A stretch of 64,000 nt of DNA. Source: Nonlabens xylanidelens (GTDB lineage Bacteria; Bacteroidota; Bacteroidia; Flavobacteriales; Flavobacteriaceae). The notes below the pieces were generated by a model, which saw nothing but the letters and a program-made list of their open reading frames with translations, did not search any database and had not been told where the DNA came from. The stretch is taken from the NCBI RefSeq assembly GCF_002934445.1, contig NZ_PTJE01000001.1, forward strand, positions 682,001 to 746,000, in the 5' to 3' direction. Positions within the stretch are counted from its first letter, which is position 1. The number at the start of each line of letters is the position of its first letter. Shown in pieces: positions 1 to 64,000 of this stretch. The position numbers and the translations under genes are program-made.

Positions 1-351
1 AGGTGCTGCAGCTTTCTTAGATTCAGACTTCTTTCCACCAGATGCAGAAATACTTGAAATTTGAATTTGAGTTAGGTACTGACGGTGTCCGTTTTTCTTA
101 CGGTATCCTTTTCTACGTTTTTTCTTAAAAACGATTACTTTGTCACCTTTAAGGTGTCCCAGAACTTTTGCTTCTGCAAATGCTCCTTCTACAGCTGGGG
201 CGCCGAGTGTGATGTTGTCACCATTACCTAAAAGAAGAACTTTGTCAATGTTAATTGACGCACCTTCATCTTCTTGTAAACGATGTACAAACAACTTTTG
301 ATCTTTCTCGATCTTGAATTGCTGCCCTGCTATCTCTACGATTGCGTACAT
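1..351 (-). CDS. rplU: 50S ribosomal protein L21, C-terminus beyond window
   Basis: This gene encodes ribosomal protein L21, a 23S rRNA-binding protein of the large subunit. Translation of the minus strand from the ATG at 351-349 begins MYAIVEIAGQQFKIEKDQ, the typical L21 start. It continues through the basic KKKRRKGYRKKNGHRQ stretch that forms the conserved C-terminal part of the family. The reading frame stays open for 117 codons to the window edge. The tail after the core is rich in Ser, Lys and Ala, so this L21 has a C-terminal extension, as often in Bacteroidetes. A textbook promoter lies just upstream (384-414). The missing 3' end is cut by the window and is not a truncation of the gene. 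Confidence 0.95.
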   Translation of the reverse strand, partial: MYAIVEIAGQQFKIEKDQKLFVHRLQEDEGASINIDKVLLLGNGDNITLGAPAVEGAFAEAKVLGHLKGDKVIVFKKKRRKGYRKKNGHRQYLTQIQISSISASGGKKSESKKAAAP

Positions 352-383
352 AATTGTTGCTTATTATTATTAATTTCGGGCTG

Positions 384-414
384 CAAATATAGTTCTATTA
401 GCTTAGATACCAAA
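384..414 (-). promoter_or_regulatory. Bacteroidetes-type promoter of rplU
   Basis: Read on the minus strand, TTTG (414-411), exactly 19 bases, then TATATTTG (391-384). This is a perfect match to the Bacteroidetes -33/-7 form TTTG-N19-TAnnTTTG. Transcription would begin near 378-380, giving a leader of about 28 nt before the rplU ATG. Confidence 0.85.
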
Positions 415-446
415 GTTATCAACAGATTATACAATTTTTTTCTATC

Positions 447-917
447 CTATTGATTTAACGGCTTTTGCTTTTCTCTAATATCCCTCGTATTCCATGATTT
501 TTTATATAATGGTAAAATAACTAAAGGCAGTACTATTGAGGTGGCTAGACCAGATAAGAAGATAAATAATAATAAGGCAGCTTCTATACCTTCTCCTGCT
601 ATCGCAACTTGTTCTTTTAATTCTAAGCATAGCTCTGGATGTATTTCAAATAAATATATCGCCATAAAAATGGTATATAATATGGTAGCAATAAAACCTG
701 CTTTGATACCAGCTACAAAACCATCCATATACTTAAACTTATTTGCATTCTTGTAAACATCTTTAAGTACAAAGTAAATACCAGCACCTACTATTATAGC
801 ATTGAAAAAACTAAGATAGCTTTGTCCTGCATATCCTATAATGTCGATCAGTATAAAATAAATGATTAAAGCCGAAGCCATGAAGAGTGCGTACTTTATA
901 GTATGTGTTGTTTTCAT
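447..917 (-). CDS. DUF4199-like integral membrane protein
   Basis: This is a 156-residue protein with four hydrophobic segments (about residues 8-25, 30-48, 68-90 and 110-135) and a basic C-terminus. Size, topology and the KYGxxxG-like N-terminus with a DxxGY segment fit the DUF4199 family of Bacteroidetes inner-membrane proteins, whose function is unknown. The open frame extends 10 codons further upstream, but the MKTTHTIKY start at 917 places the first membrane segment as expected and is preferred. It is transcribed alone, between rplU and a divergently transcribed peptidase operon. The family call is from memory of the pattern, not from a search. Confidence 0.65.
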   Translation of the reverse strand: MKTTHTIKYALFMASALIIYFILIDIIGYAGQSYLSFFNAIIVGAGIYFVLKDVYKNANKFKYMDGFVAGIKAGFIATILYTIFMAIYLFEIHPELCLELKEQVAIAGEGIEAALLLFIFLSGLATSIVLPLVILPLYKKSWNTRDIREKQKPLNQ

Positions 918-1089
918 AATAATTGGTTTACTTCTAAGTTCGTACATAGCTGTCTATTTATCAGGTATTTTGATTTTACTTTAACTCAATTATTGTAAAA
1001 AGCTTTTATTTTTGGGAAGTCTTTAATTTTTATGTAACATTTCATATAGATAAGACACTAACCACAATAAGAAACATAAAAACTATCAA

Positions 1090-2811
1090 ATGAAAAAAAT
1101 TGTTTTAAGTCTTGCGGTTGCTTTTGCAACAGCTACTGGTTTTGCTCAAGAGGTACAGTATACCGAGTATGACCTTGATAATGGACTTCACGTTATTTTA
1201 CATCAAGAAAACGGCGCGCCAGTTGTAACTACAGGTGTTATGTATCAAGTAGGTGCAAAAGATGAAGAGCCTGGAAGAACTGGATTTGCTCACTTTTTTG
1301 AACACTTGCTTTTTGAAGGTACAGAAAATATAGAGAGAGGTAAATGGTTTGATATTGTTTCTGCAAACGGTGGTAGCAATAATGCAAACACTACCCAAGA
1401 CCGTACTTATTATTATGAAACCTTTCCTTCTAATAATCTAGAAATGGGTTTATGGATGGAAAGTGAGCGTATGCTACATCCTAAAATCGAACAAATAGGA
1501 GTGGATACTCAAAACGAAGTTGTAAAAGAAGAAAAGCGTCAGCGTATCGATAATGCACCTTATGGAGCTATTATCTATAGAACTGGTATTGATAAACATT
1601 TGTTTAAATCTCACCCATATGGCCAGAGTGTTATTGGATCTATGGAAGATTTAAATGCTGCAAAGCTTTCTGAATTCCAAGATTTTAATGACAAATATTA
1701 TAATCCTAATAATGCAGTGCTTGTTGTAGCTGGAGATATCGATATCAATGCTACTAAGAAGATGATCAAAGATTATTTTGGTCCTATCGAGAACAAGGCA
1801 CCTAGAAATGTACGTAAGTCTATTGTTGAACAGCCTATTACTTCAACACGTTTTGCTACAGAGTATGATGCTAATATCCAGATTCCAGTTAAGATATTTT
1901 CTTACATCACTCCTAAATCTACAGATCGTGATGCTTATGTAATCGACTACATCTCTGCAGTACTTACAGGTGGTGCTAGTTCTAGAATGCAAAAAAGAAT
2001 GGTAGATGAAGAACAAATAGCTCTTCAGGTACTAGCTTTCGGACAGTCTAATCAAGATTATGGAACTTATACAATGGGTGCTCTTGCAAAAGGGGATATT
2101 GAGTTAAGTAAGTTAGCTGAGGTTATGGATGAAGAAATTGTAAAACTTCAAACAGAATTAATCTCAGAAAGAGAGTATCAAAAACTACAAAATCAATTTG
2201 AAGCTCAATATGTAAGCTCAAATTCTCGTGTAGAAGGTATTGCAGCGTCATTAGCTCGTTATAATATGTTAATGGGTGATACAAGTTTAATTAATCAAGA
2301 GTTAGACGTTTATAGAGGTATCACTCGTGAAGATATTAAGCGTGTTGCAAATCAATACTTAATGCCTAATCAAAGATTAGAATTAGATTACCTAGCAGGA
2401 ACTGCTCCTACAGAAGAGGAGATGAAAGATGCCATGGACGATGTTAAAGTGGTAGATAATAAATTACAAATCAATAAGATTTACTTTGATAACGATAAGG
2501 CAGTAATTACAGCTAGTGCTAGTAAAGAATTAGATCGCATTGTTAACATGATGAATAAGAATGCATCAATGGAGATTCTTGCAGAAACGTACACAGATAC
2601 CAAAGGAAGTGATGCTTACAATAAAACTCTTTCTCAAAAACGTGCAGATGCTGTAAGAAGTTATATGCTTGCAAAAGGTATTGCTGCTAACAGAATTAAA
2701 GCTGTAGGTCGTGGAGAAGAGAATCCTATTGTAGATTGTGAAAGCAAAAACTGTTCTGATGAAGAGTTAGAACAATCTAGAAGAACTGAATTTACCATTA
2801 CAAAAAAATAA
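1090..2811 (+). CDS. M16 zinc peptidase fused to a C-terminal OmpA-like domain
   Basis: This is a 573-residue exported protein. Residues 1-19 are a signal peptide (cleavage GFA|Q). The M16 core follows, with the inverted zinc motif HFFEH at 68-72 and the third ligand glutamate probably E148 in VVKEEKRQ. Residues about 25-430 cover the two lobes of an M16B half-molecule. The last ~115 residues are an OmpA/MotB-type peptidoglycan-binding domain: they begin near INKIYFDNDKAVIT and end with the hallmark SRRTEF. A periplasmic peptidase tethered to the cell wall is inferred. The next gene, 8 bp downstream, encodes the partner lacking the zinc motif, so the pair probably forms a heterodimer as known for other M16B two-gene systems. 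The M16 plus OmpA fusion is unusual. Confidence 0.9.
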   Translation: MKKIVLSLAVAFATATGFAQEVQYTEYDLDNGLHVILHQENGAPVVTTGVMYQVGAKDEEPGRTGFAHFFEHLLFEGTENIERGKWFDIVSANGGSNNANTTQDRTYYYETFPSNNLEMGLWMESERMLHPKIEQIGVDTQNEVVKEEKRQRIDNAPYGAIIYRTGIDKHLFKSHPYGQSVIGSMEDLNAAKLSEFQDFNDKYYNPNNAVLVVAGDIDINATKKMIKDYFGPIENKAPRNVRKSIVEQPITSTRFATEYDANIQIPVKIFSYITPKSTDRDAYVIDYISAVLTGGASSRMQKRMVDEEQIALQVLAFGQSNQDYGTYTMGALAKGDIELSKLAEVMDEEIVKLQTELISEREYQKLQNQFEAQYVSSNSRVEGIAASLARYNMLMGDTSLINQELDVYRGITREDIKRVANQYLMPNQRLELDYLAGTAPTEEEMKDAMDDVKVVDNKLQINKIYFDNDKAVITASASKELDRIVNMMNKNASMEILAETYTDTKGSDAYNKTLSQKRADAVRSYMLAKGIAANRIKAVGRGEENPIVDCESKNCSDEELEQSRRTEFTITKK

Positions 2812-2819
2812 TTACCACA

Positions 2820-4883
2820 ATGAAAAAGCAACTTATATTTTTAATGGTACTATTCCTTACAGGAGCTACTGCCATTGCACAAATAGATAGATCACAAATG
2901 CCTACTTCTGGACCTACTCCAGAAATTAACTTAGGTAAACCTTACACATTTGAATTAAAGAACGGACTTCAAGTTCTTGTGGTGTCAGATAAAAAACTGC
3001 CTACTCTTAACATGAGTCTTGACCTTAATAACCCACCTGTTTTTGAAGGTGATAAAGCTGGAGTACAGTCTTTAACTGGTGCTTTAATAGGTAAAGGTTC
3101 TACAGAGACTTCTAAGGAAGAGTTTAATGAAAAGGTAGATTATCTAGGAGCAAATATCTTTGTAGGAGTTAACGGTGGTTTTGCTGGTGGTCTTTCTAAG
3201 TACAAAGAAGAAATTTTTCAACTTTTTACTGAAGCAGCTTTTAAGCCTAACTTCACTCAAAAAGAATTAGACTTTGAAAAGTCTCAAGCTATTGAAGGAT
3301 TAAAATCTGGAGAGAACAGTGCTGCTGCTATTGCTGGTAAAGTACGTAGTGCTTTAGTTTATGGTAAAAATCACCCAGCTGGTGAGTTTTCTACAGAGGA
3401 GACTATCAACTCTGTAACTCTAGAAGACGTTAACGCGTTTTATACAAATTACTTTAAGCCGTCAAATGGGTATTTAATCATCACTGGTGATATCGAGAAA
3501 AAAGAAGCTAAGAAGTTAGTAAAGAAATACTTTGGTAAATGGGATAAGGGAATGGCACCTAAACCAGTTCTTCCAGAGCTAGCTGATGTTGAGGAAACTC
3601 AAATCAACTTAATTGATGTGCCTAACGCAGTTCAAACAGAACTTGCTGTTATGAGTCTTTCTGAATTAAAAATGAGCGATCCAGATTATTATGCTGTTCT
3701 TGTAGCAAACTATGTATTTGGTGGTTCTTTCGGTTCTTACCTTAATATGAACTTGCGTGAGGCAAATGGTTACACATACGGTGCACGTTCTAATATAGGT
3801 ACAGGTAGAAACTATAAAGGAACTTTTAGTGCAACTGCAAAGGTGCGTAATGAAGTTACTGATAGCGCTCTAGTAGAGACTTTTAAAGAATTGAATAGAA
3901 TTAGAGATGAGTATGTAGAAGATGAAATGCTTTCTACTGCAAAGGCAAAGTTCTTAGGTAGCTTTATCATGCAGTCAGAAGATAAGTCGGTAGTAGCGAG
4001 TCGTTCTATTAATATCGAGAAGAATGATCTTGATAAAGATTTTTACAAAAACTTTATTTCTAACATAGATAAAGTGACTAAAGAAGATGTGAAACGTGTT
4101 GCAAACAAGTACCTGAGCCCAGATAACTTACGTATCGTATTAGTAGGTAAGGCTGCAGATATTCTTGAGCCTCTTGAAAAAATGAAATTAAATGGTAAAA
4201 CAGTACCGGTTAAATTTTATGACAAAGATGCAAACGAGACAGAGCGTCCTTCTACTATAGAGATTCCTGCAGGTTTAACAGCTCAGACGGTAGTAGATAG
4301 CTATGTAAAAGCTATAGGTGGAAAAGATGCTGTTGCTGCGGTAAATTCTACTTCTTACTTTGCTATTTATACGACACCTCAAGGTGATCTTATATTAGAC
4401 ATGAAAGCTGCCAAAAATGATAAACTAGTAAAAACGATTAAAATGGCTGGTAATACTATGATGCGTCAGGTTGTTGCAAACAACAAGGCAAGTGTTAGCG
4501 GTATGGGCGGTAGTCAGGAATTATCTGGTGCAGACTTAGAACTTGCACAAGTAGAGGCTATGTTTATTCCAGAATTTTATTCTGCAGATAAAGCAACTCT
4601 TGCAGGTGCTGAAATGATGGGTGATAACCAGGTTTATGTAATTAAATGGTCTGATAATAAGAAGGCTTTTTATGATGTGAATACAGGTTTAAAAGTAGCT
4701 GAAGAAACTACTCAAGAAGCACAAGGTCAGAAAGTAGCTGTTATGATTAAATATTCAGACTATAAAGAGACTAGCGGTGTTAAATTTCCAATGACTATTA
4801 CTCAACAAATGATGGGTCAAAATCTTGCCTTTAAAGTAGAAAAGGTATCTGTGAATACAGTTAAGGATGCAGACTTTAAATAA
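2820..4883 (+). CDS. M16 family non-catalytic partner subunit with C-terminal extension
   Basis: This 687-residue protein begins with a signal peptide ending AIA|Q. Residues about 40-455 have the M16 fold, with the typical FELKNGLQVLVV opening and the NLREANGYTYGARS segment that contributes the substrate-binding Arg/Tyr pair. The HxxEH motif is absent: the equivalent stretch reads AGVQSLTGALIGKGS. It should therefore be the inactive half of a heterodimer with the product of the gene 8 bp upstream. The final ~190 residues (from about IPAGLTAQTVVDSYVKAIGG) form a separate beta-rich domain resembling periplasmic LolA/lipoprotein-sorting-like folds. Together the two subunits probably degrade peptides in the periplasm. 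The activity is inferred from family knowledge. Confidence 0.88.
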   Translation: MKKQLIFLMVLFLTGATAIAQIDRSQMPTSGPTPEINLGKPYTFELKNGLQVLVVSDKKLPTLNMSLDLNNPPVFEGDKAGVQSLTGALIGKGSTETSKEEFNEKVDYLGANIFVGVNGGFAGGLSKYKEEIFQLFTEAAFKPNFTQKELDFEKSQAIEGLKSGENSAAAIAGKVRSALVYGKNHPAGEFSTEETINSVTLEDVNAFYTNYFKPSNGYLIITGDIEKKEAKKLVKKYFGKWDKGMAPKPVLPELADVEETQINLIDVPNAVQTELAVMSLSELKMSDPDYYAVLVANYVFGGSFGSYLNMNLREANGYTYGARSNIGTGRNYKGTFSATAKVRNEVTDSALVETFKELNRIRDEYVEDEMLSTAKAKFLGSFIMQSEDKSVVASRSINIEKNDLDKDFYKNFISNIDKVTKEDVKRVANKYLSPDNLRIVLVGKAADILEPLEKMKLNGKTVPVKFYDKDANETERPSTIEIPAGLTAQTVVDSYVKAIGGKDAVAAVNSTSYFAIYTTPQGDLILDMKAAKNDKLVKTIKMAGNTMMRQVVANNKASVSGMGGSQELSGADLELAQVEAMFIPEFYSADKATLAGAEMMGDNQVYVIKWSDNKKAFYDVNTGLKVAEETTQEAQGQKVAVMIKYSDYKETSGVKFPMTITQQMMGQNLAFKVEKVSVNTVKDADFK

Positions 4884-4906
4884 AAGGGTATAATGGATAG
4901 GTTTTC

Positions 4907-4922
4907 CGCTTTCGCGAAAGCG
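4907..4922. repeat. Iterated palindrome copy 1 (intergenic)
   Basis: Perfect copy of CGCTTTCGCGAAAGCG, 23 bp after the M16 operon stop and 25 bp before the terminator hairpin. The left flank is TTTTC and the right flank is AAATAA. Confidence 0.95.
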
Positions 4923-4947
4923 AAATAAATCTATTTAATAATAACTG

Positions 4948-4980
4948 AAAATGGCTTCTAGAGATAGAAGCCATTTTTTT
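4948..4980. terminator. Bidirectional rho-independent terminator
   Basis: A 13-bp perfect stem, AAAATGGCTTCTA / TAGAAGCCATTTT (4948-4960 / 4965-4977), with a GAGA loop, is followed by a T run and preceded by A's. It separates the M16 operon (plus) from the convergent DinB gene (minus) and should serve both. Confidence 0.9.
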
Positions 4981-4998
4981 ATGCAATTAATTAAGAAT

Positions 4999-5514
4999 CT
5001 ACCAACCACTAAAATTAGGTGGTGTGATGTCTTTAAGATTAAGATAAACCAGTAACTGACCACGGTGGTGTGTTACATGATCCTGGAGTAAATTCATGAG
5101 CTGCAATTTTGATTTAGGTCCAGCAAAGAATTTTACAATCTCTTTTAATTCCTCATCTGTCGTGGTACTTATGCTGTTGTGTGCGTCATTAAAAGTACGC
5201 TGTAGTAAATCAATGATTTGCTTTTTATTAAAGCTGTAATAATCTTGTGACGCTGTTTCTGTCTCGCGTCTTGAGAAATGAGAGCTATCTATCCAATTGA
5301 TATTACCTTGAATATGTAAGAGTTGTTCTTTAAAAGACTTTTGGCGTGCAGTAGGTTTATAATCATAAAACTCTTCTGGCATCGCCTCAGCAACAGCGAT
5401 AAGGTAATCGCGTGAGTTATTCCATTTTTCTAAAAAAGCGCCTTTAACGGTTGTTTGTTGTGCCATGCTAGCAGTACTTGTAAATAATATGAGAGCTATA
5501 ATTAATTTTTGCAT
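4999..5514 (-). CDS. Exported DinB-fold protein
   Basis: This 171-residue protein has a signal peptide (MQKLIIALILFTSTASMA|Q). The mature part fits the DinB/YfiT four-helix bundle family, with its metal-binding histidines at H67 (LLHIQGN) and H146/H150 in the DHVTHHRGQ segment of the last helix. DinB proteins are metal-dependent, often thiol-linked hydrolases or transferases; the substrate here is unknown. Export to the periplasm is inferred from the signal peptide. The gene is single, convergent with the M16 operon across a shared terminator. Confidence 0.8.
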   Translation of the reverse strand: MQKLIIALILFTSTASMAQQTTVKGAFLEKWNNSRDYLIAVAEAMPEEFYDYKPTARQKSFKEQLLHIQGNINWIDSSHFSRRETETASQDYYSFNKKQIIDLLQRTFNDAHNSISTTTDEELKEIVKFFAGPKSKLQLMNLLQDHVTHHRGQLLVYLNLKDITPPNFSGW

Positions 5515-5564
5515 TTCTAATTTTTAGTATGCTAAAAGTAATTATTTATTCTGAGCTAGATTAT

Positions 5565-6374
5565 TTAGGAATTAACTACACCAGCGATAATAGCTATTAT
5601 ACCTACCGCAAAGCAGTAGTAAGAGAAGTAATGAAGTTTTGCTTTACGTACTAAGGATATCATCCAGGTACAAGCTAGTAACCCTACTATAAACGCTGCA
5701 AAAAAGCCAACAATTAAAGGAGTTGTAGATACATTTTCTATAATAGTGTCACCTTTTACTACATCTAATAAATCCTTTGCGATTTTTCCAAAAATTAATG
5801 GAACAACCATTAAGAATGAAAATCGAGCGGCTTTTGCTCTATCATTACCTAGTAATACTGATGTAGAAATGGTTGCTCCACTTCTAGAGATACCTGGCAA
5901 CATAGCTATGGCTTGTGATGCTCCTATAATTAAGGCATCTTTCCAGCTGACACCTTTCTCTGTTTTTTTTGCGCGACCTGCTAGAAATAATAGTAAACCA
6001 GTTATAATTAACATGAAGCCTACAAGTATAATTCTACCTTCAAAGAGTTCTTCTAGTTGTTTCTCAAATGATAAACCTACTATAACGGCAGGTATCATAG
6101 AAAGAACAATTTTAGAAGCAAATTGAGTCTCTTCATTCCACTTAAAAGCAAAAATACCTTTAAGTAATTCTATAATATCTTTTCTGAAAACGATAATGGT
6201 ACTTAGCGCTGTGGCAAAATGTACTACCACTGTAAAGAGTAAATTCTCCTCTTTGTTTGCTATATCGGTTCCTAAAACGGCTTTCCCTAATTCTATGTGT
6301 CCACTAGAAGAAACAGGTAAAAACTCGGTAAGCCCTTGAATAACTCCTAAAACAAATGCGTCTATAGTCTCCAT
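5565..6374 (-). CDS. uppP: Undecaprenyl-diphosphatase UppP/BacA
   Basis: This enzyme dephosphorylates undecaprenyl diphosphate to regenerate the lipid carrier for peptidoglycan and other cell-wall polymers, and confers basal bacitracin tolerance. The protein is 269 residues, the usual length. It shows both family signatures: QGLTEFLPVSSSGH at residues 13-26 (catalytic Glu/His region) and PGISRSGATIS near residue 160. About eight membrane segments are visible. Its ATG follows directly on the stop codon of the DUF3098 gene, so the two are co-transcribed, with ftsX further upstream; this is a cell-envelope cluster familiar in Bacteroidetes. Confidence 0.95.
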   Translation of the reverse strand: METIDAFVLGVIQGLTEFLPVSSSGHIELGKAVLGTDIANKEENLLFTVVVHFATALSTIIVFRKDIIELLKGIFAFKWNEETQFASKIVLSMIPAVIVGLSFEKQLEELFEGRIILVGFMLIITGLLLFLAGRAKKTEKGVSWKDALIIGASQAIAMLPGISRSGATISTSVLLGNDRAKAARFSFLMVVPLIFGKIAKDLLDVVKGDTIIENVSTTPLIVGFFAAFIVGLLACTWMISLVRKAKLHYFSYYCFAVGIIAIIAGVVNS

Positions 6375-6692
6375 TTACTTTTTATCTGGATTTAAAAGAA
6401 TAGCATACATCTCGATCCCAAAACCTGCAAGAACCATCATAGGTGCAAGTCTAATGCGTCTCCATGAGAAAATATCTTCATTAAAAACAGCAGGGTCTTC
6501 ACTACCACCACCGGCCATAAGAGCAAATCCAGCAGCAATAACTACGAGTCCTATAACCATCCACAGATAGTTTTTCTTTTTGAAAACAAATTCAAAATTA
6601 GGCTTGATATTCTCTTCTACTTCGACAGCCTCTTGTCTATCAAGAGGTTTAGAAGCTTTATGGTAAGATTCTTTAATGATTCCTTTTTTCAT
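6375..6692 (-). CDS. DUF3098 family membrane protein
   Basis: This is a small 105-residue protein. A charged N-terminal half (about 1-38) is followed by two membrane helices (about 40-60 and 78-98) separated by a Gly/Ser-rich loop. This fits the Bacteroidetes DUF3098 family, commonly encoded between ftsX and uppP exactly as here. The frame is open nine codons further upstream (to 6719), but the MKKGIIKESY start is preferred. The function is unknown; its constant company suggests a role in envelope or division processes (inference). Confidence 0.75.
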   Translation of the reverse strand: MKKGIIKESYHKASKPLDRQEAVEVEENIKPNFEFVFKKKNYLWMVIGLVVIAAGFALMAGGGSEDPAVFNEDIFSWRRIRLAPMMVLAGFGIEMYAILLNPDKK

Positions 6693-6838
6693 TTTTATAA
6701 TATTGCCATTCCGCATCAATCGCAGAATCTGTTTATATTTTCTCAGTTTTCATTCCTCAATCCTAAAGGTTGAGAAGACTTTACTTTAATCTCTCCTTAT
6801 AGAAACCTGCCCTTTAATGCTAGGGAAAGGTTTCTTAC

Positions 6839-7717
6839 CTAGTAATACAACTGATCTGTTTTTAAATTCAAATAACGAGTTGTTGCAAAAAATGTACTGA
6901 TCAAACTTATTAATATTCCGAAAACTAAGACACCAACAAATAGAATAGTCAGCATTTCATAATTTTCAAGTATTTCTAATTCTGGCACAAAACCGTCTGC
7001 ATAATAAACTACTACGGCTAGTAATCCTAGAGCTAGTATGGCAGCGATTAATCCTAATTTTATGCTAGTCATGATAAATGGTCTGCGTATAAAACCTTTA
7101 GTAGCGCCTACCATTTGCATAGTTTTTATCGTAAAACGTTTGGCATAAACGCTTAGTCTTATAGAACTGTTGATTAATAAAAATGCGATTAAAACAAAAA
7201 TTCCAGACACAATAAGCATCCAGAAAGAGATGCGCTTTACATTTTTGTTAAGTAAAGAAACCAGTGGTTTATCATAGCTTACTTCTTGCACGTATTCTTT
7301 TGCAGCAAGATCATCTGCGATTTGTTGTATCTCGGTTGCGGTAACAAAATTTGCATTGAGTCGCACATCTATAGAGTTAGGGATAGGGTTAAATCCATCT
7401 AATTTTGCAATAAAATCTTCTCCTAGATCTTCTTTGGTACGTTGCGCACCTTCTTCACTACTCACAAAAACAGCATTCTTTGTATAGTCTGCCATTTGTA
7501 GTGTTTTTTCTAGTTGTCGCATGTCCACATCCTTTGCGGTGTCCTTAAAATAGATAGACATAGGCACCTGCTCACGGAAATAATCGGCTAGTTTCTGGCT
7601 GTTAAGCAAGAAAAAACCTTGTAAACCTAGCATGAATAAAACCAGAAACAAGCTGATTACCACCCAAAAATAGGAGCTGAATAAACGACGTTTCTGATAA
7701 CTGGACTGTGATGACAT
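6839..7717 (-). CDS. ftsX: Cell division protein FtsX
   Basis: This is the permease-like partner of FtsE, which in other bacteria controls periplasmic peptidoglycan hydrolases at the septum. The protein is 292 residues, with a cytoplasmic N-terminus and one membrane segment at about 20-42. An extracytoplasmic domain (about 43-165) contains the typical IYFKD and VSSEEGAQ segments, followed by three more membrane segments, the FtsX/MacB-like permease arrangement. The MSSQSSYQKRR start is chosen because the 16 codons upstream of it are poorly suited to be coding. No ftsE gene lies nearby, as is usual in Bacteroidetes. It starts 228 bp from the divergent leuS. Confidence 0.9.
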   Translation of the reverse strand: MSSQSSYQKRRLFSSYFWVVISLFLVLFMLGLQGFFLLNSQKLADYFREQVPMSIYFKDTAKDVDMRQLEKTLQMADYTKNAVFVSSEEGAQRTKEDLGEDFIAKLDGFNPIPNSIDVRLNANFVTATEIQQIADDLAAKEYVQEVSYDKPLVSLLNKNVKRISFWMLIVSGIFVLIAFLLINSSIRLSVYAKRFTIKTMQMVGATKGFIRRPFIMTSIKLGLIAAILALGLLAVVVYYADGFVPELEILENYEMLTILFVGVLVFGILISLISTFFATTRYLNLKTDQLYY

Positions 7718-7918
7718 AAATTTTACAACGACTAGAATTGATTTACAAAAATAACAAAGTAACACACCTAGAACGATTTCCAGATAGTTATTTTATCTCA
7801 CAAACGGTATAACTTGTTTTTTAGTCTTTAATTATTGACAAAATGGGGTGGATATGGTACTCAATAACCATTTTCTATCTCAAAACTTATTTAATACCAC
7901 AATTCACAAACGCTTTAG

Positions 7919-7926
7919 TATTTTTG
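7919..7926 (+). promoter_or_regulatory. Putative -7 box of leuS
   Basis: TATTTTTG fits TAnnTTTG and lies 19 bp before the leuS ATG. No good TTTG is found 19 bases upstream, so only the -7 half is supported. Confidence 0.45.
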
Positions 7927-7945
7927 CTACTTACAAGAAGAAACT

Positions 7946-10840
7946 ATGTTACTCTACGATCACAAAGAAATAGAAGCAAAATGGCAAAAACATTGGGCTA
8001 CTAATAAGACTTTTAAAGCTACAAATAACTCTGATAAACCTAAATTCTATGCACTCGATATGTTTCCATATCCTAGTGGTGCTGGGCTACACGTAGGGCA
8101 TCCGTTAGGTTATATTGCTAGTGACATTGTGTCTCGTTATAAGCGTCACAAGGGTTTTAATGTCTTGCACCCTATGGGTTATGATAGTTTTGGACTACCT
8201 GCAGAGCAGTATGCGATACAGACAGGTCAACATCCTGCAGAGACTACTAAAACAAATATTGAAGGAGGAACTGATAAGTCTGGAAACAAAATTGCCGGAT
8301 ACCGCAATCAGATGGATCGCATCGGTTTTAGTTTTGATTGGGATCGTGAGGTAAGAACTTCTTCACCAGATTATTATAAATATACACAAGAGATTTTTAT
8401 CATGCTATTTGATAGTTGGTATGATAATGATGCAGATAAGGCGCAACCTATTAGTTTGTTAGAATCTCGCTTTCGCGAAAGCGGAACAAATAACATCAAC
8501 GCTGCCACAGAAGAAGATTTGAGACAATTCACAGCTGCAGAGTGGAACGCGTTTACAGAAAAAGAGCAACGGGAGATATTGCTTGATTATAGATTAACTT
8601 TTCTTGCAGATACGGAAGTAAACTGGTGTCCAGGACTAGGAACAGTTTTGGCAAATGATGAGATCGTAAACGGCGTTTCAGAACGTGGTGGACATCCTGT
8701 AGTGCGTAAAAAAATGCGTCAGTGGATGATGAGAATTAGCGCATTTGCAGAGCGTTTATTAACAGGTCTAGAAGGATTAGACTGGGCAGAATCTATCAAA
8801 GAAATACAACGCAACTGGATCGGGAAATCTGTAGGTGCGATGGTGTCTTTTCAATTAGATGACCATAAAATAGATGTATTTACAACGCGTCCAGATACCA
8901 TCTACGGAGTTACATTCATGACACTTGCTCCAGAGCATGAACTAGTAGATCAAATTACTACTGCGGCACAAAAAGACGCGGTAGAAGCTTACAAAAAAGC
9001 AACAGCGGCACGATCAGAAAGAGAACGCATGGCCGATGTAAAGACTATCTCTGGAGTGTTTACAGGAGCATATGCTACGCATCCATTAAGTGGTGAGCCT
9101 GTGCCGGTTTGGATAGGTGATTATGTGCTTGCAGGTTATGGAACTGGCGCTGTAATGGCAGTACCGTGCGGTGATGAGCGTGATTATGCATTTGCCAACT
9201 ACTTTGCAGGTCAGGAAGGAATGCCTGCTATCAAAAACATTTTTGATGGTGTGGATATATCTGAAGAGGCTTATGGAGCAAAAGATAAAACACCGCTTTG
9301 TAATAGTGATTTCTTAAACGGAATGAGTTATCAGACTGGTGCAATGGCAGCAGCGATTGAGAAATTAGAAGAAGTAGGATCTGGAAAAGGAAAAACCAAT
9401 TACAGATTGCGTGATGCGGTATTTTCTAGACAGCGTTATTGGGGTGAGCCATTCCCAGTATATTATAAGGACGGATTGCCACAAATGATAGATAGCAAGC
9501 ACTTGCCTATCGCATTACCAGAGGTAGATGAATATTTACCTACTGAAGATGGTGCGCCGCCATTAGGTCGTGCAACAACTTGGAGCTGGTGTACTCAAGA
9601 AAATAAAGTAGTTTCTAACGATGACGATCGCGATTGTGTATATCCACTAGAATTGAACACCATGCCAGGTTGGGCAGGTAGTTCTTGGTACATGTTCAGA
9701 TACATGGATGCTAACAATGAAAACGAAATGTTTTCTGCAGCAGCACAAGAATACTGGAATAACGTAGATCTATATATAGGTGGTAGCGAGCATGCGACAG
9801 GTCACTTGTTGTACAGTAGATTCTGGGTAAAGTTATTGCACGATCTAGGTAAAGTCACTGTAGAAGAACCGTTCCAAAAGATGATCAATCAAGGTATGAT
9901 TTTGGGTGAAAGCGCTTTTGTGAAGGAATTAGAGATTGAAGTTGATGGTAAGATTGAAAAACGATTTATTTCTCAAGGTGTAAAAGCTAAGGATTTAAAC
10001 ATCAAGTCGGGAAGAAAGCTTCATGCAGACGTTTCTTTAGTTAATCTTCAGAATGAATTGGATATGGAAGCTTTTAAAGCTTGGCGTCCAGATTATGCAT
10101 CTACAGAATTCATTACTGCTGAAGACGGAACATTCAAAGTCTCTAGAGAAGTAGAAAAAATGTCTAAGTCTAAATACAACGTCGTTAGTCCAGATGATAT
10201 TTGTGATCAGTATGGAGCAGATACCTTGCGTTTGTATGAGATGTTTCTAGGTCCGCTAGAACAAGCAAAACCATGGAATACTGCTGGTATTACAGGAGTT
10301 TATGGTTTTATGAAAAAACTATGGAAACTGTATCATAACGATGCTGGTTTTTCTGTTAGTGATGAAAAAGCATCACCAGATAGCATGAAAACCTTGCACA
10401 AGACCATTAAAAAGGTGCAAGATGATATTGAGAACTTCTCATTTAACACGAGTGTAAGTAGTTTTATGATTGCGGTAAATGAGTTAACTGCTCAAAAATG
10501 TAATAGTCGTGAAGTGTTAGAACCACTTGCTGTTCTTGTATCACCATATGCACCGCACATAGCCGAAGAATTATGGTCATTATTAGGTCATAAGGAATCT
10601 ATAAGTGAAGCGCCTTTCCCAGTGTTTGATGAAAAGCACTTGGTAGAAAGTAGTAAGACGTATCCTATTTCATTTAATGGTAAAATGAAATTTACACTAG
10701 ATTTACCGGTAGACGTTTCAAAAGATGAGTTGGAGAAAATGGTACTTGCAAATGAGAAAGTACAGCAACAATTAGAAGGAAAACAAATACGTAAAACGAT
10801 TATTGTACCTGGTAAGATTGTGAACTTTGTAGTAGGGTAG
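7946..10840 (+). CDS. leuS: Leucyl-tRNA synthetase
   Basis: This class I synthetase charges tRNA-Leu with leucine and edits mischarged tRNA. The protein is 964 residues. The HIGH motif appears as HVGH at 49-52 and KMSKS at 738-742. The CP1 editing domain lies between, with TTRPDTIYG (about 310-320) and the GTGAVMAVPCGDERD segment. An insert before the catalytic core resumes at about residue 160-210 (PISLLESRFRESGTNN) is long and variable, as in other Bacteroidetes. A copy of the iterated palindrome sits in that insert and encodes R175-F-R-E-S179. A terminator follows 20 bp after the stop. Confidence 0.97.
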   Translation: MLLYDHKEIEAKWQKHWATNKTFKATNNSDKPKFYALDMFPYPSGAGLHVGHPLGYIASDIVSRYKRHKGFNVLHPMGYDSFGLPAEQYAIQTGQHPAETTKTNIEGGTDKSGNKIAGYRNQMDRIGFSFDWDREVRTSSPDYYKYTQEIFIMLFDSWYDNDADKAQPISLLESRFRESGTNNINAATEEDLRQFTAAEWNAFTEKEQREILLDYRLTFLADTEVNWCPGLGTVLANDEIVNGVSERGGHPVVRKKMRQWMMRISAFAERLLTGLEGLDWAESIKEIQRNWIGKSVGAMVSFQLDDHKIDVFTTRPDTIYGVTFMTLAPEHELVDQITTAAQKDAVEAYKKATAARSERERMADVKTISGVFTGAYATHPLSGEPVPVWIGDYVLAGYGTGAVMAVPCGDERDYAFANYFAGQEGMPAIKNIFDGVDISEEAYGAKDKTPLCNSDFLNGMSYQTGAMAAAIEKLEEVGSGKGKTNYRLRDAVFSRQRYWGEPFPVYYKDGLPQMIDSKHLPIALPEVDEYLPTEDGAPPLGRATTWSWCTQENKVVSNDDDRDCVYPLELNTMPGWAGSSWYMFRYMDANNENEMFSAAAQEYWNNVDLYIGGSEHATGHLLYSRFWVKLLHDLGKVTVEEPFQKMINQGMILGESAFVKELEIEVDGKIEKRFISQGVKAKDLNIKSGRKLHADVSLVNLQNELDMEAFKAWRPDYASTEFITAEDGTFKVSREVEKMSKSKYNVVSPDDICDQYGADTLRLYEMFLGPLEQAKPWNTAGITGVYGFMKKLWKLYHNDAGFSVSDEKASPDSMKTLHKTIKKVQDDIENFSFNTSVSSFMIAVNELTAQKCNSREVLEPLAVLVSPYAPHIAEELWSLLGHKESISEAPFPVFDEKHLVESSKTYPISFNGKMKFTLDLPVDVSKDELEKMVLANEKVQQQLEGKQIRKTIIVPGKIVNFVVG
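8468..8483. repeat. Iterated palindrome copy 2 (inside leuS)
   Basis: Perfect CGCTTTCGCGAAAGCG starting on a codon boundary of leuS and read as RFRES, followed by GGA (Gly). It lies in a variable insert of the synthetase, away from the catalytic motifs. Confidence 0.95.
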
Positions 10841-10860
10841 TTTTTAAACATTTGATAATA

Positions 10861-10896
10861 AAAAAGGGAGTGGTGTATAACCACTCCCTTTTTTTT
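10861..10896 (+). terminator. leuS terminator
   Basis: A 14-bp perfect stem, AAAAAGGGAGTGGT / ACCACTCCCTTTTT (10861-10874 / 10880-10893), with a 5-nt loop and a continuing T run. Confidence 0.92.
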
Positions 10897-10927
10897 GTTT
10901 TATCATTTGGTAATTATTTTGAAATTC

Positions 10928-10943
10928 CCCTTTCGCGAAAGCG
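10928..10943. repeat. Iterated palindrome copy 3 (intergenic, one mismatch)
   Basis: CCCTTTCGCGAAAGCG: one base (second position C for G) breaks the left arm. It lies in the 233-bp gap between the leuS terminator and the T9SS cargo gene; I see no convincing promoter in the rest of that gap. Confidence 0.88.
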
Positions 10944-11129
10944 AAACTTATAAAATTCATTATTATCAATTATAGCTTTAAATATTTCGTTATTAATTGA
11001 GAAACAAGGTTCTGCGATTCGTTAAACGGACTTTGTAATCTACTCAACGAAAAGATTTTATTGTTTCCTTAAAACGCTTTCACGATTGAGATGTAAATGA
11101 GTTATTTGCTGTGAATTAATTTAAGAATT

Positions 11130-13832
11130 ATGAATAGGGGAATTCTAAAGACCATCACCTTGGTGGTCATGACCTCTTGTGCTATAGGGAATGCACAAGT
11201 ATGGTCTAACGCTGTAATGGCGCCAATGCTGCCTTCTGGAGCAGATAATGTTAATATTTCAATTGATCTCGTAAGTGATACAGATCCTACCTATGATAGT
11301 GCTAGGTCAGGTATCTTTTATTGTTTAGGTGCTGGTTGTGATCCACTAACGGTACCTACTGGTATACGTGCCATACCAGAAGTGTTGCCACTTAGTACTA
11401 CAGATGGTTTAGGTACTTATTCTGGAACCGTACCTCCATATTACGGAACGGTAAGATGGGTAGCAAGAAAGGTGTCTGCATTGCCATCAGAGAGAATAAC
11501 AGATTCTCCTGTACAAGAATATACAACGCCGCTACCTAGTGGTGTACGAGTAGAGATGGTTACTGCTAGTGCGCTAGAAGGTGATAATGCTACTGATGGT
11601 GGTACCTTAGTGTATAGATTTGTAAATACCAATATGGGTGTTACTACTATTAATTATTCTGTCTCGGGAACAGCAAACACTATTCCAGGTGAGGATATTG
11701 TAACTAACCTCACTGGTACAGTTACCACCGGTGCAGATGGTGTTGCATTATTAAATGTTGCTATTAATGGAGATGATGTTTTTGAACATCATGAAACAAT
11801 TGTTTTAAGTATCGTGCCAGACACTTCTTATGTGGTGGATTTAAACTACAATAGCGCGACAGGAACCATTATTGATGATGAGGTAGGTAGTTATGTATAT
11901 AGAAACGATACCATGGGATGGGTTAATGACCCTACTGGTGCAGACGGTGGTAGACCGTCTTCTATGCAGGATGTAGTGATTATTGAGGCGGGAAGTTCTG
12001 CTGGGATAAGTGGTTTTCTGTGTAGGGATCTTATTATAAATGATAATGGAACGCTTAATGTCTCATCTGACGTGCATGTGGGTAGGGATATTATTTTAGG
12101 AGATAACACTGCTGTGTTAGGTAGTGGTTATTTAGTGCATGGAGATCGTAATGATGTGGTAGATGCTGTGTTAAGATCTACAGCTACTTCATTTGAGATA
12201 TCCTTAAGTAATTATAGAACGGCTAGTGATAGGAATCAGATTTTATGGCTAGGTGCTGTAAGCGGTCAGACTGTTCTTAATGTAGCTGGAGAAATAGATC
12301 TTGCTGGTAATGATGTGTCAACTTCTGGAGATGTTTTAGGTAAGGTTGTTTTTAAAAGTAATGCTGTGCATACGGCGCAAATAGTAGGTGATGGTAATTT
12401 TAACCCTAATCCTTTAAATGGGATAGAAGTAGAGCGTTATATTTCTGGAAATCGCGCATTTAGATTTTTAACATCTCCTGTGTCTGGAGAGTCTTTATTT
12501 GATACATGGCAAGAAGGTGGTAATACACCTGTAGGATATGGTATGCAAATAACAGGTGTATTAGGTTCTTTAAATGAAGTAGGTGGCCCTGCAGATGCAG
12601 TTACAGGATTAGATTTTACTACAACTGGTAATCCAAGTGCCTTTGAATTTAATGGTGGTAGCTGGAATGCAGTTACTAATACTAAAACTACATTACACAG
12701 TGTAGGGAAGGCTTATAGAGTTTTAGTAAGAGGTGATCGTAATCTAGATCTTAATAACAACAGTTCTGGTCAGGATATGACTACTACGCTTAGAGCGACA
12801 GGAGTTTTAGAGCAGGAAGATGTTTCTTTACCTCTTGCGGCAGGATTTAATCTAGTAGGTAATCCATATCAGTCTAAGATGGATTTAGGTCTTGCAACTA
12901 GTGCAACAGCGATAGGGTTTGCTTATTACTGGGACCCTACTTTGGGTACTAGAGGTGCGTATACAACTATTACATTACCTAGCGGTAGTGCAACAGGAGC
13001 GTCTCTTGCAAGTAATGTTTTAGAACCAGGACAGTCTTTCTTTATAGAAGCTCTTACACCTGGTACCATAGATTTTCATATCGATGATAAAGTTTCATTA
13101 ACAGACGCAGGTATATTTTCTGCGCCAGTGTTAGATAATATGCTAACGGTAGATCTTTATGAAACTAGTAGGTATATGGGTAATTTAACTGCTCAAGATG
13201 GTGTTTTAGTGAGGTTTTCTAATGTAGAAAATCCTGCAATTGATGAGCGTGATGCAGTGAAGTTTAGTAATCTAGACGAGACATTATCTATAGTGAGTAA
13301 CCTTTCTAATCTAGCAATTGAGTCAAGACCATTTCCTGTGAATGCAGACGTGATTCCTTTAAGTATTACTAATTATAAGAGTACTAATTACACGTTAGCT
13401 ATTAAAATGGAAGCTGTGCCAGGAGTAAATGCATATCTAAGAGATAATTTTGCAGGTACGATAACAGCTATTAGTTATGGCGTAAATAACGCTATAGATT
13501 TTATAGTAGATCCTGCAGAGATGGAAGGCCGCTTTGAATTATTCTTTGAAAATGTAACATTATCTAATGAGTCTGTTACGGACGCTGTGGTTTCTGTATA
13601 TCCTAATCCAGTAACAGGAGATGTGATCCATATAAATACAGGTAATGTGGTTTCGGAAAAATGGACAGCTCGTTTATTTAACTCTTTAGGACAAGAAATT
13701 TTGAAAGAAGAGTTAGATGTAAATCAACAGACTTTAAGTCTTTCTAATATGTCTAGCATACGCTCTGGATGGTATATTCTTCAGGTAGAAGGCGATGATA
13801 ATGTGTTTACTGAAAAAATTATGATTCATTAA
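11130..13832 (+). CDS. Secreted protein with Calx-beta-like domain and T9SS sorting tail
   Basis: This 900-residue protein starts with a signal peptide (cleavage GNA|Q). Residues about 140-251 look like a Calx-beta-type calcium-binding beta sandwich (EGDNATDGG at the start, YSVSGTANTIPGEDI in the middle, FEHHETIVLSIV and the closing ATGTIIDDE). A long Asn/Gly/Thr-rich beta-structured region follows. The last ~80 residues form a type IX secretion C-terminal domain: VYPNPVTGDVIHIN, LFNSLGQEIL, then SGWYILQVEGDDNVFTEKIMI. The protein should therefore be moved across the outer membrane by T9SS and anchored or released. The function is unknown; adhesion is a guess from composition. Confidence 0.88.
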   Translation: MNRGILKTITLVVMTSCAIGNAQVWSNAVMAPMLPSGADNVNISIDLVSDTDPTYDSARSGIFYCLGAGCDPLTVPTGIRAIPEVLPLSTTDGLGTYSGTVPPYYGTVRWVARKVSALPSERITDSPVQEYTTPLPSGVRVEMVTASALEGDNATDGGTLVYRFVNTNMGVTTINYSVSGTANTIPGEDIVTNLTGTVTTGADGVALLNVAINGDDVFEHHETIVLSIVPDTSYVVDLNYNSATGTIIDDEVGSYVYRNDTMGWVNDPTGADGGRPSSMQDVVIIEAGSSAGISGFLCRDLIINDNGTLNVSSDVHVGRDIILGDNTAVLGSGYLVHGDRNDVVDAVLRSTATSFEISLSNYRTASDRNQILWLGAVSGQTVLNVAGEIDLAGNDVSTSGDVLGKVVFKSNAVHTAQIVGDGNFNPNPLNGIEVERYISGNRAFRFLTSPVSGESLFDTWQEGGNTPVGYGMQITGVLGSLNEVGGPADAVTGLDFTTTGNPSAFEFNGGSWNAVTNTKTTLHSVGKAYRVLVRGDRNLDLNNNSSGQDMTTTLRATGVLEQEDVSLPLAAGFNLVGNPYQSKMDLGLATSATAIGFAYYWDPTLGTRGAYTTITLPSGSATGASLASNVLEPGQSFFIEALTPGTIDFHIDDKVSLTDAGIFSAPVLDNMLTVDLYETSRYMGNLTAQDGVLVRFSNVENPAIDERDAVKFSNLDETLSIVSNLSNLAIESRPFPVNADVIPLSITNYKSTNYTLAIKMEAVPGVNAYLRDNFAGTITAISYGVNNAIDFIVDPAEMEGRFELFFENVTLSNESVTDAVVSVYPNPVTGDVIHINTGNVVSEKWTARLFNSLGQEILKEELDVNQQTLSLSNMSSIRSGWYILQVEGDDNVFTEKIMIH

Positions 13833-13852
13833 ATGATATTATTTTAGATTTT

Positions 13853-13890
13853 AAAAAGCTGTCTCTTGTTATAAAGAGGCAGCTTTTTTT
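13853..13890 (+). terminator. Terminator of the T9SS cargo gene
   Basis: A 15-bp stem with one G-U pair, AAAAAGCTGTCTCTT / AAGAGGCAGCTTTTT, with the loop GTTATA and a T7 tail, 20 bp after the stop codon. Confidence 0.9.
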
Positions 13891-13914
13891 GTTAAAAAAG
13901 GTTGAGGTGGTTCT

Positions 13915-13930
13915 CGCTTTCGCGAAAGCG
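13915..13930. repeat. Iterated palindrome copy 4 (intergenic)
   Basis: Perfect CGCTTTCGCGAAAGCG, 25 bp after the preceding terminator and 77 bp before the -33 box of the cyoE promoter. Confidence 0.95.
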
Positions 13931-14006
13931 TAACGACTATCAAATTCCTTTTTAAAACAATTAATCGTACAATCAATATAAATTAGACCGAAAGCTTTTT
14001 AAAACC

Positions 14007-14037
14007 TTTGCAACAAAGTAGTTGTGAGGTATCTTTG
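14007..14037 (+). promoter_or_regulatory. Bacteroidetes-type promoter of cyoE
   Basis: TTTG (14007-14010), exactly 19 bases, then TATCTTTG (14030-14037): a perfect TTTG-N19-TAnnTTTG. The predicted transcript starts near 14042, which rules out the upstream in-frame ATG at 14008 and fixes the cyoE start at 14098. Confidence 0.88.
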
Positions 14038-14097
14038 CACTCCTTTAAAAACAGCTTTTTTTTGACAGAAGTAAATGCCATAGAACGATCTCCTAGT

Positions 14098-14955
14098 ATG
14101 TTGAAAAATTACATCGAGATTACTAAGCCTAGACTATCCATAGTTGTGGTGTTTTCATCTATTGCTGGATATTTTCTAGCTGCAAATACTTATGAGTGGC
14201 AAACCCTTGTTCTTTTATGTATAGGTGGTTATTTTCTTGTAGGTTCTTCAAATGTTTTTAACCAGATTATAGAAAAAGATCTAGACGCTTTAATGAAGCG
14301 TACTCAAAACAGACCGCTACCTACCGGTAGAGTGTCCGTTAAAAACGCTTGGATTTACGGTGTTATAATGGCTTTAAGCGGTATTTACATGCTGTTTTTA
14401 ATCAACTTTGCCACGGCATTTTTTGGTGCGTTAAGCATTTTGCTTTATGCCGCTGTTTATACTCCGTTAAAGACTAGGACGCCATTATGTGTCTTTGTAG
14501 GTGCTTTTCCAGGTGCGATTCCTTATATGTTAGGTTGGGTTGCTGCTAGTGGAAATTTTGGTATAGAGCCAGGAACTTTATTTATGTTGCAGTTTTTTTG
14601 GCAATTTCCTCACTTTTGGGCGATAGGATGGATGTTAGAAGACGACTATAAAGCTGGAGGGTTTAAAATGCTCCCTACCGGTGCGGCAGATAAAGGTACT
14701 GCGGTACAAATTATATTATATACTATCTGGACGGTCATGGTGTCTTTAGTACCTGTTTTTGGCGTTACTGGAGATTTGTACATGACTCCTTATAGCGCTG
14801 TGATAGTTGGGTTGTTAGGAGGCTGGTTTTTATACTACGCTATTAAATTATATAAAGAAAGAAGTAATGCTATTGCAAAAAAATTAATGTTAGTAAGTGT
14901 GAGTTACATTACACTTATTCAAATAATTTATGTAGTAGATAAATTTATAAGATAA
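14098..14955 (+). CDS. cyoE: Protoheme IX farnesyltransferase (heme O synthase)
   Basis: This enzyme transfers a farnesyl group to heme B to make heme O for heme-copper oxidases. The 285-residue integral membrane protein begins MLKNYIEITKPRLS, the typical family opening. It contains the Asp-rich prenyltransferase motif NQIIEKDLDALMKRTQNRP (about residues 56-74) and the second conserved cytoplasmic loop with DDYKAGGFKMLP. Eight to nine membrane segments are visible. An in-frame ATG 30 codons upstream lies inside the promoter and is rejected. The gene heads the oxidase assembly block; the first subunit III gene starts 3 bp after its stop. Confidence 0.95.
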   Translation: MLKNYIEITKPRLSIVVVFSSIAGYFLAANTYEWQTLVLLCIGGYFLVGSSNVFNQIIEKDLDALMKRTQNRPLPTGRVSVKNAWIYGVIMALSGIYMLFLINFATAFFGALSILLYAAVYTPLKTRTPLCVFVGAFPGAIPYMLGWVAASGNFGIEPGTLFMLQFFWQFPHFWAIGWMLEDDYKAGGFKMLPTGAADKGTAVQIILYTIWTVMVSLVPVFGVTGDLYMTPYSAVIVGLLGGWFLYYAIKLYKERSNAIAKKLMLVSVSYITLIQIIYVVDKFIR

Positions 14956-14957
14956 AA

Positions 14958-15548
14958 ATGATAGATATAACGCAATTACCTATTGAGGAAAAAATCGCAA
15001 GATCTAAAAAACAGATGATGTGGTTTGCCATCATGAGTCTTACCATGATGTTTGCTGGGTTAACTAGTGCTTATATAATAAGTAGCAGCCGTAGAGACTG
15101 GGTAGATGTAGATTTGCCTTCAGAGTTTTTTTATAGCACAGGTGTTATTTTATTGAGCTCGCTTACTTTGTTTTTAGCAAAGAAAAGTCTGAAAAGTAAT
15201 AACCTATCTGGCGCTGCGATTCTTACTTTTATTACTTTTTTATTGGGAACTGCCTTTGTAATTATGCAATTTATGGCTTTTGGGTCATTAACCGATGCTG
15301 GAATTTTCTTTACAGGAAAAGGAAGTAGCGTCGCAGGATCGTTTATTTACATCATGGTAATGGCGCATCTAGCACACATAGTTGCAGGCCTTATCTCCTT
15401 AACAGTCATTACCTTTAAGGCTGTGACAAAAAAATATTCTAATGAAAAAATGTTAGGTTTTGAATTAGGAGCGATCTTCTGGCACTTTGTTGATGTGCTA
15501 TGGATTTTTCTTCTTCTGTTTTTAGTTTTTGCTAAAGATATTTTTTAA
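14958..15548 (+). CDS. Cytochrome oxidase subunit III (short form)
   Basis: This 196-residue membrane protein has five hydrophobic segments and the heme-copper oxidase subunit III pattern: MMWFAIMSLTMMFAGLTSAYII near the N-terminus, AHLAHIVAGLISL in the middle, and the closing FWHFVDVLWIFLLLFLV. The short form lacks the first two helices of mitochondrial-type subunit III. It lies directly downstream of cyoE and upstream of a second, longer subunit III gene; paired subunit III genes are common in Bacteroidetes oxidase loci. It is probably co-transcribed with cyoE. Subunits I and II are not in the window. Confidence 0.9.
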   Translation: MIDITQLPIEEKIARSKKQMMWFAIMSLTMMFAGLTSAYIISSSRRDWVDVDLPSEFFYSTGVILLSSLTLFLAKKSLKSNNLSGAAILTFITFLLGTAFVIMQFMAFGSLTDAGIFFTGKGSSVAGSFIYIMVMAHLAHIVAGLISLTVITFKAVTKKYSNEKMLGFELGAIFWHFVDVLWIFLLLFLVFAKDIF

Positions 15549-15558
15549 CCTATTTTTG
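15528..15558 (+). promoter_or_regulatory. Internal promoter for the second subunit III gene
   Basis: TTTG (15528-15531), 19 bases, TATTTTTG (15551-15558): an exact match to the Bacteroidetes form. It overlaps the last codons of the upstream gene and would give a leader of about 22 nt before the ATG at 15585. Confidence 0.75.
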
Positions 15559-15584
15559 CAATATATTACAACTAATCTAAAGTT

Positions 15585-16586
15585 ATGGACACAACAGTAG
15601 CTACTACTGGTACCGAAGGTCAAAAATGGGGTGGAGCGTCTAAGCCGCTTAACGTCAGCTACGGGAAAATGATGATGTGGTTTTTCATCCTATCGGATGC
15701 ATTAACCTTCACAGGGTTTCTTGCAGCCTACGGTTTCTCGAGATTTAAATTTATTGAAGAATGGCCTATCGCAGATGAGGTATTCAATCACTTCCCATTC
15801 TTACATGGCACTGATGCGCCTATGTTCTATGTGGCATTGATGACCTTTATTCTTATCGGTTCTTCTGTTACTATGGTACTTGCAGTAGATGCAGGACACC
15901 ACATGAACAAGAAAAAGGTATCTCTTTACATGTTACTTACCATTATTGGTGGTTTAATATTCGTAGGTTCTCAAGCCTGGGAATGGAAAAACTTTATCGC
16001 TGGTGAATATGGAGCAGTAAAAACTAAAGGAGGAAAGATTCTTCAGTTTCTAGATGTTAAAACTGGTGAGAGAGTTGCTTTAAATGAATTTGTTGAAGTA
16101 GGTCCTAGAGATGTAGATACTTATGGTAACAGTGAAGGTATATGGTATACCACATCTGGTGAGTATAACGCAACTTATACCATAGAAGAGGTTAAGAAAG
16201 GTTTTGTAGATAACCCTAACGTTACTATAAGAACGCAGCAGTTAGTCGTAAATGAAGAAACTGGTGCTAGTGAGAAACTAGTTCTTTCTAGAGAAGATGC
16301 TCTAGTAAAATTAAATAAAGACGCTGTAGGTGTTGTAGAAGGTGCAAACCTTACTGAAAATGAATACGGTGCTCCTCTATTTGCAGATTTCTTTTTCTTT
16401 ATTACAGGTTTTCACGGTTTTCACGTTTTCTCTGGTGTAATTTTTAATCTGATCATTTTCTTTAATGTTCTTTTAGGAACTTATGAGAAAAGACGTAGTT
16501 ATGAAATGGTAGAGAAAGTAGGTCTTTACTGGCACTTTGTAGATTTAGTTTGGGTATTTGTATTTACATTCTTCTACCTAGTATAA
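15585..16586 (+). CDS. Cytochrome oxidase subunit III (long form with hydrophilic insert)
   Basis: This 333-residue protein has the subunit III membrane core: MMMWFFILSDALTFTGFLAAYGFSR-like first helix, EWKNFI after the third helix, then ITGFHGFHVFSGVIFN and the closing YWHFVDLVWVFVFTFFYLV. Between the third and fourth helices is a hydrophilic insert of roughly 130 residues (about 135-265), rich in charged residues. It follows the conserved EWKNF and should face one side of the membrane as an extra domain. The gene has its own promoter (15528-15558) as well as likely readthrough from cyoE, and subunit IV follows 17 bp later. The role of the insert is unknown. Confidence 0.9.
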   Translation: MDTTVATTGTEGQKWGGASKPLNVSYGKMMMWFFILSDALTFTGFLAAYGFSRFKFIEEWPIADEVFNHFPFLHGTDAPMFYVALMTFILIGSSVTMVLAVDAGHHMNKKKVSLYMLLTIIGGLIFVGSQAWEWKNFIAGEYGAVKTKGGKILQFLDVKTGERVALNEFVEVGPRDVDTYGNSEGIWYTTSGEYNATYTIEEVKKGFVDNPNVTIRTQQLVVNEETGASEKLVLSREDALVKLNKDAVGVVEGANLTENEYGAPLFADFFFFITGFHGFHVFSGVIFNLIIFFNVLLGTYEKRRSYEMVEKVGLYWHFVDLVWVFVFTFFYLV

Positions 16587-16603
16587 TTTTTTAAGATATT
16601 AAA

Positions 16604-16999
16604 ATGGCAGATCACGCAGCACACGACGGACATAAATTAGCGATTTTTAGAGGAACTTTAAAGTTCAAATCTAATACGCAGAAGATTTGGGGTGTATTAA
16701 TATTCCTTTCTTTAATAACGATAGTAGAAGTAGCTTTAGGTTACATTAAACCAGATTTTTTAAATGCAAAGGTTATAGGTCTCAAATTATTAAATTGGAT
16801 ATTTATAATTCTTACATTAGTAAAAGCTTATTACATCACATGGGACTTTATGCACATGAGAGATGAGGCAAGTGGTTTAAGAAGATCTGTGGTTTGGACT
16901 TCAGTTTTCTTAATCATATACCTAATGGTTATTCTATTAGTAGAAGGAGAATATATTTATCAAGTTTATAAAAATGCAGCTGTAAGTTTTGACTTCTAG
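16604..16999 (+). CDS. Cytochrome oxidase subunit IV family protein
   Basis: This 131-residue protein has a short His-rich cytoplasmic N-terminus (MADHAAHDGHK), a polar segment and three membrane helices (about 27-47, 60-80 and 95-118). The pattern fits the bacterial caa3-type cytochrome oxidase subunit IV family, a small accessory subunit helping stability of the complex. It lies 17 bp after the long subunit III gene. A strong terminator follows its stop codon, separating the structural oxidase genes from the SCO assembly genes. Confidence 0.85.
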   Translation: MADHAAHDGHKLAIFRGTLKFKSNTQKIWGVLIFLSLITIVEVALGYIKPDFLNAKVIGLKLLNWIFIILTLVKAYYITWDFMHMRDEASGLRRSVVWTSVFLIIYLMVILLVEGEYIYQVYKNAAVSFDF

Positions 17000-17020
17000 T
17001 GGCTACTAAATAAACATATA

Positions 17021-17048
17021 AAAAAGGACGGTTTTTCCGTCCTTTTTT
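17021..17048 (+). terminator. Terminator after oxidase subunit IV
   Basis: An 11-bp stem, AAAAAGGACGG / CCGTCCTTTTT (17021-17031 / 17037-17047), with a T5 loop and T-rich tail. The next gene starts only 25 bp later with no clear promoter, so partial readthrough is likely. Confidence 0.88.
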
Positions 17049-17072
17049 ATACCTCATTTTTAAAAAAGAATT

Positions 17073-17774
17073 ATGTCTAAATTTCCTGAAGCCGAAGGGA
17101 TTAAGCAAACTAGTAGGGTGGCGATAATAAGCGTTCTAGTAATACTATTTGCGTTGCCATTGCTTACTTATTTGTTTTTCTTAAATGGAGAACATCACTT
17201 TAAAACATTGCCTATTGTAACAGAAAAGGTCTCAAGCCTAGACGGTTTTAGGAACTTAGATGGTGAGCCTATTCATTTAAAAGATAGTGTGTCTATTGTT
17301 ACCTTTTTGGGAAATCAGCCTTATAAGAGAATAGGATATGTGTCTAATGTGAATGAAAAAATCTATAAAGACTTTCATGAGTTTGATGGGTTTCAAATGA
17401 TAAGTATTCTTCCAGAAGCTGGAGTAAAAGATATAGAAGAGATTAAGTTGCAAATGGCAGAAAGTACAGATCTTAATGACTGGCATTTTCTAGTGGGTAG
17501 TGATGATGCTATAAATAAATTATTCAATTCTTTTGAGTCTGACTTAAGTCTCAATAAAGATCTCTCTTCAGAGCATGCTTTTATAATCGATAAACAAATG
17601 TCTTTAAGAGGTCGCAATGACGACCCAGAATTGGGTATGGTTTACGGTTATGACACTTATCTTATTGCAAATCTTAATAAAAGAATGATGGATGATATAA
17701 GAGTCTTGCTTGCAGAGTATAGATTTGCATTTAAGAAAAATAGAGACGAAAAAATACAGAAAGATGAGCGATAA
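17073..17774 (+). CDS. SCO-like membrane-anchored protein lacking the copper-binding cysteines
   Basis: This 233-residue protein has one N-terminal membrane anchor (about 18-37) and a thioredoxin-like periplasmic domain resembling SCO1/SenC: the opening LDGEPIHLKDSVSIVTFLG, the central DLNDWHFLVGSDDAINKLF and the late EHAFIIDKQMSLRGR all align by eye with the neighbouring SCO protein. The CxxxC copper site is replaced by a cysteine-free stretch (NQPYKRIGY), and there is no cysteine in the protein at all. It overlaps the start of the true SCO gene by 11 bp, so expression is coupled. It may act as a non-catalytic partner in oxidase copper assembly; this is inference. Confidence 0.7.
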   Translation: MSKFPEAEGIKQTSRVAIISVLVILFALPLLTYLFFLNGEHHFKTLPIVTEKVSSLDGFRNLDGEPIHLKDSVSIVTFLGNQPYKRIGYVSNVNEKIYKDFHEFDGFQMISILPEAGVKDIEEIKLQMAESTDLNDWHFLVGSDDAINKLFNSFESDLSLNKDLSSEHAFIIDKQMSLRGRNDDPELGMVYGYDTYLIANLNKRMMDDIRVLLAEYRFAFKKNRDEKIQKDER

Positions 17775-18477
17775 GAAAAGCGATACTCCATACTACGTAG
17801 GGTTAGGTATTATAATTATCATTTTTGGTTACTTTGCTGTTACTAATGTTATTCATTATGTAAATAAAGATAAGATAGTAGATAGCAACAGGTCAGAAGA
17901 TCGCGTGCCTGTAGGAGATAAGTTCCTAAAGAAATTCAATAAAGTCCCAGATTTTAAATTTATAAATCAAGATGGCGATACTATTACTAACGATTCACTA
18001 CTCGGTAAGGTTTATGTGATAGATTTTTTCTTTACCACATGTCCTACTATTTGTACTCCTATGAGTATCAATATGTCCAAGGTTAGTGAAGCGCTTTCTA
18101 GTCATGAAGATTTTAGAACTGTTTCAATTACTATTGATCCAGATCATGATCAACCTGCGGTTTTAAAAGAGTATGCTGCTAAGTATGATGCAAATGATCA
18201 CTGGCAATTTCTAGTAGGAGATAAAGAAGCTACTTATAAACTAAGTCGTGAAGGGTTTAACGCCTATGTAGGTGAGAGTGATGACAAGGCGATACGTTTT
18301 GAACACAGCGGTAATTTTGCGTTAGTAGATCGTGATGGTTACATACGCTCTCGTAAAGTGCGTATCGATAAGGATAATGAAAACTGGATATATCACTACA
18401 GTGGTGTTCAGGAAAATGATATACCTGCCCAATTAAATGAGATTATTGAAGATGCAGAAACACTTTTAAACAAGTAA
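17764..18477 (+). CDS. SCO1/SenC family copper chaperone for cytochrome oxidase
   Basis: This 237-residue protein is anchored by one helix (about 11-32) with a periplasmic thioredoxin-like domain. It has the copper ligands C93 and C97 in TTCPTICTP and H181 in RFEHSGNFALVD. SCO proteins deliver copper to, or reduce, the CuA site of cytochrome oxidase. The MSDKKSDTPYYVG start is preferred over an upstream in-frame ATG because it places the membrane anchor near the N-terminus and overlaps the previous gene by only 11 bp. DUF420 follows 3 bp after the stop. Confidence 0.93.
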   Translation: MSDKKSDTPYYVGLGIIIIIFGYFAVTNVIHYVNKDKIVDSNRSEDRVPVGDKFLKKFNKVPDFKFINQDGDTITNDSLLGKVYVIDFFFTTCPTICTPMSINMSKVSEALSSHEDFRTVSITIDPDHDQPAVLKEYAAKYDANDHWQFLVGDKEATYKLSREGFNAYVGESDDKAIRFEHSGNFALVDRDGYIRSRKVRIDKDNENWIYHYSGVQENDIPAQLNEIIEDAETLLNK

Positions 18478-18480
18478 AAT

Positions 18481-19002
18481 ATGTTAGAGAAAAGAGGTCC
18501 CGCTATAATTATAATTATTTCTATTCTAGTACCGCTAGTAGTTGTTTTTTTAATGCTTATGCCAGAGCGTTATAACTTTTTAGGTATAGAATCAGGTTTG
18601 TTGCCATTATTTCATGCAGTTATTAATGGTATGACCGCTGTGTTGTTAACTACAGGTTTTATTCTTATTAAAAAGGAAAGTAGAACAGCGCACAGGTGGG
18701 TTATGACGACAGCCTTCTTATTGAGTGCTGTGTTTTTAGTAAGTTATGTGATTTCTAAAATCAGTAACGATCCAGTACCTTATCCAGATGAGGCACCGCT
18801 CAAAGCACTTTATTTATTCATACTCCTAACTCACATCGTTCTTTCTGGAATTATACTGCCATTAGTGTTATACACGATGTATTTTGCATGGAATAAAAAG
18901 TTTGAAAAGCATAAAAAGATAGCTCGTTGGACGTTTCCTATTTGGTTATACGTTGCGGTGACTGGTGTTTTAGTGTATGTTTTCATGCAACCTTACTACT
19001 AA
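18481..19002 (+). CDS. DUF420 membrane protein (oxidase assembly, CtaM-like)
   Basis: This 173-residue protein has five membrane segments and fits the DUF420 family. The family is regularly encoded next to SCO and cytochrome oxidase genes; relatives in Firmicutes (CtaM) are needed for assembly of heme-copper oxidases. Features include GLLPLFHAVINGMTAVLL, the SRTAHRWVMTTAF segment with a conserved His, and LFILLTHIVLSGIILPLVL with a second His. It lies 3 bp downstream of SCO, in the same operon. Confidence 0.85.
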   Translation: MLEKRGPAIIIIISILVPLVVVFLMLMPERYNFLGIESGLLPLFHAVINGMTAVLLTTGFILIKKESRTAHRWVMTTAFLLSAVFLVSYVISKISNDPVPYPDEAPLKALYLFILLTHIVLSGIILPLVLYTMYFAWNKKFEKHKKIARWTFPIWLYVAVTGVLVYVFMQPYY

Positions 19003-19011
19003 TATTGTACT

Positions 19012-19239
19012 ATGAAAAAATTATTTATTCTAGTTATTGTTTTTAGTTTTCCCGCTTTCGCGAAAGCGCAATGCGCCATGTGCCGTGCCGTTATAGAAAG
19101 TTCTGGAGATACCGCAGCTGCTGAAGGGCTTAACAACGGAATCACCTATTTAATGGTTTTTCCATACTTGTTAGTAGGTGCGATTATTTACATGATTTAT
19201 AGAAATACTCAAAAGGGTTCTAAGGAGATGGAATCGTAA
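19012..19239 (+). CDS. Small exported membrane protein with CxxC, palindrome-encoded signal peptide end
   Basis: This 75-residue protein of unknown function ends the oxidase assembly operon, 9 bp after DUF420. It has a signal peptide (MKKLFILVIVFSFPAFAKA|Q), then CAMCRA giving a CxxC pair right after the predicted cleavage, and one membrane helix at about 42-64 with a charged tail. The CxxC and the neighbours suggest a metal or redox role in oxidase assembly (inference). The cleavage region AFAKA is encoded exactly by a copy of the iterated palindrome. Confidence 0.75.
   Translation: MKKLFILVIVFSFPAFAKAQCAMCRAVIESSGDTAAAEGLNNGITYLMVFPYLLVGAIIYMIYRNTQKGSKEMES
19053..19068. repeat. Iterated palindrome copy 5 (signal peptide of the small CxxC protein)
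   Basis: Perfect CGCTTTCGCGAAAGCG beginning 41 nt after the A of the ATG; read as A15-F-A-K-A19, followed by CAA (Q20), the predicted +1 residue. Confidence 0.95.
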
Positions 19240-19386
19240 TAATCTGTTAGTCACTATCTATAGAGATTTCAAATAGATGTTGATTTATGTATATTAACAT
19301 TTTATTATAATTTTTAGTGTAACAAGTGCGCAATTTTAGGGTCTATTAGAAATAGGCCTTTAAATTAGGTTTCATAAACACTAGCC

Positions 19387-20088
19387 ATGATCGAAATTAC
19401 TAATCTGCAGAAGTCTTACGTTACAGGAAATACGTCATTACATGTTTTAAAAGGTATTGATTTTTCTGTAAAAGAAGGTGAGTTGGTTTCTATAATGGGT
19501 TCTTCAGGGTCTGGTAAATCTACTTTACTTAATATATTAGGTATGCTAGATGAGGCAGATCAGGGTACGTACATGCTAGATAATACGCCTATAAAAAACT
19601 TAAACGAAAAAATTGCTGCTCAATACCGCAACAAGTTTCTTGGTTTTATTTTCCAATCATTTAATCTTATTAATTATAAAACCGCCGTTGATAATGTGGC
19701 CTTGCCTCTTTATTATCAGAAAGTAGGTCGTAAAGAACGTGATGAAAAGGCTATGCATTACCTAGAAAAAGTAGGTCTTGCAGACTGGGCAAATCACTTG
19801 CCTAATCAACTTTCTGGTGGTCAGAAACAACGTGTTGCCATAGCACGTGCTCTTGCTAGTGACCCTAAAGTGTTACTTGCCGATGAGCCTACTGGAGCAC
19901 TTGATACTAAAACTTCTTACGAGGTAATGGAACTTATACAAGGTATCAATGAAGAAGGTAGAACTATTCTTATCGTTACACACGAACCTGATATAGCCGA
20001 AATGACTAAACGTGTCGTGAATCTTAAAGATGGTAGAATTATAGATGATAGATTAGTAAATCAGATTAAAGCATCTGCTCATGTTTAA
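19387..20088 (+). CDS. ABC transporter ATPase, MacB/LolD type
   Basis: This 233-residue ATPase powers the two downstream FtsX-like permeases. It has Walker A GSSGSGKS at 38-45, signature LSGGQKQR, Walker B VLLADEP followed by TGALD, and the switch His in IVTHEPDIA. The size and LNILGMLD segment match the LolD/MacB subfamily, which drives mechanotransmission-type efflux rather than classic transport. The stop codon overlaps the first permease start by 8 bp. It is the first gene of a six-gene export operon reaching to 26567. Confidence 0.93.
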   Translation: MIEITNLQKSYVTGNTSLHVLKGIDFSVKEGELVSIMGSSGSGKSTLLNILGMLDEADQGTYMLDNTPIKNLNEKIAAQYRNKFLGFIFQSFNLINYKTAVDNVALPLYYQKVGRKERDEKAMHYLEKVGLADWANHLPNQLSGGQKQRVAIARALASDPKVLLADEPTGALDTKTSYEVMELIQGINEEGRTILIVTHEPDIAEMTKRVVNLKDGRIIDDRLVNQIKASAHV

Positions 20089-21328
20089 TATTGAGAGATG
20101 GCAAGAAATCTTTGAAACCATAAGTAAGAATAAGCTACGTACTTTTTTGACTAGTCTGTCGGTAGCAGCTGGTATATTTATATTGGTTATTTTGTTAGGT
20201 TTTTCATCAGGAATTGAAAATGGTGTTCGTACTCAGTTTGAGGGTGATGCTACTAATCGTATACAAGTAAGTACACGTACTACTACCAAAGGTTTTAATG
20301 GACTTAATCCTGGCAGGAAATTACAAATGACTAATTCTGACTACGAGACTCTTAATGTTAAGTATGAGGATCAAATAGAGTATAAAACTAGTCTTTATAA
20401 TACTTGGGGTGGAGAAATTAATTATAAAGAAAAACAAGGTAGTTATCGCATAGAAGGTGCCTTCCCAGATCAACAATTTATTGAAAATGCAACTTTAACT
20501 CAAGGACGCTTCTTAAGTCAGTCTGACGTGGACGAGTCTCGTAAAGTTGCCGTGTTAGGATATCAAATGAAGGAGGATCTTTTTCCTAATACGGATCCTA
20601 TAGGTGAGATTATTTTGGTTAATAACAACATCAACTTTACTGTGGTAGGTGTTTATACAGATCCAGGCGGTAGTCGAGAAGAGTCTAGGTTATTTATACC
20701 CATGACTACAGCGCAAAAAGTATTTAACGCAGGAGAGAATATCAACCGTATTGCTTATACGGTTAAAATGAGTGACAACTTTGACGCAGCTGTAGCTCTT
20801 AGTGCTGCAATGAGACAATCTATAGATCAAGATTTAAGAACAAAATTTAGTGTTGCTCCAGACGATAGAATTGCTGTAAGAGTTAACGATACTCTTGAAG
20901 AAGCTAAGAAAATATACAGTTTAATCGACACAATAAGAATGGTGTTTTGGTTTATAGGTATAGGTACTATTATCGCTGGTATAGTAGGAGTAGGTAATAT
21001 CATGTTGATAGTCGTTAAAGAGAGAACAAAAGAGATAGGGATACGTAAAGCACTAGGTGCATTACCTAGTGAAATTATATGGATGATTTTACAAGAGTCT
21101 ATCTTTATAACTGCGCTTTCTGGATTAATAGGTCTGTTTGCCGGTGTAGGATTATTACAGTTGATCGCGCCATATGCAGAGACTGATTTTATAAATAACC
21201 CTACAGTAGATTTTACTACTTCTATAACCACGGTAATTATCCTAATTGTCGCAGGTACATTAGCTGGTTTTATTCCTGCTAGAAGAGCTGCAAACATTAA
21301 ACCTATAGAAGCCTTAAGAGACGAGTAA
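20081..21328 (+). CDS. MacB-like ABC permease A
   Basis: This 415-residue permease has the MacB fold: an N-terminal cytoplasmic amphipathic stretch (MFNIERWQEIFETI), a first membrane helix at about 24-44, and a large periplasmic core (about 45-280). Three C-terminal helices follow, with the FtsX-domain motif VKERTKEIGIRKALGALP between the second and third helices. It is a paralogue of the next gene (both open MFN-RW-EI), suggesting that the transporter is a heterodimer. The last codons give the typical GFIPARRAANIKPIEALRDE ending. The substrate is unknown. Confidence 0.9.
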   Translation: MFNIERWQEIFETISKNKLRTFLTSLSVAAGIFILVILLGFSSGIENGVRTQFEGDATNRIQVSTRTTTKGFNGLNPGRKLQMTNSDYETLNVKYEDQIEYKTSLYNTWGGEINYKEKQGSYRIEGAFPDQQFIENATLTQGRFLSQSDVDESRKVAVLGYQMKEDLFPNTDPIGEIILVNNNINFTVVGVYTDPGGSREESRLFIPMTTAQKVFNAGENINRIAYTVKMSDNFDAAVALSAAMRQSIDQDLRTKFSVAPDDRIAVRVNDTLEEAKKIYSLIDTIRMVFWFIGIGTIIAGIVGVGNIMLIVVKERTKEIGIRKALGALPSEIIWMILQESIFITALSGLIGLFAGVGLLQLIAPYAETDFINNPTVDFTTSITTVIILIVAGTLAGFIPARRAANIKPIEALRDE

Positions 21329-21329
21329 T

Positions 21330-22589
21330 ATGTTCAATAGAGACCGCTGGATAGAAATAATAGAAGCACTTAATGCTAATAAGTTGAGAACATTGCTTAC
21401 CGCTTTTGGTGTGTTTTGGGGTATCTTTATATTAGTAGCATTACTAGCGTTAACTAATGGATTGAGAAATGGCGCTACTGCAAATTTTGCAAATAGCGCT
21501 ACTAACTCTATGTTCATGTGGGGTCAAAGTACCTCAGTACCTTATAAAGGAATGAATAAAGGTCGCAGAGTTCAATTCAAACTTGCTGATGTTGAAGTGC
21601 TCAAAGAAAAAATGCCTTCACTTAAATATGTTTCCCCTAGACAGCAGTTAGGTGGTTATCAGGGTGCAAATAATGTAACTCGCGATGAGAAAACTGGAGC
21701 CTTTCAAGTAAACGGTGATTATCCAGAATACATATACCAGCAATATATGGATATTGTAAAAGGTAGGTGGCTCAATTATTCTGATATTCAAAAAGAGATG
21801 AAAAGTGCCGTAATAGGTACTGACGTGGTAAAATCACTTTATGATATAGGTGAAGAGCCTATAGGAACTTATATAAAATTACAAGGAGTAAACTTTAAGG
21901 TCGTAGGGGTTTTTGAAAATCCGAATACCCAAGGAGATAGTGAGGAAGAGGCTAATACTATTTTTATTCCATTTACATCATTTGCCAAGGCTTTTAATAC
22001 TGCTGATAATGTACAGTGGATGGCTATAACGGCTCATGATGACGTCAGTATAACAGATGTTAAAGAGCAAGTGCTTTCTATTATGAGAGAACAGCGTAGT
22101 GTTCATCCAGATGATAAACGTGCGATAGGTAATTTTGATAGAGCAGAGTTATTTGCAAAATTTACAGGTCTATTTGATATCCTTTCTTTTGTAGGATATT
22201 TTGTAGGTGCATTGGTATTGCTTTCTGGTGGTATAGGTATCTCTAACATTATGCTTATTGTAGTTAAAGAACGTACTAATGAAATAGGTGTACGTCGCGC
22301 TTTAGGTGCTACCCCATGGGCTATTAAATCTCAAATTTTACAAGAGTCTATTGTATTGACATTAATTTCAGGGCTTGCAGGTATTGCTTTTTCCGCAGGG
22401 CTTATTTGGTTTATGAATTACTTCTTAGATAATAATGGGCCAGTAGAGAACTTTGCAAACCCTTCAGTAAATATTGTAGTAGTAGTTATTGCTTTAATAA
22501 TATTAAGTATAGCCGGACTACTCGCTGGTTTTATACCGGCTTCTAGGGCTACTACCATGAAGCCAGTAGACGCTTTAAGAACAGAATAA
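21330..22589 (+). CDS. MacB-like ABC permease B
   Basis: This 419-residue protein is the second permease subunit, beginning 1 bp after the stop of permease A. It has the same architecture: MFNRDRWIEIIEAL, first helix with GVFWGIFILVALLAL, a periplasmic core, three C-terminal helices, VKERTNEIGVRRALGATP and the ending GFIPASRATTMKPVDALRTE. The two paralogues most likely arose by tandem duplication and pair with the single ATPase. Confidence 0.9.
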   Translation: MFNRDRWIEIIEALNANKLRTLLTAFGVFWGIFILVALLALTNGLRNGATANFANSATNSMFMWGQSTSVPYKGMNKGRRVQFKLADVEVLKEKMPSLKYVSPRQQLGGYQGANNVTRDEKTGAFQVNGDYPEYIYQQYMDIVKGRWLNYSDIQKEMKSAVIGTDVVKSLYDIGEEPIGTYIKLQGVNFKVVGVFENPNTQGDSEEEANTIFIPFTSFAKAFNTADNVQWMAITAHDDVSITDVKEQVLSIMREQRSVHPDDKRAIGNFDRAELFAKFTGLFDILSFVGYFVGALVLLSGGIGISNIMLIVVKERTNEIGVRRALGATPWAIKSQILQESIVLTLISGLAGIAFSAGLIWFMNYFLDNNGPVENFANPSVNIVVVVIALIILSIAGLLAGFIPASRATTMKPVDALRTE

Positions 22590-22617
22590 AAAAGAATCAT
22601 CCATTAATACATTATAA

Positions 22618-23775
22618 ATGAAACGTACAGGAACCGTCATAACATTATTAGTAATCTTGTTTGCAGCAGCAGCAGGAATCTGGTATATCTATACTAAAGA
22701 TCTTGAAGATCCTATGGAGTATAAGACAGAGCAAGCTGAGACAAAGACCATACTAAAAGAAACAGTTGCTACAGGTAGTATAGTCCCTAAAGAAGAGGTG
22801 AATATTAAACCTAATATTTCTGGTGTGATTGATAAAATACATGTAGAAGCAGGTGATTATGTAGAGGCTGGTGACTTAATAGCAGATATTAAAGTAGTTC
22901 CTAACGTGAGCTCTCTTACTAATGCAAAAAACAATATTGCAGGACAGCGCACTACGGTAGAAACAGCAAAACTTGCTAGAGATAACCAAAAAGCTATTTA
23001 CGACAGACAAAAAGCGCTCTTTGATAAAGGAGTTATTGCAGCAAATGATTTTGATCTAGCACAAAATGCATACAATAATGCGGTGCAACGTTATAAGCAA
23101 GAACAAGTTAGTTTAACCAGTTCATTGCAAAATTATGACATCATTAGAACAGGTACCACTGCTGGATTAGGTAAATATGCTAACACAAGTGTACGTGCAA
23201 CAGTATCTGGTATGGTGCTAGATGTACCAGTAAAAGAAGGAAATCAAGTAATTGAAGCAAATAACTTTAATGACGGTACTTCTATTGCCGTAATTGCAGA
23301 TGTTAAGAAAATGATTTTTGAAGGTAAAGTGGACGAGAGTGAAGTAGGTAAAATAAAAGAAGGGCTGCCACTGGAGATTACAGTAGGAGCTTATAATAAC
23401 AAGAAATTTGATGCCGTATTAGACTACATCGCGCCTAAGGGTATTGCAGAAAATGGTGCTATACAATTTGCCATAAAAGGAACATTAAAAACGGTTGCCC
23501 AAGATTCTACATTTGTACGTGCAGGTCTCAGCGCAAATGCGAGTATTATCTTAGATAGAGTAACTGATGTGCTAGCAGTTAAAGAAGCGCTTGTGCAATA
23601 CGATCCTAAAACTAAAAAACCTTTTATAGAAATTCAGACAGGTGATCAAGAATTTGAAAGAAGAGATGTAGAATTAGGTTTAAGCGACGGTATCAACGTA
23701 GAGATTAAAAGTGGTGTCACAGAGTCGGATGAAATTAAAGTTTGGAACCCTCTTAAAGCACCTATTGGGCGCTAA
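22618..23775 (+). CDS. Periplasmic adaptor (MacA/HlyD family) 1
   Basis: This 385-residue membrane-fusion protein is anchored by an N-terminal helix (about 7-25). It has the split lipoyl domain (IKPNISGVIDKIHVEAGDYVEAGDLIADI), an alpha-helical hairpin (about 90-165) with QKALFDKGVIAANDFDLAQNAYNNA, the returning lipoyl half VRATVSGMVLDVPVKEGNQV, and beta-barrel and membrane-proximal domains. It should link the MacB-like permeases to the TolC homologue encoded next. A second adaptor lies after tolC. Confidence 0.9.
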   Translation: MKRTGTVITLLVILFAAAAGIWYIYTKDLEDPMEYKTEQAETKTILKETVATGSIVPKEEVNIKPNISGVIDKIHVEAGDYVEAGDLIADIKVVPNVSSLTNAKNNIAGQRTTVETAKLARDNQKAIYDRQKALFDKGVIAANDFDLAQNAYNNAVQRYKQEQVSLTSSLQNYDIIRTGTTAGLGKYANTSVRATVSGMVLDVPVKEGNQVIEANNFNDGTSIAVIADVKKMIFEGKVDESEVGKIKEGLPLEITVGAYNNKKFDAVLDYIAPKGIAENGAIQFAIKGTLKTVAQDSTFVRAGLSANASIILDRVTDVLAVKEALVQYDPKTKKPFIEIQTGDQEFERRDVELGLSDGINVEIKSGVTESDEIKVWNPLKAPIGR

Positions 23776-23843
23776 TTTTTAGAGGCTTCTATTTTTTCTG
23801 TAACAAATTACATTTTTAATCTACATATAGACATTATCACATT

Positions 23844-25280
23844 ATGAAGAAGTTAATAATTTGCAGCATTGTTCTTTTAAGTTTCGCTTTCGCGAAAGCG
23901 CAATCGACAAAAATCTGGACCCTACAAGAATGTGTCCAGTATGCTATTGAGAATAATATAGATATAAAACAAGCAGACCTGAATACAGAGGTTGCAAAGT
24001 TAGATAAGAAAGATGCCCTAGGTTCTTTCTTGCCTTCACTTAATGCAAGTGCTAGTAATTCATGGAATACTGGTCTTACTCAAAATATTACTACAGGAGT
24101 TTTACAAACTCAAACCACTCGTAATTCTTCTTATGGAATTACGTCTGGAGTTACCTTGTTTGATGGTTGGGCAAATGTTTATAGATTACAAAGAGCAAAG
24201 ATGAATATTCTTGCTAGAGAATATAATTCTGAGTTAATAGAAGATAATACATTACTTAATGTTGCAAACTCTTACTTAAATGTTCTTTTTAATAAAGAGA
24301 ATTTAAAAAGACTAGAAACTCAACATATATTGACTAAGGCTCAAATAGATCGTACTTCACAACTAGTAGAAGCTGGTTCTTTACCTCGTGGAGACTTGTT
24401 AGAAATAGCAGCCACTTATGCAAATGAAGAGCAACAAATTATTGCTGCAACTAACAGTATTGTAAACTCAAGAATCGCTCTTGCACAAATTTTAAATTTA
24501 GATGACTTTACAAATTTTGATGTGCAAGATCCTAATTTAACTGATCCTAATGGTTTTGTGCTGGATAAAGCGGTGACAGATATTTATGAAAATGCACGCT
24601 CAAAAAGATTTGAAGTAAAAATAGCCGAACAAAATACATTACTGGCAGAGCAAGATTATAAAATTGCAAAGTCAGCTGTGTTACCTAGACTTTCAGCTTT
24701 CTTTAATTACAATACTAGAGAGTCGGGACAAGGTAATTTTAATTCTTTTTTAGATCCTAATGCACCTACAAGACAGATAGGTATTGTAGAAGGGACTAAC
24801 CAGAGTGTCGTTGCTCCTAACTTCACATCTACGGTAGGTAATCCAGATCCATTTTTTGATCAATTATCACGTAATGATGGTATCTCTTATGGATTAAGTC
24901 TTAGTGTACCTATTTTTAACGGTTGGTCTGTGAGCAATAATATTGCACGTAGTAAGATTAATGTAGAAAGTAATAAACTTACAGAAGACCAGACTAAACT
25001 GACTCTTAAACGTAATATTTATCAAGCATATAATGATGCTAAAGGTTCTAAGGCAGCTTATGAAAGTGCGTCCTCAGCATTAGAGGCTAGAGAACAAGCA
25101 TTTGAATACGCTAGAGAACGTTATAATGTAGGTCTTATGAATGCCTTTGACTTTAATCAGGCACAGACGGCACTTACTAATGCTCAAAGTTCTTTGTTAA
25201 GTAATAAATACGATTATATCTTCAAGCTAAAAGTATTGGAATTATTCAATGGTATAGCTCCAGAAGAATTAAAACTTTAA
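23844..25280 (+). CDS. TolC family outer-membrane efflux protein
   Basis: This 478-residue protein has a signal peptide ending AFAKA|Q. Two repeats of the outer-membrane efflux protein fold follow, with long helices and features such as WTLQECVQYAIENN at the mature start, RAKMNILAREYNSELIEDN, and the late ARERYNVGLMNAFDFNQAQTALTNAQ. It forms the outer-membrane duct for the adaptors encoded on both sides. The signal-peptide end is encoded by a palindrome copy identical in position and frame to that in the small CxxC gene (19012-19239). Confidence 0.93.
   Translation: MKKLIICSIVLLSFAFAKAQSTKIWTLQECVQYAIENNIDIKQADLNTEVAKLDKKDALGSFLPSLNASASNSWNTGLTQNITTGVLQTQTTRNSSYGITSGVTLFDGWANVYRLQRAKMNILAREYNSELIEDNTLLNVANSYLNVLFNKENLKRLETQHILTKAQIDRTSQLVEAGSLPRGDLLEIAATYANEEQQIIAATNSIVNSRIALAQILNLDDFTNFDVQDPNLTDPNGFVLDKAVTDIYENARSKRFEVKIAEQNTLLAEQDYKIAKSAVLPRLSAFFNYNTRESGQGNFNSFLDPNAPTRQIGIVEGTNQSVVAPNFTSTVGNPDPFFDQLSRNDGISYGLSLSVPIFNGWSVSNNIARSKINVESNKLTEDQTKLTLKRNIYQAYNDAKGSKAAYESASSALEAREQAFEYARERYNVGLMNAFDFNQAQTALTNAQSSLLSNKYDYIFKLKVLELFNGIAPEELKL
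23885..23900. repeat. Iterated palindrome copy 6 (signal peptide of TolC)
   Basis: Perfect CGCTTTCGCGAAAGCG beginning 41 nt after the A of the ATG; read as A15-F-A-K-A19 followed by CAA (Q20). The 24 bases around it (AGTTT before, CAA after) are identical to those in the porG-like gene. Confidence 0.95.
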
Positions 25281-25289
25281 AACCCAACC

Positions 25290-26567
25290 ATGAAGAAGGC
25301 GATAATAATTATAGTAATACTACTAGCTTTTATAGCTATAGGCTTTTTTGGCTACCAGAAAATCGCTGGTTCTAGCGATAAAGGTGTTTCTGTAGAGGTT
25401 ATGGATGTGCAATCCATGAACATCGTAGAAACAGTAAGCGCCACTGGTAAAATAACACCAGAAGTAGAGGTAAGTATATCACCAGAAGTGCCAGGAGAGA
25501 TTATAGAATTACCTATAAGAGAAGGGCAGGCCGTAAAAAAAGGAGATTTACTCGCAAGAATAAACCCAGATTTACTACAATCTAGTGTTAGTAGGTCTAG
25601 AGCTGGTCTAGCAAATACTAGAGCAGGTTATGAGCAATCAAAAGCAACTCTTGCCGAAGCTAAGGCTAACTACCAGCGTAGTTCTACCCTTTTTGAAAAA
25701 GGCGTGATCTCACAATCAGATTTTGATACAAGCACTGCGTCTTATGAAAGAGCAAAAGCAGCAGAACGTTCTGCTTACTATTCAGTTCAAAGTGCTGGAG
25801 CGACAGTTAATGAAGCTACAGATAACTTGGGGCGTACTAGTATTTTTGCCCCTATGACAGGTACTATTTCTTTGCTAGCGGTAGAGTTGGGAGAGCGAGT
25901 AGTAGGAACACAGCAAATGGCTGGTACAGAATTACTACGCGTTGCAGACCTTTCTCAAATGGAAGTAGAGGTAGATGTAAATGAAAATGATATCGTTAAG
26001 ATAGAAGTAGGTGACAAAGCTATAGTAGAAGTAGACGCTTATCTTAAAAGACAGTTTAAAGGTGAGGTTACAGAAATAGCAAACACGGCTACAGGAACAT
26101 TAAGTGCAGACCAGGTGACTAACTTTAAAGTAAAAGTGAGAATCTTGCCAGACAGTTACAAAGAATTAGTAGAAGGTAAGAGTGAAAATTACAGTCCTTT
26201 TAAACCAGGTATGACTGCTACAGTAGATATCATAACTAGAGAAAAGAATGATGTAATCGCGGTGCCTATAAGTTCTATAGTAATCAAAAATGATACGGTA
26301 GAAAAAGCTTTCCCAGCAAAAAGTAGTGTTTCTACGAGCGATGAAAAATTTGAATGTGTATATCTAGAAGTAAATGGTAAGGCAAAATTAAGAGTAGTAA
26401 CTACAGGTATTCAAGATGATAAAAATATCGTTATACTTTCTGGTCTTGATAAAGGTGATAAAGTAATTACCGGACCTTATAGAACGGTTACCAAGACATT
26501 AAAATCTGGTAAAGCGGTTAACTCAAAGAATAACGATACTTCTAGAGAATACTCTACAGAAGAATAA
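25290..26567 (+). CDS. Periplasmic adaptor (MacA/HlyD family) 2
   Basis: This 425-residue membrane-fusion protein starts 9 bp after tolC. An N-terminal helix (about 3-22) is followed by the lipoyl segment ISPEVPGEIIELPIREGQAVKKGDLLARI and a longer helical hairpin (about 90-170) with RSSTLFEKGVISQSDFDTS. The segment IFAPMTGTISLLAVELGERVVG comes next, then barrel and C-terminal domains. It differs clearly from adaptor 1, so the operon may assemble a mixed adaptor ring or two alternative complexes (inference). It ends the export operon; tsaB starts 22 bp later. Confidence 0.9.
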   Translation: MKKAIIIIVILLAFIAIGFFGYQKIAGSSDKGVSVEVMDVQSMNIVETVSATGKITPEVEVSISPEVPGEIIELPIREGQAVKKGDLLARINPDLLQSSVSRSRAGLANTRAGYEQSKATLAEAKANYQRSSTLFEKGVISQSDFDTSTASYERAKAAERSAYYSVQSAGATVNEATDNLGRTSIFAPMTGTISLLAVELGERVVGTQQMAGTELLRVADLSQMEVEVDVNENDIVKIEVGDKAIVEVDAYLKRQFKGEVTEIANTATGTLSADQVTNFKVKVRILPDSYKELVEGKSENYSPFKPGMTATVDIITREKNDVIAVPISSIVIKNDTVEKAFPAKSSVSTSDEKFECVYLEVNGKAKLRVVTTGIQDDKNIVILSGLDKGDKVITGPYRTVTKTLKSGKAVNSKNNDTSREYSTEE

Positions 26568-26589
26568 GTAAACTAGCACATCTATCCCT

Positions 26590-27270
26590 ATGGCTTTAAT
26601 TTTATGTGTAGAAACTACCTCTACTAATTGTTCTGTTGCACTAGCGTCTGATAATGGAGGTTTTGATAATGAATATGGCATTGTCCACTGTCTAGATTTA
26701 ATAGAAGATAATAGTGATGGTTACAGCCATGGAGAACGACTGCATATTTACATAAATGAGATTTTAACACGTAATAATATCACTGCAAATGATCTAGACG
26801 GTATTGCTGTTAGTGAAGGTCCAGGTTCTTACACCGGTTTGCGTATAGGTGTGGCTACAGTAAAAGGATTGTGCTACGCTTTAAGCATACCTATGATGGC
26901 TGTGAGTACCTTAGAATCTTTAAGTAAACAAAATACCAGTTCAAATGTTTCTATCGCAATGCTAGATGCTAGAAGGATGGAGGTATATGCGGCTGTTTTT
27001 AAGGGTGTAGAACAAATAGAGCCAGTTAGTGCGGTTATATTAGATCAAGAAAGTTTTTCTCGCTTTCGCGAAAGCGGAACCGTAACATTCATCGGGACTG
27101 GTATTACTAAGTTCGAAGAGCTTATAAAAGAAGAGCAGCATACTTATACTACTTCTAATCCGACGGCACTTACCATGTGCGATCTAGCCATGGAAAAGTA
27201 TAAAAAAAGCGACACCGTAGATGTCGCTTATTTTGAACCGTTTTACCTTAAAGAATTTAAAGCAGGTTAG
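26590..27270 (+). CDS. tsaB: tRNA threonylcarbamoyladenosine biosynthesis protein TsaB
   Basis: TsaB is the non-catalytic ASKHA-fold scaffold that binds TsaD and TsaE to make t6A37 in tRNAs reading ANN codons. The 226-residue protein shows the first phosphate segment ILCVETTSTNCSVAL, the hallmark VSEGPGSYTGLRIGVATVKGLCYA (about residues 76-100) and MLDARRMEVYAAVF. A palindrome copy encodes R158-F-R-E-S162 in a loop before the FIGTGITKF strand. It lies at the end of the export operon and converges tightly (2 bp gap) with the dodecin gene. Confidence 0.95.
   Translation: MALILCVETTSTNCSVALASDNGGFDNEYGIVHCLDLIEDNSDGYSHGERLHIYINEILTRNNITANDLDGIAVSEGPGSYTGLRIGVATVKGLCYALSIPMMAVSTLESLSKQNTSSNVSIAMLDARRMEVYAAVFKGVEQIEPVSAVILDQESFSRFRESGTVTFIGTGITKFEELIKEEQHTYTTSNPTALTMCDLAMEKYKKSDTVDVAYFEPFYLKEFKAG
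27061..27076. repeat. Iterated palindrome copy 7 (inside tsaB)
   Basis: Perfect CGCTTTCGCGAAAGCG in the RFRES frame followed by GGA, exactly as in leuS (SRFRESGT in both proteins). Confidence 0.95.
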
Positions 27271-27272
27271 AA

Positions 27273-27473
27273 TTAATTAACCTCAAAAGTGATTTTTACA
27301 TTCACTCTGTATTCAGATACTTTACCGTCTTTTACCTGAGCACTTTGCTCATTTACGTAAACAGATCTTATGTTTTTCACACTTTTTGCAGCGTGTTCAA
27401 CGGCTTTATTTGTTGCCTCTTCCCAGCTAGTGTCACTGTTTGCTAATACCTCGATTACTTTTAAAACTGCCAT
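27273..27473 (-). CDS. Dodecin family flavin-binding protein
   Basis: This 66-residue protein fits dodecin: a beta strand MAVLKVIEVLANS, a helix beginning TSWEEATNKAVEHAAKSV with the Trp (W17) that stacks on flavin, then IRSVYVNEQSAQVKDGKVSEYRVNVKITFEV. Dodecins form hollow dodecamers that store or buffer riboflavin, FMN or FAD and sometimes CoA. Its stop codon faces that of tsaB across 2 bp. Upstream, toward the Nfu gene, is a perfect 24-bp palindrome. Confidence 0.9.
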   Translation of the reverse strand: MAVLKVIEVLANSDTSWEEATNKAVEHAAKSVKNIRSVYVNEQSAQVKDGKVSEYRVNVKITFEVN

Positions 27474-27483
27474 GATTGTATTT

Positions 27484-27507
27484 TTTTATGATTAATTAAT
27501 CATAAAA
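27484..27507. repeat. 24-bp AT-rich perfect palindrome between nfu and dodecin
   Basis: TTTTATGATTAA followed by its exact reverse complement TTAATCATAAAA, between the dodecin start (27473) and the Nfu stop (27518). It could be an operator for dodecin or a processing hairpin. It is not a clean terminator, because on the minus strand it runs into A's. Confidence 0.75.
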
Positions 27508-27517
27508 GATACACTTT

Positions 27518-28429
27518 TTAGCCATTTAGTGCAACAACTCTATCTATTTTACCAGGTATCATATCTTTAAGCATAGTTTCAATACCATTGCGCAAAGTCA
27601 TGGTAGAAGATGGACAGCCGCTACATGCGCCTTGTAAAATAACTCTTACCTCACCACTACTTTCTTCATAACCTTCAAAGACTATATTACCTCCATCACT
27701 TGCGACAGCTGGTTTTATATATTCATCTAGAATCTCAACTATCTTTTTAGAAATGTCATCTAGATTTTCAAATTTAGGTAGGTCTGTAGACTCTCCTTTT
27801 TCTTTTACAATAGCGGCACTTTCATGTTTTGTTTCTCCTATGGAATTACCGTTTTCAATAGATTCTCTTATGAAAGAACGCACCTCGTGAGTTACTTCGT
27901 CCCAAGAAATGACGTCATGCTTTTGAATAGAAATATAGTTTTCATCTACATAAAGCTCCTTAATAAAAGGGAATTTATATAAATCTCTCGCTAGTGTGTT
28001 TGCTTCAGTATCATTGATACTTTTAAACTCCTTGCTGTTTACAGTAAGTTTTTTATTGGCAACAAATTTCATTGCATTAGGATTAGGGGTAGCCTCTGCA
28101 TAAACAGTGACAGGCACTTTCTTTTTCTCTTGGTCTGTGGTAACTAGAGTAGCGCCACTATTGAGAAAAGTCTCAATTTGCTCTGCCACCTCTGTTTGTA
28201 CATCTGCCCATTCTACAATATCATATTTTTCTATAGCGATAAAGTTCTGTGCGATATAAACTGTTTTTACAAAAGGAAGGTAAAAAAGCTGTTGTGCTAG
28301 AGGTGATGGCTTTGCGTCATCTATATTTTTAAACTCGTAACTATGGTTTTTTACTAAGAAATGATTGCTTTCGAATTTCACAATCGATTCATTACTAGTG
28401 TTTACAACCTTAATTTGATGATTTTCCAT
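27518..28429 (-). CDS. Nfu/NifU-type Fe-S scaffold with duplicated N-terminal domain
   Basis: This 303-residue protein would carry Fe-S clusters to apo-proteins. Two copies of the Nfu N-terminal domain are visible: residues about 1-95 (YLPFVKTVYIAQNFIAIEKYDIVEW) and 108-200 (KFPFIKELYVDENYISIQKHDVISW), the second with the typical ATPNPNAMKF opening. Residues about 220-303 are the catalytic Nfu C-terminal domain with the cluster ligands CSGC in GACSGCPSS. The tandem N-domains are an internal duplication. A TATCTTTG -7 box lies just upstream (28455-28448). Confidence 0.9.
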   Translation of the reverse strand: MENHQIKVVNTSNESIVKFESNHFLVKNHSYEFKNIDDAKPSPLAQQLFYLPFVKTVYIAQNFIAIEKYDIVEWADVQTEVAEQIETFLNSGATLVTTDQEKKKVPVTVYAEATPNPNAMKFVANKKLTVNSKEFKSINDTEANTLARDLYKFPFIKELYVDENYISIQKHDVISWDEVTHEVRSFIRESIENGNSIGETKHESAAIVKEKGESTDLPKFENLDDISKKIVEILDEYIKPAVASDGGNIVFEGYEESSGEVRVILQGACSGCPSSTMTLRNGIETMLKDMIPGKIDRVVALNG

Positions 28430-28447
28430 AATTATTTTAATCTAACA

Positions 28448-28455
28448 CAAAGATA
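28448..28455 (-). promoter_or_regulatory. Putative -7 box of the Nfu gene
   Basis: On the minus strand TATCTTTG, 18 bp before the Nfu ATG; a -33 TTTG at the right distance is not evident. Confidence 0.5.
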
Positions 28456-28471
28456 AGGCGCTTAAGAAGGT

Positions 28472-28519
28472 AAAGCTTCATATAAATCAATCGATTAATT
28501 TTATGAAGCTTTTTGTTTT
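28472..28519 (+). terminator. Hairpin with T run in a divergent gap
   Basis: An 11-bp stem, AAAGCTTCATA / TATGAAGCTTT (28472-28482 / 28502-28512), followed by TTGTTTT. It is built like a terminator for rightward transcription, yet no plus-strand gene ends nearby; it lies between the divergent Nfu and PorP-like genes. The rest of the 346-bp gap holds the promoter boxes and the long leader listed separately. Confidence 0.6.
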
Positions 28520-28592
28520 ACCAATTCTGTGAGATTATAGGACAAATTTGTGATTTTATTTCATTAGTTGTTCAACATAATCCTTATAAACC

Positions 28593-28622
28593 CTTGTTCT
28601 AAAACAAAAATTTATATATTTG
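28593..28622 (+). promoter_or_regulatory. Promoter of the PorP/SprF-like gene
   Basis: CTTG (28593-28596), 18 bases, TATATTTG (28615-28622). The predicted start near 28627 gives an unusually long leader of about 150 nt before the ATG at 28776. The leader contains ACCTTGT (28625-28631) complementary to ACAAGGT (28719-28725). Confidence 0.65.
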
Positions 28623-28775
28623 AAACCTTGTCATCTAATCCTAGGTTTTTAGACGATGTTTTTCAGAAAATGCGCCCAAGCAATTCATTTGTTTCATTTT
28701 TGAAAAATCAATTAACTAACAAGGTATAAAACATTTTTAACGTTGATAACGTTAGAGAGTTACACAAAACTAAAC

Positions 28776-29777
28776 ATGAAAAAACTATTCATTTTACTAG
28801 CTATCGTTTTTAGTGGTCAGCTAGCCATCGCACAAGAAGGTGTTCCAGTTTATTTAGATTATCTAACAGATAACTATTACTTACTTCACCCTTCTATGGC
28901 AGGAGCTGCGGCATGTGGTAAAGTAAGAGGTACAGTAAGACAGCAATGGTTTGATCAAGAGGACGCGCCTAACTTACAAACGTTAAGTTTTAATACAGGT
29001 ATAGGAGAGAATAGTGGTATAGGAGCAATATTATTTAATGACAAGAACGGTTACCACTCACAAACTGGTGCTTACCTTTCTTATGCTTATCACTTACAAA
29101 TAGGTGGTGGTTTTGAAGATTTAAACAGACTTTCCTTCGGTATGAGTGCTGGTCTAGTACAAAGTAGACTAGATGAATCAGATTTTAACCTTGCAGATTT
29201 TGACCCTATTATTACAGGAGTTCTTAGAAGTGATTCTTACTTTAATGTAGATATAGGTATGTCTTACTTCTACAAAGAATTTTATGCACACTTTACTGTT
29301 AAAAATGCTCTTTTCCAAAACCGTGAAATTTATTCTGAAGGTTTTGAAAGTACTAACCAGCGTCGTTATGTTGCAACAGTAGGTTATTTATTTGCGCCAC
29401 GTAATAGTGACTGGCAGTGGGAACCTTCTGTATTATATCAACGTACGGACCGCACTGGAGAGCAATTTATGGACATAAATGCAAAGGCTTATTATGACCT
29501 TAACGATACTAGTGTTCTTTACATGGGACTTTCTTACCGTCAGAGTTTTGATGGGGCTGAGTTCTTAGATGGAACTAGCGTACAAGAACAAAACCTTTCT
29601 CTTCTTTCTCCTATTCTTGGTGTAAAGTACAAAGAGTTTACATTTGGTTATAACTACAGTTACCAGTTTGGTGATGTACAGTTTGCAAATGGAGGTTTTC
29701 ACCAGATTACCTTAGGTATCGATTTCTTATGTAGAAAAGATAGATGGAGTTGTAACTGTCCTGCGGTTAACTTATAA
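28776..29777 (+). CDS. PorP/SprF family outer-membrane protein (type IX secretion)
   Basis: This 333-residue beta-barrel protein has a signal peptide (MKKLFILLAIVFSGQLAIA|Q). The mature start, YLDYLTDNYYLLHPSMAGAAACGKVRGTVRQQW, is the PorP/SprF family signature, followed by alternating amphipathic strands. Members work with the T9SS, often in attaching or secreting particular cargo such as SprB-like adhesins. This copy is a solitary gene without porKLMN, so it is probably a paralogue dedicated to specific cargo (inference). The open frame extends upstream from a TTG, but the ATG at 28776 places the signal peptide correctly. Confidence 0.88.
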   Translation: MKKLFILLAIVFSGQLAIAQEGVPVYLDYLTDNYYLLHPSMAGAAACGKVRGTVRQQWFDQEDAPNLQTLSFNTGIGENSGIGAILFNDKNGYHSQTGAYLSYAYHLQIGGGFEDLNRLSFGMSAGLVQSRLDESDFNLADFDPIITGVLRSDSYFNVDIGMSYFYKEFYAHFTVKNALFQNREIYSEGFESTNQRRYVATVGYLFAPRNSDWQWEPSVLYQRTDRTGEQFMDINAKAYYDLNDTSVLYMGLSYRQSFDGAEFLDGTSVQEQNLSLLSPILGVKYKEFTFGYNYSYQFGDVQFANGGFHQITLGIDFLCRKDRWSCNCPAVNL

Positions 29778-29801
29778 TATTACATAAATCAATTATAATA
29801 T

Positions 29802-29832
29802 AAAAGGATAGCTTTATGGCTATCCTTTTTTT
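29802..29832 (+). terminator. Terminator of the PorP-like gene
   Basis: An 11-bp stem, AAAAGGATAGC / GCTATCCTTTT (29802-29812 / 29819-29829), with the loop TTTATG and a T tail. Confidence 0.9.
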
Positions 29833-29838
29833 GTGTTC

Positions 29839-29854
29839 CGCTTTCGCGAAAGCG
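29839..29854. repeat. Iterated palindrome copy 8 (intergenic, full 22-bp form)
   Basis: Perfect 16-mer extended by TTC on the left and GAA on the right with the shared C/G, so the palindrome covers 22 bp (29836-29857). It follows a terminator by 4 bp. Confidence 0.95.
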
Positions 29855-29910
29855 GAATAACTTTAATGCCATTACCTAAATAAAGTTTCTAGAAAGAAAA
29901 TACAACTTCT

Positions 29911-29918
29911 TACCTTTG
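29911..29918 (+). promoter_or_regulatory. -7 box abutting the methyltransferase start codon
   Basis: TACCTTTG fits TAnnTTTG and ends only 4 bases before the ATG at 29923. If used, the transcript would start at or within the start codon and be leaderless. Confidence 0.55.
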
Positions 29919-29922
29919 ACAC

Positions 29923-30465
29923 ATGATGAGAAAACTACTTAACGATGAACTAGATCGCCTTACTACAGAAGGTTTTAAAGAAAGTGATAAAACACCTTTG
30001 ATAATTGTCTTAGATAACGTGCGTAGTTTAAATAACATCGGTTCCGTTTTCCGTAGTGCAGATGCTTATCGTGTTGAAAAAATTTATTTATGTGGAATCA
30101 CTGCACAACCACCTCATAAAGACATTAGAAAAACGGCCTTAGGAGCTACTGAAACCATAGAATGGGAATATGTAGAAGATACTGTGGATATAGTAAACAG
30201 GCTCAATGAGCAAGGTTATACAACCTGTGCAATAGAACAAGCAGAGCGCTCGCAAAACCTTTATAATTTCTCACCATCAAAAGGTGATAAGGTAGCCATT
30301 GTTCTCGGTAACGAGGTAAAAGGTGTACAGCAAGAAGTAGTAGACGCATGTAAAGAAGTCATAGAACTAGATCAATATGGTACTAAACACAGTTTAAACA
30401 TATCAGTTTGTGCTGGTATTGTTATCTACGATGTCTTTAATAAGATTAGTCTGTTAAGAGATTAA
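29923..30465 (+). CDS. TrmH/SpoU family RNA 2'-O-methyltransferase
   Basis: This 180-residue SPOUT enzyme methylates the 2'-OH of a ribose in tRNA or rRNA using SAM. It has the three knot motifs: LNNIGSVFRSADAYRVEKIYLCG (motif 1, about 34-56), VLGNEVKGV (motif 2) and HSLNISVCAGIVIYDVF (motif 3). The target nucleotide cannot be told from sequence. Two in-frame ATGs open the gene (29923 and 29926); a -7 box ends 4 bp before the first. The gene overlaps nothing and is followed 14 bp later by a membrane protein gene. Confidence 0.88.
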   Translation: MMRKLLNDELDRLTTEGFKESDKTPLIIVLDNVRSLNNIGSVFRSADAYRVEKIYLCGITAQPPHKDIRKTALGATETIEWEYVEDTVDIVNRLNEQGYTTCAIEQAERSQNLYNFSPSKGDKVAIVLGNEVKGVQQEVVDACKEVIELDQYGTKHSLNISVCAGIVIYDVFNKISLLRD

Positions 30466-30479
30466 TACAGGTAGAGTAT

Positions 30480-31010
30480 ATGACTGAGAAAACTGCAAAA
30501 AGAGTTTATACTTATTCTTTATTTCTAGGTTTTGCTTTATTGTGTTGGCAAATTTTAATCTATCGTAAGACTATTGTAGATCCTAAATTATTAAGTGCTA
30601 TAGTAATCATAGCTACTATAATAGGTGTAGTTATGATATCAAGAAACTACAGTAAAATATATCCCATATATAGTGGTATAAAACTTATGTTTTTTACTGT
30701 GTTACAATCTTTAATCAGTTTTGGCTTTATCGTTTCTGGTATTTTTATTTTGATGAATTTTTATTTATCAAGTGGGCAAATAGAAATTCAACAACATACT
30801 ATTATAAGTAGATCTTCCATGTCTGGAGGGAAAAGACATAGAAATGAAAGAAAGCCAATTTTTGAAATTCAATTCAATTCGTATTATCGTAAACAGCTAG
30901 TTTTCTCACATCAATTTTATGAACGAAGAAATGAGTTCAAAATAATTGAGTTAGAAGTAAAAGAAGGTTTTTTTGGTTTTGATATTTTAGAAAATAAAAC
31001 GCTTAAATAA
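30480..31010 (+). CDS. Uncharacterised membrane protein
   Basis: This 176-residue protein is not one I recognise. It has three to four hydrophobic segments (about 11-27, 37-53 and 65-98) and a soluble basic C-terminal third (RSSMSGGKRHRNERKPIFEIQFN...), which would be cytoplasmic by the positive-inside rule. It lies 14 bp after the TrmH gene, convergent with the MutS-like gene. Confidence 0.6.
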   Translation: MTEKTAKRVYTYSLFLGFALLCWQILIYRKTIVDPKLLSAIVIIATIIGVVMISRNYSKIYPIYSGIKLMFFTVLQSLISFGFIVSGIFILMNFYLSSGQIEIQQHTIISRSSMSGGKRHRNERKPIFEIQFNSYYRKQLVFSHQFYERRNEFKIIELEVKEGFFGFDILENKTLK

Positions 31011-31072
31011 CTCGATCGTTTAAGTTAAAACTTAACGTCATTATTTGTAATGGAATATATTTTGTCTACTGT

Positions 31073-32851
31073 CTACTCATCGACAATTCCCATTTTTCTC
31101 AACAAGAAACTCGCATTCATATTAGTAGCAATACCATCTTTGAATTTGTAGTCAAAGGTGAGCTCGTCATTAGTGATGTCTGCGTCAAAGAAATAATTGG
31201 AAATGGTATCGTATTCGTTTGCTACTTCAGTAAGGCTTAAATCGTGTGTAGCGATAATTCCTGTCGCATGTTTTCTAGAGAGCTTTTCAATAAGCTTGCG
31301 AGAACCGTTAGCTTTATCCTGACTGTTAGTTCCTTTAAGAATCTCATCTAGAACAATAAAATACCGATCGGTTTCTATTTTATCAACTATATATTTAAGA
31401 CGTTTTAATTCGCTAAAGAAGTACGACTCATCATCTGTTAAAGAGTCGCTGGTTCTCATACTTGTAATAAGCTTAATCGGGCTATAAGTTGCTTCTTTAG
31501 CACGTACTGGTAAACCTACGTTAGAGAGTACTATTTTCATAGATACAGTTCGTAAGAAGGTACTTTTTCCAGCCATGTTTGCACCGGTAATGATAAAGAA
31601 CTCACCAGAGGATATATCTATGTTGTTGCCTATGGATTTGTTTGGATCTAATAAAGGATGATGTGCCTCTGTCGCTTTTAATTGAAAATCACCTGATACT
31701 ATTTTAGGATAGGTAAAGTCAGGATGGTTGTAAGCAAAGTTACCTAGCGAGCTCATTGCATCTATCTCTGCAGCGGCTTGTAACCAGTTTTCTATATGAC
31801 TCGCGTTTTCTTGTAGCCAGTTTTCTATGGTATGTACTTGTTTTAAATCCCAAAGTCCCAGACCATTTGCCATAACGCCAAAAAGCATGTTGTTTCTTTG
31901 GTCCAGTCTTCCTATGGATCTTGCTAGTTCATAAAAACGTTCTGAAGCCGGCGCTCCATCGGTTGTTATTTTTGACTTCAATTCTACTAACAATTCACTT
32001 TCAAAATTTTCATTTTCTATCGCGAGAATTAACTGACTGTACTGACTAAAAAATAATTCTAGACTACTTATGTTACCAGAAAAAGCAGTGATTCTTTTAA
32101 TGTATTTACCTGTAATTCCTAAACCTGCAAAAAACACTACAGATGGCACATAACCAGTAACTAGATCGTAGAAGTATAGAGCAAATGTCGATATACTCAG
32201 CGCTAACCATAACCAGCACAACCAGGAGAATATCTTAGGGACAAAAGGTTCATAGCCTTTTACCCATTCTAACATCGATTTGGGATTGCGTTCATTATCA
32301 AGCAATGTAGCTGTTGCCCAAAATTCTTGTCTAAAATCTACCTTGTTTGCTAGTTCTTTTACAGCGCCTTGTTTTTTCTCTATTTGAGAGATGTCGTTGC
32401 TGTTTAGTTTATGAGCAAGTGATTTAATTCCATCTTTAGTAACACTTCTATTGAGGTATTGAAATATAGACCCTGCACCGAATAAATCAATATCACGACC
32501 ATATTCATGATCTTCCGTTAGAAATTCTTTACCATCAGGGAAGCCATGAAAATCACGATCTAGAATTTGTAATTCCTTACCATTAATATCTCTTAATGCT
32601 ATTTGAAAATCGCGCTTGCGTTTTAAATTCTCATGTCTAGAAACTAAAAACAGAAAGATACCAAATATTACAAATGCTGCTAATAAGGCATATTGCCAAT
32701 AATCAAAAAGTAAATAAACGGCAGCACAACCACCTATAAATACTAGAAACCGTATCGTGCTAGATAAGCGCAATTGATTTTGTAAACGGTTGCTAGAGTC
32801 TGTAAATTGAGCAATGCGCTCGTTATAAAAGGTGTGGAGTTTTGAATCCAA
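31073..32851 (-). CDS. Membrane-anchored MutS-related ATPase
   Basis: This 592-residue protein belongs to the MutS superfamily but lacks the mismatch-binding N-terminal domain. Two membrane helices (about 32-70) and a further hydrophobic pair (about 205-245) precede a MutS core-like helical region. The ATPase domain has Walker A GANMAGKSTFLRT (about 413-425), Walker B YFIVLDEILKGTNSQD and the ATHD segment. Related proteins in Bacteroidetes are annotated as DNA mismatch repair ATPases, but a membrane anchor argues for another role. The gene is last in a six-gene cluster and begins directly after the YjbR gene. Confidence 0.85.
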   Translation of the reverse strand: MDSKLHTFYNERIAQFTDSSNRLQNQLRLSSTIRFLVFIGGCAAVYLLFDYWQYALLAAFVIFGIFLFLVSRHENLKRKRDFQIALRDINGKELQILDRDFHGFPDGKEFLTEDHEYGRDIDLFGAGSIFQYLNRSVTKDGIKSLAHKLNSNDISQIEKKQGAVKELANKVDFRQEFWATATLLDNERNPKSMLEWVKGYEPFVPKIFSWLCWLWLALSISTFALYFYDLVTGYVPSVVFFAGLGITGKYIKRITAFSGNISSLELFFSQYSQLILAIENENFESELLVELKSKITTDGAPASERFYELARSIGRLDQRNNMLFGVMANGLGLWDLKQVHTIENWLQENASHIENWLQAAAEIDAMSSLGNFAYNHPDFTYPKIVSGDFQLKATEAHHPLLDPNKSIGNNIDISSGEFFIITGANMAGKSTFLRTVSMKIVLSNVGLPVRAKEATYSPIKLITSMRTSDSLTDDESYFFSELKRLKYIVDKIETDRYFIVLDEILKGTNSQDKANGSRKLIEKLSRKHATGIIATHDLSLTEVANEYDTISNYFFDADITNDELTFDYKFKDGIATNMNASFLLRKMGIVDE

Positions 32852-33220
32852 TTAGCTGTTTTTTAAAAGTTCTTTGTCTTTGCGAGTCAGTTTTGCAACG
32901 ACTAGATTATAACTGTGATCTATCCATTGTTGCAATTCTTCTCGCGGCATATCACGGTCTGTGTATATGGTATTCCAGTGTTTTTTATTAGAATGAAAAC
33001 CACCTATTACAGTGCCATCATATTGCTCTCTTAACTCTATGGCTTTGTCAGGATCGCATTTAAGATTTATAGTTTTTTCTCCACGTTCCCATTTTTCAAG
33101 ACCAGCGAGACAAAACATCTTATTCATTACCTTAAAGACTAAGGTCACCTCGTCAAAGGGGAACTCTTCTGTAGCTCCTTTTTTAGAAAGACAGTAGTCC
33201 CTAAGTTGGTCTATTTCCAT
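32852..33220 (-). CDS. MmcQ/YjbR family protein
   Basis: This 122-residue protein fits the YjbR/MmcQ (CyaY-like fold) family of proposed DNA-binding proteins: MEIDQLRDYCLSKKGATEEFPFDEVTLVFKVMNKMFCL, then GGFHSNKKHWNTIYTDRDMP and the helical end. The function is not established. The stop codon is immediately next to the start of the MutS-like gene, and the DUF4230 gene lies 1 bp upstream. Confidence 0.88.
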   Translation of the reverse strand: MEIDQLRDYCLSKKGATEEFPFDEVTLVFKVMNKMFCLAGLEKWERGEKTINLKCDPDKAIELREQYDGTVIGGFHSNKKHWNTIYTDRDMPREELQQWIDHSYNLVVAKLTRKDKELLKNS

Positions 33221-33221
33221 C

Positions 33222-33842
33222 TTATGAATCTAGTTTTTTAGTCTCCTCGTGTTTTTCTAAAACTAAGGCATTATAATCTAGAGTCCAGCCTATAGTTGCT
33301 GCGAGTCCTTCCATCATTTTAATAGCAAGAATAGCTTCTTTACGAGCTTGTTCCATAAGGCCGCTTTCTGGTACTTTATCGATAATGTGTTGCTTTGCAT
33401 TGCGTGTTACCTCAGTAAGATCATCGCTGGTAAAATAATTTGCCCATCCTTCTGACTTGTCATAGTAACTAAAATCGGTTTCTATACTCAAAATTTGCGG
33501 TTGCGGAAAGTTCTTAAGAACAATCGTTTTTCTCTCAGGATCGCTATCCATTTCTATTTTAGTAAGATCAAAACCTATATGTGCCTTTGCATTAATTAAG
33601 ATAATGGCTTTTTTCTTCCCTAATAGAAAGTTGGCAATTTTGTCTTTTACATTTTGATAGTGGTAGATTTCAGAAAAATCTCCTTCTACGGTTATAAATT
33701 TACAAACCGAGCGTATTTTCTCCATAAGAACAACACTCTGCTCGCGTGTGTTTTCTTTTTTGCTATTTTTAAAAAAGAATTTAAAAATAAAAAATGAAGC
33801 GACTGCTCCTAATGCCAGTCCGAGAAAAAATAATAATTCCAT
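33222..33842 (-). CDS. DUF4230 family membrane-anchored protein
   Basis: This 206-residue protein has an N-terminal membrane helix (about 2-22, with GLALGAVASFFIFKFFF) and a soluble domain with KFITVEGDFSEIYHYQNVKDK and KAIILINAKAHIGFDLTKIEMD, matching the DUF4230 family. The function is unknown. It is within the six-gene cluster, 1 bp from yjbR and 9 bp from the cyclase gene. Confidence 0.78.
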   Translation of the reverse strand: MELLFFLGLALGAVASFFIFKFFFKNSKKENTREQSVVLMEKIRSVCKFITVEGDFSEIYHYQNVKDKIANFLLGKKKAIILINAKAHIGFDLTKIEMDSDPERKTIVLKNFPQPQILSIETDFSYYDKSEGWANYFTSDDLTEVTRNAKQHIIDKVPESGLMEQARKEAILAIKMMEGLAATIGWTLDYNALVLEKHEETKKLDS

Positions 33843-33851
33843 AAATCAAAG

Positions 33852-34670
33852 TTACAATATCTCGTAGAGAATAGGACGAGAAGGTGCAGCATCATTTTCT
33901 ATAGGCGCTACTTGAAGATCTAGCATGTAAAAGCCGTCCTTTATCACATCAGGTACATAAATCAACTCGGTGATAGTAGCGTCTAGTCGTTGCTCACCAT
34001 TAAAATTCCAAAATTCTTTATGTGCCAGTAACGCACCATTATCTTTTTCTTTGTCCACACTAGGTAAATCTATGAGAATGTGTTGGATTCCGCTTTCGCG
34101 AAAGCGTAACATTAATCCAGCATCTACATACGGTGGGTTGCTATTAGAATAATTCTTGCTCTTATTACTTTCTGGATTAGGCATGGTACGCAAGATCACA
34201 GCCTTTATTCCAGCAGCGACAGGAGTTGTCACCGATTCATTAATGACTAAATCGCCATCTATTTCTTGTGGTGTTACACTTATCAACTGCGCTTTAAAGA
34301 AGGTCCCATCTAGTGCATTATTCACACTATGAAACTCTTCTGTAATATGCCCAATACATTCCGTATGTGTTCCATGACTATGCGGATTAAAATTAACGTC
34401 ATTAAAATTAGTCGAGCCACCCAATTTTACATTCCCCACATATCCATCTACCTCAACATGTTTAATAACAGGTTGATCGATGTACCACGCACCAACTCCA
34501 GCATTATTTTGTACCGCTAGACTAATATCATGTGGTTTTGAAAGATCTATAGATATTTGCTCTTTTTCTAGCTGTATGGTTGTTTTCATGAATGATATTT
34601 GTGGTTCAGACTTATTTTGTTCTACGCAACTAGTCAATACAATGGTAAGTAATAGAAAGTAATATTTCAT
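33852..34670 (-). CDS. Cyclase family (kynurenine formamidase-like) lipoprotein
   Basis: This 272-residue hydrolase of the cyclase/KynB fold is exported as a lipoprotein (LTSC lipobox, C15). Its metal site is HSHGTHTECIGH at residues 97-108, a variant of the family HxGTHxDxPxH motif with Glu for the usual Asp and without the Pro. Related enzymes hydrolyse N-formylkynurenine or other amides; the substrate here is unknown. A palindrome copy encodes R189-F-R-E-S193. Its ATG overlaps the stop of the upstream gene (ATGA), so translation is coupled. Confidence 0.85.
   Translation of the reverse strand: MKYYFLLLTIVLTSCVEQNKSEPQISFMKTTIQLEKEQISIDLSKPHDISLAVQNNAGVGAWYIDQPVIKHVEVDGYVGNVKLGGSTNFNDVNFNPHSHGTHTECIGHITEEFHSVNNALDGTFFKAQLISVTPQEIDGDLVINESVTTPVAAGIKAVILRTMPNPESNKSKNYSNSNPPYVDAGLMLRFRESGIQHILIDLPSVDKEKDNGALLAHKEFWNFNGEQRLDATITELIYVPDVIKDGFYMLDLQVAPIENDAAPSRPILYEIL
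34091..34106. repeat. Iterated palindrome copy 9 (inside the cyclase gene)
   Basis: Perfect CGCTTTCGCGAAAGCG in the RFRES frame of the minus-strand gene, again followed by Gly. Confidence 0.95.
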
Positions 34671-35098
34671 ATATAACTTATTAATTTACATTTCGATAAC
34701 TGAGTGATTCTACATCGTTTTTTACGAATTAAAAACTCTGATAGTTGATGTTTTAAAATCTTAGACTCTTCGTAACTTATATTTAATTTAGTTAGAGGAA
34801 TTGAAAGCTGTTGATTTGCATCAGTTATTTCTAAAACGCTTTTTATCCCATTATAATTTATAGTTTCAAAATCAGATAGAGTGTACTCATTAGAAACTTT
34901 ATTTCTAATGATTAAAATTATTCTTTTTTCAGTTAAAACGAGATAGTTAAGTTTCTTTTGACTTAAAAAATATAGAACAGAAAGAAAGGATATCCAATTA
35001 TTAAGAATTGCCTCAAAAAAGGTTTGCCCTGAATCTTTTACTAGTAAAACAGTACCAGATTCTTTCTTAATAATGTGATCGATCTCTTTTTTTGTCAT
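34667..35098 (-). CDS. Uncharacterised protein, possible PH-like domain
   Basis: This 143-residue protein is not clearly recognised. A hydrophobic stretch (about 28-48) is followed by NYLVLTEKRIILIIRNK and FETINYNGIKSVLEI, a pattern like bacterial PH-domain (membrane-adjacent beta) proteins. It overlaps the cyclase start by 4 bp and lies 18 bp after the sortilin-like gene. Codon use is A/T-rich like its neighbours. Confidence 0.6.
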   Translation of the reverse strand: MTKKEIDHIIKKESGTVLLVKDSGQTFFEAILNNWISFLSVLYFLSQKKLNYLVLTEKRIILIIRNKVSNEYTLSDFETINYNGIKSVLEITDANQQLSIPLTKLNISYEESKILKHQLSEFLIRKKRCRITQLSKCKLISYI

Positions 35099-35116
35099 TT
35101 TAGAAAAACAAATACT

Positions 35117-37957
35117 TTACTCCACTACTAACTCCTGACTAGCGTTTCCACCACTACCACTTAACTTAACAGAATAGACTCCTTTAGGCAAATAATACTT
35201 TCCGTTTTGTGCTTTTACTGGTCTGTTTTCTTTGTCAAATCTTTTCACAGCATATTCTCCTACAGTACCATTATAAGTGTAAAAGTTAATACCGATAGAA
35301 CTCATGCTAGCATCTTCAAAAATGGTTTTTCCATCTTTGTTGAGTACCTCTATCTTTACTTTTCCAGCCATAGGAGTGTAGTAAGAAAGTTTTATAGCAG
35401 GTTCTGGTCCTTTGCTCCACATAAATCCTTGTGATCCATATCTAGACGAGGCTCTGGTTTTATCGATTTTCGCGAAAGCGAAACCATCATTATTCATCAA
35501 TGCAAGTGCATCTAAATTTGCAGTATAAATAGAACGACCGTGCGTACCGATTAACAAGTCGTTTGCAACTGGTTGTATTTTCATATCGTGAACGGCAACT
35601 GGTGGCATACCGTTATTTAAAATGTCCCAATTTGCTCCACTGTCTGTGCTTATGTAACTACCATTATCTGTTCCTACAAAGAGAGTATTCTTACTTTTAG
35701 GATGCTCAATAATCACGTTTACAGGAGAGGTAGGAATGTTGTTGCCTATGTTTTCCCAGGTAGTTCCATAATCATCACTCATGAAAACGTAGGTAGTGAA
35801 ATCATCAAATCGATAACCGTTTAAGGTTACATAAACACGTTCTTTTTTATGTTGAGAAGCAACGACACGACTTATCCATAAGTTTGCCGGCCAGTTGCCT
35901 TTAACACTTTTCCAGGTAGCACCGCTATCTTGAGTAAGTTGTACTAAACCGTCATCTGAGCCTGTGTAAATTAATCCGAATTGAAACGGAGATTCACTAA
36001 TAGTCGTTATAGTTCCATAAGCTACATTTCCTTCTTTACCACCTTGGGTAAGGTCTGGTGAGATAGCGGTCCAGTCTGTACCATTGTTCATAGAACGGTG
36101 TAATTTATTGCTACCTAAATAAAGGATATCCTGATTATGTGAGCTTAATAGAATAGGAGTTTGCCAGTTGAAACGGTATGGAGATTCTCCTAATTCATGT
36201 TTAGGTTGTATGTAAGTGCGTTTTCCAGAATCGCGATTTATTCTATAATAGTTACCAAACTGGTATCCGGTATAAACGATGTCGCTATTTCTAGCGTCTA
36301 TTTGAACCTGCATACCATCGCCACCCATAATGGTTTCCCATGGGTAGTGACCTCTTTGTTGCCATGCTCTGTTTTCTCTTGCGTTGTGTGCGCCTACCCA
36401 AACGCCGTTATCTTGTAAACCACCATAAATATTATACGGTTTTTCTGTGTCGTAATTAATAGAGTAGAACTGACCTACACTAGGTGAATTGTTTTTGATC
36501 CACGTCTCACCGTCATCATAGGAGATGTTAAGTCCACCGTCGTTACCGTTAATAATATGACCACGTTTATTAGGATTTACCCATAAAGCATGATGGTCTG
36601 CATGTACGTTTTCTCTTGAAATGTTGATCCAGTTCTTACCGCCATCTACAGATTTAATAATCGGTACGCCCATAACGTAAAGGTGATTTACATCGCTAGG
36701 GTCTACACGTACTTGTGCAAAATAGTATCCATAGCTATAAAAAACGCCATCTATCTGTCCTTCATGAGTCTTATTCCATGTCTTACCACCATCATTAGAA
36801 CGATACAATTCGGCGCCCTTTACAGGTGTGTCAAAAAGCTGTGTGTTTGCCGTTTCAAGATATTTTGCAACATCCATAGGAGTAGCATCTCCTGCACGTA
36901 CCATGTTTTTTACGTTTTGGGCGCGGTATTTTTCTTGAAAACCGTTTTGTTTTAAAAAGGTATTTAGTTTTTTATCATCTAGTTGTAAGAAGTCCTCTTT
37001 GGACATCGATGTAAAATCGTTTTTAGAAAGTTGATTTCTAGTCGATTTTTTAGAATCTGTTTTTTGAGCAGGTCTTCTAAATTGGGAATCATGAATAGCG
37101 TATACGGTGTTCTCATCATAGACAGCTAGTCCTATGCGGCCTGTTCCACTTCCTACAGGAAAACCACTTGCCTCTGTAGTGATTTTAATCCAGTTTTTTC
37201 CAGCATCGGTACTTTTATAAATGGCACTTGCCGTTCCATTTCCATCAAAATTCCATGCTTTGCGATTTTTCTCCCAGCTGGCAGCATACATAATATTAAA
37301 ATTATCTGGTGCTGTCGCTAGATCTATAAAACCTGCAGTACTGGTTGCAAAAAGAGTTTTATCCCAAGTTGTACCACCATCTTGAGTAGTGTAAATACCA
37401 TGATTATCACTTACTGAATATAACGGACCAGTTACAGCAACGACTACATGGTCGGTATTTTTAGGATCTATTAAAATACGCCCTATATGTTGAGAGTCTG
37501 TAAGCATGGGCTTGCTCCATGTTTTACCCCAATCGGTAGATTTAAGTAAACCTATACCGGCATAACTACTACGGCTAGAGTTGTTTTCTCCTGTTCCTGC
37601 CCATATGGTTTTAGAAGTCCAGTCTGCAGCGATATCACCTAGATTAATTGTGCCAGCATTATCCATAATGGGAGTAAAGCTAGTACCGTTATTATTAGTA
37701 TACCATAAACCGCCACTGGCATATGCGACTAACATTTCTGTTGGGTCTGCTGGGTTAATGTCTATATCTACTACACGACCAGACATTACTGTAGGTCCTA
37801 TGTTTTTAAATTCTAGATTTTTAAAAGGAGAAGATTGCGACAGTTGCTCTTTTTTATCTAGACTACTTTGCACATCTGTACCGCTTGTGGCAACGGGATT
37901 TTGTGCAAAAGTGAAAATAGAAGAACTGATAAATAGAAAAGACAAGAGCTTTTTCAT
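35117..37957 (-). CDS. Secreted sortilin/BNR-repeat beta-propeller protein
   Basis: This 946-residue exported protein (signal peptide ending TFA|Q) carries many BNR/Asp-box repeats of the SxDxGxTW type (KSTDWGKTWS, YTTQDGGTTWDK, YKSTDAGKNWIK, YRSNDGGKTWNK, MSDDYGTTWE, STDSGANWD). They should build sortilin-like beta propellers. The C-terminal ~90 residues form a beta sandwich (AGKVKIEVLNKDGKTIFE) that lacks a clear T9SS tail. The function is unknown; related proteins are annotated as glycosyl hydrolase or sortilin-like. It heads the six-gene cluster running to 31073. A decayed palindrome copy encodes F826-AFAK-I831 before the C-terminal domain. Confidence 0.85.
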   Translation of the reverse strand: MKKLLSFLFISSSIFTFAQNPVATSGTDVQSSLDKKEQLSQSSPFKNLEFKNIGPTVMSGRVVDIDINPADPTEMLVAYASGGLWYTNNNGTSFTPIMDNAGTINLGDIAADWTSKTIWAGTGENNSSRSSYAGIGLLKSTDWGKTWSKPMLTDSQHIGRILIDPKNTDHVVVAVTGPLYSVSDNHGIYTTQDGGTTWDKTLFATSTAGFIDLATAPDNFNIMYAASWEKNRKAWNFDGNGTASAIYKSTDAGKNWIKITTEASGFPVGSGTGRIGLAVYDENTVYAIHDSQFRRPAQKTDSKKSTRNQLSKNDFTSMSKEDFLQLDDKKLNTFLKQNGFQEKYRAQNVKNMVRAGDATPMDVAKYLETANTQLFDTPVKGAELYRSNDGGKTWNKTHEGQIDGVFYSYGYYFAQVRVDPSDVNHLYVMGVPIIKSVDGGKNWINISRENVHADHHALWVNPNKRGHIINGNDGGLNISYDDGETWIKNNSPSVGQFYSINYDTEKPYNIYGGLQDNGVWVGAHNARENRAWQQRGHYPWETIMGGDGMQVQIDARNSDIVYTGYQFGNYYRINRDSGKRTYIQPKHELGESPYRFNWQTPILLSSHNQDILYLGSNKLHRSMNNGTDWTAISPDLTQGGKEGNVAYGTITTISESPFQFGLIYTGSDDGLVQLTQDSGATWKSVKGNWPANLWISRVVASQHKKERVYVTLNGYRFDDFTTYVFMSDDYGTTWENIGNNIPTSPVNVIIEHPKSKNTLFVGTDNGSYISTDSGANWDILNNGMPPVAVHDMKIQPVANDLLIGTHGRSIYTANLDALALMNNDGFAFAKIDKTRASSRYGSQGFMWSKGPEPAIKLSYYTPMAGKVKIEVLNKDGKTIFEDASMSSIGINFYTYNGTVGEYAVKRFDKENRPVKAQNGKYYLPKGVYSVKLSGSGGNASQELVVE
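35465..35480. repeat. Iterated palindrome copy 10 (decayed, inside the sortilin-like gene)
   Basis: GATTTTCGCGAAAGCG: the first three bases of the window-strand arm are changed (CGC to GAT), the rest is intact. On the coding strand it is read AFAKI, the same frame as in the signal peptides. Confidence 0.85.
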
Positions 37958-38125
37958 GAAGTGTTTTTTAAGTGGCGTTTAAAGATAAGGACTTTGAGTT
38001 ATAGTTTTAATCCATATAATTCCTTACCACAAGAATATAATAATTTTTTCTAGGGTAGTTTTCTTCTAACTTAATTTTATAATATCCCTAACATAATCGT
38101 GATACTCTTTATTTATTTTCCGCAG

Positions 38126-38920
38126 ATGAAAAAAATTATACTAGCTTTATTTGTAGCGACATTGATGGTGTCTTGCAAGACCGAAGAGAAGAAAGAAGTT
38201 TCTGTAGAAAAAGAAACCGTTGTAGAAAAAACTATGGTAGACCTATCTAGATATCCTCAGGGATTGAAAGATGTTCTTGCTGCACATGGCGGACTTCAAA
38301 AATGGTCTGAAATGAGAAGTCTTACTTACTCTCTAGATGAAACAGAAACTATTGCAGATGTGCAGACTAGAGATATAGTGGTAAAATCACCTACTCATAC
38401 CATAGGTTCTCTAGACGGTAAAGTGTGGATCGCACAGGATAGTGCTTATTTTCCAGAAGCTAGAGCAAAATTCTATCATAATTTAATGTTCTATTTCTAC
38501 TCTATGCCTTTCTTACTTGCAGATAGTGGTATTGTGTATGAAGATGTAGAACCACTAGAATTTGATGGAGTTACTTATCCTGGTATTAAGGTTGGATTTG
38601 AAGCTGCAGTAGGAGATTCTCCTGATGATAATTACCTAATGTATTACCACCCAGAAACTAAAAAAATGACATGGCTAGCTTATACAGTTACTGCTGGTAA
38701 TAGAGGTAAGTCAGATAAATTTAACTTTGTGAACTATAATGAGTGGAATGAGGTAAACGGTTTATTGTTACCTACACAACTTACTTGGTATAAAGTAGAA
38801 AACAACAAACCTACGGTGCCTGCTGGTAAAGTAAGAGAATTTAAGAGCATAGATATAGACGGCGGTAATATGGATACAGCAACATATGCAAAACCTGAGA
38901 ACGGTGTTTATGTAGACTAG
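38126..38920 (+). CDS. Uncharacterised lipoprotein (probably DUF6503 type)
   Basis: This 264-residue lipoprotein has the lipobox LMVSC (C17) followed by a Lys/Glu-rich linker. A beta-rich domain with LAAHGGLQKWSEMRSLTYSL, YYHPETKKMTWLAYTV and FNFVNYNEWNEVNGLLLPTQLTWYK resembles the DUF6503 family (from memory) and LolA-like folds. The start at ATG 38126 is preferred over an upstream GTG at 38099, since it gives a proper lipoprotein signal. The function is unknown. Confidence 0.72.
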   Translation: MKKIILALFVATLMVSCKTEEKKEVSVEKETVVEKTMVDLSRYPQGLKDVLAAHGGLQKWSEMRSLTYSLDETETIADVQTRDIVVKSPTHTIGSLDGKVWIAQDSAYFPEARAKFYHNLMFYFYSMPFLLADSGIVYEDVEPLEFDGVTYPGIKVGFEAAVGDSPDDNYLMYYHPETKKMTWLAYTVTAGNRGKSDKFNFVNYNEWNEVNGLLLPTQLTWYKVENNKPTVPAGKVREFKSIDIDGGNMDTATYAKPENGVYVD

Positions 38921-38940
38921 ATAGAGTTTAAAATATTTTA

Positions 38941-38978
38941 AAGCCCTGTTTCTTAAGCTAAGAAACAGGGCTTTTTTT
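38941..38978 (+). terminator. Terminator after the lipoprotein gene
   Basis: A 15-bp perfect stem, AAGCCCTGTTTCTTA / TAAGAAACAGGGCTT (38941-38955 / 38959-38973), with a 3-nt loop and T7. Confidence 0.93.
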
Positions 38979-39028
38979 ATTGCTAGCTTTTCTATAAATT
39001 TAGAAGATTAATCTAAATTACTTATATC

Positions 39029-39127
39029 ATGGAAGTTGCAAGATATTTTATCATCGGTGTTACCATTGTTATCGTACTACTTTTAGTAGTTACTTTTATA
39101 AAAAACCGTAAAAAGAAACGCTCTTAA
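39029..39127 (+). CDS. Putative 32-residue single-helix membrane peptide
   Basis: The short frame starts ATGGAAGTTGCAAG and encodes 32 residues. A two- to six-residue N-terminus is followed by one hydrophobic helix (ARYFIIGVTIVIVLLLVVTF) and a strongly basic tail (IKNRKKKRS). This is the expected shape of a small inner-membrane peptide with its C-terminus inside. It stands alone in the 369-bp gap between a terminator-bounded lipoprotein gene and pepP. The composition is unlikely for random intergenic sequence, but no promoter is obvious. Confidence 0.5.
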   Translation: MEVARYFIIGVTIVIVLLLVVTFIKNRKKKRS

Positions 39128-39232
39128 ATAATCTAGTGATTCTTTAAAAAGGGTGTAGATCTTGTTGTTAATGAATTCTAGTTTTCTTTGCCGTCTATAG
39201 AGCTATTCTTACCTTGCGGTAGGTTGTAGTTC

Positions 39233-39248
39233 CGCTTTCGCGAAAGCG
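39233..39248. repeat. Iterated palindrome copy 11 (upstream of pepP)
   Basis: Perfect CGCTTTCGCGAAAGCG with TTC before and GTAT after, 41 bp before the pepP ATG. The rest of the gap from 39128 holds nothing else I can identify. Confidence 0.95.
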
Positions 39249-39289
39249 GTATAAGAACCATTATCCTAACTCAATTATAGATTTTACAT

Positions 39290-40582
39290 ATGAAATATCA
39301 TCCTATAAATCCGGCTCTTTTTATTAAAAACCGTAAGAACTTCATGGCCAAAATGAAGCCGTCTAGTCTAGCTGTTTTTAATTCTAACGATGTTTTTACA
39401 ACAGGAGCTGATAGTACGCTGCCGTTTAAACAACACCGCGATATATTCTATCTAAGTGGTGCAGATCAAGAGAATACTATTTTAGTTCTTTTTCCAGATA
39501 GTCCAGATCCAGCACATAAAGAAGTGCTTTTTGTTACGGAAACTAACGCGCACATTGCTGTATGGGAAGGTGAAAAACTGACTAAAGAAAAGGCGACTGA
39601 AGTAACAGGTATAAAAACTGTATACTGGTTAAGTGATTTTGATAAGAAGTTTTTTGAAATGATGACGCAATGCGATACCATCTATTTTAATACTAATGAG
39701 CATTACCGCCAGTCTGTAGAATTAGAAAGTCGTGAAGATCGATTTATTAAAAAAACCAAAGCTCAATATCCAGCGCACAATTATGCAAAGTCTGCACCGA
39801 TTATGCAACGTTTAAGAGCGGTTAAAGATCAAATCGAAATAGATTTAATCCAGAAGGCTTGTGATATTACTAATGCAGGTTTCCGTCGTGTATTAGATTT
39901 TGTGAAGCCTGGTGTGATGGAGTATGAGGTAGAGGCAGAGTTTTTACATGAATTTATAAGAAGCCGTAGTGATGGTTTTGCCTACACGCCTATCATTGCG
40001 AGTGGTAATAATGCAAACGTACTACACTATATAGAGAACAATCAAGAATGCAAGAGTGGCGATTTAATTCTTATCGATGCTGGTGCGCAGTATGCTAATT
40101 ATGCAAGTGATATGTCTAGAACTATACCAGTAAATGGTCGTTTTACAGATAGACAGAAACAGGTGTACAACGCGGTATTAAGAGTGAAGAATGAGGCTAC
40201 TAAAATGCTTGTGCCAGGTACTTTGTGGAAAGAATATCATGTAGAGGTAGGTAAGATAATGACCAAAGAACTTCTAGAACTAGGTCTTATCGATAAGGCA
40301 GATGTTGCAAACGAAGACCCTAACTGGCCAGCATATAAGAAATACTTTATGCACGGTACGTCTCACCACATGGGTCTAGATACTCATGATTATGGTATTT
40401 TATGGGAGCCTATGCAAGCAGGAAATGTATTTACGGTAGAACCTGGTATTTATATTCCAGAAGAAGGATTTGGTATACGACTAGAAGATGACGTGGTTAT
40501 CAATAATAGTGGTGCGCCATTTAATCTTATGAGAGATATTCCTATAGAAGCAGAAGAAATAGAAGATATAATGAACGCTTAA
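39290..40582 (+). CDS. pepP: Xaa-Pro aminopeptidase P
   Basis: This M24B metalloprotease removes N-terminal residues preceding proline. The 430-residue cytosolic protein has an N-terminal creatinase-like domain (about 1-165) and a pita-bread catalytic domain. The metal ligands are visible: the Asp pair in LIDAGAQYANYASDMSRTIP, the His in HGTSHHMGLDTHD, the Glu in VEPGIYIPEE and the Glu in GIRLEDDVV. It is transcribed alone, with a terminator 38 bp after its stop. Confidence 0.95.
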   Translation: MKYHPINPALFIKNRKNFMAKMKPSSLAVFNSNDVFTTGADSTLPFKQHRDIFYLSGADQENTILVLFPDSPDPAHKEVLFVTETNAHIAVWEGEKLTKEKATEVTGIKTVYWLSDFDKKFFEMMTQCDTIYFNTNEHYRQSVELESREDRFIKKTKAQYPAHNYAKSAPIMQRLRAVKDQIEIDLIQKACDITNAGFRRVLDFVKPGVMEYEVEAEFLHEFIRSRSDGFAYTPIIASGNNANVLHYIENNQECKSGDLILIDAGAQYANYASDMSRTIPVNGRFTDRQKQVYNAVLRVKNEATKMLVPGTLWKEYHVEVGKIMTKELLELGLIDKADVANEDPNWPAYKKYFMHGTSHHMGLDTHDYGILWEPMQAGNVFTVEPGIYIPEEGFGIRLEDDVVINNSGAPFNLMRDIPIEAEEIEDIMNA

Positions 40583-40619
40583 TTTTATAGTATTTACATT
40601 TATTATCTAACACAATATT

Positions 40620-40657
40620 ATAGGCAGTTCTTTAAATAGTGCTGCCTATTTTTTTTA
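40620..40657 (+). terminator. pepP terminator
   Basis: An 8-bp stem, ATAGGCAG / CTGCCTAT, with a 14-nt loop followed by T8. Confidence 0.8.
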
Positions 40658-40672
40658 ATTTAAAACAGACTC

Positions 40673-41449
40673 ATGAAAAAGGATATTTTAAAAACATCGA
40701 TTATTCAGACTTCTTTGGTTTGGGAAAATCCAAAACAAAATTTGAAGAATTTTTCTAAGAAGATAGAGTCACTCAATGGAAAAACAGATTTAGTAGTGCT
40801 TCCTGAGATGTTTACTACAGGTTTTTCTATGAAGCCTGATGGTCTTGCTTGTGACTCTGGTGTTATCGATTATTTAAAAGACCATGCAATAAGAGGTGGT
40901 TTTGCTATTTATGGAAGTGTCATGTTTCAAATAGGAGATAAATTTGTAAACCGCGGTATTTTCATGCGCCCTGATGGATCTTCTACCATTTATGATAAAA
41001 GACACACGTTTACACTTGCTGGTGAGCATGAGGTGTATGAGAAAGGTGGAAAAACCATAGTAGCTGAATATCTAGGCTGGAAATTTAACCTGCAAATCTG
41101 TTACGACTTGCGTTTTCCTGTTTTTGCAAGAAATACTAGTAATTATGACGTTTTGTTATATGTTGCTAACTGGCCTGTACCTAGAATAAACGCTTGGGAT
41201 GCTTTATTAAAAGCTCGTGCCATTGAAAATATGAGTTATTGCATAGGTGTGAACCGAGTAGGAAAAGATGGTACAGGAATGGATTATAACGGACACTCTC
41301 AAGTTTATGATGTTTTAGGTAATGAATTACTTAATCAACCTTGGGAAGAAGAAGGAATACAAACTATGGAGATTCATAAATCTCAAATTGAGAAATACCG
41401 TTCTAAGTTGCGCTTTTTAGAAGATAGAGATAAGTTTACTTTAAATTGA
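40673..41449 (+). CDS. Nitrilase-family amidase (omega-amidase like)
   Basis: This 258-residue carbon-nitrogen hydrolase has the catalytic triad E45 (VVLPEMFTTGF), K109 (YDKRHTFTLAGE) and C143 (LQICYDLRFPVFARN). The FTLAGE and ICYDLRFP motifs point to the YafV/Nit2 omega-amidase branch, which hydrolyses alpha-ketoglutaramate or related dicarboxylate monoamides formed in glutamine transamination and methionine salvage. Its last 14 bp overlap the end of the convergent Ig-domain lipoprotein gene. Confidence 0.88.
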   Translation: MKKDILKTSIIQTSLVWENPKQNLKNFSKKIESLNGKTDLVVLPEMFTTGFSMKPDGLACDSGVIDYLKDHAIRGGFAIYGSVMFQIGDKFVNRGIFMRPDGSSTIYDKRHTFTLAGEHEVYEKGGKTIVAEYLGWKFNLQICYDLRFPVFARNTSNYDVLLYVANWPVPRINAWDALLKARAIENMSYCIGVNRVGKDGTGMDYNGHSQVYDVLGNELLNQPWEEEGIQTMEIHKSQIEKYRSKLRFLEDRDKFTLN

Positions 41450-43037
41450 GGTTGTAAACTCTGTCCCAATTAGGTTTTAATTCTACTACTTCAGGATGGT
41501 AAACTACCTTTTCTGGTTGTATGCCTTTTAAGAAATTACCTGCATCATATTTGCCATTTCGGTTAGTGTCATAAACGACTCTTATATAATAATTTCCAGG
41601 GTTAAGATAGAAGAAGTTATAAGTTCCATTCTTATCAACTGACTGTTGTAATTCTATACTCAAATCTTTTTTTGTAATTTGAATAAGAATAGGGAATTCT
41701 CCTGTATTATTTATAGTAACACTTATATTACCTAAAGATGTTGATTTTACTGTGTTAAAATTATAGCTTAAAGTATCTGTGTTTTTCTCACCATAAAAAT
41801 CTGTTACAGCACCTGGAAAAAGGGTTAGATTATATTTTTGAGACTCTTTTCTTTCAAAGTCTACTACAGCATTATTTTTAAGACTGTCTAACCTTGTGGT
41901 AAAAGATACTTGTAGACTGTCTTTATCAATAAGTTTCATAAAACTGGTGTCCACCTTTTCTATAGGAGTAGATGCTGAAAAGGTAAATGGTTTATTTAGT
42001 GAGAAATCATTGCCTTTTTTTATGCTTAATGTGTCTTTTGTCAGCTCTTTTAAGCGTACTTTAAATTCTTCTTCTTGATTTGAAACTGTTGTACTTATCA
42101 TAACAGAATCTTGCTTGATAACTGGTTGATACCAATATTGTAAGGTGTCTTTCTTTTCTAATTGCGTTAAGCGACTTTTGGTAATTAGTGATTTGTTAGT
42201 AGGTTCTATATTTAAATCGTCTACGTTACCTGTATAACCTACATATAGTCTAGATGGAGCTTGCTGTGTGATTTTTTTAATGCTAGGATCTAGTTCTTGC
42301 TGGTACATGTTAAGTTCATAAACTTTATCACTAGGAATAGTTATATGTTCTGTTATAAAGCCTATTTTATCTCTTGTTACATCAAAGCGTAAATCGTAAT
42401 TCTCTTCTTTGAGAGCTACCATTTTGTAAGTACCTTCTTTAAGGTTTTCCATAGTAAAGGTAGTCAGACTGTCTAGGGTGTTTAGAACATATCGCGGTTG
42501 TTCTTTATATATGATACTATCTGTATATTCTTCATTTACTTCATATAGCAAAACGTTTACAAACTCTTCTGCCTCATAATTTAAGGCATCAGTTATTTTA
42601 CCTTTTAAGGTTAAGGAGTCTATCACGGTCCCAGTACTGAAAACGTATTTAAAAAATGGATATGGATTCCCTTCATTGTTGTCTACTATACTTTGTCCAA
42701 AATTGAAAACATAAGTAGTATTATCTTTTAATGTGTCGGTAATCTCTATAGTTATTTTTCTCGATGGAGTTCCCTGTGGTGTAATAGTAGGACGCGTTTT
42801 TAAAGGCGGTGATATAACCAGTTGTTTTTGTAAATCATTAAGTTTTACAAATTCGTCAAATTCTATCTCGATAATTCGATTCTTGAAATTACGAGTATAA
42901 TTATCTGGATACATACGTAATATTACTGGTGGCTTTTCATCCACTGGACCACCTGTAGGTGAGCCTTTTTTTGCACATTGAACTAGTGTGATGGCTATTA
43001 ATAGAACTGCGAGTATGTTTAAAAGATGTTTTTTCAC
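41436..43037 (-). CDS. Lipoprotein with SbsA-type Ig-like domain
   Basis: This protein of about 533 residues is read from a GTG start at 43037, which gives a proper lipoprotein signal (KKHLLNILAVLLIAITLVQC). An upstream TTG at 43058 is the alternative. Residues about 30-130 form a SbsA-like bacterial Ig domain (PPVILRMYPDNYTRNF, EIEFDEFVKLNDLQKQLVISPP, YVFNFGQSIVDNNEGNP). The rest is beta-rich, with a C-terminal VYDTNRNGKYDAGNFLKGIQPE segment typical of these Bacteroidetes envelope lipoproteins. The function is unknown. Confidence 0.8.
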   Translation of the reverse strand: MKKHLLNILAVLLIAITLVQCAKKGSPTGGPVDEKPPVILRMYPDNYTRNFKNRIIEIEFDEFVKLNDLQKQLVISPPLKTRPTITPQGTPSRKITIEITDTLKDNTTYVFNFGQSIVDNNEGNPYPFFKYVFSTGTVIDSLTLKGKITDALNYEAEEFVNVLLYEVNEEYTDSIIYKEQPRYVLNTLDSLTTFTMENLKEGTYKMVALKEENYDLRFDVTRDKIGFITEHITIPSDKVYELNMYQQELDPSIKKITQQAPSRLYVGYTGNVDDLNIEPTNKSLITKSRLTQLEKKDTLQYWYQPVIKQDSVMISTTVSNQEEEFKVRLKELTKDTLSIKKGNDFSLNKPFTFSASTPIEKVDTSFMKLIDKDSLQVSFTTRLDSLKNNAVVDFERKESQKYNLTLFPGAVTDFYGEKNTDTLSYNFNTVKSTSLGNISVTINNTGEFPILIQITKKDLSIELQQSVDKNGTYNFFYLNPGNYYIRVVYDTNRNGKYDAGNFLKGIQPEKVVYHPEVVELKPNWDRVYNLNLK

Positions 43038-43095
43038 TGGTATATTTAACGTGTGCAATTTAAGATGATTGTTTTAAATTAGGTCTATTAAGTTT

Positions 43096-43103
43096 TAATT
43101 TTG
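43096..43103 (+). promoter_or_regulatory. -7 box very close to the next start codon
   Basis: TAATTTTG fits TAnnTTTG and ends 6 bases before the ATG at 43110, implying a leader of at most about two bases. Confidence 0.5.
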
Positions 43104-43109
43104 CTATTT

Positions 43110-43463
43110 ATGAAGTTTTCTACTCTTTTTGTCCTCACTTTAACCTTCTTAAGTTTATGGAGGTGCGCTAGCGATGTGGATGATGTTGAGGTAAATGGAG
43201 TAGTACTAGATGGTAAAACAAATTTACCGGTGCACAATGCTACTATTAATATGGAATGCTGGTATTATGGTAATAGTCCAGATGAAAGTTATGAAGGCAG
43301 TGTGATTAAATCTGTTAAAACAAATAGGGATGGAACCTATCAATTAACTTTCTCTAAAGGTGCATTTCTTAGTTTTACTATTAATGCATATACATATGAA
43401 GATCAAGACTTCGGAGAATATGTAAATACTGAAGAGGTGAATTTAACCACTAGGTTAAAATAA
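43110..43463 (+). CDS. Small exported protein with carboxypeptidase-regulatory-like fold
   Basis: This 117-residue protein has a lipoprotein-like signal (FLSLWRC, C19) and a single beta-sandwich domain, VNGVVLDGKTNLPVHNATINME followed by VKTNRDGTYQLTFSKGAFLSFTINAY. This is the CarboxypepD_reg-like / peptidase-associated fold common in Bacteroidetes surface proteins. The ATG at 43110 is chosen over an in-frame TTG at 43101, because that TTG lies inside the -7 box. The function is unknown. Confidence 0.7.
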   Translation: MKFSTLFVLTLTFLSLWRCASDVDDVEVNGVVLDGKTNLPVHNATINMECWYYGNSPDESYEGSVIKSVKTNRDGTYQLTFSKGAFLSFTINAYTYEDQDFGEYVNTEEVNLTTRLK

Positions 43464-43499
43464 AAACCCCTTACATCATCTAATGTAAGGGGTTTAATA
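43464..43499. terminator. Bidirectional terminator
   Basis: A 13-bp perfect stem, AAACCCCTTACAT / ATGTAAGGGGTTT (43464-43476 / 43483-43495), between the convergent small lipoprotein gene and clpX. Confidence 0.85.
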
Positions 43500-43518
43500 A
43501 TATATTTAATGAAGTGGT

Positions 43519-44754
43519 TTAACTCACTGCTTTTAATTTTTGAATAGCACTTTTGTCTAATTTAGACGCAGCATACTCTTTCGTAACAACTAATTCTTTA
43601 GTATCTCCACCTGGCATGTCGAACATGGCGTCTGTTAGTATGGCTTCACATAAAGAACGTAGTCCACGAGCTCCTAGCTTATATTCAATAGCCTTTTCTA
43701 CTATATAGGTAAGCGCATCGTCGGTGATTGTGAAATTAATATCATCCATGTCAAACAATTTTTTGTATTGTTTTACTATGGCATTTTTAGGCTCTGTAAG
43801 TATAGCTCTTAACGTATTTGCGTCTAGCGGATTCATGTACGTTAATACAGGTAAACGACCTATGATTTCTGGAATCATCCCAAAATCTTTAATGTCTTTA
43901 GGTATAATATATTGTAAAAGATTATCTTTTTCTACAACCCCATCGTTAGACATACTCGCGCTGAAACCTACTGCCTGCATGTTTAATCGCTTACGTATTA
44001 CTTTTTCAATACCGTCAAAGGCACCACCTGCGATAAACAAGATGTTCTCTGTATTTACCTCGATAAATTTCTGATCGGGATGTTTACGTCCACCTTTAGG
44101 CGGTACGTTTACCACAGTTCCTTCTAGTAATTTAAGAAGTCCTTGTTGTACACCTTCTCCAGACACATCTCTTGTAATAGATGGGTTATCACTCTTGCGA
44201 GCAATTTTATCTACCTCGTCTATAAAAACGATTCCTGTTTGTGCTTTTTCAAGATTATAGTCTGCTGCCTGTAATAATCGAGTTAAGATACTTTCTACAT
44301 CTTCTCCTACATATCCAGCCTCAGTAAGTACCGTTGCATCTACTATGGCAAGAGGCACGTTCAACATTTTTGCAATTGTTTTTGCAATAAGTGTTTTACC
44401 GGTTCCTGTTTGCCCTACCATCATGATGTTAGATTTTTGTATCTCTACATCGTCATCGGTATTTTTTTGTAATAATCTTTTATAATGGTTATAAACCGCT
44501 ACAGACATTACTTTTTTAGTGAACTCTTGCCCTATGATGTATTCATCAAGAAAAGCTTTTATAGCTTTAGGTTTTTTAAGTTCTAATTCTGCACTAGAAA
44601 CTCCAGGTTTATCGACTGTAGTATCTTCGAGAACTATTCCATGAGCCTGCTCTATACAGCGGTCACAAATATGTGCGTCCAGTCCTGCAATAAGCAAATT
44701 AGTTTCTGCTTTATTGCGTCCACAAAAGCTACATTCTAGTTGTTCTTTACTCAT
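43519..44754 (-). CDS. clpX: ATP-dependent Clp protease ATPase subunit ClpX
   Basis: ClpX unfolds tagged proteins and feeds them to ClpP. The 411-residue protein has the N-terminal zinc-binding domain (C8, C11, C30, C33), Walker [14 protein letters not shown], Walker [13 protein letters not shown], the pore loop GYVGEDVE and the sensor 2 region [13 protein letters not shown]. It is the last gene of tig-clpP-clpX and is separated from clpP by 160 bp containing an iterated palindrome in a larger hairpin. Confidence 0.97.
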
Positions 44755-44866
44755 ATTTCTGTTTTTGACACGATAGTTTGTGTCCTTTTAGATAGGAGTC
44801 GTTTTTCTATAAAGTTAGAAATGCGATTCTTAATTTTAATATAGGCAGTTTAAGTGTTGTGGTTTC

Positions 44867-44882
44867 CGCTTTCGCGAAAGCG
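44867..44882. repeat. Iterated palindrome copy 12 (clpP-clpX gap)
   Basis: Perfect 16-mer within the full 22-bp form (44864-44885) and, uniquely here, inside a longer imperfect inverted repeat with outer arms TTGTGGT / ACCACAA (44857-44894). Confidence 0.95.
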
Positions 44883-44914
44883 GAATAACCACAATTTTAT
44901 TGCAAGAAACGTTC

Positions 44915-45589
44915 TTAGTCTCTTCTTAATACTTCATCGATCATACCGTATGCCTTAGCCTCATCAGCTTTCATCCAGTAATCACGGTCAGAGTCTGCAT
45001 AGACTTTATCATAAGTCTGTCCAGAATGCTTTGCTATGATGGTGTATAATTCTTCTCTAAGTTTTACAACCTCACGTGCTGTTATCTCTATGTCACTAGC
45101 CTGACCTTGCGCCCCACTAGAAACCTGGTGTATCATTACACGACTGTGTGGTAGAGCACTACGCTTACCTTCGGCACCGGCACATAATAAAACAGCTCCC
45201 ATACTTGCAGCCATACCGGTACAGATAGTGGCTACATCTGGCTTTATAAACTGCATCGTGTCATATATACCTAGTCCTGCATAAACACTACCACCTGGTG
45301 AGTTAATGTAGATCTGTATGTCTTTCTTTGCGTCTGCACTTTCTAAGAAAAGCAGTTGCGCCTGTATAATGTTTGCTACTTGATCGTTTACTCCAGTTCC
45401 CATGAAAATGATGCGGTCCATCATTAAACGTGAGAATACGTCAAAGATCGCGATATTCATCTGGCGCTCTTCTATAATGTTAGGAGTAAGATTAGTTGGG
45501 TACATGCTACCCATAATTTTATCGTAATACATAGGATTTACTCCTTGATCTTTTACGGCAAATTTTTCAAATTCTTTAGATATATCCAT
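44915..45589 (-). CDS. clpP: ATP-dependent Clp protease proteolytic subunit ClpP
   Basis: ClpP is the serine peptidase chamber of the Clp protease. The 224-residue protein has the catalytic triad S129 (GMAASMGAVLL), H154 (SRVMIHQVSSGAQGQ) and D203 (SDRDYWM). The N-terminal ~30 residues are longer than in E. coli ClpP and may be a propeptide. The order tig-clpP-clpX is the standard bacterial arrangement, though here terminator- and palindrome-bearing gaps separate the genes. Confidence 0.97.
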   Translation of the reverse strand: MDISKEFEKFAVKDQGVNPMYYDKIMGSMYPTNLTPNIIEERQMNIAIFDVFSRLMMDRIIFMGTGVNDQVANIIQAQLLFLESADAKKDIQIYINSPGGSVYAGLGIYDTMQFIKPDVATICTGMAASMGAVLLCAGAEGKRSALPHSRVMIHQVSSGAQGQASDIEITAREVVKLREELYTIIAKHSGQTYDKVYADSDRDYWMKADEAKAYGMIDEVLRRD

Positions 45590-45611
45590 GTTGTAATGAT
45601 ACTATATGAGT

Positions 45612-45653
45612 GATAAAAAAGGCGTTAACTAATTGATAAAATAGTCAACGCCT
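45612..45653 (-). terminator. Terminator or attenuator between tig and clpP
   Basis: On the minus strand AGGCGTTGACTA pairs with TAGTTAACGCCT (one mismatch) and is followed by T6. It lies 28 bp after the tig stop. Confidence 0.8.
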
Positions 45654-45681
45654 AAAGATATGAATTATTGACAGGAATAAA

Positions 45682-47010
45682 TTATGCTTCGTAAGCTTCT
45701 TTAATGAAGTCTTCGTAAGTCAATTCTTTCTTTTTCAATTTTGCGTTTGCTTTGAAGAAATCTAGCATTTTCTCATTTTGAAGTTGCTCGCTCATGCGTT
45801 TTACTTCTTCTTGATTGCTCATGATACGTGCTACTACACCGTCTACCTCTTCGTCAGTTGCACCGGTATGACCATATTGAGCCATTTGTAAGCGTATCAT
45901 CTTACGAGAATATTCTTGTAGGTCTTCAAACTTTAATTGTAATTCTTCATTGTTTTTTACAATGTTAGATTCAATAAGTTGGTATCTCAATCCTTTTTCA
46001 GAACGCTCGTACTCTGCTGCAGCTTCTTCTTCTGTTAATTGATTCTCGCCATTACTTGCGATCCATCTTTTAAGAAAGTCTGCTGGTAAATCAAATTTTG
46101 TGTTCTCAATAAGTGATTCTGTAACGTCTGTTAATAATTTCTGATCAGTTTGTTGAGCAAATTGTTTCCCTGCGTCTTCACGTAGTTTTTCAACTAGTTC
46201 TTCTGCACTCTTGATAACATCTTTTCCAAAAAGCTTATCAAAGAATTCTTGATTTAGCTCTGCTTTTTCACGCTCGTTAACTTCAGTGATTTCAAAAGTT
46301 ACAGGTATTTCAAGACCGTGTGCTTTATCATGTTCTACTTTAAGAAAATTCATTAGATCGTGATCATCATTAAAAAGACCTTTAGTTTTAAGTTCTAAAG
46401 AGTCGCCTACTTTAGCACCAACAAATTTCTTAAGATTGGTCTTTCCTTTGATCTTTGATGTAGAGAATGTAGCGTCAGAATTGATTTCTTCGTCGTCATT
46501 TCTAAAAACTCCAGTAACTTCATTTCCTTCTTCAACTTCTTTCTTTGCGATTAACTTACCATATTGCTCACGTATGCGATCGATTTGGTCGTTAATAGTT
46601 TTGTCATCAGTTTTGATTTCGTACTGTGTAATGGCTTTTTTAGCTTTTACATCTACATCAAATTCTGGAGCTAGACCTACTTCAAATTCAAAAGTAAAAT
46701 TGTCTTGATCCCAGTCAATGTCTTCTTGAGCCTTAGGAAGTGGGTTTCCTAAAAGATTCATTTTTTCACTGGTGATGAATTTATTAAGTTGAGATTGAGT
46801 CAGTTTATTGATCTCTTCTACTAATACGGGAATGCGGTACTTTTTATTGATAAGGCTAGCAGGTACATGGCCTTTTCTAAAACCAGGTATGTTTGCTGTC
46901 TTGCGGTGAGTTGCAAGTACGTTATCTACTTGGTGGTGATAATCTGCCTTTTCAATTTCTATGGTAATTGTCGCATTTAATGCGTCTGTGTCCGTACGTT
47001 TTATATTCAT
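45682..47010 (-). CDS. tig: Trigger factor
   Basis: This ribosome-bound chaperone folds nascent chains. The 442-residue protein begins with the ribosome-docking domain containing the signature GFRKGHVP (about residues 40-47). A divergent FKBP-like domain (about 150-245) and the helical arms follow. Bacteroidetes trigger factors have weakly conserved prolyl isomerase domains, as seen here. It is the first gene of tig-clpP-clpX with a perfect promoter at 47045-47075. Confidence 0.93.
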   Translation of the reverse strand: MNIKRTDTDALNATITIEIEKADYHHQVDNVLATHRKTANIPGFRKGHVPASLINKKYRIPVLVEEINKLTQSQLNKFITSEKMNLLGNPLPKAQEDIDWDQDNFTFEFEVGLAPEFDVDVKAKKAITQYEIKTDDKTINDQIDRIREQYGKLIAKKEVEEGNEVTGVFRNDDEEINSDATFSTSKIKGKTNLKKFVGAKVGDSLELKTKGLFNDDHDLMNFLKVEHDKAHGLEIPVTFEITEVNEREKAELNQEFFDKLFGKDVIKSAEELVEKLREDAGKQFAQQTDQKLLTDVTESLIENTKFDLPADFLKRWIASNGENQLTEEEAAAEYERSEKGLRYQLIESNIVKNNEELQLKFEDLQEYSRKMIRLQMAQYGHTGATDEEVDGVVARIMSNQEEVKRMSEQLQNEKMLDFFKANAKLKKKELTYEDFIKEAYEA

Positions 47011-47044
47011 TTAAAGACTTTTTTATGCTGTTAAAATTGGGCTG

Positions 47045-47075
47045 CAAAATTAAGCTTTATTTACTAGTTATCAAA
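47045..47075 (-). promoter_or_regulatory. Bacteroidetes-type promoter of tig
   Basis: On the minus strand TTTG (47075-47072), exactly 19 bases, TAATTTTG (47052-47045): an exact consensus match, giving a leader of about 30 nt. Confidence 0.82.
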
Positions 47076-47119
47076 GTGTTTGTCTTATTGCTATTGACCT
47101 ACGTGGTGGTTAGATATTT

Positions 47120-47467
47120 TTAGTTATCTTCTTTGTCTAATAATTTAAAGAGAAAAGATCGTGCCGCTGCGAGTAATAGTGAAAATATAAATGCCCAAAA
47201 TAAACTTGTTACCGTAAAACCGCTTACAAACCAGTCTGCTAGGTAGATAATGATAACGTTTATAAATAATAGAAATATACCTAATGTGACTATAGTTATA
47301 GGTAAGGTTAGTATAACAAGTATGGGTTTTACTATAAAATTTAATATAGATAAGGTAAGGGCAACTAGTATGGCGCTTACATAATTAGTAATACCTATAC
47401 CTGGTAATATTTCTGCCAGTCCCATAACTAGAGCAGCTGTAATAAGTAATTTTATAATGAATCTCAT
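47120..47467 (-). CDS. Four-helix membrane protein of the phage-holin-IV-like family
   Basis: This 115-residue protein is almost entirely hydrophobic, with four membrane segments (about 4-22, 28-46, 50-72 and 85-107), including the family pattern ILNFIVKPILVILTLPITIVTLGIFLLFINVIIIYLAD. The family is named for mycobacteriophage holins but is a widespread chromosomal membrane protein of unknown function. No phage genes are nearby, so a lysis role is unlikely. Confidence 0.85.
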   Translation of the reverse strand: MRFIIKLLITAALVMGLAEILPGIGITNYVSAILVALTLSILNFIVKPILVILTLPITIVTLGIFLLFINVIIIYLADWFVSGFTVTSLFWAFIFSLLLAAARSFLFKLLDKEDN

Positions 47468-47484
47468 AATATAGAATTTGTGTA

Positions 47485-47525
47485 AAAATAAAAAATCTGC
47501 TGAAGAACGAGCCTTCAGCAGATTT
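47485..47525 (-). terminator. Terminator of the SGNH lipoprotein gene
   Basis: A 13-bp perfect stem, AAATCTGCTGAAG / CTTCAGCAGATTT (47493-47505 / 47513-47525), followed on the minus strand by TTATTTTTA. Confidence 0.88.
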
Positions 47526-47547
47526 ATATAGAAATTATATGCTCTGT

Positions 47548-49146
47548 TTATTGAGCAGAATCACTTAGTTGAATAGAATCATAAGCACCTATGTCTACTT
47601 TAGGTAAAGTAGAGCTGTATTGTGCGTTGATAGCATCTATTATAGTGTTTGCGGTTAATGCATAACCTCTAGCTGTAGGGTGAACACCATCTAGTGAAAA
47701 AGCACCACCTGAAGCATATGTAGAAGTTAAAACGCCACCGTTATAAGAAATCCCTGTAGTAGCTACTGTAGAAAGTTCTGTACGTACGTCAACATATGCA
47801 AGACCATTTGCAGCAGCAAGTGCTTCTATAGTTGCGTTATATGCAGTTTGTGCAGTTGTTATTCTATCTTGCTCATCTTGGGTAAGTACCCACTGGTCTT
47901 CAAGAGGGAAAGTAACACCGTTAATAGAAAGTTGTCCAGCAGTAGCAGCGTCTAAACCAGCTCCTGTAAGTTGTGCAAAACGAGCTGCGTTTAACTCACC
48001 GATAACTGTCTGACTTGTAAAAGTTAATAAATCTGTAGCGTTAGCTTGTCTTGCCTGACCAAATTGTTGTCCGAATAGAGTAGCTGTAGCAGCGTCTAAT
48101 CCGCCACCTATTAAAACTTGCGTTAATTGTGCAGATAAGTCTGTTAATGACTCATCGTTAATTACTACAGCACTTGCAGCAGTTTGAGAAAAAGTAATTG
48201 ATCTTTCTGGAACACCTAAAAATGCAAACGCTTGATTTAGACCAGCAAATGTTGCGTTTAAAGTAGGTATCTGAGGACCGAATGTAGGGCTTGCAGGGCT
48301 TAATGGAGCAAATGGTACCGTTGTAAAGAAAGGAATAGAAGTAACATCTGGAATGTTAACTAGAGCTCCTTTTGCACCGTTTGCAGTAAGTCCAGCAACT
48401 AATTGTTGGTACACGGCAGCAAATACATTATTGTTAGTTATACTGTTGTCTCCTTGTGCAGCTGGGTCTATGTTGTTTAATTCGTTGTTATCAACACCTA
48501 ACCCACCGCTAGTAGCATATCCTAATATATCATTATTACCTATCCATAGAGTAAAGAACGTTCCGTTTGCAGCAATCGCATCATCTATTACTGTAGAAGA
48601 TTCTGAGCTAGAAAAACGAGCATAGTATGGGTTTGCAGTACCTGTAGCAACACCAGCTAAAGCACCGTAACCTGGAGCTGCTAGGTGAAATACTCTTGCG
48701 CCTGGAACACCAAAGTTGTTTAATGGTCCGGTAACTTTGTTAGTAATGTCTGTTGTAGGAGTTGCGTCTAGAACAACTGGTCCAGCAGGAGTTCCATTAC
48801 CGTCAGACGCTAGTACAAAACGATTAGGTAGTATTTGTACCCCAGCGGCAAGTAGGCCACCAGCATTATCATTAACGAGTGGTTGATTAAATTCACCACC
48901 ACCAGCAAACTGCATTTGACCTGCAATAATGTTAGGGTAAGAATTTAATTGTCCATTTAGGTACAATGCGTTATCTGCAAATCCTGCCGTTAAAGAGTTT
49001 CCTACAGTTACAAATTTAGAGAAGTCTGCTTCTCCAGATGTGTATACTCCACCATCTTCGATAGCGTTGTCAAATTCGTCATCACAGCCTATTACTGCAG
49101 CACCTGCAAGAAAAAGAGCAATGAATTTTATATTTAAGTTTTTCAT
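47548..49146 (-). CDS. SGNH/GDSL-hydrolase lipoprotein
   Basis: This 532-residue lipoprotein (lipobox VIGC, C21) has an SGNH esterase core. Block I is VTVGNSLTAGF with catalytic S51, block III is LWIGNNDILG, and block V is SLDGVHPTARGY with the catalytic Asp/His pair. A large Ala/Gln/Thr-rich insert separates the blocks. It is probably an outer-membrane esterase or lipase, and it lies 13 bp downstream of a FadL-like porin gene. The two could cooperate in uptake and cleavage of acylated substrates (inference). Confidence 0.88.
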   Translation of the reverse strand: MKNLNIKFIALFLAGAAVIGCDDEFDNAIEDGGVYTSGEADFSKFVTVGNSLTAGFADNALYLNGQLNSYPNIIAGQMQFAGGGEFNQPLVNDNAGGLLAAGVQILPNRFVLASDGNGTPAGPVVLDATPTTDITNKVTGPLNNFGVPGARVFHLAAPGYGALAGVATGTANPYYARFSSSESSTVIDDAIAANGTFFTLWIGNNDILGYATSGGLGVDNNELNNIDPAAQGDNSITNNNVFAAVYQQLVAGLTANGAKGALVNIPDVTSIPFFTTVPFAPLSPASPTFGPQIPTLNATFAGLNQAFAFLGVPERSITFSQTAASAVVINDESLTDLSAQLTQVLIGGGLDAATATLFGQQFGQARQANATDLLTFTSQTVIGELNAARFAQLTGAGLDAATAGQLSINGVTFPLEDQWVLTQDEQDRITTAQTAYNATIEALAAANGLAYVDVRTELSTVATTGISYNGGVLTSTYASGGAFSLDGVHPTARGYALTANTIIDAINAQYSSTLPKVDIGAYDSIQLSDSAQ

Positions 49147-49159
49147 TATTTTATTTTTT

Positions 49160-50410
49160 TTACATGCTATAAGTTATACCTAGACCACCGATAAATGCTG
49201 ATGATTTGTAGGTTCCTGCAAATGGTGCAGTAGTAGTTGCGCCAGTGTCAGAAAAGAAATCATAAGATTCATTAATTTCTTTAAATTGTACAAATAGGAA
49301 TGATGTGTCAATAGATAACTTCGAATTTACTTTGTAAGAAAGACCAAAAGTATAGTTGTTAGAATCATTACGTGGTGTTTCTGGAGCAAAGAATCCAGAT
49401 TGTACAGGAGACTCGTCAAAGTAATAACCACCTCTTACGGTTAATTTTTCAGTAAACTCATATTGAGCACCTAATCTCCATGTAGAAGCATCTTTATAGT
49501 TTCTTGGGTTAATAGAAGCAACACCATTACTAAATTCTAGATCTAGACTGTTGTATTCACTCCATAGAGTTCTATTGTAATCAAAAGCTAGAAGTAATTT
49601 GTCCCATTTATAAGACATTCCTATAGTAAGTTCTGCAGGTAAAGGAAGTGTTGCAGTAAATCCAGTCTCACCATTACTAGGAGTTAATGAACTGTTAGGG
49701 AAGTTTGAGAAAGTAGCAGTACCTTCTGTACTATTAATGTCTATTAAAGAACGGTAGTTGAAACCTAGAGTAAATCTATCGTCTGGAGTAAACATAAGTC
49801 CAGCAGACCAACCCCAAGCCGTAATACCAGAATCTTCTATTTCAATGTTAGAACGAACACCTTCTTCATCAGTTAGTGTTCTACTTGCGTTTCTATTAAA
49901 TGTAACCGCTCCTATAGCTAGGATAGGTCCACCACCTATACTTACACTATCAAATAATTGATAAGATAAAGTAGGCTGAATAAAAATTGCACTTAAGTCT
50001 ATTTCATTAACTAGGTGAGATCCTGCCCAATCAGTAGGCCATGTTACATTACTACCATAAGGTGTGTAGACACCTAAACCTACAGCAAAATCTTCAGATA
50101 CTTTGTAAGTAGCATAAAGATAAATAGGAGTACTAGTTTCACTTTCTGTTTCAAATGTGGTCCCAAATTCTTGATTTTGGTACTTTACATCAGAAAATAC
50201 ACCGAAACCACCGGCGCTTATATTTAATTTGTTTTCCAGGTGTACTATTCCAGCTGGATTAAAGAATAAGATGTCTGCATTATTAACGACAGCGACACCA
50301 GTATGTCCCATTGCTAATTGCGTGTTACTTTGTGTGCTAACACGATATCCACCTGCATAAGCAAACGTAGAGATCAAACAAAGTACAACAAAAACTTTCA
50401 GTTTGTTCAT
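49160..50410 (-). CDS. OmpP1/FadL/TodX family outer-membrane transporter
   Basis: This 416-residue beta barrel has a signal peptide ending AYA|G. The mature start GGYRVSTQSNTQLAMGHTGVAVVNNADILFFNPAGI carries the FadL-type hatch with the conserved NPA motif. FadL proteins let long-chain fatty acids and other hydrophobic compounds cross the outer membrane by lateral diffusion. The start at ATG 50410 is preferred over the TTG two codons upstream. The promoter at 50449-50479 fits well. The downstream SGNH lipoprotein gene is 13 bp away. Confidence 0.9.
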   Translation of the reverse strand: MNKLKVFVVLCLISTFAYAGGYRVSTQSNTQLAMGHTGVAVVNNADILFFNPAGIVHLENKLNISAGGFGVFSDVKYQNQEFGTTFETESETSTPIYLYATYKVSEDFAVGLGVYTPYGSNVTWPTDWAGSHLVNEIDLSAIFIQPTLSYQLFDSVSIGGGPILAIGAVTFNRNASRTLTDEEGVRSNIEIEDSGITAWGWSAGLMFTPDDRFTLGFNYRSLIDINSTEGTATFSNFPNSSLTPSNGETGFTATLPLPAELTIGMSYKWDKLLLAFDYNRTLWSEYNSLDLEFSNGVASINPRNYKDASTWRLGAQYEFTEKLTVRGGYYFDESPVQSGFFAPETPRNDSNNYTFGLSYKVNSKLSIDTSFLFVQFKEINESYDFFSDTGATTTAPFAGTYKSSAFIGGLGITYSM

Positions 50411-50448
50411 AATCAAGGGTTTGAGGTATAAGTTAAATTTGTATGTGT

Positions 50449-50479
50449 CAAATTTAATATTAAATTAATATTACGCAAG
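50449..50479 (-). promoter_or_regulatory. Promoter of the FadL-like gene
   Basis: On the minus strand CTTG (50479-50476), 19 bases, TAAATTTG (50456-50449); the leader would be about 33 nt. Confidence 0.7.
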
Positions 50480-50513
50480 CGTTTTCGTTATTATTATGCA
50501 AGCATAACAACTG

Positions 50514-51275
50514 TTATTTTACGAATTTCGTAACATATGTTAAGAATTCTTGCGGTTTCTCTGCATGAAGCCAGTGTCCTGCATTTTCTATTGTTTTTAG
50601 TTCCGCTTTCGCGAAAGCGTGCTCTATAATCATCACGTCACTGTCTAATATGTATCCAGACTTACCACCTCTTATAAAAAGGGTAGGTGTTTTTATAGGT
50701 GTAGTAATAGGGTCGTGAACACCGACTTTTTCTTGAGACTCACCTAAGACATCTAGATTAAATCGCCATCCATAACGACCTTTCTCAACGCGATAAAGAC
50801 TTTTTAACAAGAACTGACGTGTGCCGAAGTCAGAAATTACTTTTTCTAACATCTCGTCTGCATCATTGCGAGAGCTTACCTTATCAAAGTCAATGCTTTT
50901 TAGTCCATTTATAATATCGCTATGGTGTGGTGGGTATACTTTAGGGGCGATATCTGCTATTATCAATTTGTCTAAATAGCTTTCATTTTCTGCAGCAAAT
51001 CGCATGGCTACTTTACCACCCATGCTGTGTCCCAAAAGAATAATGTTTTTAAGCTCATGCTCATCACAATATTCTTTTATGTCTTGTGCCATTAATGAGT
51101 AGTTAAACTCGTCGCTATGTAAACTGCGTCCATGATTGCGCTGGTCGATTAGATGTACTTGAAAACCGTCTTCACTCCATTTGCGACCTAGAGTTTTCCA
51201 GTTATCTGCCATGCCTAAAAAGCCATGTAGGATTAAAAATGGCTGTCCTTCACCTAAAATTATAGAATGTAACAT
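50514..51275 (-). CDS. Alpha/beta hydrolase, YbfF-like esterase
   Basis: This 253-residue alpha/beta hydrolase has the oxyanion HGF (17-19), nucleophile elbow GHSMGG with S84 and the catalytic His in NAGHWLHAEKP near the C-terminus. The QRNHGRS segment and size fit the YbfF/ABHD11-type esterases with broad acyl-ester or acyl-CoA specificity. A palindrome copy encodes A220-F-A-K-A224, about 16 residues before the catalytic His region. The ATG shares one base with the pdxJ stop (TAATG), so the two genes are translationally coupled. Confidence 0.88.
   Translation of the reverse strand: MLHSIILGEGQPFLILHGFLGMADNWKTLGRKWSEDGFQVHLIDQRNHGRSLHSDEFNYSLMAQDIKEYCDEHELKNIILLGHSMGGKVAMRFAAENESYLDKLIIADIAPKVYPPHHSDIINGLKSIDFDKVSSRNDADEMLEKVISDFGTRQFLLKSLYRVEKGRYGWRFNLDVLGESQEKVGVHDPITTPIKTPTLFIRGGKSGYILDSDVMIIEHAFAKAELKTIENAGHWLHAEKPQEFLTYVTKFVK
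50604..50619. repeat. Iterated palindrome copy 13 (inside the hydrolase gene)
   Basis: Perfect CGCTTTCGCGAAAGCG in the AFAKA frame (residues 220-224, context EHAFAKAE). Confidence 0.95.
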
Positions 51276-51988
51276 TATGCTAGTCTTGATTTATACATGT
51301 TAACTACATTTTCTAGTCCTAGATATAAACTTTCAGAAATTAAAGCATGACCTATGGATACTTCTAATAAGCCTGGTATTTGCTCGCTGAAAAACTTTAT
51401 GTTTTCTAGAGATAAATCATGACCAGCATTAATTCCTATTCCTAGTTCTGTTGCTTTTTTTGCTGCTGTTATATAAGGAGCGATTGCTTTATCTCTGTCC
51501 GTATCATAAAGACTAGCAAAATCTTCTGTGTATAACTCAATGCGGTCTACACCAGTTTGCGCAGCGCCTTCTATCATTTCTATAGTAGGGTCTACAAATA
51601 TGCTGGTGCGTATCCCTTGATCTTTAAAATGTTTCACGATTTTAGTCAAGAAATCTTTATGTTTAATAGTATCCCATCCAGCATTAGATGTCAAGGCATC
51701 TGGTCCGTCTGGTACTAGGGTTACTTGAGCAGGTTGTACCTCGTCCACTAGTTTTATAAAACTTTCTATAGGGTTTCCTTCTATGTTAAGTTCTGTTTGC
51801 ACTACTTTTTTAAGATCTCTAGCATCTTGATATCTTATGTGTCTCTCGTCAGGTCTAGGATGAATTGTTATTCCTTGTGCGCCGAATGCTTCTAGATCGA
51901 TCGCGACTTTTAGTAAATTAGGTACATCACCACCTCTAGAATTACGCAAAGTTGCTATCTTGTTGACATTTACACTTAAAATTGCCAT
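51275..51988 (-). CDS. pdxJ: Pyridoxine 5'-phosphate synthase PdxJ
   Basis: PdxJ condenses 3-amino-2-oxopropyl phosphate with deoxyxylulose 5-phosphate to give pyridoxine 5'-phosphate in the DXP-dependent vitamin B6 pathway. The 237-residue TIM barrel opens [16 protein letters not shown] and has the active-site run [11 protein letters not shown] (H43, R45, H50). [17 protein letters not shown] and [12 protein letters not shown] follow. Its stop overlaps the start of the hydrolase gene by one base. It is divergent from the CBS-protein gene. Confidence 0.96.
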
Positions 51989-52073
51989 GTTGTATTTTTA
52001 TTTCAAAAATACAAAGGATTGCGTCAGACGCATAAGTGTAGAATTGATTAATTTGCGTTAAATTTTGCACTCT

Positions 52074-52730
52074 ATGGATATTAAGCAATACATAATTAAT
52101 GATGTAAAGCCATTGGACATTTCGTCAGACATGAAAAAGGCTCAAGAAATATTCTCGCAGCTTACTTATTCTCATTTGCCTATTATGGAAAATGATATTT
52201 ATATAGGGTGTCTGTCAGAAAATGATGCGCATTGTTTTGAGTCAGATCAAAAATTACAGACCGTTAAATATTCTATGACTGCTTTTCATGTAAAAGAAGA
52301 AACGCACTGGTTAGATGTTTTAGAAGCGTTTGCACAACATCAATCTAATATGATGCCTGTCTTAGATGGTAAAAATGAATATTTAGGCTACTATGAGCTT
52401 AAAGATATTATGGAGCTATTTAATGACGCACCATTTATGTACGAGTCTGGTGCAGTAGTAGTCGTTCAAAAAGGATCTAATGATTATAGTTTTAGTGAAG
52501 TAGCACAAATAGTGGAGTCTAATGATTCTAAGATATTCGGTTGTTTTGTAAGTAATTATAATGATCATATGTCTGAGATTACACTCAAACTGAGTCCTCA
52601 AAATTTAAATACCGTTCTGCAAACTTTTAGAAGGTATAGTTATGAGATAGTAAGCGCTGCCGAAGAAGATTCTTATCTAGATACCTTAAAAGAACGCTCA
52701 GATTATTTGAATAAATACCTAAATATGTAA
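52074..52730 (+). CDS. CBS-domain protein
   Basis: This 218-residue protein has two CBS motifs in the N-terminal ~130 residues (DVKPLDISSDMKKAQEIFSQLTYSHLPIMENDIYIGCLSE and the HWLDVLEAFAQHQSNMMPVLDGKNEYLGYYELKDIM half). A C-terminal ACT-like region (about 135-200) follows. CBS pairs sense adenosine nucleotides. The ATG at 52074 replaces an in-frame TTG at 52065. Its stop codon is directly followed by the nadK start, and it could tune NADP synthesis in response to adenylates (inference from position). Confidence 0.82.
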   Translation: MDIKQYIINDVKPLDISSDMKKAQEIFSQLTYSHLPIMENDIYIGCLSENDAHCFESDQKLQTVKYSMTAFHVKEETHWLDVLEAFAQHQSNMMPVLDGKNEYLGYYELKDIMELFNDAPFMYESGAVVVVQKGSNDYSFSEVAQIVESNDSKIFGCFVSNYNDHMSEITLKLSPQNLNTVLQTFRRYSYEIVSAAEEDSYLDTLKERSDYLNKYLNM

Positions 52731-53606
52731 ATGAAAAAAGTCGCTATATACGGTCAGTATCTTCATGATGACACAGTGAAAACGTGTCAGAAGCTCATCG
52801 ATCTTTTAAGAAGTAAAGATTGCGTCGCGCTAGTGGAGTCTGGCTTTCATGATTTGCTTAAAGGTCAGGGTGTTGCATTGGGGTTGGATTCTTTTGATCA
52901 ATTAGATAAATCATTTGACCTGCTTATAAGTATGGGTGGAGATGGTACGGTTCTTAGAGCTGTCGCCTACATAGGTAAAGTAGATATTCCAGTAATAGGG
53001 GTTAATACAGGTAGACTAGGTTTTCTAGCAACACTGCATAAAGACCAACTAGAAGAAGCGGTAAATGCTTTACATAATGGAGATTATACTTTAAGTAAGC
53101 GCAGTCTAATCACGCTGGTTTCTACACATGAAGAAAACCATCCAGAACCTCGTAATTTTGCACTTAATGAGGTGACTGTTAGTCGTATGAATACCACTAG
53201 CATGATTCAAATAGAAACTAAATTAAATGAAGAGCTGTTAACTGTTTACTGGGCAGACGGTTTAATAATATCCACACCTACAGGTTCTACAGGTTATAGT
53301 TTAAGTTGTGGTGGTCCGGTAATATCTCCAGATACAGATGCATTTGTGATAACACCTATAGCGCCTCATAATTTAAATGCACGTCCACTTGTTATTCCAG
53401 ATCATACAGAGATCACTATTAAAGTAAGTGGTCGTGAAGAAGAATTTCTTGCATCGCTAGATAATCGTATAGCATCCTATCCTAATGAGACACAATTGAC
53501 ACTTAAAAAAGCAGATTTCACTATAGATCTCATAGAGCTAAAAGGACAAAGTTTCATTAAGACCATCAGGGAGAAGTTGCTTTGGGGTGAAGATAAACGC
53601 AATTAA
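52731..53606 (+). CDS. nadK: NAD kinase
   Basis: This kinase phosphorylates NAD to NADP. The 291-residue protein has the GGDGT motif at 69-73 with the catalytic D71, then NTGRLGFLATL, LNEVTVSRMNTTSMIQIE, and the glycine-rich PTGSTGYSLSCGGPVISPD segment that binds NAD. It starts immediately after the CBS gene. Confidence 0.96.
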   Translation: MKKVAIYGQYLHDDTVKTCQKLIDLLRSKDCVALVESGFHDLLKGQGVALGLDSFDQLDKSFDLLISMGGDGTVLRAVAYIGKVDIPVIGVNTGRLGFLATLHKDQLEEAVNALHNGDYTLSKRSLITLVSTHEENHPEPRNFALNEVTVSRMNTTSMIQIETKLNEELLTVYWADGLIISTPTGSTGYSLSCGGPVISPDTDAFVITPIAPHNLNARPLVIPDHTEITIKVSGREEEFLASLDNRIASYPNETQLTLKKADFTIDLIELKGQSFIKTIREKLLWGEDKRN

Positions 53607-53683
53607 ACAATAAAAAACATCAATACTAGTTCTGTATTACTAGAATCGAGCATGTAAACATCATGCTGGGTAAAGAGAATTGT

Positions 53684-53691
53684 TATATTTG
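53684..53691 (+). promoter_or_regulatory. -7 box of the porG-uppS-bamA-skp operon
   Basis: TATATTTG, 17 bp before the porG-like ATG. An inverted repeat AGCATG / CATGCT (53649-53654 / 53662-53667) lies just upstream and could be an operator; no consensus -33 box is seen. Confidence 0.5.
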
Positions 53692-53708
53692 CACGTTTTA
53701 AAAATTCC

Positions 53709-54395
53709 ATGCGGTTAGTTTTTTTATTTATTGTTTTTTTTAGTTTCGCTTTCGCGAAAGCGCAAACCTATGAGTTAGGTATTTTTGCAGGAACCTCAAA
53801 TGTGGTAGGTGATGTAGGAAGTACTCAGTACATTCAATTTAACGATGTCGCAATAGGTGGTGTTTTTAAATGGAACCGTAGTCCACGACACAGTTTTAGA
53901 GCTACCATTATATCTGCAAATATGGTAGGTGATGATAATGATAGCGACGATATTTCAAGAGATTTAAGAGGTTTAAACTATGATTACAGGATGCTAGAAG
54001 CGAGCGTAGGTATAGAGTATACCTTCTGGGATTGGGAATTATATTCAGGTAGACCACAATTTACACCCTATTTATATACTGGGCTTACTGCGTTTCATTA
54101 TGAGTTGTTTGCACTAAATAACACAAATGAGTTGGAAGAATACGGTGAAACAACAGATATTGCGGTGCCTATAATTTTTGGAGTTAAGATGTCTCTTACT
54201 CCTAAATTGATACTCGCAGCAGAGATAGGCGCTAGGTATACTTTTACAGATAATCTCGATGGAAGTAGTCCTGTGAGAAGTAAAGATTTTGACAATTTGA
54301 AATTTGGTAACTTAAATAACAATGACTGGTACGTGTTTAGTGGGGTGACTCTTACCTACACATTCGGTCGTAAACCTTGTTATTGTAACTTTTAA
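53709..54395 (+). CDS. porG: PorG-like DUF6089 outer-membrane protein (type IX secretion)
   Basis: This 228-residue protein has a signal peptide ending AFAKA|Q and a small outer-membrane beta barrel. Its size, the opening YELGIFAGTSNVVGDVGSTQYI, and its place directly before uppS, bamA and two skp genes match PorG of Porphyromonas, a T9SS outer-membrane protein that contacts the PorKN ring. The assignment rests on synteny and fold, so the symbol is probable. The signal-peptide end is encoded by the iterated palindrome. Confidence 0.75.
   Translation: MRLVFLFIVFFSFAFAKAQTYELGIFAGTSNVVGDVGSTQYIQFNDVAIGGVFKWNRSPRHSFRATIISANMVGDDNDSDDISRDLRGLNYDYRMLEASVGIEYTFWDWELYSGRPQFTPYLYTGLTAFHYELFALNNTNELEEYGETTDIAVPIIFGVKMSLTPKLILAAEIGARYTFTDNLDGSSPVRSKDFDNLKFGNLNNNDWYVFSGVTLTYTFGRKPCYCNF
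53747..53762. repeat. Iterated palindrome copy 14 (signal peptide of the PorG-like protein)
   Basis: Perfect CGCTTTCGCGAAAGCG beginning 38 nt after the A of the ATG; read A14-F-A-K-A18 followed by CAA (Q19), the same nucleotides as in tolC. Confidence 0.95.
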
Positions 54396-54397
54396 GT

Positions 54398-55132
54398 ATG
54401 GCACAAGAACTACTCGATCGTACTAGAATCCCTAAGCATGTTGCTATTATCATGGATGGTAATGGTAGGTGGGCAAAAAAACAAGGTTTAATGCGTGTGC
54501 GTGGACATGAAAAAGGCGCAAAAGCAGTTAGGCAATCAGTAGAAGCATGTGCAGAATTAGGTGTGGAGCACTTAACTTTATATGCTTTTAGTACCGAGAA
54601 CTGGAAAAGACCAAAGTTAGAGGTGGACACCTTAATGAGGTTGTTAGTTTCTAGTCTTAAAAAAGAGCTTCCTACTTTACAGAAGAATGATATTTCTCTT
54701 AAAGCTGTAGGTGTTCTAAGTCTTTTACCTAAGTCTGCCCAAAAAGAGCTGGCTGAGGTTATTGAGGCGACTAAAGATAATAAAAGAATGAATTTAACTC
54801 TAGCTTTAAGTTATGGATCTAGAGAAGAGTTGATATCAGTTATAAAAAATGTGGCCGGTCAGGTAAAGGAAGGTTCCTTAGAGATCGATCAAATAGATAC
54901 AGACGTTATTAATAAACATCTATATACGAGTTATATGCCAGATGTAGATTTATTGATACGTACTAGTGGAGAACAACGTATTAGTAATTTCCTTTTATGG
55001 CAAATTGCTTATGCAGAATTATATTTTACAGAAGTGCTTTGGCCAGATTTCAGAAGAGAAAATCTGTTAGAAGCAATACATAATTATCAAGATAGAGAAA
55101 GAAGGTTTGGTAAAACAAGTGAACAATTATAG
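54398..55132 (+). CDS. uppS: Undecaprenyl diphosphate synthase (isoprenyl transferase)
   Basis: This cis-prenyltransferase extends farnesyl diphosphate with isopentenyl diphosphate to make the C55 lipid carrier. The 244-residue protein has HVAIIMDGNGRWAKKQG with the catalytic D20, HEKGAKAVRQSVEACAELGVEHLTLYAFSTENWKRP, and DLLIRTSGEQRISNFLLWQIAYAELYF. It starts 2 bp after the PorG-like gene and ends 1 bp before bamA. It complements uppP (5565-6374) in the same lipid cycle. Confidence 0.97.
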   Translation: MAQELLDRTRIPKHVAIIMDGNGRWAKKQGLMRVRGHEKGAKAVRQSVEACAELGVEHLTLYAFSTENWKRPKLEVDTLMRLLVSSLKKELPTLQKNDISLKAVGVLSLLPKSAQKELAEVIEATKDNKRMNLTLALSYGSREELISVIKNVAGQVKEGSLEIDQIDTDVINKHLYTSYMPDVDLLIRTSGEQRISNFLLWQIAYAELYFTEVLWPDFRRENLLEAIHNYQDRERRFGKTSEQL

Positions 55133-55133
55133 A

Positions 55134-57713
55134 ATGATAAAAAAGTTAGCAAACTCGCTACTACTGGTAACATGTTTACTATTAAGTGCAGCTACATACG
55201 CTCAAGAGAAAAGAGGAGACCTAGCTATAGGTGATGCCACCAAATATAAAATAGGTGAAATTACGGTTACAGGAAGCCAGACTTATAATGAAAATACGGT
55301 AATTGCTTTTACAGGACTACGTAAAGGTGAAGAGGTTTTTGTGCCAGGTGAACGTATAAGTCAGGTAGTAAAGAAAATGTGGGATCTAAAACTATTTAGT
55401 GACATAAGAATTTTTGCTACAGATATTATAGGAGATCCAGAAGACGATGTGATGGATACTATTAATCTAGAAATTAATATTATCGAGGTACCTAACCTTA
55501 ATGAGGTAACTATACAAGGACTGCGCAAAGGGCAGACTAAAGATCTTAGAGAAGAATTAAAGTTAACTAGAGGACGTAAAGCGACTGAAAATCTTATTAC
55601 TACAACTAGATCTTTTATAGAAGATAAATACAAAAAGAAAGGATTCTTGTACGCTGATGCTAAAGTGAAAACTCGCACTCTAGTGGATACAACTGGAAAG
55701 AATAGAGTCGATATGAAAATAGATATCGATAAAGGTAAGAAAGTTAAAATAGCAGAGATAAATTTTGAAGGAAATTCTATGCTTACCGATAAGGAATTGC
55801 GCGGTGCAATGTCCAACACTAAAAAGAAGAATTTTATAAGACTTTTAAAAAGGTCTAAATATATTGAAGACGATTTTCAAACCGATTTAATCGCTGTTGT
55901 AGATAAATACAAAGAGAGTGGTTATCGAGATGCTCGTGTTATATCAGATACTTTGACTAAGGTAGATGATAAAACCATCTCTCTAGATATAAAAGTAGAA
56001 GAGGGAAGAAAGTATTATTTTGGAGATATTAAGTTTATAGGTAATACTGCTTTTTCTGATGAGCAATTAAAGAGATTACTTAAAATAGAAAAAGGAGATG
56101 TTTATAATGGTGTTGCTTTTGATGAACAAATTAGTAATCCACAAGATCCAGATTCTGATGATTTAACTAATCTATATCAAAACAGTGGTTATTTATTCTC
56201 TAGTGTAAACGCTGTAGAAACTCGTGTTCAAAATGACACGATTGATTTTGAAATTAGAATAGTAGAAGGTAAAGAAGCTTATTTTAACAACATTAGTGTA
56301 AGTGGTAATACAAGAACAAATGACCATGTTATTTATAGAGCAATAAGAACGTCTCCAGGAGAGAAGTACTCTCGTCAGAAGATTATTAACTCTATTCGTG
56401 AGTTAGGACAGTTAGGTTTCTTTGATGCCCAACAGATTAATCCACAATTGAATAATGTGAATCAAGAAGATGGAACTGTAGATGTAGATTATGAACTAGT
56501 AGAAGCAGGTGCAAGTCAGATAGAATTGCAAGGTGGTTATGGTGGTGGAGGTTTTGTAGGAACGCTAGGTTTACGTTTCAACAACTTCTCATTACGTAAT
56601 TTATTTAATGGCGAGGCATATGAGCCAGTACCTATGGGTGATGGTCAGACTCTAGCCATAAGAGCACAAGCAAGTACTATTTTTAGAACCTATAGTTTAA
56701 ACTTTACAGAGCCTTGGTTAGGTGGTAAAAAACCAGTTTCTTTTAATGTTTCTTTTTCACACAGTGAGCAATTCCGTGTAAATCAACAAGATTTTAGTGA
56801 AGTAGATAGAAATCAAAGATTCTTAATTACTGGTGGTACGGTAGGTATAGCAAAGAGATTAGAATGGCCTGATCAATACTTTCAGTTCTCTCAAGCTATT
56901 TCTTTCCAACATTATAACTTAAAAAACTACCAGACTAGTTTATTTAATTTCCCTAACGGTTTTTCAAATAACCTGGCATACACAGTTGGTTTAAGTCGTA
57001 ATAACGTGGGTGTAAATCCTATTTTCCCTACATATGGATCTTCCTTCTCACTTACAGCAAAAATGACTTTACCTTATTCTGTATGGAATGGAGTAGATTA
57101 TGAAAATCTAGAAGATGATCCAGAATTTCAAACTAATGGAATAGCAGATAGTGGTAAGATAGATCAAGAGAAATTTAAGTTTTTAGAATACTATAAAATC
57201 AAATTTGAAGGAACGTGGTATACGCAACTGTATGAAAAATTGATTTTACAGACTAAGACTGAATTTGGTTTCTTAGGAGCGTATAACAATGATCGCGGTC
57301 TAGTTCCTTTTGAAAGATTCTTTGTGGGTGGTGATGGATTAGGTTCTTTCTCTCTAGATGGTCGTGATATTATTAGAATGCGTGGTTATGATAACAGTGC
57401 ATTAACTACAAGTGATGATGGAGATACGGTATACAATAAATTCTCTATGGAATTACGTTATCCTATATCATTAGAACAAGCAGCATCTATATATGTATTA
57501 ACTTTTGCTGAAGCTGCAGGTTCATATGACCGTTTTAGAAGCTATAATCCTTTTGATGTACAGCGCTCTGCAGGTGCAGGATTACGTATATTTATGCCAG
57601 CATTTGGATTATTAGGTGTTGACTTTGGTTATGGTTTTGATAGTGTTCCTAACGTTGCAAGTGATGAGCCTAGTGGCTGGAACGTTCACTTTATAATCGG
57701 ACAACAGTTTTAA
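55134..57713 (+). CDS. bamA: Outer-membrane protein assembly factor BamA
   Basis: BamA inserts beta-barrel proteins into the outer membrane. The 859-residue protein has a signal peptide (cleavage TYA|Q) and N-terminal POTRA domains spanning about residues 30-440 (e.g. YKIGEITVTGSQTYNENTVIAFTG, KVKIAEINFEGNSMLTDKEL, YYFGDIKFIGNTAFSDEQLK, AYFNNISVSGNTRTNDHVI). The C-terminal barrel has LRFNNFSLRNLF, the VRGYD-type RMRGYD loop and a terminal aromatic strand. The ATG at 55134 is chosen because it begins the signal peptide. skp-type genes follow. Confidence 0.96.
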   Translation: MIKKLANSLLLVTCLLLSAATYAQEKRGDLAIGDATKYKIGEITVTGSQTYNENTVIAFTGLRKGEEVFVPGERISQVVKKMWDLKLFSDIRIFATDIIGDPEDDVMDTINLEINIIEVPNLNEVTIQGLRKGQTKDLREELKLTRGRKATENLITTTRSFIEDKYKKKGFLYADAKVKTRTLVDTTGKNRVDMKIDIDKGKKVKIAEINFEGNSMLTDKELRGAMSNTKKKNFIRLLKRSKYIEDDFQTDLIAVVDKYKESGYRDARVISDTLTKVDDKTISLDIKVEEGRKYYFGDIKFIGNTAFSDEQLKRLLKIEKGDVYNGVAFDEQISNPQDPDSDDLTNLYQNSGYLFSSVNAVETRVQNDTIDFEIRIVEGKEAYFNNISVSGNTRTNDHVIYRAIRTSPGEKYSRQKIINSIRELGQLGFFDAQQINPQLNNVNQEDGTVDVDYELVEAGASQIELQGGYGGGGFVGTLGLRFNNFSLRNLFNGEAYEPVPMGDGQTLAIRAQASTIFRTYSLNFTEPWLGGKKPVSFNVSFSHSEQFRVNQQDFSEVDRNQRFLITGGTVGIAKRLEWPDQYFQFSQAISFQHYNLKNYQTSLFNFPNGFSNNLAYTVGLSRNNVGVNPIFPTYGSSFSLTAKMTLPYSVWNGVDYENLEDDPEFQTNGIADSGKIDQEKFKFLEYYKIKFEGTWYTQLYEKLILQTKTEFGFLGAYNNDRGLVPFERFFVGGDGLGSFSLDGRDIIRMRGYDNSALTTSDDGDTVYNKFSMELRYPISLEQAASIYVLTFAEAAGSYDRFRSYNPFDVQRSAGAGLRIFMPAFGLLGVDFGYGFDSVPNVASDEPSGWNVHFIIGQQF

Positions 57714-57747
57714 ATATGGCATGATTATTTCTTTAAACAACTAGCTT

Positions 57748-58641
57748 ATGAGAACTAAGATTTTAATTATTGGAGTAGTAGCTTTTTTTAGTTTCACTTT
57801 TGCGCAAGCACAAAGAGGAGCAAGAATAGCTTACATAGACATGGAATACATTTTAGAAAGTGTTCCAGAATATCAAGAAGCATCAAAACAACTAGAGCAA
57901 AAAATGCAAAGGTGGAAAGGTGAGATAGACCAAATGTCTAATGAGATTTCTCAAATGAAAGCCTCTCTTCAAAATGAAAAGGTTTTACTTACTAAAGAGC
58001 TTATTGAAGAAAAGGAAGAAGATATCTCTTTAAAAGAGCAAGATCTAGCAGACTATCAACAAAAACGTTTTGGTCCACAAGGTGACTTTCTATTGCAAAG
58101 ACAACAGTTGATACAGCCTATACAAGACCAAGTTTTTAATGAGGTGCAAAAGATAGGAAAGCAGAAGAAATACGACATGTTAATCGATAGTTCTGAAGCT
58201 GCTTTGTTATATAGTGCAGACCGTCACGATGTTAGTGATTTAGTTTTAAAAGCTATCGGTAGAACCGGTAAAAGAAAAGATGCTCAAGAAAAGCAAGATG
58301 CAAGAAATAATCCTGTAGAAGATGATGAACCTTACTTGTCTGTTGTAGAGGCAGAGGAAAAGGAGAAAAAGGAACAGGCAAAAGAAGATAAAAAAGAAGC
58401 GGTTCAAAAAGCGATCTCAGAGCGTGATGCTGTCCGTAATGAGCAAAGAAGAGTGCGTGACTCTGCAAAAGCAGCAAAAGCAGCAGCTTACAAAGTAAGA
58501 AGAGATAAGCTCATGGCAGACCGCAAACGTAGAAAAGACAGTGTTCTTGCAGTAAGAGCAGCGGCTAGAGCAAAGAAACAAGCTGAGATAGACGCTAGAA
58601 ACGCAGAGAAAAATAAGAAAACACCACCTGGTGGTGAATAA
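57748..58641 (+). CDS. Skp/OmpH-family periplasmic chaperone with long charged tail
   Basis: This 297-residue protein has a signal peptide (FTFAQA|Q) and the OmpH/Skp domain at about 25-170 (RIAYIDMEYILESVPEYQEASKQLEQKM, then a long coiled coil and KYDMLIDSSEAALLYS). The last ~120 residues are an unusual extension rich in Lys, Glu, Arg and Ala, ending KNKKTPPGGE, likely a helical or disordered tail. Skp holds unfolded outer-membrane proteins for BamA, encoded 34 bp upstream. Confidence 0.9.
   Translation: MRTKILIIGVVAFFSFTFAQAQRGARIAYIDMEYILESVPEYQEASKQLEQKMQRWKGEIDQMSNEISQMKASLQNEKVLLTKELIEEKEEDISLKEQDLADYQQKRFGPQGDFLLQRQQLIQPIQDQVFNEVQKIGKQKKYDMLIDSSEAALLYSADRHDVSDLVLKAIGRTGKRKDAQEKQDARNNPVEDDEPYLSVVEAEEKEKKEQAKEDKKEAVQKAISERDAVRNEQRRVRDSAKAAKAAAYKVRRDKLMADRKRRKDSVLAVRAAARAKKQAEIDARNAEKNKKTPPGGE
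57790..57813 (+). repeat. Possible decayed palindrome copy in a signal peptide
   Basis: The 24 bases encoding SFTFAQAQ match the tolC/porG signal-peptide segment at 20 of 24 positions, but the palindrome itself is broken (CACTTTTGCGCAAGCA). It could be a decayed copy, a precursor, or simple protein-level convergence; it is not counted among the 15. Confidence 0.3.
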
Positions 58642-58654
58642 TATAGGAACTCCT

Positions 58655-58662
58655 TATATTTG
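58655..58662 (+). promoter_or_regulatory. -7 box before the second skp gene
   Basis: TATATTTG, 53 bp before the ATG at 58716; no good -33 element at 19 bp. It suggests extra transcription of the last gene of the operon. Confidence 0.45.
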
Positions 58663-58715
58663 CAGCCGCCTCAGTAGGCTGATGGAATTAAAAATTGATA
58701 ACAATTAATAAAGAA

Positions 58716-59240
58716 ATGAAACAAGTAAAAACACTAATAGCAGTAATCGCATTTATCTTTGCAGGTATTAATCTAGGTCAGGCACAAGATGCGCAACCGA
58801 CTAAGGTATGTCACGTAGCTTCTCAATCATTAGTAGAGTCGTTACCTAGTGCTATTGCAGCAGATAAGCAATTAAGAAATCTTGCAAAAACTTATGAAAC
58901 TAAGTTAACTGCGATGGATAAAGAATTGAAAACTAAATATCAAAATGCACAAGAAGCTGCACCGCAAAGAACTCAAGAAGAAAACGAAAGAATTCTTGCA
59001 GAGCTTGCTGAAGGTCAGAAAAAATTAGAAGAGTATTACCAAAATTCTCAAACTGCAATGGGTCAAAAAAGAACGGACTTATTAAAGCCACTTTATAAGA
59101 AAGTAAGAGAGGCTATCTTTGCAGTTGCTAGAAGAAAAGGATTTGATTATGTACTTGATTCTACTACAGGAACTGGTATCATCATGGCAGACGGTTATGA
59201 TCTTACTAATGATGTAAAAGCAGAATTAGGAATTAAGTAA
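58716..59240 (+). CDS. Skp/OmpH-family periplasmic chaperone
   Basis: This 174-residue protein has a signal peptide (cleavage GQA|Q) and a complete Skp/OmpH domain: VCHVASQSLVESLPSAIAADKQLRNLAKTYETKL, a coiled coil of about 80 residues, and RKGFDYVLDSTTGTGIIMADGYDLTNDVKAEL. The ATG at 58716 is used instead of an upstream in-frame TTG at 58695. Tandem skp genes after bamA are common in Bacteroidetes. A strong terminator follows. Confidence 0.92.
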   Translation: MKQVKTLIAVIAFIFAGINLGQAQDAQPTKVCHVASQSLVESLPSAIAADKQLRNLAKTYETKLTAMDKELKTKYQNAQEAAPQRTQEENERILAELAEGQKKLEEYYQNSQTAMGQKRTDLLKPLYKKVREAIFAVARRKGFDYVLDSTTGTGIIMADGYDLTNDVKAELGIK

Positions 59241-59263
59241 TTCAATTCTATAAAACACATTTT

Positions 59264-59297
59264 AAAAAGCCGCTGTAGTCATACAGCGGCTTTTTAA
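59264..59297 (+). terminator. Terminator of the bamA-skp operon
   Basis: A 14-bp perfect stem, AAAAAGCCGCTGTA / TACAGCGGCTTTTT (59264-59277 / 59282-59295), with the loop GTCA. Confidence 0.93.
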
Positions 59298-59336
59298 TGG
59301 GCTGTAATTAATTACACCCATACTCTTTACCATAAA

Positions 59337-59375
59337 AAAAAATCCCAACTCATTTAATGAGTTGGGATTTTGCTT
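59337..59375 (-). terminator. Terminator of the cold-shock gene
   Basis: A near-perfect inverted repeat around 59355, AATCCCAACTCATT / AATGAGTTGGGATT, flanked by A's and T's on both sides, 20 bp after the cold-shock stop. It faces the previous terminator. Confidence 0.85.
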
Positions 59376-59392
59376 TTTCTATGGAATGAAAA

Positions 59393-59587
59393 TTAATCTA
59401 CTAGTCTTACATTAACTGCGTTCATTCCCTTTTTTCCTTCTTTTTCTTCATATTCTACGTGGTCACCTTCTCTTATCTCGTCGATAGTTCCTGTAACGTG
59501 TACAAAGCATTCTTGGTTAGTTCCTTCTTCAATGATGAATCCAAATCCTTTTGATTCATTAAAAAATTTTACAGTTCCTTGTTTCAT
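59393..59587 (-). CDS. Cold-shock domain protein
   Basis: This is a 64-residue single cold-shock domain (OB fold) that binds single-stranded RNA and DNA. RNP1 is KGFGFI (13-18) and RNP2 is CFVHV (27-31). The usual Asp/Val before FVH is Cys here. MKQGTVKFFNESKGFGFI is the standard opening. It is a single gene ending in its own terminator. Confidence 0.93.
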   Translation of the reverse strand: MKQGTVKFFNESKGFGFIIEEGTNQECFVHVTGTIDEIREGDHVEYEEKEGKKGMNAVNVRLVD

Positions 59588-59671
59588 GGTTTATTTTAAT
59601 AATAGTTTAGATCATAAAAGTAAAAACTTTCATCGTTTTAAAATTAAAAATGTAAAATTATTTTAAGTCTA

Positions 59672-60160
59672 TTAGGACTCTTTTGGAACACCATTTATGT
59701 AGACATGATTTCCTTTTACGCTTCTATCATACATGATTATACTTCCTGCAACTGCCACGTTTAGGCTTTTGGGAGTATTAAATTTTACTATATGATGTGA
59801 TTTTGTGATGGCCTCGTTAGTTAATCCATGGTCCTCTGCACCTAATAAGTAAACACAATTGCGTGGGTGTTTAAAATCTTCTAGCACCACAGCACTGTCA
59901 GTTAACTCTATTCCCACCACCATAGCGCCTTTAGGTAAATGACTGTAAAAATCTTCAAATGTTTTATAATGAAAATAAGGTATAGCACCTACAGCGTTGT
60001 GAGTGTCACAGGCTTGTTTTGCATAACGTTTACCTATGGTGTAAATGAAATTTGCTCCTAGATTTTGTGCCGTACGCCATAATACACCTAGATTTTCTGG
60101 TGTCTTGCCATGCATGATTCCTATTCCGTAATATCCTTGCTCTAGATTATCTATTTTCAT
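59672..60160 (-). CDS. TrmH/SpoU family RNA methyltransferase
   Basis: This 162-residue SPOUT methyltransferase has ENLGVLWRTAQNLGANFIYTIG as motif 1, YLLGAEDHGLTNEAI as motif 2 and LNVAVAGSIIMYD as motif 3. It is shorter than and not closely similar to the TrmH homologue at 29923-30465. The substrate RNA is unknown. A TAGATTTG -7 box ends four bases before the ATG, suggesting a leaderless transcript. Confidence 0.87.
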   Translation of the reverse strand: MKIDNLEQGYYGIGIMHGKTPENLGVLWRTAQNLGANFIYTIGKRYAKQACDTHNAVGAIPYFHYKTFEDFYSHLPKGAMVVGIELTDSAVVLEDFKHPRNCVYLLGAEDHGLTNEAITKSHHIVKFNTPKSLNVAVAGSIIMYDRSVKGNHVYINGVPKES

Positions 60161-60164
60161 TATG

Positions 60165-60172
60165 CAAATCTA
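60165..60172 (-). promoter_or_regulatory. -7 box abutting the second methyltransferase start
   Basis: On the minus strand TAGATTTG fits TAnnTTTG; four bases (CATA) separate it from the ATG at 60160. No good -33 box is seen. Confidence 0.5.
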
Positions 60173-60245
60173 TTAATTTAACTGATTATATGCAGTCTGT
60201 CCTCGCGCAGAGTTTTATGGACTCTTTATAGATGGATGTTGTATT

Positions 60246-60261
60246 CGCTTTCGCGAAAGCG
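60246..60261. repeat. Iterated palindrome copy 15 (intergenic)
   Basis: Perfect CGCTTTCGCGAAAGCG flanked by ATT and GAAT, between the divergent TrmH-family and histidine kinase genes. Confidence 0.95.
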
Positions 60262-60335
60262 GAATTAAAACACCATTCACTTATAAGATTTAATATTTTT
60301 TTACAACTGGCTCGGTTATTGTTATTTTTACCTTA

Positions 60336-61790
60336 ATGAAATTGTATAAAAATAGCCTTAGAAATCGCATCTTCTTCTCCATGATGGTGCTAACTATTAT
60401 TGCGAGTGTCTTGATTGCTGGTATGTCTATATATCAATTTCAGGAGCAGGCAAAGGATTATCATGAAAAGCGATTATTACGCAAGGAACAAGCAATTAAG
60501 GAACATATTGCGTTTATTCTAGATGAAACTACTTATGAGGTGGTGACTAGTAATTTGCCTTATATTTTTAAAAAAGATATTTATGATTTGAGTGCTGTAC
60601 ACGGTATGCCTATTTATATGTATGATTTAAATGGAGCTTTACTTAAAAGTTCTAAAGCACAATTTATTAGTGATAGTTTACATAATCAAATATCACCAGG
60701 TATTATTAAAAGACTCAATAATGCCGAAGATGATCGTTTTGTAGAACAATTTGAAGTAGATGGTGAGAGTTATCGCTCTAGTTATACCTACCTAGTAGAT
60801 AATAGGTTTAAGGATATTGCTATTCTTAACTTACCCTACATAGAGAACGACGACTTTATGAATCATGAATTAGAGGAGTTTCTTAAGAGACTGGCATTAG
60901 TTTATGCGCTTATGTTCTGCTTTTCTATAGTCCTAGCATATTTTTTATCCAGATATATAACTAGATCCATTAGAAATATTTCTGATAACCTGAAAGAGTT
61001 AGATATTTCAAAACGCAACCGTAAGCTAGAAATAGATTATAAAGGAACTGAAGAAATAAATACTCTAGTAGAGTCTTATAATAAAATGGTGGACGAGCTA
61101 GAAGAAAGTGCTGTAAAACTGGCAACTAGCGAGCGAGAACAAGCATGGCGAGAAATGGCAAAGCAAGTCGCGCATGAGATAAAAAACCCACTAACACCTA
61201 TGCGACTTACAGTGCAAAGTTTTCAGAGAAGATTTGATCCTGAAGATCCAGATGCTAAGGAAAAACTAAATGAATATTCTAATTCTATTATTGAGCAAAT
61301 AGACGTTATGAGTAATATTGCTAGTGCATTTTCTACTTATGCAACTATGCCGGCTCAAAAAAACGAAGAGACTGATGTGTGCATGGTAACCCAACTAGCG
61401 CTGGATATATTTAATGAATCTAATATTAATTATACAGAAGATACAGATTCTTTAATGATAGTTTTTGATAGAACTCAATTGATACGTGTGGTTACTAACC
61501 TTGTTAAGAATGCAATACAAGCTGTGGATAGTAGCCGAGAAAATGTTATAGATGTGTCAGTTACTCACAATACTCAACATGTATTTCTAGAGGTGAAGGA
61601 TAACGGTACAGGTGTACATCCTGATAACGAAAACAAAATATTTGAACCTAAATTCACTACTAAAAATAGCGGTATGGGATTAGGTCTCGCTATGGTAAAG
61701 CAAATCGTAGAGAACTTCAATGGAAAAATAGAGATGAACACGGTCTATGGAGAAGGGACCACGTTTACAGTAACGCTACCTAGAAGTTAA
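60336..61790 (+). CDS. Membrane sensor histidine kinase, NtrY-like
   Basis: This 484-residue kinase has TM1 (about 12-34), a periplasmic sensor domain (about 35-180), TM2 (about 183-204) and a HAMP domain (SRYITRSIRNISDNLKELD...). The H-box is MAKQVAHEIKNPLTPMRL with H280. The ATPase has the N-box RVVTNLVKNAIQAV, G1 VKDNGTGV and G2 GMGLGLAMVKQIVE. The HEIKNPLTP type of H-box is typical of NtrY-like kinases. No response regulator is adjacent, so the partner is elsewhere. Confidence 0.93.
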   Translation: MKLYKNSLRNRIFFSMMVLTIIASVLIAGMSIYQFQEQAKDYHEKRLLRKEQAIKEHIAFILDETTYEVVTSNLPYIFKKDIYDLSAVHGMPIYMYDLNGALLKSSKAQFISDSLHNQISPGIIKRLNNAEDDRFVEQFEVDGESYRSSYTYLVDNRFKDIAILNLPYIENDDFMNHELEEFLKRLALVYALMFCFSIVLAYFLSRYITRSIRNISDNLKELDISKRNRKLEIDYKGTEEINTLVESYNKMVDELEESAVKLATSEREQAWREMAKQVAHEIKNPLTPMRLTVQSFQRRFDPEDPDAKEKLNEYSNSIIEQIDVMSNIASAFSTYATMPAQKNEETDVCMVTQLALDIFNESNINYTEDTDSLMIVFDRTQLIRVVTNLVKNAIQAVDSSRENVIDVSVTHNTQHVFLEVKDNGTGVHPDNENKIFEPKFTTKNSGMGLGLAMVKQIVENFNGKIEMNTVYGEGTTFTVTLPRS

Positions 61791-61806
61791 GCTCTCATAA
61801 TCGTTG

Positions 61807-62955
61807 TTAGATCTTGTTTAGAGTAATTTCAAAGGTAGTTCCTAGGTCTTTTTTACTATCGGCTACTCTTATTTTACCGTTGTGATAGTCTTTAATAATG
61901 CGCTTAGCAAGTGATAACCCCAGGCCCCAACCTCTTTTTTTAGTAGTAAAACCAGGTGTGAATATTTGATTCCATTGCTGTTTTGGAATTCCTTTACCAG
62001 TATCTTTTATTTTAATGAATACGTTGTACACGTCTGCTTTGAGGTAGACAGATATATTTCCTTTTCCCTTCATGGCATCGATACCATTTTTAATCAAGTT
62101 TTCTATCACCCATTCAAAAAGGGGCTCATTTAACTTAACCTGTATAGGTTGATCTGGTAGGTCTATGTCAAATTTGATGAGCTTTGAAGACCTATTAGCT
62201 ATATACTCGACGGCTTGTTTAGTTTGCTGTACGATGTCCACTTCGGTAAGTGTAGGGATAGAACCTATTTTAGAAAAACGATCGGTAATCATTTTTAAAC
62301 GGTTTATATCTTTTTCCATCTCATCTATGTAAGAAGGATCTACATCTGTATCTCTTAAAATAGTAGTCCAACCTACGAGAGAAGAAAGCGGCGTGCCTAT
62401 CTGGTGTGCACTTTCCTTAGCCATACCGGCCCAAAGTTTGTTTTGCTCGCTGGCTTTACTAGATCGATAGAAAAACCATATAACTGAGAAGAATAGAAGC
62501 ATTATAATTACCAGCGCCATTGGGTAGTACTTAATCTTTGTAATTACGTCGCTATTTCCATAATAAATGGTACTAAATGGCTCTCCTTCAAACTCAGTGA
62601 CTATAGGGTCATTTTCTTGTTTAAAAACCTCGATTAATCTTTTAAGTTCTTCTGTATCGCGCTCTGCTTTTTCTGGTAAATTACGGGCACTCATTTCACC
62701 TTTATAGTTAACCACTATCATAGGTACTGATGTAGTATTTCCCATTACGGTAAAACCTAAATCACCTAAGTCTGCATTAAGAGATTGATTTTGAAGATCT
62801 GTTGCTGCGATACCAAACTCGCGTATATTCTTACGTTCGTTCTCTTTCAATTGCTGGAAAAAATCAAAAGTATTCCATAGAATTAATGAAGTAATAATGA
62901 CTGCAACTACAATCATGATCCATCGGTAGATGTCTTTATTAGAAGTGAAGTTCAT
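61807..62955 (-). CDS. Membrane sensor histidine kinase, HQxGTPLS type
   Basis: This 382-residue kinase has an N-terminal helix (about 11-30), an extracytoplasmic region (about 31-140), a second helix (about 143-163) and a kinase core. The H-box is AKESAHQIGTPLSSLVGW with H184, a form common in Bacteroidetes. The N-box is WVIENLIKNGIDAM, G1 IKDTGKGI and G2 GWGLGLSLAKRII. It is convergent with the preceding kinase (16 bp gap) and is also without an adjacent regulator. The zinc-ribbon gene lies 55 bp upstream on the same strand. Confidence 0.92.
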   Translation of the reverse strand: MNFTSNKDIYRWIMIVVAVIITSLILWNTFDFFQQLKENERKNIREFGIAATDLQNQSLNADLGDLGFTVMGNTTSVPMIVVNYKGEMSARNLPEKAERDTEELKRLIEVFKQENDPIVTEFEGEPFSTIYYGNSDVITKIKYYPMALVIIMLLFFSVIWFFYRSSKASEQNKLWAGMAKESAHQIGTPLSSLVGWTTILRDTDVDPSYIDEMEKDINRLKMITDRFSKIGSIPTLTEVDIVQQTKQAVEYIANRSSKLIKFDIDLPDQPIQVKLNEPLFEWVIENLIKNGIDAMKGKGNISVYLKADVYNVFIKIKDTGKGIPKQQWNQIFTPGFTTKKRGWGLGLSLAKRIIKDYHNGKIRVADSKKDLGTTFEITLNKI

Positions 62956-63010
62956 GTAAGAATGAGGTGTTTGTATAGAGGTGTTAACGTGCGTTTACGT
63001 GTTTTATTGA

Positions 63011-63361
63011 TCAGTCGCGTTTAACAATTAAATAGTGATCATCGTCCATAGGTAGATAGCCCTGATCGTATACAAAGTAATAGACGGTACCTTTTTTAGT
63101 AGTGTAAATGCTAGTGAAAAAATTAAAGTCAAAACCTGCTGCAAGCATTTTATTTTTGGTCACCTTAATCTTATCTGAAGGGTTGAGTTCTTGTAATACT
63201 CTATGATTTTTACGTAATCTATTATTGATATTGCGCATTAAGGCGTTACTATCTCTATTAAGCTTATTGTTAGCCACATTACGGCAGTAGTCGCTACAGT
63301 AAATCTTATCAGCTCTACCGCGCACTTCTTCCTTACATTCAGGACATTTTTTTCTAGCCAT
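63011..63361 (-). CDS. Small zinc-ribbon protein
   Basis: This 116-residue protein begins with four cysteines arranged as a zinc ribbon: C6 and C9 (CPEC), C22 and C26 (CSDYC). A basic helical stretch (NKLNRDSNALMRNINNRLRKNHR) and a C-terminal beta domain with KGTVYYFVYDQGYLPMDDDHYLIV follow. The pattern suggests a nucleic-acid-binding or regulatory protein of unknown role. It is probably co-transcribed with the histidine kinase 55 bp downstream. Confidence 0.75.
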   Translation of the reverse strand: MARKKCPECKEEVRGRADKIYCSDYCRNVANNKLNRDSNALMRNINNRLRKNHRVLQELNPSDKIKVTKNKMLAAGFDFNFFTSIYTTKKGTVYYFVYDQGYLPMDDDHYLIVKRD

Positions 63362-63567
63362 AATTAACTTACTATCTATTTTTTAAAGATACTAAACATT
63401 TGTAAACGGTTAGGAATGAAATTAGAACAGAAGCAGCTCTTTATTATAAATTTACTGATATGAGTGAAATAAATAGGGAGTGATTGTTTTTTTTAAAATT
63501 TACTCACCAACTCACTTAACTATACATAAAAGCATTCTTATAATAAACTTAAATGATAGGATTACTA

Positions 63568-63598
63568 TTTTATAAAGAGCTAGAAGTCTTTACCTTTG
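63568..63598 (+). promoter_or_regulatory. Promoter of the bacilliredoxin gene
   Basis: TTTT (63568-63571), 19 bases, TACCTTTG (63591-63598): correct spacing with one mismatch in the -33 box. The leader would be about 11 nt. The rest of the 252-bp gap upstream shows nothing I can name. Confidence 0.65.
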
Positions 63599-63613
63599 TA
63601 AAAAATTAATATT

Positions 63614-64000
63614 ATGTACCCAGCAGAATTAGTTCAGCCGATGCGTGACGATTTAGGTAACGCAGGATTTGAACACTTATATACACAGAACGACGTAAAA
63701 GAAGCACTAAGTAAAGAAGGTACAACACTTGTTGTTGTAAACTCAGTATGTGGTTGTGCAGCAGCAAATGCACGTCCAGGAGCAAAAATGTCTTTAGACA
63801 ACTCAAAAAAACCTGATCATATCGTGACAGTTTTTGCAGGAGTAGATCGTGATGCAGTAGATGCAGCAAGAGCAGCTATGATTCCTTTTCCACCTAGTTC
63901 TCCATCTATGGCATTGTTCAAAAACGGAGAGTTAGTACACATGTTAGAGCGTCACCACATAGAAGGAAGACCAGCAGAGATGATTGCTGAGAACCTTAAA
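63614..64000 (+). CDS. BrxA/BrxB family bacilliredoxin, C-terminus beyond window
   Basis: The open frame runs 129 codons from the ATG to the window edge. It begins MYPAELVQPMRDDL, with the redox motif CGC at C46-G-C48 in NSVCGCAAANARPGA, and continues VFAGVDRDAV, PFPPSSPSMALFKNG and LERHHIEGR. This is the BrxA/BrxB (YphP/YqiW) thioredoxin-like family, which removes low-molecular-weight thiols from proteins in Firmicutes; in bacillithiol-lacking or -containing Bacteroidetes the partner thiol should be checked. Only about ten residues are likely missing. Confidence 0.93.
   Translation, partial: MYPAELVQPMRDDLGNAGFEHLYTQNDVKEALSKEGTTLVVVNSVCGCAAANARPGAKMSLDNSKKPDHIVTVFAGVDRDAVDAARAAMIPFPPSSPSMALFKNGELVHMLERHHIEGRPAEMIAENLK

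Follow-up and report, generated by a model that had tools for sequence, protein, structure and literature searches.

What role could a 16-bp word play that recurs along a chromosome, in genes and between them? The stretch of DNA analysed here (the window: 64,000 nt of Nonlabens xylanidelens, assembly GCF_002934445.1, contig NZ_PTJE01000001.1, positions 682,001–746,000 of the forward strand) contains the perfect palindrome CGCTTTCGCGAAAGCG in 13 exact and two decayed copies. Genomes are referred to by label where needed: G000 is this genome, G001 and G002 are other Nonlabens, G250 is Dokdonia sinensis and G234 belongs to one further genus.

Copy number and taxonomic range

Copies of CGCTTTCGCGAAAGCG with up to three mismatches number 15 in the window compared to 0.11 expected from shuffled sequence, and none of 100 shuffles reached 15 (Table 1). 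The sequence-only reading of the window had counted 15 iterations of the palindrome; the 13 exact copies lie where it had placed them, and because the other two carry one and three mismatches, "iterated 15 times" means 13 perfect plus two decayed copies.

Table 1. Copies of the palindrome in the window and their counterparts in related genomes
Feature	Position	Strand	Context	Counterparts
Exact	4907..4922	.	convergent genes either side (2820-4883 + / 4999-5514 -)	copy in orthologous gap of G002 and G013 (both relatives passing the synteny filter there)
Exact	8468..8483	.	within ORF 7946-10840 (+)	exact in 17/19 aligned Nonlabens relatives, 1 mismatch in 2, 3 further relatives not aligned; exact at identical position in G250; orthologous gene of G234 without copy
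Decayed, 1 mismatch at next-to-outermost base	10928..10943	.	intergenic	
Exact	13915..13930	.	intergenic	copy in same intergenic region of G234, none in G250
Exact	19053..19068	.	within small ORF 19012-19239 (+)	CGCTTTCGCGAAAGCC at nearly identical spot in G234; none in G250
Exact	23885..23900	.	5' end of ORF 23844-25280; true start possibly downstream	copy in corresponding gene gap of G250, none in G234
Exact	27061..27076	.	within ORF 26590-27270 (+)	copies within (G234) or directly after (G250) same gene, at different position
Exact	29839..29854	.	intergenic	copy in G002; four related species without copy or relic
Exact	34091..34106	.	within ORF 33852-34670 (-)	
Decayed, 3 mismatches	35465..35480	.	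within ORF 35117-37957 (-)	GACTTTCGCGAAAGCG in G002
Exact	39233..39248	.	intergenic	
Exact	44867..44882	.	intergenic	copy in orthologous gap of 3/3 relatives passing the synteny filter; copy in corresponding gap of an uncultured Dokdonia (L050)
Exact	50604..50619	.	near 3' end of ORF 50514-51275 (-)	
Exact	53747..53762	.	5' end of ORF 53709-54395 (+)	
Exact	60246..60261	.	divergent genes either side	

The count was neither at chance level nor confined to the region of the window: G000 contains 579 exact copies in 3,276,842 bp, where a Markov model predicts about 0.0001 per genome and the reversed control word occurs 0 times. In a 464-kb sample of G000 (14% of the genome, window included; G+C content 34.95%), sites with 0, 1, 2, 3 and 4 mismatches numbered 85, 21, 8, 3 and 8, respectively. 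Perfect copies thus dominate the over-represented word, and a steep mismatch spectrum is also described for uptake sequences (PMC1939737).

All 23 Nonlabens genomes searched carry the word, with 180–737 copies each. Among 397 genomes of the family Flavobacteriaceae, more than 20 copies were found only in Nonlabens, in Dokdonia sinensis and in one further genus. The latter (G234) displays a looser "dialect", in which the 12-, 14- and 16-mers occur 29, 24 and 8 times in 220 kb; genome-wide, the dialect yielded 445 versus 153. No palindrome of 12–16 bp occurring at least three times was seen in 40 kb from each of 10 other genera; the word was found in all three equal-sized 40-kb controls (G000, G250 and G234). 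A general word count in other genera gave strong matches in G259, down to 2e-20, where the two words examined lie in one repetitive gene, and words in G145, G352 and G219 as strong as the G234 control. Non-palindromic signals may therefore exist in other genera.

Flanks, spacing and gene placement

The cores are embedded in two-sided, G-poor, A-phased flanks, T-rich before the core and A-rich after it, which extend the element to about 50 bp in all. Complementarity of the two flanks, assessed site by site, equalled that of shuffled pairing (6.02 vs 6.08 of 17), and an extended hairpin was rejected on this ground.

The mean density is about one site per 5 kb of chromosome, and spacing is even. 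For the first 100 listed sites of C1, the coefficient of variation was 0.487 compared to 0.99 for random placement, only 1 of 99 gaps was shorter than 1 kb (17.7% expected), and the longest gap measured 12.3 kb (23.6 kb expected); evenness was upheld under nulls preserving the coding/intergenic split. No regional bias was detected over 20 stretches of 20 kb round the complete G002 chromosome, a sample of low power for origin and terminus. The earlier reading was right that the element is spread evenly across the genome and does not resemble a transposable one; it had not seen that the flanks are conserved, that the spacing is ruler-like or that sites are retained at orthologous positions.

Based on crude gene calls (ATG starts, at least 60 aa), 47 of 85, 45 of 80 and 29 of 50 copies in three samples fall in coding DNA, which makes up 88–90% of the sequence, and these copies occupy all three frames. 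The intergenic share is about 44% of copies in two sampled Nonlabens, in which intergenic DNA accounts for 11%. Divergent genes flank 10 of the 37 classified intergenic sites in G000.

Conservation and turnover between relatives

Where aligned, sites are much better conserved at the orthologous position than the DNA next to them. Counting aligned places only, with loci that recur across comparisons, 46 of 49 comparisons of G000 with relatives were exact and three showed one mismatch; random 16-mers used as control were exact in 7% of 4340. Among four close species, on the same terms, 142 of 161 comparisons were exact, and for intergenic sites the figures were 32 of 45 versus 483 of 1399 control 16-mers. 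The 19 non-exact sites comprised 10 with one mismatch, one with two mismatches and eight with alignment gaps of 1–2 bases. Aligned sites hence exhibit the conserved position and the decay mainly by point mutation that were looked for as marks of a DNA uptake sequence.

Turnover is likewise evident. In syntenic gaps the 14-mer was shared in 24 cases and discordant in 32, with loci recurring in several comparisons; over the 32 discordant pairs the site-bearing gap was longer by a median of 66 bp, which points to indels in part of the gains or losses. Between genera (G250 and G234), sites coincide only in part. A comparison of proteins from random stretches with Dokdonia gave nine usable proteins and no sites, and targeted orthologues were used instead. 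The exact fraction in G001 was 0.53 compared to 0.76–0.84 in three relatives, possibly through error, as this assembly is 86% complete; alongside the site decay, G001 has full-length DUF5689 and neighbour genes.

Phages and foreign DNA

Contigs of phage origin that have an integrase or genes of Mu type also carry the word. Of eight word-bearing phage contigs inspected for gene content, three carry head genes (HK97 or Mu type) and one an integrase. Two isolated Nonlabens phages, in which no integrase is annotated, contain 0 copies in 35,000 bases each. At low-GC viral loci, the flanks of the word are host-like. In Pasteurellaceae, temperate phages are described to accumulate uptake signal sequences (USS), and large, likely lytic ones are described as not doing so (PMC6776037).

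Copy density is near that of the host on phage contigs and on a 78-kb cluster of another genus (G120). With the two word-free isolated phages, the picture for foreign DNA is mixed; since neisserial DNA uptake sequences (DUS) are reported to be rare in transferred DNA (PMC2397512), the near-host densities are a point against an uptake function.

A putative palindromic uptake signal

Of the analogies named in the sequence-only reading, the best fit is to DNA-uptake sequences; its other suggestions, taken as a C5-methylase mark like HIP1 and as sites of parS/Noc or MatP type, are disfavoured. From the sequence evidence, we consider it probable (roughly 0.6) that CGCTTTCGCGAAAGCG and its flanks are a palindromic DNA-uptake signal of Nonlabens and Dokdonia. 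Like Pasteurellaceae USS and Neisseriaceae DUS, the word occurs in hundreds of near-perfect copies with a non-coding excess yet many copies in genes; it shares with them counts that fall steeply with mismatch number, positions that are conserved and often lost through a single mismatch, variant words in related taxa, and presence on temperate phages together with absence from likely lytic ones. It differs in being palindromic, in its 16-bp core, which with the symmetric flanks spans about 50 bp, and in its occurrence in Bacteroidota. Its density of about one site per 5 kb compares with about 1 kb per site given for H. influenzae (PMC7811141), and spacing of neisserial DUS is stated to match the size of conversion fragments (PMC2397512). 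Known uptake sequences are described as not being palindromes (PMC1939737), whereas the Nonlabens word is a perfect one; non-palindromy characterizes the examples known so far and is not inherent in the mechanism.

In the proposed mechanism, the word would serve as a "self" label on extracellular DNA, read by the machinery of natural transformation. A dimeric surface receptor of two-fold symmetry would bind palindrome-bearing DNA and favour its import, and homologous recombination of the imported DNA would then spread and repair copies. Such an uptake drive would account for copies that are nearly perfect, occur about once per 5 kb and are each kept in their own place. Competence of Nonlabens, an influence of the palindrome on uptake and a dimeric outer-membrane receptor as its reader are inferred.

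For the transformation machinery of Riemerella, we know of no type-IV-pilus part. Transformation of R. anatipestifer is reported to require ComEC and two neighbouring gene products, a DUF5689 protein and an outer-membrane protein, and the DUF5689/outer-membrane pair to be widespread in the family (PMC8459023). ComEC was found in 10 of 10 genomes searched, G000 included, and DUF5689 in 22 of 23 Nonlabens; G000, G001 and G002 each carry the DUF5689 gene with its adjacent neighbour, and the G000 pair has the same domains as that of R. anatipestifer, a match by domains rather than by sequence comparison. DUF5689 is also present in G023, where the word is absent. The DUF5689 lipoprotein is 37–39% identical between G000 and two Nonlabens sharing the same word (68–83% for the neighbour), which makes the lipoprotein a poor candidate for the reader. 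Riemerella columbina is said to favour its own DNA, with no convincing signal reported (PMC7965970).

Alternative explanations

The main rival, which we regard as unlikely, is a homodimeric nucleoid or domain protein that would shape or anchor the chromosome by binding the palindrome at intervals of ~5 kb. The two-fold symmetry of the ~50-bp element, its ruler-like spacing, the conservation of individual sites where aligned and the presence of the word on some phage contigs are consistent with such a protein, and parS, Noc (NBS) and MatP (matS) sites are likewise palindromic, homodimer-type and of similar length. Copy numbers of parS, NBS and matS are far below those of the Nonlabens word. In contrast to these sites, the word shows no regional bias in the 20 G002 stretches, 20 of 23 Nonlabens have no second ParB-family protein, and separate canonical parS cores, one or two each, are present in six of six Nonlabens searched (none was found in G250 or G234). 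A parS/Noc-type site is disfavoured by the single ParB and separate parS, neither a cognate paralogue nor regional bias having been found, and a MatP-like site by the lack of regional bias round the G002 chromosome. Intergenic sites gained or lost whole from one species to the next, and the patchy taxonomic range, also argue against an architectural site, as does the lack of a known candidate protein in a search that covered ParB only.

Considerably less probable is a recombination signal of Chi type, read in both directions by an enzyme like AddAB. AGCGG, the Chi of Bacillus subtilis, is part of the outward half CGAAAGCGG; the sites are dispersed at a density of the same order as that of E. 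coli Chi, their 5' flanks are rich in G and T, and a UvrD-type helicase gene resembling AddA (Pfam UvrD domains) is located at L357:13090-16245. After masking of the sites, AGCGG, AAGCGG, AAAGCGG and GAAAGCGG are in 1.1–2-fold excess in G000, and AGCGG to AAAGCGG in 1.3–1.5-fold excess in G002. However, recognition of Chi is strand-specific and would not call for the whole palindrome, whereas here the full symmetric site is the enriched unit: half-word excesses are small beside that of the palindrome, for which ~0.0001 copies per genome are expected, and other G000 half-words are at or below expectation (GAAGCGG 15 vs 15.4, GAAAGCG 41 vs 36.9, CGAAAGCG 0 vs 4.0). An oriented half-site was rejected, as half-words reach at most about two-fold excess outside masked sites.

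Slightly more improbable still is a HIP1-like methylation mark, with TCGCGA or CGCG modified and the modified sites having a housekeeping role. The element is palindromic, TTCGCGAA is concentrated in sites (85 of 106), and cyanobacterial HIP1 (GCGATCGC) is also a highly iterated palindrome (PMC4390886). Unlike HIP1 as portrayed there, the Nonlabens word is longer, has flanks and even spacing, and lacks a conserved C5-methyltransferase partner: 9 of 22 genomes, G000 among them, have no PF00145 match, which disfavours a mark of the C5 class. Moreover, of the 139 occurrences of TCGCGA, 54 are not in an exact site, and long conserved flanks are not expected of such a mark.

Least probable of all is a mobile palindromic repeat (REP/MITE type) or a family of transcription terminators, for which intergenic enrichment and the longer site-bearing gaps could be cited, but which is disfavoured by flanks that are not mutually complementary, even spacing, the placement of over half of the copies within genes, in each of the three frames, and the mostly small changes at non-exact sites among close species; a Rho-independent terminator was rejected, since the flanks are the reverse of a terminator's, A-rich where a T-tract would follow the hairpin, and since the 10 of 37 classified intergenic G000 sites between divergent genes do not fit a bias to 3' gene ends.

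Significance

To our knowledge, uptake sequences are established only in Pasteurellaceae and Neisseriaceae. In the open-licence literature we found no paper with CGCTTTCGCGAAAGCG, none by title on this subject via TTTCGCGAAA or Dokdonia palindromes, and none on a palindromic uptake sequence in Flavobacteria; the putative signal is the first in Bacteroidota that our searches could find. The full proposal, that this is the first Bacteroidota and first palindromic uptake signal, a two-fold symmetric label of ~50 bp whose reading by a putative dimeric surface receptor of the flavobacterial transformation machinery drove one site per ~5 kb in Nonlabens, Dokdonia, one further genus and their temperate phages, is more tentative, and we put it at somewhat below even odds.

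If it is true, a system in a further phylum, independent of the known ones and palindromic, would allow ideas on how self-recognition evolved in bacterial DNA exchange to be tested by comparison, and would offer a way into the flavobacterial uptake machinery, of which little is known. Should the sites be architectural instead, they would constitute a chromosome ruler with few parallels. The 16-bp word offers a mark of provenance by which gene flow and the hosts of phages can be traced.

Core, flanks and genic context of the palindrome

G000, the genome that contains the window (C1:682001-746000), comprises 3,276,842 bp. In 464 kb of it (14%), we counted 85 exact copies of the 16-bp palindrome and 21 copies with a single mismatch, 13 of which were altered at the outermost base; cores with two, three and four mismatches numbered 8, 3 and 8, respectively. 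The nested words, from TTCGCGAA up to the full 16-mer, occurred 106, 105, 103, 99 and 85 times. Both flanks are conserved and arranged as mirror images around the core, which carried 34.1 bits of information compared to 4.6 bits for each 17-bp flank (165 sites). Among the outward flank trinucleotides, GAA (106/330) and AGA (61/330) were found; A reached maxima at +18, +21, +24 and +27, and G made up at most 7% of the outward strand between +18 and +33 in 132 strictly intergenic flanks. Pairing between the flanks of 215 sites did not exceed what composition gives. A transcription terminator was ruled out, as T precedes the core and A follows it. Together, these features are those of a putative DNA-recognition site with two-fold symmetry, not of a hairpin formed in RNA.

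Coding DNA, which accounts for 88–90% of the sequence, harbored 47 of 85 sites in G000, 45 of 80 in G002 (a Nonlabens with a complete chromosome) and 29 of 50 in G250 (Dokdonia sinensis). Genic sites occur in all frames, the favored one reading A-F-A-K-A (30/47, 26/45 and 20/29, respectively).

Spacing and conservation

The first 100 listed sites on contig C1 of G000 were separated by a mean of 5143 bp with a coefficient of variation (CV) of 0.487; none of 10,000 random placements was as even (mean CV 0.99). Pooled stretches yielded CVs of 0.50 (G000), 0.49 (G002) and 0.65 (G250), against 0.93–0.97 for nulls that preserve the coding/intergenic split. On the complete chromosome of G002, 20 stretches spread around it contained 2–6 sites each (dispersion 0.32).

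In aligned DNA of relatives, G000 sites were exact in 46 of 49 comparisons and had one mismatch in three, while random 16-mers were identical in 7% of 4340 cases; 3 of the 22 relatives lacked any aligned site, and the comparisons reuse loci and are non-independent, site 8468 alone contributing 17 exact of 19. Conversely, relatives' sites were exact in G000 in 52 of 56 comparisons; the other four all concern a single locus, seen in four related species. When four close species were compared with one another, the site was exact in 142 of 161 comparisons, ten had one mismatch, one had two and eight were gapped. Exact sites amounted to 110/116 in coding DNA (control 16-mers, 4007/16162) and 32/45 in intergenic DNA (control, 483/1399). 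Syntenic gaps shared a site in 24 cases and were discordant in 32, site-bearing gaps being longer by a median of 66 bp. Sites were more often damaged in the Nonlabens genome G001 (L233–L236; exact fraction 0.53 versus 0.76–0.84 in close relatives), perhaps through relaxed maintenance or assembly error.

Coordinates of individual sites and loci (the cross-genus comparison took in five exact sites, window 7.9–27.9 kb; G234 is a genome of a further genus with a looser word)
Feature	Location	Observation
Site 8468	window 8468	G250: same position, 16/16 identical, flanks 59% identical
Site 13915	window 13915	G234 copy in same gap
Site 19053	window 19053	G234 copy at nearly same place, one mismatch
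Site 23885	window 23885	G250 copy in same gap
Site 29839	window 29839	missing, no relic, in four species
Canonical parS core pair	G000:C1:557962-559868	~1.89 kb apart
78-kb segment	G120:C3:32332-110028	all 19 12-mers of G120, about one per 4 kb
DUF5689 gene pair	L357:5368-9681	compared with L358, L359

Distribution among genomes

The 23 Nonlabens genomes contained 180–737 copies each. Among 397 Flavobacteriaceae genomes, a draw from a larger group, the 16-mer was present at least once in 48; more than 20 copies occurred only in four Nonlabens, G250 (630) and G234 (153), and the remaining 42 carriers had 1–13 each. The inner 12-mer was matched in 104 of the 397, led by the same six genomes (566–917; G234, 445), with all others at 21 or fewer. 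G234, whose 12-, 14- and 16-mer counts in 220 kb were 29, 24 and 8 and whose flanks are weaker, uses a looser word that is a dialect. No palindrome of 12–16 bp recurred three times in 40 kb of each of ten other genera; three control genomes showed the word in the same test. Some non-palindromic words were over-represented in other genera: G145:C1 (L312, L313; for example TTTCAGAAA), G352 (L314–L315) and G219 (L326–L327).

Outside the word-bearing genera, copies are few, and many of them lie within a gene set that is found repeatedly with its spacings conserved (L118–L127, L130). At two annotated loci (L118, L119) this set encodes heavy-metal efflux: CusA/CzcA-type RND, TolC-type and copper P-type ATPase proteins. 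The clustering of sites in the G120 segment suggests an island from a former host of Nonlabens/Dokdonia type.

The parS pair spacing recurs in five of six Nonlabens searched, the sixth having a single copy; canonical parS cores were not found in G250 or G234. Extra ParB-domain matches lie in ~600-residue open frames of three Nonlabens (G014, G018, G019), perhaps on plasmids or mobile elements.

Sites in phages

The 16-mer was found in 41 viral stretches, eight of which have a G+C of at least 0.48 and look unrelated. Gene content was read from 16 proteins of eight contigs: one contig has both capsid and portal proteins of HK97 type, and a portal of Mu type is encoded by two; an integrase and a depolymerase domain occur on one further contig each, two yielded an AAA domain only or no match, and one encodes a sugar transporter and may therefore be partly cellular. 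The integrase and HK97 contigs have sites in common with identical flanks, and thus probably belong to one temperate group. Nine low-GC contigs contained 2–6 exact sites in the 12–28 kb examined of each. In low-GC viral loci the flanks resemble those of the host, A occupying +18 at a frequency of 0.54 (0.12 in GC-rich loci), and this resemblance points tentatively to their hosts. The isolated Nonlabens phages P12024S and P12024L, which we take to be lytic, had no site in 35,000 bases each, where about six were predicted from host density, and no integrase annotation in the stretches read. The same contrast between carriers and non-carriers is described for uptake sequences of Pasteurellaceae phages (PMC6776037).

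Putative transformation genes and interpretation

G000 encodes ComEC and carries two adjacent genes, one for a 947-residue protein bearing a carboxypeptidase-regulatory domain, the other for a 486-residue DUF5689/choice-of-anchor-J protein, whose NCBIfam lipoprotein match falls below the cut-off. A pair with these domains is reported to be required for transformation in Riemerella anatipestifer (PMC8459023); the two pairs are likened by domains, not by sequence comparison. DUF5689 is present in 22 of 23 Nonlabens and also where the word is absent (G023). Its identity between Nonlabens species is 37–39%, versus 68–83% for the adjoining protein, a divergence that makes it a weak candidate for recognizing a word that does not vary. 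R. columbina is reported to prefer its own DNA (PMC7965970); relatives thus have uptake specificity without an established signal.

The main rival reading assigns the palindrome an architectural, chromosome-organizing role. Because of the palindromicity, the near-host density on phage contigs and in the putatively transferred cluster, and the intergenic turnover, we hold the probability of an uptake signal at about 0.6. A DNA-uptake signal, the reading favored here, would be consistent with the number of copies and their mismatch spectrum, with their spacing and conservation, and with the dialect and the pattern seen in phages.
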